Part shown: one piece after another, positions 1-24,112 of the stretch
How the letters are laid out: each line of letters starts with the position of its first letter
How positions within the stretch are numbered: the stretch's first letter is position 1
Virus record (IMG/VR): IMGVR_UViG_3300035670_001223
Span: 1-24,112 of that record
Length of the DNA stretch: 24,112 nucleotides
Reading direction: 5' to 3' (one strand)
Source of the DNA: a virus
Program-made: the position numbers and the translations under genes
The notes under the pieces: model-generated
Told to the model about the DNA's origin: nothing
Seen by the model: the letters and a program-made list of their open reading frames with translations, nothing else
Database searches by the model: none

Positions 1-710
1 GTGTTGATCTGAGTGGCCAGGGCCTGGTCTGCCGCAGCCCGCAGCGTCTGCTCCTGCTGGATAGCAGCCTGAATGTCTTTGCCTACCTTCACAGCCAGGG
101 TGTTCACCGTGTCGACCAAGGCAGAGTCCGCCTCTGCACGGGCCAGTACCTCCTGCTGCAGGATCGCCTGAGCATCCTCAGCGACGGCCCGGGTCTCACT
201 GATCGATGCCGCCAGGGAATCGTCGGTAGCGGCTCGCGCAAGAATCTCCGCATCCAAGCCAAGCTTGTTGATTTGGATCAGTGCTACCTCTTCCTTCAGG
301 GAGTTGGCCAGCAATCCCGCATCGATCTTCCCGGTCAGCTGTTCAATAAGCACATCGACCATTGGTCGAGGACTAGCATGAACCGGACCTACTTTTTTCA
401 TCACCGTACCGTTCACTGAAACCATCTCGGCCCAGTAGTAATAGGTGATCGCGCTGGCCGCGGTGTTTCGGTCAAAAAAGTACGTTCCCACCATTTTGTG
501 GTGGTAGATCGCAGTATCCACCCTGCTGTTGGTAGAGCGGTACAGGTTCACAAAAGCAACGGCATGGGGATTGGTCTCTGGGTAAACCAGAGTGATGTCT
601 ACTCCCCCGAACGTAGGGGTGGCCGAGATGAAGATGTTGTTGTCTGGATCCCCTGGCTTGGGGTTGAATCCTCCCCCGCCACCAGTTCCACAAACACGGG
701 CTGTACTCAT
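1..710 (-). CDS. Tail/appendage protein, J-like (fibronectin III plus coiled coil), partial
   Basis: This reading frame is open from ATG at 710 to the left edge of the window without a stop, so 236 residues are visible and the C-terminus is missing. The start is supported by CTGGAG about 7 bases upstream. After a glycine-rich N-terminus (GTGGGGGFNPKPGD) there is a beta-rich stretch at about residues 25-112 (VAFVNLYRST, YYYWAEMVS, ending VGPVHASPRP) that looks like a fibronectin type III domain. From about 115 the protein is a regular alpha-helical heptad region (LARAATDDSLAASI, EQTLRAAADQALATQINT). This order is typical of the C-terminal half of lambda gpJ-type tip proteins and of appendage proteins in some podoviruses. 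It is probably a structural protein acting at the host surface. It is divergent from thyX across a 68-bp gap. The role is inferred from architecture only; another fibre or appendage protein is possible. Confidence 0.7.
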   Translation of the reverse strand, partial: MSTARVCGTGGGGGFNPKPGDPDNNIFISATPTFGGVDITLVYPETNPHAVAFVNLYRSTNSRVDTAIYHHKMVGTYFFDRNTAASAITYYYWAEMVSVNGTVMKKVGPVHASPRPMVDVLIEQLTGKIDAGLLANSLKEEVALIQINKLGLDAEILARAATDDSLAASISETRAVAEDAQAILQQEVLARAEADSALVDTVNTLAVKVGKDIQAAIQQEQTLRAAADQALATQIN

Positions 711-778
711 TGGAAAACTCCAGTGGTGATCTGCCCGCCATTCTACGCAGCACCCCCAAACCAAGAGGAAAATTCTCC

Positions 779-1585
779 ATGCAAGCCCTCTACCGTAACC
801 ACATGGGCAGTGATCTTGAGGTTGTTCAAGATGCTCGTGTGTCCTTTGACCGAACCAGTGAAGCTCTAATGTACGAAGAGCTGACTATCCCCGCAGAGAA
901 GTGTAGTGGTCACCCTCTCGGTGTACTGACTGACATTCCGGTACTGACTGAAGCCGACAAGAACCTGATTGGTTTCCTAGCCCGAGGCTGTCGTTCCGGT
1001 GATTGGGCAAGCGTGTTGAACGATCTCACCGAAGGGGGGCTCCCCGTGTACGAGGTACAACGCCTGGCCACCTGGATTAAGCGACTGCCTCCGCACTGGT
1101 CCCCCTTCGGACAGCAGGTCATCAAGCTCAAGATGAAAGCACCAGTGCCCATTCGCACCCAGTCCTTCAAGCATAAGATCGGCTTCGTGGAGAACGAGGA
1201 GTCCCGTCGCTACATCAAGTCCACCCCTGAGCTGTTCATCCCTGAGTTCCGCTCGGCCCCGGATGGCGACATCAAGCAAGGCTCTGGTGGCCCCCACAAG
1301 AATGCCAAGGCTTGGAAGAGGGTCTATGAGTCCACCTGCCGTGAGGCAATCCGACACTACGAGGACATGATCGAAGACGGCGTTGCTCCTGAGCAGGCCC
1401 GCTTCGTGCTGCCACAGGGCGTCTACGTCAACTGGGTGTGGACGGGCTCGCTCTATGCCTACGCCGAGTTCTACAACAAGCGCAGCGATAGCCACGCCCA
1501 AGGCGAGATTCAGGAGCTGGCACAAGCCGTTGCCGAGATCATCGAGCCCCTCTTCCCAGTCAGCTGGAGAGCTCTTACGACCTAA
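779..1585 (+). CDS. thyX: Flavin-dependent thymidylate synthase
   Basis: This 268-residue protein is of normal ThyX length. ThyX methylates dUMP to dTMP using methylene-tetrahydrofolate, FAD and NADPH. Visible signatures are the N-terminal QDARVSF (18-23), the phage form of the ThyX motif at 126-145 (R126..KHKIGFVENEESRRY), and the C-terminal KRSDSHAQGEIQELA (234-248), which matches the nucleotide-binding R-x-x-x-H-A-Q-x-E-I region. The first H of the classical RHR motif is kept (H132) but both arginines are lysines. ATG779 is chosen because AGAGGA lies about 10 bases upstream and the conserved sequence begins just after it; a TTG at 710 would overlap the divergent gene's start and adds unconserved residues. 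It is followed by hairpins and a terminator, then nrdB and nrdA, so it belongs to a dNTP-supply cluster. Confidence 0.93.
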   Translation: MQALYRNHMGSDLEVVQDARVSFDRTSEALMYEELTIPAEKCSGHPLGVLTDIPVLTEADKNLIGFLARGCRSGDWASVLNDLTEGGLPVYEVQRLATWIKRLPPHWSPFGQQVIKLKMKAPVPIRTQSFKHKIGFVENEESRRYIKSTPELFIPEFRSAPDGDIKQGSGGPHKNAKAWKRVYESTCREAIRHYEDMIEDGVAPEQARFVLPQGVYVNWVWTGSLYAYAEFYNKRSDSHAQGEIQELAQAVAEIIEPLFPVSWRALTT

Positions 1586-1597
1586 TTTTCCAGCAAC

Positions 1598-1627
1598 GGC
1601 CGCCAGGGTGGGCTTACTCTGGCGGCC
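1598..1627 (+). other. Stable stem-loop after thyX
   Basis: A perfect 9-bp stem (GGCCGCCAG at 1598-1606 with CTGGCGGCC at 1619-1627) closes a 12-base loop 13 bases after the thyX stop. No T-run follows directly, but a second hairpin with a T-run begins 7 bases later. Possibly it helps termination or protects the 3' end of the thyX message. Confidence 0.6.
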
Positions 1628-1633
1628 TTACCC

Positions 1634-1656
1634 CCAGCCACCGAGCTGGTTTTTTT
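1634..1656 (+). terminator. Intrinsic terminator between thyX and nrdB
   Basis: A 5-bp stem (CCAGC/GCTGG, loop CACCGA) is followed at once by seven T residues (1650-1656), the textbook form of a rho-independent terminator for a host-type RNA polymerase. Only 15 bases separate the last T from the nrdB ribosome binding site, which leaves almost no room for a separate promoter. Confidence 0.75.
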
Positions 1657-1682
1657 AATCTCTGCATGCTCGAGGACCATGA

Positions 1683-2717
1683 ATGCAAGCACAGATTCGC
1701 ACGCCTAAGGCCACGTACACCGTGGACTACCCGATGGCAATCGCAACAGCCCGCCGTCAGTTCCAGACCCTTTGGAGCGCCGAAGAGTTGGGCGTGGAGA
1801 AAGATGAGGGCGACGTACGCACGCGCCTTACCGAAGCAGAGCGCATGGGGTTGATTACCGTGCTCAAGCTGTTCACGCAGTACGAGCTAGAGATTGGCCA
1901 GGAGTTCTGGTCAGGCAAGTTCAGCCGGCTGTTTCCGCGGCCTGACATGCTGCGTGCTGCCAATGCCTGCGCCTTCGTAGAGCTCAACAGCCATGCCCCG
2001 TTCTACGACCTGATCAACAAGACCCTCAACCTGGCCAACGATCAGTTCTACATGGCTTGGCAGGAAGATCCGGACCTGGTCCAGCGCATGGACTTCGTGG
2101 AGAGCCACCTCAAAACCAAGGACCCCTACGAGTGTCTGGCTGCCTTCAGCTTCATGGAAGGTGTCGTGCTCTACTCCAGCTTCGCCTACCTGAAGTCCTT
2201 CAACATGGGCGGGTTCGACATGATCCCGCACATCGCCGCCGGTGTGGATGCCAGCTGCAAGGAGGAGAACAGCCACTTCGAGTTCAGCTCCTGGACCTAC
2301 CGCCAGCTCATGGTGGAAGAGGAGCAGCTGGGCCTGATAGGGGAGGAGAACAAGCAGGCCTACGCCAACATGTGCCACGAGATCGCTGAGAAGGTCTATG
2401 AGCACGAAAAGATCATCATCAAGAAGATCTTCGAGAACGGGGCCATCCGCACCATCTCCCAGGACGAGATCCTCCACTTCATCCGTAACCGGATCGACAT
2501 CGTATTGCAGGCACTCAACTGCGAGCCGATGTTCGGAGACGAGGCTGGTGTAGTGTCGGGGTGGTTCTACGATGCCCTCTCCACTTACAAGTTCGCGGAC
2601 TTCTTCGCCAACAACCAGATCCAGTACGTGCGTACCTGGAACAAGCATGCCCTGAAGTTCGACCCCACCCCGGATGCTCCTGCACCGACAGTCACCAAGT
2701 TCCTGGAGCGTACCTAA
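1683..2717 (+). CDS. nrdB: Ribonucleoside-diphosphate reductase, beta subunit (class I)
   Basis: This 344-residue protein is the radical-generating subunit of class I ribonucleotide reductase. The diiron ligands can be placed by pattern: E68 (LFTQYE), E100 and H104 in helix C (FVELNSHAPFY), E159 (FMEG), and E195 with H198 (KEENSH). Y108 sits four residues after H104, as the radical tyrosine does after the first histidine in E. coli NrdB. The odd point is that E100 and H104 are separated by three residues rather than the usual two. The start has GAGGA 6 bases upstream. It overlaps nrdA by one base (TAATG), which implies translational coupling. The beta-before-alpha order is the reverse of the common bacterial operon. 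It works with NrdA to make dNDPs. Confidence 0.95.
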   Translation: MQAQIRTPKATYTVDYPMAIATARRQFQTLWSAEELGVEKDEGDVRTRLTEAERMGLITVLKLFTQYELEIGQEFWSGKFSRLFPRPDMLRAANACAFVELNSHAPFYDLINKTLNLANDQFYMAWQEDPDLVQRMDFVESHLKTKDPYECLAAFSFMEGVVLYSSFAYLKSFNMGGFDMIPHIAAGVDASCKEENSHFEFSSWTYRQLMVEEEQLGLIGEENKQAYANMCHEIAEKVYEHEKIIIKKIFENGAIRTISQDEILHFIRNRIDIVLQALNCEPMFGDEAGVVSGWFYDALSTYKFADFFANNQIQYVRTWNKHALKFDPTPDAPAPTVTKFLERT

Positions 2718-4408
2718 TGGCCAAGACCTACGAACAGCTGAGTGAAGAGCGCAAAGCCGGGCAAGCCCGTGGCGACTTCCCCGACTGGTACACCACCCCG
2801 GCGTACCAGATGTTTCAAGCCAAGTACGCTGTACCAGGTGAGGCAGGCCTTCGAGGTCGCCATCGCACGATCGCCAAGACCCTGGCCAGGCACCTGCCTG
2901 AGCCGGAGAAGTGGGAAGAGCTCTTCTTTGAAGTCATGTGGAAAGGCTGGCTATCTCCCGCCTCTCCGGTACTGGCCAACACCGGCACCGATCGGGGCCT
3001 GATGGTCTCATGCTCCGGCCAGTTCATTGACGACAGCATTGACTCGTTCTACGCCAATTTGCACGAGTCGGCCATGCTGTCCAAGATGGGCTTTGGCTGC
3101 TCTGCCGACTTCAGCTCGGTAAGGCCCCGGGGCTCAGTCATCTCCGTGGGCGGTAAAGCCAGTGGCGTAGTCCCTGTCATCAAGGACTTTGCCACTATGG
3201 CGTCCAACGTCAGCCAGGGCGCCCAGCGACGGGGCTCCATCGCCTCCTACCTGAGCCTGGACCATGACGACTTCCCTGAGCTGATCGCCCTTCTGGAAGC
3301 AGAACCGGACGGACTGAACGTGGGTTGGGTCGTCACTGACGCCTTCATCGAGAAGCTCCAGGCAGGTGACAAGGAGGCCAACGAGCGTTTCACCCATGCG
3401 CTGCACACCAAGCTGGTCACTGGCCGTGGCTACTTCTTCAAGATCGATGAAGCCAACCGGCACCGGCCGCCGATGTACGTCGACCTCGATCTGGACATCA
3501 AGGCCACCAACCTGTGCACTGAAATCATGTTGCACAGCTCCAGGGACTACACCTATACCTGCGTGCTGAGCTCCATGAACCTCGCCAAGCGCAACGAGTG
3601 GAAGGACACCGATGCGATCTTCATCGCTACCGTGTTCCTCGACTGCGTGGTGTCTGAGTTCCTGGAGAAAGCCAAGGGCATTCCGGGTCTCGAGAAGGCC
3701 CTGCGCTTTACAGAGAAAGGTCGTGCCATCGGCCTGGGGGTGATGGGCTTCAGCACCCTGCTCCAGAAAGAGCGCATCGCATTCGACTCTTTCGAGGCCC
3801 ACCTGCTCAACCAGGAAATCTTCCGTCAGCTTCATGACGACAGCGAGCGAGCAACCCGGTGGATGGCCAAGGTACTAGGAGAGCCCGAGTGGTGCTTTGG
3901 CTACGGTGTACGCAACACTCACCGAACTGCCCTGGCCCCGACCAAGAGCACTGCCCTGCTGATGGGGGGCGTCTCCGAAAGCACTACCCCAGATCCCGGC
4001 ATGGTGTTCGAGATCGGCTCTGCGGCCGGTGGCATGAAGCGCATCAACGCCGAGTTCTACGAGCTGATGAAGGAGCGTGGCCAGTACACCCCCGAAACCA
4101 TCGCCAGCATCAACCAGAAGATCGGTTCGGTGCAGCACCTGGACTGGCTTACCGACCACGAAAAGATGGTGTTCCGTACTGCCTTTGAAGTGGATCAAGA
4201 GACCATTCTGCGCCTGGCCTCTACCCGCCAGAAGTACCTGTGCCAGGGCCAGTCCCTGAACTTCTTCGTCAGTGAAGATGGGGACGAGGAGCGCATCGCC
4301 AGACTGCACTCCAAGGCACTGCTGGATCCGAACATCCTCAGCCTGTACTACATCTACTCGCGCAGTGGTGTGGTGATCAACAACGAATGCGTGGCCTGTG
4401 CTGCGTAA
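2717..4408 (+). CDS. nrdA: Ribonucleoside-diphosphate reductase, alpha subunit (class I, no ATP cone)
   Basis: This is the catalytic subunit that reduces ribonucleoside diphosphates. It is 563 residues, against roughly 750 for E. coli NrdA. The N-terminus goes directly into the catalytic barrel (FPDWYTTPAYQ), so the ATP-cone activity site is absent. Active-site residues are present: C99 (VSCSGQ), the N265-L-C267-T-E269 triad, C282 (YTCVLSSMNL), the tyrosine pair in LSLYYIYSR (544-545), and the C-terminal redox pair C558/C561 (NECVACAA). The phosphate-loop sequence PTKSTALLMGGVSES is at 408-422. ATG2717 overlaps the nrdB stop and precedes all conserved sequence, so the longer upstream frame inside nrdB is discarded. 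With no ATP cone, dATP feedback through that site should be lost, which is my inference. Confidence 0.95.
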   Translation: MAKTYEQLSEERKAGQARGDFPDWYTTPAYQMFQAKYAVPGEAGLRGRHRTIAKTLARHLPEPEKWEELFFEVMWKGWLSPASPVLANTGTDRGLMVSCSGQFIDDSIDSFYANLHESAMLSKMGFGCSADFSSVRPRGSVISVGGKASGVVPVIKDFATMASNVSQGAQRRGSIASYLSLDHDDFPELIALLEAEPDGLNVGWVVTDAFIEKLQAGDKEANERFTHALHTKLVTGRGYFFKIDEANRHRPPMYVDLDLDIKATNLCTEIMLHSSRDYTYTCVLSSMNLAKRNEWKDTDAIFIATVFLDCVVSEFLEKAKGIPGLEKALRFTEKGRAIGLGVMGFSTLLQKERIAFDSFEAHLLNQEIFRQLHDDSERATRWMAKVLGEPEWCFGYGVRNTHRTALAPTKSTALLMGGVSESTTPDPGMVFEIGSAAGGMKRINAEFYELMKERGQYTPETIASINQKIGSVQHLDWLTDHEKMVFRTAFEVDQETILRLASTRQKYLCQGQSLNFFVSEDGDEERIARLHSKALLDPNILSLYYIYSRSGVVINNECVACAA

Positions 4409-4412
4409 GGAG

Positions 4413-4424
4413 TTATTGCAATAA
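4413..4424. promoter_or_regulatory. Palindrome TTATTGCAATAA at the start codon of the next gene
   Basis: A perfect 12-bp inverted repeat lies between the ribosome binding site AAGGAG (4407-4412) and the ATG at 4424. It contains the 10-bp palindrome TAYTGCARTA, which recurs at 17872, 20314, 20554 and 23116. Its position suggests an operator or another protein-binding site, but the binding partner is unknown. Confidence 0.5.
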
Positions 4425-4831
4425 TGCAACACAGCAATCAACAGATGCCCTCCGGGCATTCCTTCGATCAATCCAGGAACCTGGCAGTTGAGATGCTTCA
4501 GGCGGCTGAGAAACACATGGCCGACCGGGCTCGAACTCACGACGCTCCCGGAGGGGAGCGCTCTATAGCCAAGACGGTAGCGGCCTTCAATGCCCTGACC
4601 GGGAAAGACCTCAGTGAGACCGAGGGCTGGACCTTCATGGCGCTCTTGAAGATTGCCCGAGCCAATCAGGGTGCGTTCCGTGCCGACAACTATGAAGACC
4701 TCGTGGCCTACGCAGCACTGGCTGGGGAGTCTGCTCATCAGGAGAATCAAGCCAATGAGTCTGCTCGCATGGCTTCCACACTTCCGGACCGAGTATCTCG
4801 CAGTTCTACCAGCGAACTGCCCCTGCGGTAA
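4424..4831 (+). CDS. DUF6378-like (MazG-type fold?) small phage protein
   Basis: This 135-residue soluble protein has a core at about 33-102 (RARTHDAPGGERSIAK, then LLKIARANQG, then DNYEDLVAYAALAGE) that fits the DUF6378 family: an N-terminal R-x-x-T-H, a central L-x-K-I-A-R helix, and a terminal D-N-x-x-D-x-x-x-Y-x-x-L-A-x-E. The spacing of acidic and basic residues recalls all-alpha MazG-like nucleotide hydrolases, but function is unproven. ATG4424 has AAGGAG with an 11-base spacer. A second candidate, ATG4493, would leave the repeated hairpin element (4445-4479) outside the coding region while keeping the whole conserved core, so the start is uncertain. It follows nrdA by 15 bases and probably shares its transcript. 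The C-terminal 30 residues are low in conserved features and overlap the next small ORF. Confidence 0.75.
   Translation: MQHSNQQMPSGHSFDQSRNLAVEMLQAAEKHMADRARTHDAPGGERSIAKTVAAFNALTGKDLSETEGWTFMALLKIARANQGAFRADNYEDLVAYAALAGESAHQENQANESARMASTLPDRVSRSSTSELPLR
4445..4479 (+). repeat. Two-hairpin repeat element, copy 1
   Basis: This 35-base stretch matches 8157-8191 at 29 of 35 positions by hand alignment. It begins with a 6-bp stem and three-base loop (ATGCCC-TCC-GGGCAT, 4445-4459), then contains GATCAATCC. A second small hairpin, CCAGG-AA-CCTGG, follows at 4473-4484. The loop reads GGA on the opposite strand. It overlaps the 5' part of the DUF6378-like ORF. Confidence 0.6.
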
Positions 4832-4952
4832 ATGCCAGATCGCTGTGCGCATACCTCGGCATGACATGGACGAGTACGAGCTGGTCCTGAAGCTGCAGGG
4901 GGTCGTTGCCTTCGGTCGTACCTGGCGACCCAAGGTCACCCGCATCAAGTAA
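4755..4952 (+). CDS. Small cysteine-containing protein, unknown
   Basis: A 65-residue ORF begins in another frame inside the end of the preceding gene and runs 121 bases beyond it, filling the gap before the next gene. ATG4755 has AGGAG about 9 bases upstream. The N-terminus is hydrophobic (MSLLAWLPHF), followed by NCPCGKCQ, a C-x-C-x-x-C cluster that could bind metal, and a charged C-terminus ending in KVTRIK. I do not recognise a family. It is supported by the ribosome binding site, the otherwise empty gap and reasonable codon use; it could still be chance. Confidence 0.45.
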   Translation: MSLLAWLPHFRTEYLAVLPANCPCGKCQIAVRIPRHDMDEYELVLKLQGVVAFGRTWRPKVTRIK

Positions 4953-4959
4953 CCCACCC

Positions 4960-4979
4960 GGGGCAGGGCCACCTGCCCC
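4960..4979 (+). other. Perfect 8-bp stem-loop before the nuclease gene
   Basis: GGGGCAGG (4960-4967) pairs with CCTGCCCC (4972-4979) around the tetraloop GCCA. No T-run follows, so it is not a standard intrinsic terminator. It may stabilise or mark a processing site in the message between the small ORF and the nuclease gene. It is similar in size to the hairpin at 10838-10857. Confidence 0.55.
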
Positions 4980-4999
4980 CACCCTCACAGGCATCCACC

Positions 5000-5974
5000 A
5001 TGCGCAAGTACACCAATCAGCAGGGCCTACCCTTGGCCATTGCGGTCTACCTGGCGACGGACCACTACGACCACGAAGATGACACCGTCTCCGCTACCGC
5101 CCTGCTCAAACCCACTCGGCAGCTGATCCTCAGCAAGCGGCTGCCGGAGGACATGTCCCTGGTCGACGTGAGCCGGCTGCTCAAGAGCCGGATGGGTACC
5201 TCGATCCACGACGGTATCGAGAAGGCCTGGCTTCAGAACTACAAGGTCGCCATGACCGCCCTGGGCTACCCCCAGCGTGTCATCGACCGAGTGGTGATCA
5301 ACCCTGATCCCAATGCCGTCACCGACGACATGATCCCCGTCTACATGGAGCAGCGCTCCTACCGGGAGATCATGGGCGTCAAGGTGTCGGGCAAGTTCGA
5401 CTTCGTGGCCGAGGGCATGATCGAGGACTTCAAGTCCACCGGCACCTTCACCTGGGTGAACGGCACCAAGGATGACGACTACATCCTTCAGGGCTCGATC
5501 TACCGCTGGCTCAACCCGAAGATCGTGACCGCGGACACCATGCGGATCAACTTCATCTTCTGGGACTGGCAGGCGGCCCGTGCCAAGGCCGATCCCAAGT
5601 ACCCGAAGTCTGGCGTTGCCGCCAAGACCTACCAGCTGCTCTCGGTCGAGCAGACCGAAGCCTTCATCCGCAACAAGCTGTCCGAGGTTGCCCGCTTCCA
5701 GGATGCCCCGGAAGAAGAGCTGCCGCTGTGCTCCGACAAAGAGCTGTGGCGCTCCAGCCCGGTCTGGAAGTACTACAAGAATCCCCAGAACACCACGCGC
5801 TCCACCAAGAACTTCGACAACCCCCATGACGCCTACCTGCGGCTTCAACAGGACGGCCACATCGGCAAGGTCGTGGAAGTCCCGGGCGAGGTCGTTGCTT
5901 GTAAATACTGTGCCGCCTTCCCCCTCTGCAGCCAGGCCAAGGCACTCGTGGCGGATGGCTCCCTGAAACTCTAG
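5000..5974 (+). CDS. PD-(D/E)XK exonuclease, Cas4/RecB-like with Fe-S cysteines
   Basis: This 324-residue protein has the ordered motifs of RecB/Cas4-type nucleases. H70 is in GTSIHDGIE, D134 in GKFDF, the D143-F-K145 catalytic core in IEDFKST, and Q164 in the Q-x-x-x-Y helix (LQGSIYRW). Four cysteines, C244, C301, C304 and C310 (one distant, then C-x2-C-x5-C), match the arrangement that holds a 4Fe-4S cluster in Cas4 and AddB. It probably degrades or processes DNA ends in phage replication and recombination. It stands directly before the helicase-primase (8-base gap) in the same position as an exonuclease gene in the N4 replication block, as I recall it. The ribosome binding site is weak (AGG, 8-10 bases upstream), so translation may rely on coupling. 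Confidence 0.85.
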   Translation: MRKYTNQQGLPLAIAVYLATDHYDHEDDTVSATALLKPTRQLILSKRLPEDMSLVDVSRLLKSRMGTSIHDGIEKAWLQNYKVAMTALGYPQRVIDRVVINPDPNAVTDDMIPVYMEQRSYREIMGVKVSGKFDFVAEGMIEDFKSTGTFTWVNGTKDDDYILQGSIYRWLNPKIVTADTMRINFIFWDWQAARAKADPKYPKSGVAAKTYQLLSVEQTEAFIRNKLSEVARFQDAPEEELPLCSDKELWRSSPVWKYYKNPQNTTRSTKNFDNPHDAYLRLQQDGHIGKVVEVPGEVVACKYCAAFPLCSQAKALVADGSLKL

Positions 5975-5982
5975 GAGAAACC

Positions 5983-8136
5983 ATGAAACCGTTTGACCAA
6001 ATGAGCTTTCACCCGCTCAGCGAGCAGATCGTCTCCGCGATTCGCAAGAAGACTGGCATCAACAACACCCAGTTCTACCGCATCGTGGTGGCCTCCCACC
6101 TCAGCAATATGGCTTCATCGATGAACGTGAAGCTGCGCCTGAGCCCCAAGGAGACCCAGGCGATCAACTTCTTCGGCATTGCCCTGTCAGCCTCTGGCAC
6201 CGGCAAGGACTACTCCATGAAGATCATGGAGGAGAACGTCACCAACCAGTTCGTAGAGCGTTTTCTGGAAGAGACCTTCCCGACCCACGCCGAGGACAAC
6301 CTGCCGAAGCTCGCGGTCAAACGAGCTGCCCGCAAAGCCAGTGACCCTGACACAGAGCTGGACCTGGTTTCCACCGAGTACAAGCGGCTCGGTCCCCCGG
6401 TCTATGCCTTCGACGGGGCCACCATCGCGGCGGTGCGGCAGTTCCGCCACAAGCTGCTGATGGCCAACCTGGGTGCCCTGAACATGCAGGTCAATGAGAT
6501 TGGCGCCAACCTGCTCTCCAAGCAGGACGAGCTCAAGGCATTCATCGAGCTCTACGACGGCAAGATCAAAACCAGCCTGACTAAGAACACCCAGGACAAC
6601 GCCCGCAACGAGGAGATCATCGGCAACGTCCCCACCAACATGCTGCTGTTTGGCACCCCGGCCATGCTGCTGCAGACCGGTTCCAAGCTGGAGGAGAACT
6701 TCCACCAGTTCCTGGAGACCGGCTATGCCCGTCGCTGCTTCTTCGCCTACTACACCGGCAAGGGTGACCAGACCCAAGCCAAGCTCACTCCTGAAGAGGA
6801 GCTGAAGCAGCGGTTCGATACCAACACCGACACCTTCCTGGAAGACATCTCAGAGCATTTCGCCAACCTGGCTGACCTGATGTATGCCCACTCCGAGATC
6901 ATCGTCCCCGAGGCCGTGTTGCTGGAGTCGATCCGCTACAAGCAGTCCTGCGAGGAGCGCGCCTCCGACTTCCGTGAGCACCAGATCGTGCTGCAGCAGG
7001 AGATGAAGAATCGGCACTACAAGATGCTCAAGCTGGCCGGGGCCTACGCCTTTGTCGACGGCTCTCCGGAAGTCACCCTGGATCACCTGGAGAACGCCAT
7101 CAAGCTGGCCGAGGAATCGGGAAAGTGCTTCCGCAACATCACCATCCAGGAGAAGCCCTACGAGAAGCTGGCACGCTACATCGCCAGTGTCGGGGATGAC
7201 CTGACCCACGCCGATCTGGATGCCGCACTCCCCTTCTACCCGAAGGTCGCAGGCCAACGGTCGGACATGCTGCAGATGGCCACAGCATTCGGCTACCGCA
7301 ACAACATCATCATCAAGAAGGCCTTCAACGACGGGATCGAGTTCCTCCGGGGTGAGACCCTGCAGAAGACCAACCTGGAGAAGATGGTGGTGGCCTACTC
7401 GACTGACATCGCCACAGGCTACCGCAACGAGCACGCCCCCTGGGACGAGTTGCACAAGCTCACCCAGGCCCAGGGCATGCACTGGATCAACCACCACGTC
7501 CATGGCGGCCACCGTCAGGAGGACAACATCATCCCCGGCTGTAACATGCTGGTCTTCGATGTGGATGGCACGGCCCCGCTGCACACAGCCAAGATGCTGC
7601 TCGAGGGCTACAAGGCGCTGTTCTACACCACCAAGCGCCACCAGCAGGATGGCCAGGATCGCTTCCGCATCATCCTACCCACCAACTTCAACCTCAACCT
7701 GGATGCCAAGGACTTCAAGGAGTTCTACCGGAACGTGATGGACTGGCTTCCCTTCGAGGTGGACGAGGCCTGCGGTCAGCGTGCCCGTAAGTGGTTGGCC
7801 CACTCCTTCCACCATGAGTACACCGATGGTGAGCTTTTCGACGTGCTGCCCTTCATCCCGAAGACCAGCAAGAACGACGAGCGTAAGAAGGTGCTCGAGA
7901 CCCAGCAGCATCACGACAACCTCGAGCGGTGGGTACTGAACAACAGCGGCGACGGTAACCGTAACAACATGCTGCTGCGCTACGCCATGATCCTGGTCGA
8001 TGCCGGTTTCCATGAGACCGAGATTCGCCACCGGGTGATGGACCTCAACGCCAAGATGCCTGACAAGCTCGATGAAGTGGAGATCCTCAGCACCATTATG
8101 GTCAGCGTGACCAAGGCAGTGGCCAAGCGTCCGTAG
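5983..8136 (+). CDS. Helicase-primase: N-terminal DUF3987-like ATPase, C-terminal archaeo-eukaryotic-type primase
   Basis: This 717-residue protein appears to have two parts. Near the N-terminus is a P-loop, ALSASGTGKD (67-76), inside a DUF3987/YfjI-like ATPase region reaching to about residue 390. The C-terminal part carries the signatures of an archaeo-eukaryotic primase: the metal-binding LVFDVDG (523-529, D526 and D528), TTKRHQ (549-554, H553), DRFRIILP (559-566), and VDEACGQRARKW (593-604, possible third acidic residue D594). It would make primers and move along DNA at the phage fork. The usual phage order is primase first and helicase second; here it appears reversed. AGGAGA overlaps the preceding stop codon and gives a clear start. 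By position it corresponds to the primase-type core gene (gp42 region) of N4-like phages, from memory. Confidence 0.85.
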   Translation: MKPFDQMSFHPLSEQIVSAIRKKTGINNTQFYRIVVASHLSNMASSMNVKLRLSPKETQAINFFGIALSASGTGKDYSMKIMEENVTNQFVERFLEETFPTHAEDNLPKLAVKRAARKASDPDTELDLVSTEYKRLGPPVYAFDGATIAAVRQFRHKLLMANLGALNMQVNEIGANLLSKQDELKAFIELYDGKIKTSLTKNTQDNARNEEIIGNVPTNMLLFGTPAMLLQTGSKLEENFHQFLETGYARRCFFAYYTGKGDQTQAKLTPEEELKQRFDTNTDTFLEDISEHFANLADLMYAHSEIIVPEAVLLESIRYKQSCEERASDFREHQIVLQQEMKNRHYKMLKLAGAYAFVDGSPEVTLDHLENAIKLAEESGKCFRNITIQEKPYEKLARYIASVGDDLTHADLDAALPFYPKVAGQRSDMLQMATAFGYRNNIIIKKAFNDGIEFLRGETLQKTNLEKMVVAYSTDIATGYRNEHAPWDELHKLTQAQGMHWINHHVHGGHRQEDNIIPGCNMLVFDVDGTAPLHTAKMLLEGYKALFYTTKRHQQDGQDRFRIILPTNFNLNLDAKDFKEFYRNVMDWLPFEVDEACGQRARKWLAHSFHHEYTDGELFDVLPFIPKTSKNDERKKVLETQQHHDNLERWVLNNSGDGNRNNMLLRYAMILVDAGFHETEIRHRVMDLNAKMPDKLDEVEILSTIMVSVTKAVAKRP

Positions 8137-8156
8137 TCAGCCACAACCCTCACGAG

Positions 8157-8191
8157 GTGCCCTCCGGGCACTCTTGCGATCAACCCTGGAA
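8157..8191 (+). repeat. Two-hairpin repeat element, copy 2
   Basis: This is the second copy of the element at 4445-4479. It has a 6-bp stem with a three-base loop (GTGCCC-TCC-GGGCAC, 8157-8171), then CGATCAACCC, then the start of a second hairpin. Two stem positions differ from copy 1 in a compensating way (A-T pair replaced by G-C), which suggests the structure is conserved. Here it is non-coding, in the leader of the MGCDIH-family gene. Confidence 0.65.
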
Positions 8192-8211
8192 GGGTCGTCG
8201 GGCCCTTCCAG
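8186..8211 (+). promoter_or_regulatory. Leader hairpin of the MGCDIH-family gene
   Basis: A perfect 9-bp stem (CTGGAAGGG at 8186-8194 with CCCTTCCAG at 8203-8211) encloses an 8-base loop. It ends 7 bases before the AAGGAG ribosome binding site of the gene starting at 8231. No T-run follows. It forms the second hairpin of the repeated element and could control message stability or translation. Confidence 0.55.
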
Positions 8212-8230
8212 TCAATCCAAGGAGTATGAG

Positions 8231-8674
8231 ATGGGATGCGACATTCACATGTTTCGGGAGGTGCGTCGGGAGGGTAAGTGGGAGTCTCTCGAGACGCCCT
8301 ACCTCGAAGACGAAGGCACCGAGGACGAGCGCCTGTACCTCGACAGCCTGTCCCTGGGCCGCAACTACTGGCTGTTCGGTCTGCTTGCCCGTGGGGTGCG
8401 CACCGAGTGGGAGTTCTCCTGGGACGCCCGGGGCCTGCCCGAGGACGTCAGTGACGTCGTCAAGCACGATTCCGATCAGTGGGACTGCGATGGCCATAAC
8501 CACAGCTGGCTCAGCCTGATCGAGCTCAAGCACAAAGCCACCGAGCTACTGATCCTCCCGGGCCAAGAGGCCCCCCAGTGCGGCGCCCTGCTGCGTGACC
8601 TGATCGACAAGATCGAGTGGCCCGCTGACGCTGCCCCGGAAGACTGCCGCGTGGTGTTCTGGTTCGACAATTAG
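8231..8674 (+). CDS. MGCDIH-family phage protein, function unknown
   Basis: This 147-residue soluble protein starts MGCDIHMFREVRREGKW and continues with GRNYWLFGLLARGVR, GLPEDVSDVV and CDGHNHSWLSL. I know this order (M-G-C-D-I-H, R-N-Y-x-L-F-x-x-L-A, G-L-P-x-D-V-S, D-G-H-x-H-S-W) as a widespread uncharacterised family in phages and bacteria. The conserved C-D-x-H at the N-terminus and D-G-H-N-H could form a metal or active site, but that is only a guess. ATG8231 is chosen over an upstream in-frame TTG because AAGGAG lies 8 bases before it and the family begins exactly at MGCDIH. It sits between the helicase-primase and the Sak4-like gene. Confidence 0.8.
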   Translation: MGCDIHMFREVRREGKWESLETPYLEDEGTEDERLYLDSLSLGRNYWLFGLLARGVRTEWEFSWDARGLPEDVSDVVKHDSDQWDCDGHNHSWLSLIELKHKATELLILPGQEAPQCGALLRDLIDKIEWPADAAPEDCRVVFWFDN

Positions 8675-8733
8675 CCGGACGTTGTTTACGGGACACCCCC
8701 GCTTCGTCCCCTCTGCTATGGAGTAATCACCGT

Positions 8734-9465
8734 ATGACCCAACAAGTCAACGACAATCTGGTGCTGCTGTGTGGCAAGTCTGCTGCAGGCAAAAGCGCCT
8801 CCCTGATGGGGCTCAAGAACCCCGAAGGCGTGATGTACCTCAACTGCGAGGCGGGTAAACGCCTCCCCTTCCGTAGTAAATTCAAAGAGTTCGTGGTCGT
8901 CGATCCCCTGCAGATCAACGAGGCCTTCGATGCGGCCGAGAACATGCCCGAGATCCACACCATCGTGGTGGACTCCCTGACCTACCTCATGGACATGTAC
9001 GAGTCCCTGTACGTGATCAACAGCACAAACTCGATGAAATCGTGGGGGGATTTTGCACAGTATTTCAAGACCATGATGCAAAGCTACGTGGCGCGCTCCT
9101 CTAAAAACGTGATCTTCATTGCCCACGTTAAAGACACCCTTAATGAGTCAGAAATGGTGATGGAGACCGCCGTACCCATCAAGGGCAGCATCAAGAACAA
9201 CGGCGTCGAATCCTACTTCAGCTGCATCATCGCGGCCAAGAAGGTCAAGCTGAAGGATCTCGAGAAATACAGCTCCGAGCTGCTTACCATCACTCCCGAT
9301 GAAGAGGCACTGCAATACAAATACGTCTTTCAAACTAAGCTTACGAAGGACACAGTCAACGAGCGCCTGCGTGGTCCCCTTGGTCTCTGGGACAACAACG
9401 AGACTTACATTGATAATAATATGCAGCTCGTTTTGGATCGACTTCACGAGTACTACAATGGCTGA
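8734..9465 (+). CDS. Sak4-like RecA-type ATPase (recombination)
   Basis: This 243-residue P-loop ATPase has Walker A LCGKSAAGKSAS (12-23) and Walker B HTIVVDSLTYL (75-85, D80), followed by a sensor-like KNVIFIAHV (124-132). Short RecA/Rad51-like proteins of this shape in phages are called Sak4 and promote single-strand annealing or strand exchange together with a phage SSB. The SSB gene lies one gene downstream, which agrees. GGAG is about 10 bases before the start. GC content falls visibly in the second half of the gene, from about position 9000, at the side next to the homing endonuclease. The gene's last 8 bases overlap the endonuclease start. It may correspond to gp44 of N4, from gene order. 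Confidence 0.8.
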   Translation: MTQQVNDNLVLLCGKSAAGKSASLMGLKNPEGVMYLNCEAGKRLPFRSKFKEFVVVDPLQINEAFDAAENMPEIHTIVVDSLTYLMDMYESLYVINSTNSMKSWGDFAQYFKTMMQSYVARSSKNVIFIAHVKDTLNESEMVMETAVPIKGSIKNNGVESYFSCIIAAKKVKLKDLEKYSSELLTITPDEEALQYKYVFQTKLTKDTVNERLRGPLGLWDNNETYIDNNMQLVLDRLHEYYNG

Positions 9466-10015
9466 GTTCACCCTGAGTTCCCACGCAAAAGACCTTACAG
9501 GCGTCCGCTTTGGAAGCCTGGTCGCCATTAAGCCCCTGGGTAAGAAGGGGAGAAATGTCCTGTGGGAGTTCTTGTGTGACTGCGGCTCTTCTTACACGTC
9601 AGAGGGGTGCTGGGTGACTGCGCAAAAACGCAAAGCAACCAACCCCTTGGCGCCTAGTTGTGGTTGCCTTAATCGGCGCACCACAAAGGAACTTCGCCTG
9701 ACCCATGGCTTCTCAAAGCACCCATTATTTTGGGTTTGGGTAGCCATGCGGGAAAGATGTTACAACCCAAATCACCCTGACTACTCCAAGTACGGAGCGA
9801 AAGGGGTGACTATCTGCAATAGCTGGAAAGACGATGCAGGCGCCTTCATCAATTGGGCGTTAACTAACGGGTGGCAAAAAGGACTGCATCTGGATAAAGA
9901 CATCCTTTCCTACGCCCAAGGAATCGTCCCCACATACAGCCCCACTACATGCCAGTTTATAACCCCCGCTGAGAATAGTAGGGCCACGTGGGGCTGGTTA
10001 GAAAAGAACACCTAA
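9458..10015 (+). CDS. HNH-type homing endonuclease, free-standing
   Basis: This 185-residue protein has the order of a known phage family. It starts with LTGVRFGSLVAIKPLGKKGR and an N-terminal zinc-binding region (CDCG, then SCGC). Next comes the HNH half with LTHGFSKHPLFWVW, MRERCYNPNHPDYSKYG and VTICNSWKDD, ending in LDKDI and YSPTTCQFITPAENSR. Such enzymes cut DNA at a site lacking their own gene and spread by repair. GC is about half, clearly lower than most of the window, which marks a late arrival. ATG9458 overlaps the preceding stop by 8 bases; the longer frame upstream lies inside the ATPase gene and is not conserved. No intron or intein is visible, so it is free-standing between two replication genes. 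Confidence 0.85.
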   Translation: MAEFTLSSHAKDLTGVRFGSLVAIKPLGKKGRNVLWEFLCDCGSSYTSEGCWVTAQKRKATNPLAPSCGCLNRRTTKELRLTHGFSKHPLFWVWVAMRERCYNPNHPDYSKYGAKGVTICNSWKDDAGAFINWALTNGWQKGLHLDKDILSYAQGIVPTYSPTTCQFITPAENSRATWGWLEKNT

Positions 10016-10028
10016 TCCAATCCATCCC

Positions 10029-10054
10029 TGCTGCGTTATTGCAGCACTGCAGTA
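10029..10054 (+). promoter_or_regulatory. Leader of the SSB gene: hairpin and overlapping TGCA palindromes
   Basis: In the 68-base gap before the SSB gene, TGCTGC pairs with GCAGCA around the loop GTTATT (10029-10046). The same bases contain two overlapping near-copies of TAYTGCARTA: TATTGCAGCA at 10037 and CACTGCAGTA at 10045, one mismatch each. The 13-mer TGCGTTATTGCAG (10032-10044) is repeated exactly at 23111-23123, before the giant gene. It is likely a regulatory site; whether it acts as DNA or RNA is unclear. Confidence 0.5.
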
Positions 10055-10083
10055 CCTAACCTAAACCAAGAAGGAAGATCACT

Positions 10084-10830
10084 ATGTCACTGCTTTCCGG
10101 CCTCACTATCGACAACTCCATCCAGACCGAAACTGACGTCCTTGGCGGCGGCGGTCCTCTGGAATCCGGCCTCTACAAGGCCACCGTCACCCTGGCCTAC
10201 CTCCAGAAGTCCAAGGGCGGCGCCCTGGGTCTGGTCACCCACTTCAAGAGCGACCAGGGCCGCGAGTTCCGCGAGACCCTGTGGATCACATCCGGTGATG
10301 CCAAGGGCAACAAGAACTACTACGAGAAGGACGGCGAGAAGAAGTACCTGCCTGGCTTCCTGATGGCGGACGCGCTGTGCCTGCTGACCGTGGGCCGCGG
10401 CATCGCTGCCATGGACACCGAGCAGAAGGTCGTCAACGTCTACAGCTACGACGCCAAGGCCGAAGTCCCGACCAAGGTCGACATGCTGGTGGACCTGCTG
10501 GGCCAGGAGATCCTGGTCGGCCTGCTCAAGCAGACCGTGGACAAGAACGTGAAGAACGATGCCGGCGCCTACGTGCCCTCCGGTGAGAGCCGCGAGGAGA
10601 ACGTCATCGAGAAGCTGTTCCGTGCCCGCGACAACATGACCACCGCCGAGATCCGCGCCCAGGTGCCGGAAGCCACCTTCTACAAGTCCTGGGAAGAGAA
10701 GTGGGCCGGCAAGACCCGCGACCGTACCACCAAGGGTGCTGTCGCTCCGGCCCGTACCGGTGCTCCGATGGCCGGTGCTGCTGCAGGTGCCCCGGCAGCC
10801 GGCCGTCCGACCAATTCACTGTTCGGCTGA
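10084..10830 (+). CDS. Single-stranded DNA-binding protein (N4 gp45-like by position)
   Basis: This 248-residue protein has an OB-fold-like N-terminal part (ESGLYKATVTLAYLQKSKGG, LVTHFKSDQG, FRETLWITSGD), followed by a mixed region to about 205. A flexible Ala/Gly/Pro tail (about 215-243) ends in the short tip NSLFG. This layout, fold plus linker plus conserved tip, is that of an SSB. In N4 the corresponding protein coats DNA for replication and also activates virion-polymerase and late host-polymerase transcription. Codon choice is strongly biased to C/G-ending codons and the ribosome binding site is strong (AGAAGGAAG), in line with high expression. The assignment rests on architecture and gene order rather than on a motif unique to SSBs. 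Confidence 0.75.
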   Translation: MSLLSGLTIDNSIQTETDVLGGGGPLESGLYKATVTLAYLQKSKGGALGLVTHFKSDQGREFRETLWITSGDAKGNKNYYEKDGEKKYLPGFLMADALCLLTVGRGIAAMDTEQKVVNVYSYDAKAEVPTKVDMLVDLLGQEILVGLLKQTVDKNVKNDAGAYVPSGESREENVIEKLFRARDNMTTAEIRAQVPEATFYKSWEEKWAGKTRDRTTKGAVAPARTGAPMAGAAAGAPAAGRPTNSLFG

Positions 10831-10837
10831 TCGGAGT

Positions 10838-10857
10838 GGGGGCTGGCAACAGCCCCC
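10838..10857 (+). other. 8-bp stem with GCAA (GNRA) tetraloop
   Basis: GGGGGCTG (10838-10845) pairs perfectly with CAGCCCCC (10850-10857) around GCAA, a GNRA tetraloop that is unusually stable in RNA. It lies 7 bases after the SSB stop. No T-run follows. It may protect the SSB message from 3' decay or limit read-through into the resolvase gene. Confidence 0.6.
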
Positions 10858-10866
10858 TAAGCACCC

Positions 10867-10962
10867 ATGAGTGATTCGATTCTCCAGCAGTGGTACTTGA
10901 ACGCCACCCTCCTGAATGACGCCATCCAGGCCTGGCAGCTCTACGTCGAGGCGCTGGTGTGA
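10867..10962 (+). CDS. 31-residue ORF coupled to the resolvase gene
   Basis: This short ORF starts MSDSILQQWYLN and ends QLYVEALV. Its stop shares bases with the GTG start of the resolvase gene (GTGA at 10959-10962), a common arrangement for translational coupling. It fills the gap between the SSB hairpin and the resolvase, in which nothing else is coding. No strong ribosome binding site is visible before it. It is amphipathic and mostly helical in appearance. It may be a leader peptide or a small partner protein. Confidence 0.4.
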   Translation: MSDSILQQWYLNATLLNDAIQAWQLYVEALV

Positions 10963-11546
10963 AGCTGGTCGTCCTGGGCATGGACCCCAGCCTCAGCAAC
11001 TGGGGCCTGGCTCGGGGCCTGTACGACATCGACACCGGAGAGATTCGAATCCAGCGAGTAGGTGTCGTGCAGCCCACGCTCCTCGAGGGCAAGCAGGTCC
11101 GCAACAACTCCAAGGACCTGCACCGGGCCGAGCAGCTGGCTGCCGGCATCCAGAGCGCCTACCAGTTCCAGATCCAGGCCACCTTCGTGGAAGTCCCGGT
11201 GGGAAGCCAGAGCGCACGAGCGATGGCCTCCTACGGCGTCTGCGTGGGCCTCCTGGGAGGTTTGCGCGCCCAGGGGCATCCGTTCTACGAGGTCACTCCC
11301 AGCGAGGTCAAGAAGGTCGCTACAGGGCGTACCACGGCCACCAAGCGGGAGATGATCCAGTGGGCCTACGACATGCACCCGGATGCCGGCTGGCCGTTCC
11401 AGACCAAGAAAGGCAAGACCACGATCGTTGAGAGCAAGGCTGAGCACATGGCCGACGCTGTCGCCGCGATCCATGCGGGCGTGCAAACGCCCATGTTCCA
11501 GCAGATGCGCAATGCGATGCGCACCCACAACCTCATCCTTCAATAG
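10959..11546 (+). CDS. RuvC-like Holliday junction resolvase
   Basis: This 195-residue protein has the RNase H-like fold pattern of RuvC. GMDPSLSNWG contains D9, FVEVPVGSQSARA contains E78, and EHMADAVAAIHAG contains D166 (with E162 and H163). Together these are the expected acidic metal-binding residues in order. The middle has KKVATGRTTATKREM (118-132), matching the basic region of RuvC. It would cut branched DNA made during phage recombination, before packaging. The start is GTG10959, with GAGG 5 bases upstream, overlapping the stop of the 31-residue ORF; the conserved first strand (KLVVLGMDPS) requires this start rather than a later ATG. Confidence 0.85.
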   Translation: MKLVVLGMDPSLSNWGLARGLYDIDTGEIRIQRVGVVQPTLLEGKQVRNNSKDLHRAEQLAAGIQSAYQFQIQATFVEVPVGSQSARAMASYGVCVGLLGGLRAQGHPFYEVTPSEVKKVATGRTTATKREMIQWAYDMHPDAGWPFQTKKGKTTIVESKAEHMADAVAAIHAGVQTPMFQQMRNAMRTHNLILQ

Positions 11547-11555
11547 GACACCCCC

Positions 11556-11987
11556 ATGCAAATCACCCTGAAGCAGTCCCACATCGAAGCCGCCATCCGT
11601 GATTTCGTCGCCAAGGCCGGCATCACCTTCGACGTTGACGAGATCAACTTCACTGCCGGCCGCGGCAAGGATGGCCTGATCGCCACCGTCGATCTGGAAG
11701 ATCCGTTCTCCGCCATGCTCGACAAGGTGGCTGACGGCGCCCCGGCCAAGCCGAAGGCTATCCGCACCATGGAAGCCCGCGGCGAAGAGAACATCATGCC
11801 CGCGTCAGAAGCCAGTGAAGAAGAAGAGACCCCGGACCAGGCGCCCGTGAGCGAAGAGCCCGAAGCTCCGGTGCCGGCCTCCAAGAAGGAAGTCCTGGAC
11901 TCCCCCTTCGCGTCTGATGAGCCCAAGGCTGACGTCGTCGCTGCCAAAGAAGCTGCCCCCAAGGCCGGTGTGAGCCTCTTCGGCTAA
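11556..11987 (+). CDS. Acidic-tailed small protein ending in SLFG, unknown
   Basis: This 143-residue protein has a small folded N-terminal domain (about 1-55: MQITLKQSHIEAAIRDFVAK, then VDEINFTAGRGKDGLIATVDL). The rest is a long disordered acidic and Pro/Ala-rich region (about 73-135) ending in GVSLFG. The N-terminal pattern resembles short uncharacterised phage proteins that start M-x-I-T-L. The last four residues are the same as those of the SSB (SLFG), suggesting that both bind a common partner. It starts 9 bases after the resolvase stop, with a weak AGGA. No function is assigned. Confidence 0.75.
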   Translation: MQITLKQSHIEAAIRDFVAKAGITFDVDEINFTAGRGKDGLIATVDLEDPFSAMLDKVADGAPAKPKAIRTMEARGEENIMPASEASEEEETPDQAPVSEEPEAPVPASKKEVLDSPFASDEPKADVVAAKEAAPKAGVSLFG

Positions 11988-12008
11988 GCCCCGGCCCAGG
12001 AGGAGTCC

Positions 12009-12203
12009 ATGCAGGTACTCGGAGGTCTCCTCATCCTGGTGTTGATGATTGCGGTCTTGGTGGCGGGGTATTATCTGGGCATCTTCTTTGCCCTGGTTGG
12101 CGCGGCCTTGACCGCCATCGCCATCATCGTTGGTGTGTGTGTCTTCGTTGCCTACACGATCTGGGAGCTTTTCCAGGATCGTAAGAAGCGACGAAGGCGA
12201 TGA
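12009..12203 (+). CDS. Small two-helix membrane protein
   Basis: This 64-residue protein has two hydrophobic stretches (about 4-24, VLGGLLILVLMIAVLVAGYY, and about 25-52) and a strongly basic end (DRKKRRRR). The positive tail is expected to stay in the cytoplasm. A strong ribosome binding site, AGGAGGAG, lies 5 bases upstream. It is the last plus-strand gene before the terminator. Size and topology would fit a class II-type holin or a membrane-modifying early protein, but no lysis gene is adjacent, so it is left unassigned. Confidence 0.7.
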   Translation: MQVLGGLLILVLMIAVLVAGYYLGIFFALVGAALTAIAIIVGVCVFVAYTIWELFQDRKKRRRR

Positions 12204-12215
12204 GTCCCCAAACAG

Positions 12216-12243
12216 AAAGCCCCCCTCACGAGGGGCTTTTTTT
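12216..12243 (+). terminator. Intrinsic terminator at the convergence of the two strands
   Basis: AAAGCCCC (12216-12223) pairs with GGGGCTTT (12232-12239), with seven T residues at 12237-12243. An alternative pairing, CCCCT with AGGGG around CACG, is also possible. It ends the plus-strand replication block. On the minus strand the same hairpin is followed by a less pure T-rich stretch (TTTCTGTTTG), so it may also stop transcripts of the giant gene, whose stop codon is 16 bases away. Confidence 0.85.
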
Positions 12244-12258
12244 GTTTGCTGTCTCCGA

Positions 12259-15200
12259 TCAGCGGAACGGACTGAGCATGGTCTTGAGCAGGATCGGCTC
12301 GTCCCAGGCATCCAGCATCTGCACCGGACCTTCCCGCAGCGGGTTGCGAAGCAGCTGCTGGGTAAACCAGGAGTCCTGGATCGTGGAGAGATCCCCCAGG
12401 GCCATCGACAGCATCTTCAAGGCGATCGCCCGGCCCGGGTGTTCCCGGTACAGGTGGTAGATCGCCCGCTGGATGCGCATGTAGTACTTGGTGAACATCA
12501 GCACACCCTTGTCGTTCAGGTACTGCATCTGTGGCGAGGTCGGGATGTCGTAGTTCACGAACATGTCGCTGGCTTGCTGGATGGCATCTACCTTGGCCAT
12601 CGGGTTGCGCTTCCGGGTGGTCAGGTACTGGAACAGGGTGTAGCGAGCCACGAAGTCAGAGAGCTGCGTGGACTTCGACAGCACCTTGTAGGCCGGGGTG
12701 TCGTGGGTCATGTACAGGGTCTTGGCCGCGTTCATCAGCGGTGCCGGCACCATGTCCAGGTACGGCCCAGCCTTCTCCTCCAGGTAGCTCTTGAAGGGGG
12801 AGAACTGATTCTCGTGCACATCGACGTCTTCCACGATGGTCGGCATCAAGCCAGCATCGATCAGCTCCTTGACCGGGTTGCGGGCAATCGCGTCCTGAAG
12901 TTCCAGGATGCGCTGCTCGATCTCGGTCTGGCGGCCCTGGATGTAGCCGGCATCGAGGAGCTGCTGCAGCTGGGTGAGCTCGTTACGATCGCGCTGATAG
13001 TCCAACGCGCCCTGAATACCTTCCTTGTGCAGTCGCGCCATGTCGGCCATGGGCACCCCGTGCCACCACAACACCGTCACGTTGCTGATCACGTTGAACC
13101 ACAGCGTGGTCAGGTTCTTGATTACTACGTTGTCCTTGACCGCGGTGACCAGGCCCTCGGCCGCCATCGAGCCCTGGCGCATGCGCAGGTAGGCCTTCTC
13201 TCCGAACACTGCCTGCAGGGTGTTCACGAAGATGGTTTCCGCGACGTTACGCTCCTCGGCATCCTTCTGGAACACGTTGGAGAAACGCATCTTGCGGTAG
13301 CCGAAGTTGATGTTCACCAGGTCGGTGCGCACCATGATCTCGGCCTTGCCCCAGATCTCAATCGCGGCTTGCTTGGTGTCTTCCGGCAACAGGTCCCAGT
13401 GCTCCTTGAGCTGCGGGTCTACGCTGTCTGGGGCCACCCGCACGTAGGAGTGCGGCATCTCCTGGTACTCGGCGTCGTACTGATCCTTGAGAGCCTGGAC
13501 GATTACCCGGTTGTGGTCCTTGGAGGTCTGCTTGTCCGCGGTCTGGCCGACCAACATGCCCAGCACGTCCTCGATGGCGTTGTCCCGCTCGAGCAGCGCG
13601 TCCTTCTGCTGCTCGCTCATCATGTAGCGGTAGTTGACGATCTCCCCACGCTCATTGACCACCGGCACGTAGAAGGGGCCACGCTTCGCTTCCTTGCGTG
13701 GATCGAAGCCAGCACCCAGAGACGAAAGCCGCTCGTAGGCCTTGGCGTTCCTGGCCCGGATCTCCGCAGTCATCTGGGCGTTCTTCTTGAACACCCCCGT
13801 GTAGCCGGCCTTGCTCAGACCCGCGTGCACCGTGGAACCCTGGGCGCGCTCACCGGTGAAGGACAGGGTGCCGGTCACCCGACGAGCCTGGCCACCGTCC
13901 TTGATGCGCATCAGGTACTGCTGCTCGGCCCGCGGGTCGGTACGGTCCTTGGGCAATGCATCCACCTTGGTGTAGCCAATCGCTTCGAGCTCGGCTGCCC
14001 GGGATTCGTTGACCACCTCCAGGGTGATGTTCGGGTTGTAGATTTCCGGGGTGTAGCCCTTCTGCATCAGGGTCGGGGAACCGTGAAACAGCGCTTCCAG
14101 GGCCTCCTGCTTCATGGCCTTGTGCAGGCCCAGGATGAACTCGATACCGTTGCCGTCCTGCCGCTGGTTCTCGACACGCAGCACCTCACGAACTTCAGCC
14201 AGCTGGTTTCCGTCACTGTACTGCAGGGCGTAGAGAGTGATCAGCGGATCGAGAATCGCCAGGGCCGCGTCTGCCTTAGTAACATCCACCTTGCCGGCAT
14301 GCTGCGTCCCACCCAGGTGCGCGATGTTGTGGGCGTTCAGCATCACGTTCTCGGCCGGTGCCACACCCCACGCCATCTGATAGCCCAGGGCCTTGGCGCT
14401 GGCCAGGTAGAAGTTCAGGTGCGGGCCGCCTAGCGCTGTCAGATCGGCCTCCAGGGTAGCCGCATAGCTGCTCGGATCCGCCAGGATCGCGTCGAGCTCT
14501 GCCACCGTGAAGCGGTCCAGCAAGCTGGCCATGTCGGTGCGCAGGGTGACCTGAGTCAAGGCCGCCTTGGCCGACTTGGTGAGGTACTCCCCGCTGTGCT
14601 TGAAGGCCGCCATGACGTTGGCCCGGGTGTTGTCGATCATGCTCAGACGCATGTTCTCCAGGCGCTTGGTCTCCCGCAGCAGCATCTGGGCTACCTTAGT
14701 GGCCTTGTCCCAGGCGCCCTGCACCTCGGTCACTGCCGAAGCCAAGATGCCTTCACGCACCTTGCCCATCTCGTGGTTGCCCTGCTTGATGGCCGCGGTC
14801 AGGTGATCCAGGCGGCCGGCTGCAGTGGTCTCGGCCAGGGCGGCTGCCGCACGCACGGCAGCGAACTTGTTGTTCTGCAGGAAGGGCAGCTGCGCGGCCT
14901 GCTCCACCTTCTCCGCGACCTTGAAGTTCAGTCCGTCGGTGAGCTCGCTGATCGCATCCAGAATGCCGGCACGGCCTCGGGCCAGGAGTTCCTGGCGACG
15001 GGTCTCGGCGTCTACCAGGTGCATCATCAGACCTTCGATCCGGCTACCGGCCACATCCCCACCGCGCACGCCCAGGGTGAAGCCATGAGCCGTATCGACA
15101 ACGTGATCCCAGACCATCTTCAGGGTGTCGCCCAGACGGCCTTGCGGATTCACCGGTGCCGGCCGATCGGTCTCGAACTGCAACTTCTCGCGTAGACCCG

Positions 15201-18200
15201 GGTGCACCATGGCCAGGGCAGCGAAGCGGCTCAGGTGGTTGGTCATTCCCTTGCGGTCGTTGGCCTGGATGCGGAACACGAAGTTGTGCTTGGCCGCCGC
15301 GGCTGCCCGGGATTCCGGTGCTGCCAGGGCCCAATCCCCCTCCAGGAAGTCCTCGGGGGTGATCCGCTGCCCAGCCTCCTTCCACACCTTGGCCAGTTCC
15401 TTGTAGGCCACCGGGTCCGCGTTCAGAGTCTCGCGCATCACCAGCTCAACCTGCTCGAGCACGAAGCTCTGCTTCTCGTCCAGCTGGAAGCCTTGAGACA
15501 GGGTCTCGGAACTGAACGGCATGAAGTTCTCGTTCACCGCCCGGTTGAAGACCTCCAGCGGCGTCAGCGGCCGGTTCTCGGCTACCTGAGCAAACCAGGC
15601 ACCGAAGGGGCCATGGACCTTCTGCACCACGTTGGAGAGCAGGTGATCGAGTACCGGGTCCTGGGTGCCCGGCAGGGCCTCCAGAATCTCCAGGCTGCTC
15701 ATCTCGGCCACACTGCTGGCTGCCTGTGCCAGGGTCAGCTCACGCTGCTGCTGGGAGGCTTCCCGGCTCTTCTGGGCTTGGGCCATGACGCCAGAAACAC
15801 TGGCCACCAGTACCGACAGTCCGTTGGTCTGCTGCTCGGCTTCGCTCTTCTGGCTGCCACGGAACAGGATCCCGCGGATGGTCTCCAGGAACTGGCGCAT
15901 CCCGGTGATTAGGCTGTTGCCCTTGGGTGCCGGTACGCTGATCTGGTTGAGCACCTCCTGCTGGAAGCGCAGGTTGGTCATGCCCCAGGCCACCAGCTCG
16001 TGCACGCTGCTCAGCGCATCCTCGAAGCCAGTGATCTGCTGCTCCGCGGCGTAGGCCCGGGCCTTCTTCAACAGGCTCTCGAGAGTCCCCACCAGGGCCT
16101 TCACCTCGGCGTTGGCCGGGTTCTCGATCTGCAAGGCCACGGCCGCATGGATCAGCTCGTGGATGATGGTTTCGGTGGTCAGGCCAGAGTCAGTGAACGA
16201 CGGGCTCTTGAGGAAGATTCGACCTTCTTTCATCCCCTCGGTGGTGTACCAGCCACGGGCATTAGAGACCGGGGCTGCCCCCACCTCGGAGGCCGGATGG
16301 TTCGGGGTGAGCATGGTCACGGTCACCTCGGCCGGTAGGCCACGGGCCACCTGAACCAGCACCTCCCGATAGAAGGCCGCGGTACGGCCCTTGGGCATCT
16401 GCTCAACCAGACGTAGGGCCTGCTTCGCCACCTGACGCGCGGAGACCTGGTCCCCCGCCTTGATGAAGAAGTCGACCCAGCGCGGATCGCTGGGAATGCG
16501 GGCCGGACCCACCTCGCCCCACACGCTCTGCAACCCAGCACGGTTGGCTTCTGCCTGCAGGGCCGCCAGGGCCTCAGTCGCCTCGATCTCCGGCACTGTG
16601 GCCAGGGCCTGTTCCAGGTTGAAGCCAGTCTGTTGATCCAGTGCTTCGGAGACCCGGGCCACGGCATCGTTGCCGTCCGCCTGGGCACGCTCGATCAGAT
16701 CCAGTACCAGGGCTTCAGGCTGAGTCAGTACCGATACAGTGGAGGGCACCGGGGCCTGGGCATTCGGATCGAACAGCTTCTGAACTTCCGGCTCCGGCAG
16801 GGCCAGTTGGGTATCGCGCTTGCGGCTGCTCGCCGCGGCGCTCTCCTGCTGGGCCTTCACATTGCGGAACCGGTCCTTGGCTACCTTGCTGGCTTCCAGG
16901 ACCTGGGCATCCGGGCTACGCAGGGCAGCCTGGGCGGCACGCTCGGCGTTGGCTTGCTGCTCCTGGGGCGACACCACATGGTTGCCCTCGAGCATCGGGT
17001 ACTGGTCCACCGCGGCCATCTCGCTCAGAGCAGTCAGGCGGGTCTTGTCCGCGTGCCGGGAAGCCCGAACCGCGTAGTCGAGCACCAGGCCGACGCCATC
17101 CTGGGGCTGGGCGTTGTACCAATCCCAGTCGAGCTCGCCCATGGTCTTGCGCATGTAGGCCTTGGCCGACTGATTGGAGAGCCGCTTGTAGCGGGCTGCC
17201 AGCTCAGACTTGGGATCGATGTCCTTGAACACCTCGAAGAAGCCAGTGGCAGTACGTTCCAGGGCCTGGGTGATCTCGTCAGACACCGAGTATTCACCCA
17301 TCACCTCGTAGGTGGCTTCGTTCAGGGCCTTGGCCACCGCCTTGGCATCCTGAGCAGCCACGATCTCAGCGTCATGGACGTTGAGTGCCTGGAGCTTGCT
17401 GTAGGCCTGCGAGGCGATGTAGCTGTCCGTGGAGTGGATCGCCAGGATGATAGCGGCCACACCCGGAGCCAGCGGAGTGCTCTCCATGCCGTAGTTGGTC
17501 TTGGTCTTCGGACTGCCGGCCGGGAAGTACCCTTCCGCGAACTTGGAGACGGTCATGTAGGCCTGGTCGTCGGAAACCTGCTGACCGTTCTTGGCCAGGT
17601 AGATCCCATTCTCCCGGGTGTCCCCGGAGAGCTTGGTCCAGGCCGAGTGGATCACCGGCTCCATGAACTTCAGCTCGTCACGGATCTCCTGCAGCTGCTG
17701 GGCACTCAGGTCCATGGCCGGCACGTAGCTGACGACCCCGTTGCGGGTGACCTTCTCGTAGGGCAACTGGCTGTTGGCCATCAGGTACTTGAGCTTCTGC
17801 TCACGCTTGTACTCGAAAGCCAAGTCATACAGCTCGAAGGCCGTATTGGCGGCGTTGTTTACTGCGTCACGTATTGCAATAAAGGTGTGGAACTCGCGCT
17901 TCAGCGTCTGCTCGATGACTTCCCCGAAGGAGCGCTTGAAGGCTGCCTTCACTGCGTTGGCTTGGGCCCTGGTCAGCTGCTTGGTCGCGGCTTCCCGATC
18001 CATGGCGACGTCGAGCTTTTGACCGTCCGGCAGGAAGCGGTTGATCAGGGCCAGACTGTCAGGCACCGACAGATCGCCCTCGTTGTTCAGGGCCGCCTCG
18101 ACCTTGTCGTAGAGAGCGTGGAGGAAGTCATCTGCCATGCCGTCCACCACGTTGTTGATCCCCGAGCCGAACATCAGCGCGGTGATAGGGGTCTTCACCA

Positions 18201-21200
18201 GGTTGCGGCCTTCGCTGGTCACACCACCGTCGGCAGAGGTCAGCGGGCCAGTCACGGCGTAGACCGCGTCCAACAGGTCCGCCATCTCGGGACTGGCTTG
18301 GGCAGCACGATGCGCCAGGCGCACCATGGAACGCGCCGTGGCCTTGTAGAGGTCCTGGTTGTTCGGATCCTGGGCCCAGTCCGCTACCTGGGTGAAGCCA
18401 GCGTCCTTGCCGAAGAAGCCGCCCGCGGCAATCCGGGACAGGAGACCCCCTGAGTCTTTGCCGGCACCCAGCATCAGCATGGCCAGCATCGGGCCGTTGG
18501 TCTTGCCGTCCACTTCCCGGGTCAGAGTGTGGGTGAAGGACTCCGTACCGGGGGTAGCCCGGGCGTTCTCGTAGTGGGCCAGGGCCAGCAGGGCATCCAG
18601 GCTGTGGAACTTCTCTCCGCCCTTCTTCACGGCCGCTTTGATCAGGGCCGCATCGTTGTCCTCGGCCACTTCCCCATTCAGCGCGCGCTGCAGGGCCTTC
18701 ACGCCATCGGCAATCACCATCTCTTGGGCCTTGGCCTGAGCCTCCTCAAGTGACTTACCGGTGCCCTGGGCATCGGTCTTCACGCCAAGACCTTCCCCCA
18801 CGGCAAGCCAGAAGTCCTGCATGTGCTCGGCATTGGTCAGACTGGCTTCGGTCTGCCAGCCTCCCATCCCGGTCAGCAGACGATGCAGCTTGTCGGCCTG
18901 GGGGTTGAACAGGTTCTCTTCCAGGCCTACGCGCTGAGGCTTCCACATGTTGCGGTTGAAGAAGAACGGCTGCTTGAGCTCGGGGTCCTCGGAACGCACC
19001 AGGGCGATGAACTCCTTGGCTTGGTCCAAGCTGCGCTGCACGGAGTCGTTCTTGCCCTTCACGCTCTCGCTGTTAGCGCTGTGCAGGGTACGGGTGCTGG
19101 TGTCGATCCAACCCCCGATCTCCAGGAACAGCTGCTCCGGCAGCGCCTCCAGCAGGGTCACCGCATCGCTGCGCAGGTAGTGGGCCTTCTTGTTCTCCTT
19201 GGCGAGGATCTCGCGCATCGCCATGGGCACGCCACGGTCAGTGTTCTTGATTGCCTTCTGGGCGTACTTGGGTGCCTGGAAGCTTGGGGCCTTGTTGCCT
19301 TGCTCCATGCCGAACAGGTTGGCGATCACCCCCTGGGTGCCCTTGGCGGTGTCTTTGATCTGGGCGAGCTGTGCCTGAGCATCCGGGGTCTGGGCCAGCG
19401 CGTAGAAGTAGTGCTGGATCTTGGCGTCCCCGGACTCCTCAGTGCCCATCAGTGACTTCAGCTCGGCATCGGAGATCGTGGTCTTGGTCACCAAACCTTC
19501 CACTTCCAGCAGCGCCAGAATGCGGTTGCCCAGTGCCGTCTCCAGCTTGGCGATGCTGCTCAGGCTGGCATCCGGCAGGGCGTAAGCGCCCAGTGCCTGG
19601 GCAGCCCGACGACCTAGCTGATTGACCAGCAGGCCCTCACGGGTGCCGGCACCGGCCAGACGACGCTGCAGGGCCAGGGGTACGCTGCCCATTTCGTTGC
19701 CAAACATCTGGGCGATGGTTTCCTCGGTGTTGGTCGGAGAGCGTGTGCCCTGCTCGACCAGCCAGCCGAAAGCCCCGGCACTCATGGCGGTCCACACGTT
19801 CTGCTCCACAGCACCGGTCTGCGGATCACGCAGGTACTGGAAGAAGTCCTCCAGGTAGTAAGTGTTGTCGGCACGCAGCGGGGGAAGTCCTGCCTCGAAG
19901 CCCGCCTGCCAACGGTTGGCATACTCGGTGAACAGATCCACCAGATCGGCCTGGGCCGAACTCATCTCGGAAGCCAGGAACCTCTGAGCGAACTCCTCCC
20001 CACGCAGCTGGGAGATCTCGGACAGGAAGTTCTCGACCTCGACCAGAGGCTGCTCAGAGGTGGCGTTGCGACGCTGCCGGCCCTGACGAATGCCCGCGGT
20101 GACGGCATTGACCACTGCCCGGTTGGCCTGGGTCACCGGCTCCACAGCATTGCTGATTGCCCGCTTCACCGCGGCTACCTTGCCCTGACCACGCTTCTTC
20201 TTGGTCTCCGCTACCTTGGCTTGCACGGTGTCGCCCAACAGATCCACTTCGGCCGGCTGCGGTTGCACACCCTGCACTGCTGCAGGACTGCTTTGGGTAG
20301 TGGCTTGCTGCGCTACTGCAGTACTGCCCTCAGCAGCCACAGGCCCTGTGTCCGGGGCGTAGGTCACTGAAGCCTCACCTTCGATCGGGGCAGGGCTTAC
20401 GACGGGTGTTTCGGGAGCAACAGTGAGGCTGGCTTCCTGCTCAACCGAACCAGAACGTACTGCAGCAACGTCTTCATCAACAGCTGGTGGAGTGGCTTCA
20501 ATACTGACCTCCTGCTGTACGGCTGTAGGGGCTTCCTGCTGTACTGTGTTACTTACTGCAATAGCTGTAGCCAGGCTCATCACGGCCTGCATTTCTGCCT
20601 GGGCCGCCTGCAGTGCTGAAGCCTCTGCCTCAATGGCAGTCAGGGTGCCCTTGTTGTTGGAGTTGCGGTGGATGATCATCGCACCGCTCTCATCGCGCTC
20701 TTTTTTACTTGGGATGGTCTCGGTAATGGCCCAGCTACCATCCTCCTGGGGGATCACCGCCAACCGGTTGTTGGTGCCCTCTACCTGACGGAAGGCCTGC
20801 CACACCATCTCGTTCTTGGACCCATGATCAGCTGCAAAGCTCTCAAGGAGTCCCATCAGGCGCCCGGCCGTCTCGGTATCCCCGGCCTGCACCGCCGCGG
20901 TGATGCCACTGCGGTACTGGACGATGCCCAGTGACCCAGTCTGTCGGGAACCCTGGAACACTTCCATGTTCACGCCATCAGTGCCCAACGCCACATTGGC
21001 CGCAGCCTGAGCCTCACTGAAGCGGACCAGGAATTCGCGCTGCTCCGGTGCCAGGACCTCAGTCTGCAACAGAGCACTGGCTTGCTCCAGGGTCACTGAC
21101 TCCGGGTTGGCCATGGCCAGGGTAATCACCTGCTGGACGGCATCAGGGCTGCCCTGGAGCGCCTGATCCACGCTGGCCTGTACATCGGTGCCGGCTGTGC

Positions 21201-23088
21201 TCTCGCCCACCAGACGGCTGTGCACACGCTTGATGGCCTCCAGGTCAGACTTGGCCATCTCGACGCTGCGCTCAGTCATCTCCCGATCGGAATCCGTGAC
21301 GCGCTTCACACGCTCGAGCTGCTGCTCCATAGCGGCAATCACCCGCTCCTGCAGCTGGGCTTCCTCGGTGGTCTTGTCCGCAAGCTCCTTGAAGCTGGCT
21401 TTCTCATCACGCAGGGTGCGCTGCAGATCGGTCCGGTACTCCCGAGTCTCCTGGTACATCGCTTGCTCGGCCTGAGCCACACTGGCCACAGCCGCTTCCA
21501 TGACCTGTCCGATCTGGCCCATGGTCTGGGTACGCTCTTCCGCAGAGAGCTCGGCGCTCTTCAGGCGCATGTCCAGGGCCAGGACCGCCGCCAGGGGGTT
21601 GAAGGACTCGCTCTGGGTATCGACCAGGGTACTGACGTCCCCGCTCTGTGCCGCGGCCTGGGCGAGCTCCATGGCCCGGGTAACGTGGGCACTGCGAACC
21701 CGCTGCGCTACACCCGCGTTGTGGGCCTTCTCCTCAGTCAGTCCGAAGACCTCGTGGACGATCCGGGCACCACCGGACATGGCACCACCCGCACCACCGC
21801 CCAGGACGGCACCCTGGTAGATCTCGAACCCGGAGGCCGGCTGGTAGGTGGCCTCACCCTCGGTGTAGGTCTGAATACCCTCGGCCAGGGTCTCGGCAGC
21901 CGTACCCGCGGCACCGTGGCGGGCCACGTTCATGCCGGACCGCACCAAGCCAGTGGCTACCGCCTCAGCGGGGCGCATGGTGGGGGTCATCAGCTTGATC
22001 AGGGTGGTATCCCCGATCGCCATGGCGGCCGTCCACGCGAAGGCGTTGGTGGCCATGTACTCGAATTCTTCCTGGGAGGGTAGGGCACCGTTGTGTGCCT
22101 TCTGGTAGTTCACCACCCCCTGGCGCAGCAGATCCATACCCTCGGAAGCCATCACAGTGGTATAGGCACCCCCCGATACCGCGGCCAGGGCCAGCTGAGG
22201 TGCCTGCTCTGCGACTACCTGTGCGGTAGCACCCGGGTTCATCACCAGGGCCGTACCGCCCTGCATGGCCAAGCCAGTCAGTGCTGAGACGGTGTCAATG
22301 ATCCCGAACTTCAGATCACCATCCTTCAGCCGCTGCATGGCGGTGCCCAGGTCCTTCAGGCCCTGGTCACTACGCCAGGCCAGCTCTTCGGAGAACCGGG
22401 TCATCTTGACCGGGTCCACGATACCTTCCGGCGCCTCACGGGACTCCTTGATGGCCCCGCCCAGACGACGGCTCAGCTCACCAGTAACTAGGCGTGCCTC
22501 ATTGCTGATCGGCGGGGTGTACCCCGCATAGGTCTCGGGAGTCTGGCCAGGCACCAAGCCATCCTGGACCATCTCGGTGAAGAGCGAGGGCCGGCGTGCT
22601 TTCGGCCGCTGATCCAGGATCTCCTGATCACCAGGCAGCTGCTCACCCGCTTGCTTGCGGTTGAACGCTTCACGCGCTTCGGTACTGACGTTGCCCTCCA
22701 GCAGCGCAGCCGTCGCATTGAACGGGGCCGCCAGGGTACTGCCTTCCATACTTGCAGCCCGGTCACGGATCGTGGCTGCCAGGTTGACGGGCTGGAACCA
22801 GAAGTCCTCTTCATGCAGTCCCAGCTTGGTGGTCCACGCATCCTGACGGGCAGCGAGCTCTTGGCGCTTGGCTTCGGCAGCAGCAGCGACACGCTCCTGA
22901 CGCTGCTGGGAGACGTACTCTTGAATGCCTGTGAGGCCCCCACGTTCAGTACCACTGGAGATCAGCTGGTCTCTCTCTGCTCGCATGCGGCTTTCGAAGG
23001 CATCTACCCCGCTGGTGGACTCAACCAGCTTTGCCCGCTCCTGCTGCATGCGGGCCTCGAAGTCCTTGAGTACGTTCTGCTCCGCCAT
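12259..23088 (-). CDS. Giant virion RNA polymerase, N4 gp50-like
   Basis: This 3609-residue protein is comparable to N4 vRNAP (about 3500, from memory). N4 vRNAP is packaged, injected with the DNA, and transcribes early genes from hairpin promoters. The N-terminal third has a duplicated FExRM motif (10-45), hydrophobic Gly/Ala stretches (about 265-310 and 410-440), a coiled coil (about 530-640) and a Pro/Gln/Ala linker (about 840-960). The central part holds the polymerase motifs: NMWKPQRV with R1386 (the T/DxxGR region), EVDGKTNG with D1527 (motif A), R1628-N-L-V-K1632 with F1640-G (motif B), H1885-S-T-D1888, and V-H1905-D1906 (motif C). The C-terminal part has HELIH at 2310-2314 with E2364, a zincin signature, and an end region recalling large polyvalent phage proteins (about 3470-3600). 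AGGGG is 7 bases before ATG23088. The family identity is inferred from motif order and spacing. Confidence 0.88.
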   Translation of the reverse strand: MAEQNVLKDFEARMQQERAKLVESTSGVDAFESRMRAERDQLISSGTERGGLTGIQEYVSQQRQERVAAAAEAKRQELAARQDAWTTKLGLHEEDFWFQPVNLAATIRDRAASMEGSTLAAPFNATAALLEGNVSTEAREAFNRKQAGEQLPGDQEILDQRPKARRPSLFTEMVQDGLVPGQTPETYAGYTPPISNEARLVTGELSRRLGGAIKESREAPEGIVDPVKMTRFSEELAWRSDQGLKDLGTAMQRLKDGDLKFGIIDTVSALTGLAMQGGTALVMNPGATAQVVAEQAPQLALAAVSGGAYTTVMASEGMDLLRQGVVNYQKAHNGALPSQEEFEYMATNAFAWTAAMAIGDTTLIKLMTPTMRPAEAVATGLVRSGMNVARHGAAGTAAETLAEGIQTYTEGEATYQPASGFEIYQGAVLGGGAGGAMSGGARIVHEVFGLTEEKAHNAGVAQRVRSAHVTRAMELAQAAAQSGDVSTLVDTQSESFNPLAAVLALDMRLKSAELSAEERTQTMGQIGQVMEAAVASVAQAEQAMYQETREYRTDLQRTLRDEKASFKELADKTTEEAQLQERVIAAMEQQLERVKRVTDSDREMTERSVEMAKSDLEAIKRVHSRLVGESTAGTDVQASVDQALQGSPDAVQQVITLAMANPESVTLEQASALLQTEVLAPEQREFLVRFSEAQAAANVALGTDGVNMEVFQGSRQTGSLGIVQYRSGITAAVQAGDTETAGRLMGLLESFAADHGSKNEMVWQAFRQVEGTNNRLAVIPQEDGSWAITETIPSKKERDESGAMIIHRNSNNKGTLTAIEAEASALQAAQAEMQAVMSLATAIAVSNTVQQEAPTAVQQEVSIEATPPAVDEDVAAVRSGSVEQEASLTVAPETPVVSPAPIEGEASVTYAPDTGPVAAEGSTAVAQQATTQSSPAAVQGVQPQPAEVDLLGDTVQAKVAETKKKRGQGKVAAVKRAISNAVEPVTQANRAVVNAVTAGIRQGRQRRNATSEQPLVEVENFLSEISQLRGEEFAQRFLASEMSSAQADLVDLFTEYANRWQAGFEAGLPPLRADNTYYLEDFFQYLRDPQTGAVEQNVWTAMSAGAFGWLVEQGTRSPTNTEETIAQMFGNEMGSVPLALQRRLAGAGTREGLLVNQLGRRAAQALGAYALPDASLSSIAKLETALGNRILALLEVEGLVTKTTISDAELKSLMGTEESGDAKIQHYFYALAQTPDAQAQLAQIKDTAKGTQGVIANLFGMEQGNKAPSFQAPKYAQKAIKNTDRGVPMAMREILAKENKKAHYLRSDAVTLLEALPEQLFLEIGGWIDTSTRTLHSANSESVKGKNDSVQRSLDQAKEFIALVRSEDPELKQPFFFNRNMWKPQRVGLEENLFNPQADKLHRLLTGMGGWQTEASLTNAEHMQDFWLAVGEGLGVKTDAQGTGKSLEEAQAKAQEMVIADGVKALQRALNGEVAEDNDAALIKAAVKKGGEKFHSLDALLALAHYENARATPGTESFTHTLTREVDGKTNGPMLAMLMLGAGKDSGGLLSRIAAGGFFGKDAGFTQVADWAQDPNNQDLYKATARSMVRLAHRAAQASPEMADLLDAVYAVTGPLTSADGGVTSEGRNLVKTPITALMFGSGINNVVDGMADDFLHALYDKVEAALNNEGDLSVPDSLALINRFLPDGQKLDVAMDREAATKQLTRAQANAVKAAFKRSFGEVIEQTLKREFHTFIAIRDAVNNAANTAFELYDLAFEYKREQKLKYLMANSQLPYEKVTRNGVVSYVPAMDLSAQQLQEIRDELKFMEPVIHSAWTKLSGDTRENGIYLAKNGQQVSDDQAYMTVSKFAEGYFPAGSPKTKTNYGMESTPLAPGVAAIILAIHSTDSYIASQAYSKLQALNVHDAEIVAAQDAKAVAKALNEATYEVMGEYSVSDEITQALERTATGFFEVFKDIDPKSELAARYKRLSNQSAKAYMRKTMGELDWDWYNAQPQDGVGLVLDYAVRASRHADKTRLTALSEMAAVDQYPMLEGNHVVSPQEQQANAERAAQAALRSPDAQVLEASKVAKDRFRNVKAQQESAAASSRKRDTQLALPEPEVQKLFDPNAQAPVPSTVSVLTQPEALVLDLIERAQADGNDAVARVSEALDQQTGFNLEQALATVPEIEATEALAALQAEANRAGLQSVWGEVGPARIPSDPRWVDFFIKAGDQVSARQVAKQALRLVEQMPKGRTAAFYREVLVQVARGLPAEVTVTMLTPNHPASEVGAAPVSNARGWYTTEGMKEGRIFLKSPSFTDSGLTTETIIHELIHAAVALQIENPANAEVKALVGTLESLLKKARAYAAEQQITGFEDALSSVHELVAWGMTNLRFQQEVLNQISVPAPKGNSLITGMRQFLETIRGILFRGSQKSEAEQQTNGLSVLVASVSGVMAQAQKSREASQQQRELTLAQAASSVAEMSSLEILEALPGTQDPVLDHLLSNVVQKVHGPFGAWFAQVAENRPLTPLEVFNRAVNENFMPFSSETLSQGFQLDEKQSFVLEQVELVMRETLNADPVAYKELAKVWKEAGQRITPEDFLEGDWALAAPESRAAAAAKHNFVFRIQANDRKGMTNHLSRFAALAMVHPGLREKLQFETDRPAPVNPQGRLGDTLKMVWDHVVDTAHGFTLGVRGGDVAGSRIEGLMMHLVDAETRRQELLARGRAGILDAISELTDGLNFKVAEKVEQAAQLPFLQNNKFAAVRAAAALAETTAAGRLDHLTAAIKQGNHEMGKVREGILASAVTEVQGAWDKATKVAQMLLRETKRLENMRLSMIDNTRANVMAAFKHSGEYLTKSAKAALTQVTLRTDMASLLDRFTVAELDAILADPSSYAATLEADLTALGGPHLNFYLASAKALGYQMAWGVAPAENVMLNAHNIAHLGGTQHAGKVDVTKADAALAILDPLITLYALQYSDGNQLAEVREVLRVENQRQDGNGIEFILGLHKAMKQEALEALFHGSPTLMQKGYTPEIYNPNITLEVVNESRAAELEAIGYTKVDALPKDRTDPRAEQQYLMRIKDGGQARRVTGTLSFTGERAQGSTVHAGLSKAGYTGVFKKNAQMTAEIRARNAKAYERLSSLGAGFDPRKEAKRGPFYVPVVNERGEIVNYRYMMSEQQKDALLERDNAIEDVLGMLVGQTADKQTSKDHNRVIVQALKDQYDAEYQEMPHSYVRVAPDSVDPQLKEHWDLLPEDTKQAAIEIWGKAEIMVRTDLVNINFGYRKMRFSNVFQKDAEERNVAETIFVNTLQAVFGEKAYLRMRQGSMAAEGLVTAVKDNVVIKNLTTLWFNVISNVTVLWWHGVPMADMARLHKEGIQGALDYQRDRNELTQLQQLLDAGYIQGRQTEIEQRILELQDAIARNPVKELIDAGLMPTIVEDVDVHENQFSPFKSYLEEKAGPYLDMVPAPLMNAAKTLYMTHDTPAYKVLSKSTQLSDFVARYTLFQYLTTRKRNPMAKVDAIQQASDMFVNYDIPTSPQMQYLNDKGVLMFTKYYMRIQRAIYHLYREHPGRAIALKMLSMALGDLSTIQDSWFTQQLLRNPLREGPVQMLDAWDEPILLKTMLSPFR
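15997..16161 (-). other. Zinc metalloprotease signature inside the giant protein
   Basis: H2310-E-L-I-H2314 is preceded by TTETII and followed by AAVALQ, so it is a helix of the gluzincin or minigluzincin kind. E2364, in VHELVAWGMTN, lies 50 residues later and is a fitting third zinc ligand, because similar phage-encoded proteases have H-E-L-x-H-A followed by E-F/L-V-A. A mobile-looking beta segment (EVTVTMLTPN, GRIFLKS) precedes it. The substrate is unknown: self-processing, the host envelope or another virion protein are possible. Confidence 0.65.
17371..18933 (-). other. RNA polymerase catalytic core of the giant protein
   Basis: This spans R1386 to D1906. Distances between key residues are 141 (R to motif A Asp), 105 (motif A Asp to motif B Lys) and 274 (motif B Lys to motif C Asp). 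The N4 mini-vRNAP values, as I recall its residues R424, D559, K670 and D951, are 135, 111 and 281. T7 RNA polymerase (R425, D537, K631, D812) has 112, 94 and 181, so N4 is the better match. The residue at the position of T7 Tyr639 / N4 Tyr678 is Phe1640 (codon TTC at 18171-18169). Confidence 0.85.
17872..17881. promoter_or_regulatory. TAYTGCARTA palindrome inside the polymerase gene
   Basis: TATTGCAATA is a perfect match to the recurring palindrome. It lies in coding sequence (Ile-Ala-Ile, ATT GCA ATA) and uses the ATA codon, which is rare in a genome of this GC content. That suggests the DNA motif itself is kept. Confidence 0.4.
20200..20570 (-). other. Disordered interdomain linker of the giant protein, with clustered palindromes
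   Basis: Residues about 840-963 are rich in Ala, Val, Pro, Gln, Glu, Ser and Thr (TAVQQEVS, VAPETPVVSP, AVQGVQPQPAEV) and end before a basic patch (KKKRGQGKVAAVKRA). It separates the N-terminal third from the polymerase. Two perfect TAYTGCARTA palindromes (20314-20323 and 20554-20563) and one near-copy (20458-20467) lie here. Part of the repetition follows from repeated Val-Gln-Gln-Glu codons. Confidence 0.6.
22954..23061 (-). repeat. Duplicated FExRM motif at the N-terminus of the giant protein
   Basis: Residues 10-24 (FEARMQQERAKLVES) and 31-45 (FESRMRAERDQLISS) match at 8 of 15 positions, with further similar residues. It is a short tandem protein repeat directly at the N-terminus. It could be a packaging or anchoring signal; no function is known to me. 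Confidence 0.5.
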
Positions 23089-23115
23089 TTACCGACCCCT
23101 GTGCCGTTGTTGCGT

Positions 23116-23125
23116 TATTGCAGTA
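23116..23125. promoter_or_regulatory. TAYTGCARTA palindrome before the giant gene
   Basis: TATTGCAGTA lies 28 bases upstream of the start codon of the giant gene, between the attenuator-like hairpin (23142-23169) and the ribosome binding site. The surrounding TGCGTTATTGCAG (23111-23123) is identical to 10032-10044 before the SSB gene. A further near-copy, CATTGCAAGA, starts at 23129. It probably has a regulatory role. Confidence 0.5.
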
Positions 23126-23141
23126 TTCATTGCAAGAAGAA

Positions 23142-23169
23142 GGGGGCCATCATATCCCAGATGGCCCCC
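23142..23169 (-). terminator. Terminator or attenuator upstream of the giant gene
   Basis: A perfect 10-bp stem, GGGGGCCATC with GATGGCCCCC, encloses an 8-base loop. Read on the minus strand it is followed by TTCTTCTTGC, a weak pyrimidine tract. It lies between the stop of the upstream virion gene (23187) and the giant gene (23088). It would reduce read-through, fitting a protein needed in only a few copies per virion. Confidence 0.6.
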
Positions 23170-23186
23170 CGATCTACTCTCCCAAT

Positions 23187-24112
23187 TTACCTCCGCCCGC
23201 CTAGCGCATCCCGGAGCTGCTGCTCTGCCTGGGCCGTGGCCTCGTTGCGCAGCTGTACCCCGGTCTTGTAGTCCTCAAGCTCCTTGATGATCTCGGGGTT
23301 CTGCTTGATGTAGTAGCGCGCTGCATCGAACACAGAGGTTTCCCCGAACTTCAGCCACTCGTTGGGCTCCACGCTACGCATGATGTTTTTCAGCTGGTTG
23401 GGGGTGAACTGATCCACTAACACCCGTTCGCCGCGATGAATCACCTCCACCCCTCCCCGCTGGATACGACTGAGGTGAGCCACGATCTCAGCCGTTGCCC
23501 CTGGCCTCCCCTCGAGTATCCGTGAGTTGCTGCTCGCAAACTCACTCGCGATCTCCGCGGTAATGTCATCTGCCGCACCCAGCTCCCCACGCTTCTCGGC
23601 AGCTGCATAGGGGTTGTTCTTGAAGTAGGTGCTGTCGATGTTGTTCAGAGTGGTGTCCAGACGATTCTGGGTTTCCGGGTTGAGTTGGAAGCGATTCTCC
23701 AGATTCGCGTTCACCAGGTCCCGGGCAGCATGGGCCTCTTTGGGAGTGAAGCCAGCCTGATAGAGCTGAGCCATGAAAGCGGCATCCTCTTCCTCTGGCT
23801 CCATGCCCCCGCGGGTATCCGGATCGAGACGTCGCATGAACTCGTCTGTTGTCAGGGCATCAAGACGCCGGCTGCCCTGTACCACACGCATGTTCTCTTC
23901 GTGAACCTGGGCCGCACGTTTGTCCCGCGCCTGATCCAAGGCCAGTGACGCCCACCCACGGGCATTGGCGTCGTTGGCACGTCGGTCGTCATTCCAAGCC
24001 CGGGTGTTCTGATCCTGTGCACGCTGCTCGCTCTGTCCTGAGGTGAACATGTCCCAGCCTTCTTTGACTGCTGAGGCTCCGTCACTGCGCAGACCCGCCA
24101 GCCGAGCAACCG
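23187..24112 (-). CDS. Probable internal virion protein, partial at the N-terminus
   Basis: The frame is open from the stop at 23187 to the right edge, giving about 308 residues. The first ATG is at 24050 (287 residues) with AGAAGG 7 bases upstream. The upstream frame also reads as plausible protein (GLRSDGASAVKEGWD) with matching codon use, so I treat the gene as running off the window. The protein is hydrophilic and mainly helical. It has an N-terminal Gln/Arg/Asp-rich helix, an acidic stretch (EPEEEDAAFMAQL) and a globular C-terminal part (FTPNQLKNIMRSV, VFDAARYYIKQNPEIIKELEDY). No enzyme motif is seen. Its place directly upstream of the polymerase gene fits the small virion proteins found there in N4-like phages (gp51 region, from memory). 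Confidence 0.7.
   Translation of the reverse strand, partial: VARLAGLRSDGASAVKEGWDMFTSGQSEQRAQDQNTRAWNDDRRANDANARGWASLALDQARDKRAAQVHEENMRVVQGSRRLDALTTDEFMRRLDPDTRGGMEPEEEDAAFMAQLYQAGFTPKEAHAARDLVNANLENRFQLNPETQNRLDTTLNNIDSTYFKNNPYAAAEKRGELGAADDITAEIASEFASSNSRILEGRPGATAEIVAHLSRIQRGGVEVIHRGERVLVDQFTPNQLKNIMRSVEPNEWLKFGETSVFDAARYYIKQNPEIIKELEDYKTGVQLRNEATAQAEQQLRDALGGRR

Follow-up and report, generated by a model that had tools for sequence, protein, structure and literature searches.

Arrays of 8-bp boxes in an N4-like phage as putative sites of the partition protein of a probable phage-plasmid

Introduction

A system close to the one treated here is the ParABS system of RedRock, an extrachromosomal cluster A actinobacteriophage which persists as a plasmid with the help of ParA and a partner protein that binds DNA, and whose parS-L and parS-R are each described as eight directly repeated 8-bp motifs (PMC7157519). 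The likeness to our sites lies in the length of the repeat. RedRock is another kind of phage and its described repeats are found at loci near par or repA, whereas the sites presented below are spread genome-wide upstream of lytic genes.

Many short sites scattered over a phage genome are also described for the cluster A mycobacteriophages L5 and Bxb1, where these stoperators are dispersed repressor sites which block transcription of the prophage (PMC6550527). In that description the stoperators are 13 bp long, lie mostly in one orientation and are bound by a dedicated immunity repressor, whereas we deal with tandem palindromic 8-bp boxes, for which orientation is undefined and which are probably bound by a partition protein.

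Dispersed centromere sites are known from N15. As a prophage N15 is a plasmid of low copy number which is actively partitioned and has more than one centromere site, and our phage would resemble it in these respects (PMC7205306). The partition protein described for N15 is a ParB of the SopB type and its centromeres are long inverted repeats at four sites, IR1-4, whereas here we find a small protein and many 8-bp arrays. None of these phages, RedRock, the stoperator phages or N15, is N4-like. Related as well are the cassettes of ParA and a small protein on proteobacterial plasmids, which share the overlapping small downstream gene and the tandem 8-bp arrays at par; they differ in the box, which is TACGTA-like or ATAGCATT, and they belong to plasmids and not to phages. 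Tandem 8-bp palindromic boxes are also the target of MetJ, the host regulator of the methionine genes, but the sequence of the met box and its function are different.

N4-like phages have long been considered strictly lytic. A survey of N4-like phages from 2023 describes integrases and integrated proviruses, and the word plasmid is absent from its main text (PMC10654107). Our literature search, which covered few subscription papers, found no report of a phage-plasmid among N4-like phages or Schitoviridae. The present analysis starts from a 10-bp palindrome, TAYTGCARTA, which had been noticed to recur in a stretch of viral DNA of 24,112 bp, in the following called the window.

Results

The phage and its continuation

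The window has an N4-like gene set which codes for a virion RNA polymerase (vRNAP), an N4-type single-strand DNA-binding protein (SSB; 10084-10830, plus strand; phrog_743, E=2.9e-75), a primase, an exonuclease, a Sak4-like protein, a ribonucleotide reductase and ThyX. The giant vRNAP gene (12259-23088, minus strand; phrog_2206, E=0, 1963 bits) codes for 3,609 amino acids, in agreement with the more than 3,000 expected in Schitoviridae. The last 127 bases of the window (23986-24112) are 100% identical to the first 127 bases of another record, G010 (IMGVR_UViG_3300035670_000470, 42,468 bp), and the two have no other long similarity. Since assemblers leave end-to-start overlaps of this sort where two contigs adjoin, G010 evidently continues the window and is taken to be the same phage. 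It contains homologues of RNAP1, RNAP2, DNA polymerase, the major capsid protein (MCP), portal and TerL; window and G010 together hold the N4-type SSB, primase, exonuclease, two-gene RNA polymerase, capsid and portal that mark Schitoviridae.

The second RNA polymerase subunit is a single frame in G010, whereas in the relative G001 it is split in two frames with another gene between them (L130 3751-5524). An HNH endonuclease gene of the window (9299-10015) is missing in the close relative L005, whose DNA is 95% identical to the window over the primase region and in which the Sak4 gene reaches the SSB leader directly; the HNH gene is probably a recent insertion.

Tandem boxes with a period of 8 bp

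Perfect copies of TAYTGCARTA are found at 4414, 17872, 20314, 20554 and 23116, that is five in the window against 0.01 expected (sd 0.10), and none of 100 dinucleotide shuffles reached five. When one mismatch is allowed the number is nine against 0.58 expected, the additional copies being at 9308, 10037, 10045 and 20458. All these coordinates had been given in the original prediction and were correct on recount. Three perfect copies lie in the vRNAP gene. The original prediction had proposed codon-preserving shuffles and a count over the full genome, and both came out in its favour: when the vRNAP gene was shuffled 5,000 times among synonymous codons, eight shuffles had one perfect copy and none had more, and G010, taken as the same phage, has five further palindromes against 0.03 expected. 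G001 has eight in 42.8 kb. A motif common to the N4 family was considered and rejected, because 83 other loci carry nine copies against 7.9 expected; 20 other N4-like records of 51-80 kb each (1.43 Mb together) have only six palindromes in total.

When the sites were lined up, further half-matches appeared 8 bp away. The sites are tandem rows of two to about seven AYTGCART boxes with a period of exactly 8 bp, and the palindrome is their strongest single unit. The motif that had been singled out is real, but it had escaped notice that the palindrome is one box of a longer array. For the array score AYTGCART was scored in threes at period 8, giving a maximum of 24, and arrays of at least 19/24 were regarded as strong. 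The consensus was fixed on the window before G001 and two contigs from cultured isolates of Vreelandella and Larsenimonas (see below) were scored. The window has three strong arrays (4415, 10030 and 20307), and the 60 shuffles never came above 18. There are eight arrays in G001 and three in G008, with none at periods 7 or 9-13; six in G010, with 0-1 at other periods; 12 in the Vreelandella contig, with zero at eight other periods; and eight in the Larsenimonas contig, with 0-1 at other periods. Pooling the window and five related sequences gives 40 three-box arrays of at least 19/24 when the period is 8, whereas none of the eleven other periods tried gives more than 0-1. Distances between boxes of at least 7/8 in the six sequences (275,607 bp) show the same periodicity, 8 bp occurring 38 times, 16 bp 17 times, 24 bp 10 times and 32 bp five times, and any other distance up to 40 bp at most twice.

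The highest scoring array of the window (21/24; boxes ATTGCAAT, AATGCAAC and ACAGCAAT) is found at 4415-4438 in the gap between nrdA and a DUF6378 gene (4424-4831, plus strand; PF19905, E=7.4e-11), where it overlaps the start codon of the latter. The second (GCTGCGTT, ATTGCAGC and ACTGCAGT; 20/24) is located at 10030-10053 upstream of the SSB gene, and the third (GCTGCGCT, ACTGCAGT and ACTGCCCT; 19/24) at 20307-20330 within the vRNAP gene, which also contains a weaker array at 20271-20294 whose score of 18/24 was matched by seven of 60 shuffles. A two-box site (GTTGCGTT and ATTGCAGT; 13/16) at 23109-23124 lies upstream of the vRNAP start and contains the perfect palindrome 23116-23125; at the corresponding place upstream of vRNAP in G001 there is no such site. 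Copies just before the starts at 4424, 10084 and 23088 had been noted, and we find an array over the first and arrays or boxes upstream of the SSB and vRNAP genes.

Seen from the single palindromes, those at 4414, 10037/10045 and 20314 lie within three-box arrays and the one at 23116 within the two-box site. By array score the others are single boxes: the perfect palindromes at 17872-17881, outside any array, and at 20554-20563, and the one-mismatch copy at 20458-20467, all within the vRNAP gene, as well as the one-mismatch copy at 9308-9317 close to the end of the Sak4-like gene, which may be incidental. A simple hairpin at the SSB site was also considered and rejected; covarying hairpins can be drawn for the window and L005, but no common hairpin fits the further relatives, which agree with tandem 8-bp boxes instead. 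Among the matches listed in a scan of viral contigs for TGCATTATTGCAATA, most loci have one array or none and have no N4-like protein match.

Placement and conservation of the arrays

The arrays are dispersed over the genome, as are stoperators. With a score of at least 18 the six sequences contain 48 arrays, of which 22 precede the start of a reference gene by at most 100 bp, compared to a mean of 2.8 and a maximum of 10 in 2,000 random placements. The remaining 26 lie outside this zone, several of them within genes. Several arrays follow the terminator of a gene and precede the ribosome-binding site of the gene after it.

The array which the window has upstream of SSB is also present at this position in L005, L012, L089 and L090 and in both isolate contigs, and the recurrence in relatives which the original prediction depended on was thereby observed. 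Among 26 loci inspected upstream of SSB clear boxes are present in five (the window, L005, L012, L089 and L090) and a weak set in L088, and no boxes were seen in the remaining ones; the box-bearing loci belong to those whose SSB or primase is closest to that of the window. L005 and L012 retain the boxes although letters between and inside the boxes vary. Another array, between the capsid gene and the start of the next gene, is shared by G001, G010, L134, L151 and the Vreelandella and Larsenimonas contigs, and L134 also retains arrays before the MCP and portal genes. Both isolate contigs have an array upstream of the exonuclease gene and another upstream of the holin gene, and the latter is also present in G001. 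In the parts examined of 20 N4-like records of 51-80 kb there was no array of at least 19 except for one match each in L163 and L017; for L163 the control periods yield as many matches or more, and L017 is the same contig as L203.

Partition and replication genes

The minus strand of G010 codes for a ParA-family ATPase at 37406-38038 (CbiA, E=6.4e-14), whose nearest solved relatives are a ParA family protein and the plasmid protein ParF. Reading of this strand also gave a gene for a protein of 88 amino acids at 37143-37409, which overlaps parA. Close by, at 38382-38834, the plus strand codes for a winged-helix protein of RepL type (PF05732, 24.8 bits with a cut-off of 20.3). The parA promoter of G010 has a weak site only, below the array threshold. 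ParA of this type was not found in the other 26 of the 27 N4-like records searched, twenty of which are those of 51-80 kb. It was not found in G001, which has eight arrays and whose contig ends inside repL. The RepL-like protein is shared by G010 and G001, while the 20 N4-like records of 51-80 kb do not have it.

A search for ribbon-helix-helix domains (PF01402 and PF03869; RHH_1 in six frames) gave nothing above cut-off. The small protein may be of the ribbon-helix-helix type; it matches no Pfam model, has no relative among solved structures and gave a poor single-sequence AlphaFold2 model (pLDDT 57.8, helices only).

Three copies of TGTGTCAYCCCATG lie before the RepL-like gene and extend over its start (G010 38293-38394; L330 18293-18394). 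They were not found in G001 or the window and are possibly replication iterons. It should also be mentioned that GTAATTACRTATTAC, a sequence similar to the TACGTA boxes of the related plasmids, precedes the array near the early end of G001 (L131 1639-1721) and of G010 (L330 16360-16401).

Cultured isolates

A search of bacterial genomes with the capsid protein gave 11 contigs, and in the parts examined two of them have arrays and nine have none. The two are N4-like and form separate contigs in the assemblies of two Halomonadaceae, one of 75,948 bp in Vreelandella venusta NBRC 102221 and one of 74,886 bp in Larsenimonas suaedae DSM 22428. These two genomes were the ones searched for ParA, and in either of them the sole match (E up to 1e-5) is on the array-bearing contig. 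The two ParA proteins, on G033:C16 and G034:C6, are 58% and 54% identical to that of G010; for the homologues of the 88-residue protein the values are 49% and 42%. An array is located 19 or 33 bp upstream of parA, the 8-bp repeats at the par locus being at 6977-7016 in Vreelandella and at 49490-49513 in Larsenimonas, as compared to the weak site of G010. As replication initiator the Vreelandella contig has RepL (34.2 bits) and the Larsenimonas contig Rep_3 (E=9.8e-38). G010 and both isolate contigs combine phage structural genes with a plasmid replication initiator and partition genes, as a phage-plasmid does. The ends of the Larsenimonas contig are identical over 123 bp, as would be seen if the plasmid were circular but equally if virion DNA had directly repeated ends.

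The phage contig holds 14 of the 23 palindromes of the V. venusta genome and six of the nine in L. suaedae. The rest of the host genomes, with nine palindromes in about 4.2 Mb and three in about 3.1 Mb, respectively, is not enriched.

Plasmid relatives of the partition cassette

Among the matches listed, ParA proteins of plasmids are 51-54% identical to the phage protein. A homologous small gene follows parA in five of the six plasmids examined, namely P. aeruginosa p1, Paraburkholderia pEMT1 and plasmids of Stutzerimonas, Stenotrophomonas and Zymomonas (ParA 52-54% identical), while the sixth, from Allochromatium, has another gene there. The gene order of RedRock-type loci, parA and then a small gene whose product is predicted to bind DNA, is found with a short overlap of the genes in G010, both isolate contigs and these five plasmids. 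The par loci of the plasmids have 8-bp arrays of another sequence, of the TACGTA type in four and with seven copies of ATAGCATT in Zymomonas. The box varies together with a short stretch of the small protein, which reads TKTVRM in the phages with the AYTGCART box and NKTIRI in the four plasmid proteins with TACGTA boxes.

The first 50 of the 71 kb of P. aeruginosa p1 (NZ_CP077972.1, L377) contain ten TACGTA arrays, and seven of these precede a gene by 14-123 bp. The phage is therefore not alone in having such arrays outside the par locus. Between 1418 and 48911 near-identical multi-box TACGTA arrays are found upstream of six scattered genes besides parA, which suggests that the par protein of p1 has a regulon.

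Three further records, L122, L125 and L126, code for ParA and a small conserved protein and have no vRNAP; beside parA they have arrays of one and the same TTGCAATA box with a period of 8 bp, and by score the number of arrays is five, eight and eight, respectively. They are an independent parallel and were set apart from the N4-like comparison.

Discussion

A possible role of the arrays

We propose, with a probability of roughly 0.7, that the arrays are sites at which an N4-like phage-plasmid has its partition protein bound, that the small protein would bind them, and that the phage would be held in a plasmid state in which its lytic genes are silenced. From the neighbourhood of par, the arrays in the parA promoters and the parallel change of the basic stretch and the box we infer that the binder is the small protein encoded directly after parA. 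Dimers of it would occupy neighbouring boxes. At the par locus the bound protein would regulate its own synthesis and form a partition complex which could be moved by ParA. At the dispersed sites, many of which are just upstream of ribosome-binding sites, it would impede transcription of genes for replication, virion and lysis, so that these would be kept quiet while the phage is maintained as a plasmid. Sites within genes may be road blocks to transcription or may only serve partition.

The palindrome had been read as a site for either a regulator which binds DNA or a protein which organises the genome. The conserved places, the strict period of 8 bp, the bias towards positions upstream of genes and the partition cassette nearby support this, and the protein predicted to bind could possibly be both. 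A helix-turn-helix protein of the phage had been expected as the binder; this is probably wrong, the best candidate being the small protein beside parA.

Alternative explanations

The arrays could be operators of a separate phage repressor or regulator, with par and arrays merely travelling together. There are proteins which could fill this role: G010 and G001 have resolvase-type helix-turn-helix proteins (PF02796, E=2.8e-10 and 7.2e-10), G001 has a Cro/CI-type helix-turn-helix protein, and the RepL-like winged-helix protein occurs in these two large array-bearing contigs and, as stated above, in none of the 20 other records. However, the resolvase-type (HTH_7) protein is also found, mostly weakly, in 10 of the 20 N4-like records without the par cassette, and it was rejected as binder because its presence does not track the arrays; the one at L330 997-1446 has relatives in many N4-like phages. 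The Cro-type protein is above cut-off in G001 only, one of eight records. The RepL-like protein does track the arrays in the virus records, but it was rejected as well, since alignment found no relative of it in the isolate genomes, where Vreelandella has a more distant RepL; moreover its gene in G010 has different repeats (TGTGTCAYCCCATG) upstream, and Larsenimonas has Rep_3 instead. Arrays in the parA promoters and 8-bp arrays also at the related par loci of plasmids argue further against a separate repressor, which we consider unlikely.

It is quite improbable that the arrays are promoters or RNA elements of phage transcription, whether for the virion RNA polymerase, the second RNA polymerase or activated late promoters. 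The position of several arrays between a terminator and the next ribosome-binding site is where a promoter would be expected, but the sites are almost absent from N4-like phages with the same polymerases (the six palindromes in 20 records), they are palindromic with no fixed orientation, and they are also found within genes and at parA. The early promoters of N4 are hairpins with a stem of 5-7 bp and a loop of three bases. TAYTGCARTA is a perfect palindrome without a loop and, unlike these promoters, the sites are present also at late genes and within genes.

Sites which serve replication, packaging or condensation of the DNA with no regulation would account for the genome-wide dispersal, the iteration and the location of some arrays within genes. 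They would not account for 22 of 48 arrays being just upstream of genes, far above the random placements, and we regard this explanation as very improbable. That the phage has borrowed the sites of a host regulator is a general possibility, to which we give hardly any weight as the rest of both host genomes is not enriched. Chance or the codon habits of the giant gene, which the single reading frame shared by all palindromes within that gene might suggest, is already refuted by the counts, since 0.01 copies were expected in the window, the codon shuffles fell short of the copies observed and the sites are kept in intergenic regions of relatives.

Implications for N4-like phages

Returning to the partition protein as the binder, the wider proposal would be that a branch of N4-like phages in Halomonadaceae and their kin lives as plasmids, and that one small protein, acting on dispersed 8-bp arrays, both segregates the phage and silences its replication, virion, polymerase and lysis genes; we would put this at about even odds. 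With initiators, a partition cassette and probable sites in the N4-like family, and with two cultured isolates at hand, a temperate plasmid-borne lifestyle becomes directly testable. It also raises the question whether a partition protein could double as the switch between lysis and lysogeny. The array-bearing phage, although from a kind supposed to be strictly lytic, probably lives as a plasmid, and one protein may both segregate it and silence its lytic genes.

Follow-up and report, generated by a model that had tools for sequence, protein, structure and literature searches.

The window analysed here, a stretch of viral DNA of 24,112 nucleotides (IMG/VR record IMGVR_UViG_3300035670_001223), carried on its minus strand an N4 gp50-like giant virion RNA polymerase (vRNAP), encoded by a single uninterrupted frame of 3609 codons (12259–23088, -) that matched the virion RNA polymerase family PHROG 2206 (E 1.7e-160) and contained the Pfam domain PF21867 (vRNAP_dom_2). 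Reference vRNAPs of the Schitoviridae are giant single-chain proteins of 2,842–3,820 amino acids, and ExDGxxxG is the conserved motif that defines the family (PMC10654107); the window protein was a single chain of 3609 amino acids, and read E-V-D-G-K-T-N-G around D1527. The catalytic set aligned in full, with the TxxGR-motif arginine R1386 (18931–18933, -; N4 R424), the motif A aspartate D1527 (18508–18510, -; N4 D559), R1628 and K1632 of motif B, and the motif C aspartate D1906 (17371–17373, -; N4 D951). The window protein is a Schitoviridae vRNAP with its catalytic residues intact apart from the motif B aromatic. The phage's early region lies beyond the window. No DNA-level relatives of the window were found in phages, and a single-sequence protein scan of IMG/VR with the window returned no relatives.

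Two further traits of the protein were recorded. It contained no cysteine over its entire length, as reported for LUZ7 and LIT1, and the sampled relatives were Cys-free over the stretches read. A zincin-like HExxH motif (HELIH, residues 2310–2314; 16147–16161, -) lay in the C-terminal part and was kept in all vRNAPs checked, including that of N4, where it is known as a motif of the C1 domain.

The first-pass annotation had credited the phage with its own ribonucleotide reductase (RNR) and ThyX, and Pfam searches found all three genes in the window on the plus strand: thyX (710–1585; PF02511, E 4e-34), the NrdB-like small chain of RNR (1683–2717; PF00268, E 8e-36) and the NrdA-like large chain (2561–4408; PF02867, E 2e-72). 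The longest NrdA frame, which opens with GTG, overlapped the NrdB frame, and the true NrdA start probably lies downstream of 2561. Among the replication genes, a frame for an HNH endonuclease (phrog_374; 9299–10015, +) followed and overlapped that of a Sak4-like recombinase (8734–9465); the HNH frame is possibly a homing insertion.

Motif B of the vRNAP read R1628-NLV-K1632-TPITALM-F1640-GS (18163–18207, -), with F1640 encoded at 18169–18171 (codon 1640 of the frame, TTC in the coding, minus strand and GAA in its plus-strand complement). The aromatic residue of the motif, Rx3Kx7YG, is typically, not universally, Tyr in the vRNAP family. Its replacement by Phe does not exclude the window protein from the family, and the Tyr cannot be family-defining because the known members LIT1 and LUZ7 vary there too. 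The claim that Phe occupies the place of T7 Tyr639 and N4 Tyr678 was borne out by alignment. Phmmer paired the region with the N4 vRNAP segment RGIAKNPLTITIYGSG (E 8e-20, against the N4 vRNAP chains in the PDB), MAFFT alignments with 20 other phages put F1640 in the column of N4 Y678 and gave matches in the window vRNAP to N4 R424, D559, G560, G564, R666, K670 and D951, and a profile alignment with 78 T7-like polymerases put T7 Y639 in the same column. The eight-residue step from the lysine to F1640 had been counted correctly and is the conserved spacing, and no other Tyr can fill the equivalent position.

The fold of the polymerase core was modelled with AlphaFold2. A first model built on 5 sequences was poor (pLDDT 61.5), and a model of residues 1221–1970 built on 52 sequences reached a pLDDT of 87.8 and a pTM of 0.85. 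The latter model matched N4 mini-vRNAP-promoter complexes with Z-scores of up to 30.6 (3C3L) and T7 RNA polymerase elongation complexes with Z about 21. F1640, residue 420 of the model, was predicted to lie directly past a helix (405–419), at the place expected from the O-helix.

The distribution of the residue was followed in a vRNAP set assembled from named phages, IMG/VR and one scan of bacterial genomes, from which near-copies were dropped at 95% identity, leaving 108 sequences. The alignment of motif B across Schitoviridae vRNAPs that had been proposed as a check gave Tyr in 91 and Phe in 17 of these, with no third residue. The sampling reached each of the eight named subfamilies of Schitoviridae, of which Migulavirinae alone had Phe; the holders were LIT1 and LUZ7 (Migulavirinae), the Littlefixvirus 98PfluR60PP, a contig from a bacterial assembly (L155) and metagenomic contigs including L042 and L126. 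When a maximum-likelihood tree was computed with the motif B columns removed, the Phe sequences formed one clade with one change (support 97 SH-aLRT), and in a smaller, more careful tree that omitted both pocket regions the clade had support of 99/97, with one change in 98% of bootstrap trees. L126 and L155 branched together with the window, close to the clade's base and outside the group of LIT1, LUZ7 and 98PfluR60PP. No independent Phe was seen in other vRNAP lineages among those reachable by pattern scans. Since Tyr occupied the Y639 site in all 76 readable T7-like polymerases, Tyr was taken as ancestral.

Within the clade, Phe was present in each of the 29 sequences read at this column, isolates included, and the column was among the only 81 of 714 that were invariant. 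The Phe codons are a single base change from Tyr, yet Phe did not vary; both TTT and TTC occurred, which indicated that the residue, not the codon, has been maintained. By these comparisons, F1640 is a genuine inherited trait of one phage lineage.

Two groups of records in this set call for separate comment. The L155 contig (NZ_BJUL01000016.1, 75.9 kb), from an assembly of Vreelandella (Halomonas) venusta, bears a Phe vRNAP together with RNR and ThyX and resembles a whole Schitoviridae phage, whether as a carrier state, a plasmid-like prophage or contamination. The Photobacterium phages TEMp-D1 and TEMp-D2 (PP852687 and PP852688, L015) had a motif B identical to that of Pseudomonas phage LIT1, with near-identical match scores, which raises the possibility that the Photobacterium damselae host label, or the sample, is mistaken.

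For RNA polymerases of the T7 family, the Tyr at the Tyr639 position is a textbook example of a residue that determines sugar choice, and a mutant made from it is in wide laboratory use. The literature ties this Tyr, at T7 Y639 and N4 Y678, to ribose discrimination, and in agreement with what had been stated for this locus, the laboratory change Y639F is cited as relaxing that discrimination in T7 (PMC13286181, PMC4551944). In a paper from 2010 that dealt with LUZ7, LIT1 and PEV2, a supplementary legend names a natural “Y678F substitution”, and the direction of selectivity suggested for it there is the opposite of that predicted from the T7 mutant (PMC3715699). We read the substitution named in this legend as the same vRNAP change as that of the F1640 clade because its number follows N4 mini-vRNAP numbering and the LIT1 and LUZ7 vRNAPs have Phe. 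The same paper gives host lysis by the three phages in about 25 min (PMC3715699), which makes a Phe vRNAP compatible with a normal lytic cycle. Our literature search found no later test of “Y678F” and no assay of a Phe vRNAP with dNTPs; Phe at Y678 has been in print since 2010. Phe is neither unique to the window nor new, and what is added here is its clade-wide single origin, its spread beyond Pseudomonas phages and the contrast of Phe plus His with the Tyr plus Gly of N4.

The His of this contrast is H1885 (17434–17436, -), which C-terminal profile alignment and column counts equated with T7 His784 and N4 Gly926. T7 H784 (FVHSQDG) was aligned with H1885 of the window (AIHSTDS) at a low local-hit probability (7–26%), but four starting sequences all gave this register, and an HSxD motif is shared; the assignment stands on the C-terminal profiles, as the global alignment over the full length lost its register in the C-terminal half. 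In T7, both Tyr639 and His784 flank the ribose, His784 being the second residue in contact with its 2'-OH. The human pair, Tyr999 and His1125, has been modelled around the ribose 2' group (PMC4750701), and T7 H784 has been described as probing the minor groove and not chiefly the 2'-OH (PMC4551944). His filled this column in 17 of 17 Phe vRNAPs, so that Phe was never paired with another residue in them; the 91 Tyr vRNAPs had Gly (70), His (8), Gln (7), Ser (5) or Thr (1), and the T7-like polymerases combined Tyr with His in 76 of 76 readable cases. The lineages with Tyr and His sat in the Phe clade's half of the tree, and Phe may have arisen where His was already present. Other changes of the Phe clade near the pocket were Ile to Ala at the equivalent of N4 675, mostly Met at 677, Gly to Ser at 930 and Phe to His at 950. 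The predicted ribose pocket of the window vRNAP is Phe plus His and thus agrees at both residues with the laboratory enzyme T7 Y639F.

A third position bears on the class of the enzyme. G1532 (18493–18495, -), the equivalent of T7 Gly542, was Gly in 108 of 108 vRNAPs; it corresponds to the position where Pol I-type DNA polymerases bear the steric-gate Glu. As the Gly that replaces the steric gate is retained, a Phe vRNAP remains an RNA polymerase by design and not one turned DNA polymerase.

The residue identities, the Phe clade and the single change are what the comparisons showed, and the explanation that, as a whole, we consider probable is that of one old Tyr-to-Phe change in an otherwise ordinary vRNAP in which H1885 shares ribose selection. 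On this view, one Schitoviridae clade, with Migulavirinae, Littlefixvirus and the window phage among its members, would have acquired the change a single time, in its ancestor, and retained it since. By homology to N4, the Phe vRNAP would be an ordinary early-transcribing virion polymerase, and its ribose pocket would hold the T7-type His and lack the hydroxyl of Tyr, whereas N4 shows the reverse, with Tyr present and Gly where the His would be. To keep dNTPs out, the enzyme would probably rely on H1885, on the unaltered remainder of the RNA-polymerase active site and on rNTPs outnumbering dNTPs in the cell. Its intrinsic selectivity may fall short of that of N4, in the manner of the laboratory mutant T7 Y639F, with no dedicated role in making DNA. 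How F1640 and H1885 divide this work, and any change in selectivity, are inferences. The pairing of Phe with His would be consistent with a scheme where one of the two residues suffices to recognise the 2'-OH, and as a single evolutionary event it provides no statistical proof of compensation. Such a scheme does not guarantee normal selectivity either, since ribose discrimination is lost in T7 Y639F even though His784 is present, and a His by itself may be insufficient to recover it.

This same mutant weighs against a change that has been fully compensated, that is, a Phe vRNAP that discriminates as N4 does with the 2'-OH recognised by H1885 or other clade-specific pocket residues. The presence of His in every Phe vRNAP, with Phe never beside Gly, Gln or Ser, speaks for such a neutral change, as do the clade-specific substitutions at the 675, 677, 930 and 950 equivalents; however, several Tyr sister lineages of the Phe clade also have His at the H1885 column, and they share the motif C “HDA” and other features, which are not specific to Phe. 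We regard full compensation as rather unlikely.

Another reading is that the Phe vRNAP accepts dNTPs to a biologically useful degree, yielding chimeric transcripts or DNA-containing primers from nucleotides supplied by phage RNR and ThyX. The relaxed discrimination of laboratory T7 Y639F (PMC4551944, PMC13286181), a pocket equal to that mutant's at both positions and the RNR and ThyX genes in the window all point in this direction. The first-pass annotation had linked Phe to those genes, and the link did not hold when 26 phages were compared (10 with Phe, 16 with Tyr; some records are fragments, and absence is soft for L042). Of the 10 Phe phages, 3 had the RNR large subunit and 2 had Thy1/ThyX; of the 16 Tyr phages, 5 and 9 had them, respectively. 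Fisher tests gave p = 1.0 for RNR, no association, and p = 0.11 for Thy1/ThyX, where the difference ran against the proposed link. Neither gene was present in LIT1, LUZ7 or 98PfluR60PP, nor in four metagenomic Phe phages that were nearly complete, and many Tyr phages carried RNR, ThyX or both, with RNR beside Tyr in EE36phi1, DFL12phi1, At2, 1.025.O and AD45-P3. We rejected an association of Phe with RNR or ThyX on this 26-phage comparison, and the physiological connection is unsupported. The invariant RNA-polymerase Gly at the steric-gate position also argues against a polymerase of mixed use, as does N4 biology, where the vRNAP arrives with the infecting genome, ahead of phage-coded RNR and ThyX (PMC4496689). 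An enzyme supplied with dNTPs in this manner is, in our estimation, highly improbable, and incorporation of deoxynucleotides by Phe-clade vRNAPs at a biologically meaningful rate in early infection, for example into chimeric early transcripts or primers, appears about equally improbable. A Phe enzyme assayed in vitro could plausibly tell rNTPs from dNTPs less strictly; that incorporating deoxynucleotides serves a biological role is unlikely.

An artefact of sequencing or assembly, a frameshift or a misalignment might be suspected in a residue read from one metagenomic contig fragment of 24,112 bases, but the chance is negligible and we discarded the idea as already refuted by the relatives, for many independent isolates and contigs carry the same residue with both Phe codons, which ruled out the suggested error in TTC, and the 3609 codons lie in one open frame with the catalytic residues flanking F1640 intact.

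The closest known systems are the vRNAPs of the Pseudomonas phages LIT1, LUZ7 and PEV2 (Migulavirinae) and of 98PfluR60PP (Littlefixvirus), which resemble the window's in protein, Phe, His and the motif B pattern K-x-P-x-T-A-x-M-F-G-S. Their cores are only 36% identical to that of the window, and the window phage has RNR and ThyX, whereas LIT1, LUZ7 and 98PfluR60PP lack both. The N4 mini-vRNAP (PDB 2PO4, 3C3L, 3C2P, 3C46) shares the fold and the catalytic residues except the motif B aromatic, at about 18% identity, with Tyr678 and Gly926 in place of Phe1640 and His1885. T7 Y639F has Phe and His at the 639 and 784 equivalents in a T7-family fold; compared by residues and predicted fold, the window enzyme differs in being a natural, N4-type virion polymerase. 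Human mitochondrial RNA polymerase has been modelled with the equivalent two positions on either side of the ribose 2' group (PMC4750701), but it retains both Tyr999 and His1125, unlike the Phe and His of the window.

Phe was fixed long ago in this clade, together with a T7-type His that is absent from N4, and the arrangement is directly testable by a few point mutants. The Tyr and Gly of N4, the Tyr and His of T7 and the Phe and His of the Phe clade offer a ready comparison of how two residues share ribose selection, and the Phe clade may provide natural polymerases that accept 2'-modified nucleotides.

Follow-up and report, generated by a model that had tools for sequence, protein, structure and literature searches.

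RESULTS

The window encodes an N4-like virion RNA polymerase with a zincin-like domain

We analyzed a 24,112-base virus record, IMGVR_UViG_3300035670_001223, over its whole length (the window). Its largest gene (12259 to 23088, minus strand) is an open reading frame (ORF) encoding an N4-like virion RNA polymerase (vRNAP) of 3609 aa, and all the features of this gene given below lie on the same strand. PHROG 2206, "virion RNA polymerase," matched the protein over aa 90 to 3604 (1963 bits; E value printed as 0). By this match and by comparison with solved N4 chains, we found that the polymerase, the large C-terminal domain (C2), and the N-terminal regions of an N4-like vRNAP are all present.

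We placed the single-subunit RNA polymerase region at aa 1092 to 2006 (17071 to 19815) using a profile built from aligned vRNAPs and Pfam, in which vRNAP_dom_2 matched aa 1293 to 1403 (E = 1.8e-7). C2 was located by profile match at aa 2501 to 3599 (12292 to 15588), and aa 2527 to 3559 matched N4 vRNAP chains in phmmer with E values down to 1.9e-60. Part of C2, aa 2769 to 3556, also matches PHROG 19273, a 4846-position family without an assigned function (8.2e-72). The polymerase is followed by a poorly conserved connector at aa 2007 to 2187 (16528 to 17070), delimited by conservation and an extended model. A conserved island, WGEVG (aa 2190 to 2194; 16507 to 16521), recognized from motif counts and modeled as a short strand, then opens a zincin-like metallopeptidase domain at aa 2195 to 2445 (15754 to 16506), which we defined from a 78-row alignment, an AlphaFold2 model, and fold comparison. 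The order N1-N2-RNAP-zincin-C2 fits the MPTase of polyvalent proteins fused to an N4-like RNAP.

The putative active site begins 304 residues beyond aa 2006, where the polymerase profile match stops, with HELIH, aa 2310 to 2314 (16161 to 16147 in the coding direction), which by analogy would provide two metal-ligand histidines and the catalytic glutamate. The third metal ligand, again by analogy, is E2364 (codon 15999 to 15997), which sits within SVHELVAWGMTN (VHELVAW context). Translation of the ORF gave exactly the coordinates that an earlier note on this DNA had assigned to HELIH and E2364. HELIH is the sole HExxH in the 3609-aa protein; 2000 shuffles of the protein gave an average of 0.07.

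Elsewhere in the window, overlapping ORFs at 1683 to 4408 (plus strand) resemble the small and large subunits of ribonucleotide reductase, and a small ORF at 4424 to 4831 matches a PHROG labeled phosphofructokinase (7.3e-27). An HNH endonuclease-like ORF, perhaps a mobile endonuclease, lies at 9299 to 10015 between Sak4-like and single-strand-binding protein genes.

The catalytic residues are the only invariant positions in the domain

When only the window sequence was used to search viral contigs, no relative was found; alignment-based scans succeeded and gave 70 loci in viral contigs and 3 in genome contigs. The patterns used in these scans included the third-ligand Glu and left HExxH free. 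By regular expression, 72 of the 73 loci have HExxH 53 to 76 residues ahead of that Glu; the remaining locus matches the domain profile and is included in the alignment described next. A tblastn search with 235 aa reached 276 phage records at an E value of ≤0.01 and 608 at an E value of ≤10, most of the 608 being uninspected. In three phage records (H90, H104, and H122), the genes that overlie vRNAP-type matches carry the annotation DNA polymerase, DNA polymerase I, or translation initiation factor 2. An unusually long record, the 248,734-base partial genome of Enterobacter phage SonariX, also has a vRNAP-type gene that includes the zincin; this record may be a mixed assembly.

From viral surveys and genome loci we collected 139 copies; removal of similar ones left 77 relatives, which with the window make up the 78 rows, and none was removed for want of HExxH. 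H2310, E2311, H2314, and E2364 are kept in all 78 non-redundant copies, and no other column is invariant. The predicted catalytic set is thus exactly the set of invariant columns, which favors an enzyme.

We also made a less biased survey anchored outside the zincin, on the C-terminal stretch aa 3462 to 3551, and kept 80 of 168 loci. Fifteen of these end before the zincin: 14 have an ORF open at the 5' end, and in one the match starts 564 bases into the contig (L164). Another 64 hold the zincin in 65 copies, every one of which reads H-E-H-E at the ligand columns; seven more weak profile matches that do not cover the HExxH columns were left aside. The profile that found these copies was built from HExxH-bearing sequences and may favor such copies, yet the only full-length vRNAP that it did not match is the 1 remaining locus of the 80 (L147). 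That protein has HELAH elsewhere, around aa 1031 and before the polymerase, with a candidate Glu some 67 residues further on; it is divergent, a vRNAP without the usual domain. Its profile score is weak, and we did not count it as an intact member.

Because the ligand columns are invariant in the alignment (78/78) and in the outside-anchored survey (65/65), we rejected the idea of a chance motif. The earlier note had made its reading depend on conservation of these residues in relatives, and both samples bear it out.

The domain is modeled with a zincin-like fold

We modeled aa 2195 to 2445 with AlphaFold2, using the 78-row alignment as input, and obtained a pLDDT of 95.5 and a pTM of 0.93. 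HExxH lies on a modeled helix at model positions 111 to 128 (aa 2305 to 2322), and the third-ligand Glu, E170 in the model, lies on a helix at 168 to 175 (aa 2362 to 2369). Three strands (62 to 66, 85 to 88, and 96 to 100) form a sheet ahead of the active-site helix, their order being taken from secondary structure. The overall order of strands, HExxH helix, long helix, and E2364 helix agrees with how Iyer et al. (PMC5512222) describe these metallopeptidases. The earlier note had expected H2310, H2314, and E2364 to come together in a predicted structure; as far as secondary structure tells, this is supported, since the model puts them on the two helices that bear the ligands in zincins. The model thus has the features of gluzincins, HExxH on a helix and a third-ligand Glu on a later helix, and the residues themselves are kept in 78 of 78 aligned copies.

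Foldseek alone gave no significant match for the zincin model in the PDB. In VIA-align, the first 28 rows consisted of one solved N4 vRNAP domain and 27 chains of lethal factor, edema factor, Certhrax, or the PPEPs (PPEP-1, PPEP-2, and PPEP-3). Z scores in these rows were 5.5 to 7.4 and then fell to 3.9, and by the tool's own note a Z below 8 can reflect a common arrangement. An extended model (aa 2120 to 2480) had a comparable list of neighbors, with Z up to 7.7. Among predicted viral proteins, 15 matched the model at an E value of ≤0.001; vRNAPs, internal core proteins, and large polyvalent proteins are among them.

The N4 row corresponds to domain C1: the model aligns to aa 2124 to 2348 of 9pnr over 166 residues (Z, 6.7; rmsd, 4.5; 19% identity), and N4 differs in having a longer insert ahead of the third-ligand Glu. 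The best fold neighbors among solved structures are otherwise the lethal factor/PPEP peptidases, which we take to be MEROPS family M34. Lethal factor and the PPEPs are about 6 to 13% identical to the window zincin in the alignments listed. In M34 lethal factor and PPEP peptidases, a Tyr lies seven residues ahead of the third ligand. The window zincin lacks this Tyr and has D2357 there, in a column that is mostly N, P, D, or A in the alignment. Neither the window protein nor its domain matched Pfam PF18818 (MPTase-PolyVal) at the curated cut-off, and 2 of the 78 aligned copies match it, with a best E value of 0.07. Taken together, the conservation and the confident model uphold the earlier note's proposal of a zincin domain fused to the vRNAP, and we are nearly certain that this segment forms a genuine metallopeptidase domain of the zincin type.

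The domain was predicted previously in N4 vRNAP

In 2017, Iyer et al. (PMC5512222) predicted this metallopeptidase in N4 vRNAP at aa 2130 to 2448 and proposed self-processing or host targeting as its functions. Their MPTase belongs to the same family as the window domain, lies at the same site between polymerase and C-terminal domain, and has the same HExxH and Glu. The window zincin is a distant relative; the closest of seven compared sequences, that of Littlefix, is 36% identical in the domain alignment. A 2021 review (PMC8472413) repeats the prediction and reports the domain in Cbunavirus, and a 2025 cryo-EM preprint on N4 (PMC12633501) notes the HExxH in C1 (aa 2124 to 2375); in the accessible portion of that preprint we found no discussion of C1 activity. 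The accessible portions of PMC6950046 and PMC7824862 yielded nothing on the zincin of N4-like vRNAPs. The earlier note knew of no protease activity for N4 vRNAP. We likewise found no report of activity, but the domain itself had been in print since 2017 with the same functional ideas. Thus, the zincin reading is not new and was largely anticipated.

Two observations on N4 bear on self-cleavage: its vRNAP is packaged unprocessed (PMC5512222), and the recombinant full-length protein was obtained without degradation (PMC12633501). According to the methods of the preprint, full-length gp50 was kept in 0.5 to 1 mM EDTA from lysis through gel filtration. A zinc enzyme is likely to be silent under these conditions, and therefore the reported intactness of EDTA-purified N4 vRNAP does not test zinc-dependent cleavage, a point that is new here. 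The protein also remained whole during the hours of expression in E. coli that preceded lysis (PMC12633501), which argues, weakly, against ready self-cutting in the cytoplasm.

The zincin changes its place around the polymerase

N1-N2-polymerase-zincin-C2 is the usual order of vRNAPs by profile matches. We found two loci (L092 and L135) in which the zincin instead precedes the polymerase and two (L139 and L023) with one zincin on each side. All four copies in the latter pair are in the 78-row alignment and keep the catalytic set. Thus, the zincin can flank the polymerase on either side or on both, which is new here; such position swaps were not found in the accessible portion of Iyer et al. 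(PMC5512222). The domain stays next to the polymerase without being tied to a single junction. We infer from this variable placement an enzyme that acts on neighboring connectors, as opposed to one fixed interface, and retention of the zincin while its place shifts is more in keeping with an enzyme than with a structural building block.

Where the zincin follows the polymerase, the gap between them is 112 to 392 aa in 124 ORFs, a count that includes contigs fetched twice. Connector residues 2120 to 2187 are mostly helical in the extended model. Of 79 copies examined, 39 have the motif [WFY]Gx[LVIM]G at a distance of 104 to 120 aa ahead of HExxH; among 1820 blocks, each of 130 aa, 50 have it. 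This WGxLG-type island was the best candidate that we found in looking for a conserved cleavage site in the connector, and we dropped it because in the extended model it forms a short, ordered strand (block pLDDT, 91); no conserved site was found there.

The same domain occurs in ejection proteins without a polymerase

The zincin profile also matched solved ejection proteins, namely, chain G of 9sfn (phiKMV gp37 type; 5.2e-31), chain A of 8vb2 (the PhiM1 TEP; 2.5e-11), and 23sg gp10 (3.2e-8). In a separate scan it matched internal virion proteins of Drulisvirus VKV295 and Pradovirus GF1. The phiKMV and PhiM1 proteins have an HExxH-plus-Glu domain and are ejected, as is vRNAP. Unlike the window vRNAP, the phiKMV-type protein has no polymerase and no C2 by profile. 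8vb2 and 9sfn are absent from the fold matches listed, so their identity as zincins rests on sequence profiles. T7 gp16 was rejected as a family member: it has HERLH at 559, its profile score of -0.4 is no match, and an SLT domain was found in it at 1.7e-31.

Domains of this type have been published or annotated as endolysin- or exotransglycosidase-like. For PhiM1, residues 268 to 528 of the TEP were so named (PMC11440229). In that protein (L172:6198-9986; PDB 8vb2), a search of three proteins placed the zincin profile at 356 to 512 (4.1e-16); the matched region has HEAAH at 385 and a downstream Glu. Pfam gave no lysozyme or transglycosylase match for the TEP. This silence is weak evidence alone, because Pfam gave no match for the PhiM1 OEP either, to which PMC11440229 assigns a lysozyme-like domain. 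The profile match suggests that the PhiM1 domain, published as peptidoglycan cutting, is more likely a protease.

Names given to phiKMV gp37 include "endolysin domain." Chain G of 9sfn and the phiKMV-type protein of phage SPCG align over their full lengths. The match of the SPCG protein to an endolysin-named PHROG begins only at profile position 168, and Pfam finds no endolysin-type domain in it; for these reasons, the label probably comes from the family name. The presence of a predicted zincin in phiKMV- and PhiM1-type ejection proteins, in PhiM1 under the published name "endolysin-like," is new here. We found no earlier report of it in the accessible open-license literature on phiKMV, the ejectosome, and ejection-protein metalloproteases or HExxH, which does not imply that none exists. 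No accessible open-license literature on crAss-like zincins was found. In phage P23-45, a separate injected polymerase also travels with a metallopeptidase domain (PMC10770324).

DISCUSSION

We think that the zincin is probably an active peptidase, predicted to bind its metal through H2310, H2314, and E2364 and to activate water through E2311, as in the chemistry of the family. The leading explanation as a whole, which we hold with as much doubt as conviction, is a zinc endopeptidase that would be silent in the capsid and would cut vRNAP connectors or ejection partners after entry. The zincin would be packaged silent, threaded through the tail along with the rest of vRNAP, and refolded into an active form in the host. 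Its most likely targets would be flexible connectors of vRNAP or of partner ejection proteins. A cut between the polymerase and the C-terminal domain may lift autoinhibition and allow more early transcription. Such a cut would have a use, because in N4 the polymerase is inhibited by the C-terminal domain, and promoter binding leaves the inhibition in place (PMC12633501). Cutting on the other side could detach the polymerase from the membrane-bound N-terminal part; alternatively, cutting may help disassemble the ejectosome. Recurrence of the putative zincin in polymerase-free ejected proteins counts in favor of this explanation. Against active self-cutting stand the unprocessed packaging of N4 vRNAP, its lack of degradation, and the lack of a conserved connector cut site. 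The absence of a significant Foldseek match in the PDB and the VIA-align Z scores below 8 also count against the explanation.

A separate question is whether, after entry, the zincin targets vRNAP or the ejectosome or instead a host protein, and we give the phage-side target an even chance. An active zinc protease could cut a host defense factor or a membrane or periplasmic protein and spare the proteins of the phage. The structural neighbors include host-directed secreted peptidases, Iyer et al. (PMC5512222) list host targeting as one possibility, and the zincin also occurs in polyvalent phage proteins with other partners. However, no host substrate was found named, and the domain is retained almost universally in the vRNAPs of very different contigs and recurs in phiKMV-type ejection proteins. 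Such retention points to a target that all of them share, for which a phage-side protein is the easier candidate, and we consider a host substrate doubtful.

Less probable still, and in our judgment unlikely, is a metal site for structure or regulation, in which the fold would serve packaging, ejection, or polymerase clamping and have little or no peptidase activity. The region that includes the zincin is needed for encapsidation of N4 vRNAP (PMC5512222), C1 contacts the polymerase in N4 (PMC12633501), and no report of proteolysis was found in the accessible literature. However, the general base E2311, needless for mere metal holding, is as invariant as the ligands, and the zincin can lie on the opposite side of the polymerase. 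A non-peptidase HExxH enzyme, such as an iron/2-oxoglutarate-dependent hydroxylase, is very improbable: HExxH alone does not tell the chemistry, and PMC12633501 cites radical-SAM-linked HExxH proteins of this type beside zincins, but the third Glu lies on a later helix as in gluzincins and the leading fold neighbors are peptidases and zincin-containing toxins, in a compared set that may hold no hydroxylase-type structure.

Returning to the post-entry protease, we tentatively extend it to a general ejection protease, a reading that we consider less likely than not. Under this proposal, the large ejection proteins of Schitoviridae and of the phiKMV-, Drulisvirus-, Pradovirus-, and PhiM1-type Autographiviridae would carry the zincin, which after passage through the tail would cut the ejectosome or its cargo; a fused polymerase would be freed in this way, and the "endolysin-like" domains of the phiKMV and PhiM1 types would be this protease.

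Many phages with short tails drive very large proteins through a narrow tail, building a channel that has to be closed afterward. In the best structural work on N4 vRNAP to date, the buffer was one that strips zinc. If the zincin is a protease, it would give these phages a conserved trigger for polymerase release and channel dismantling.
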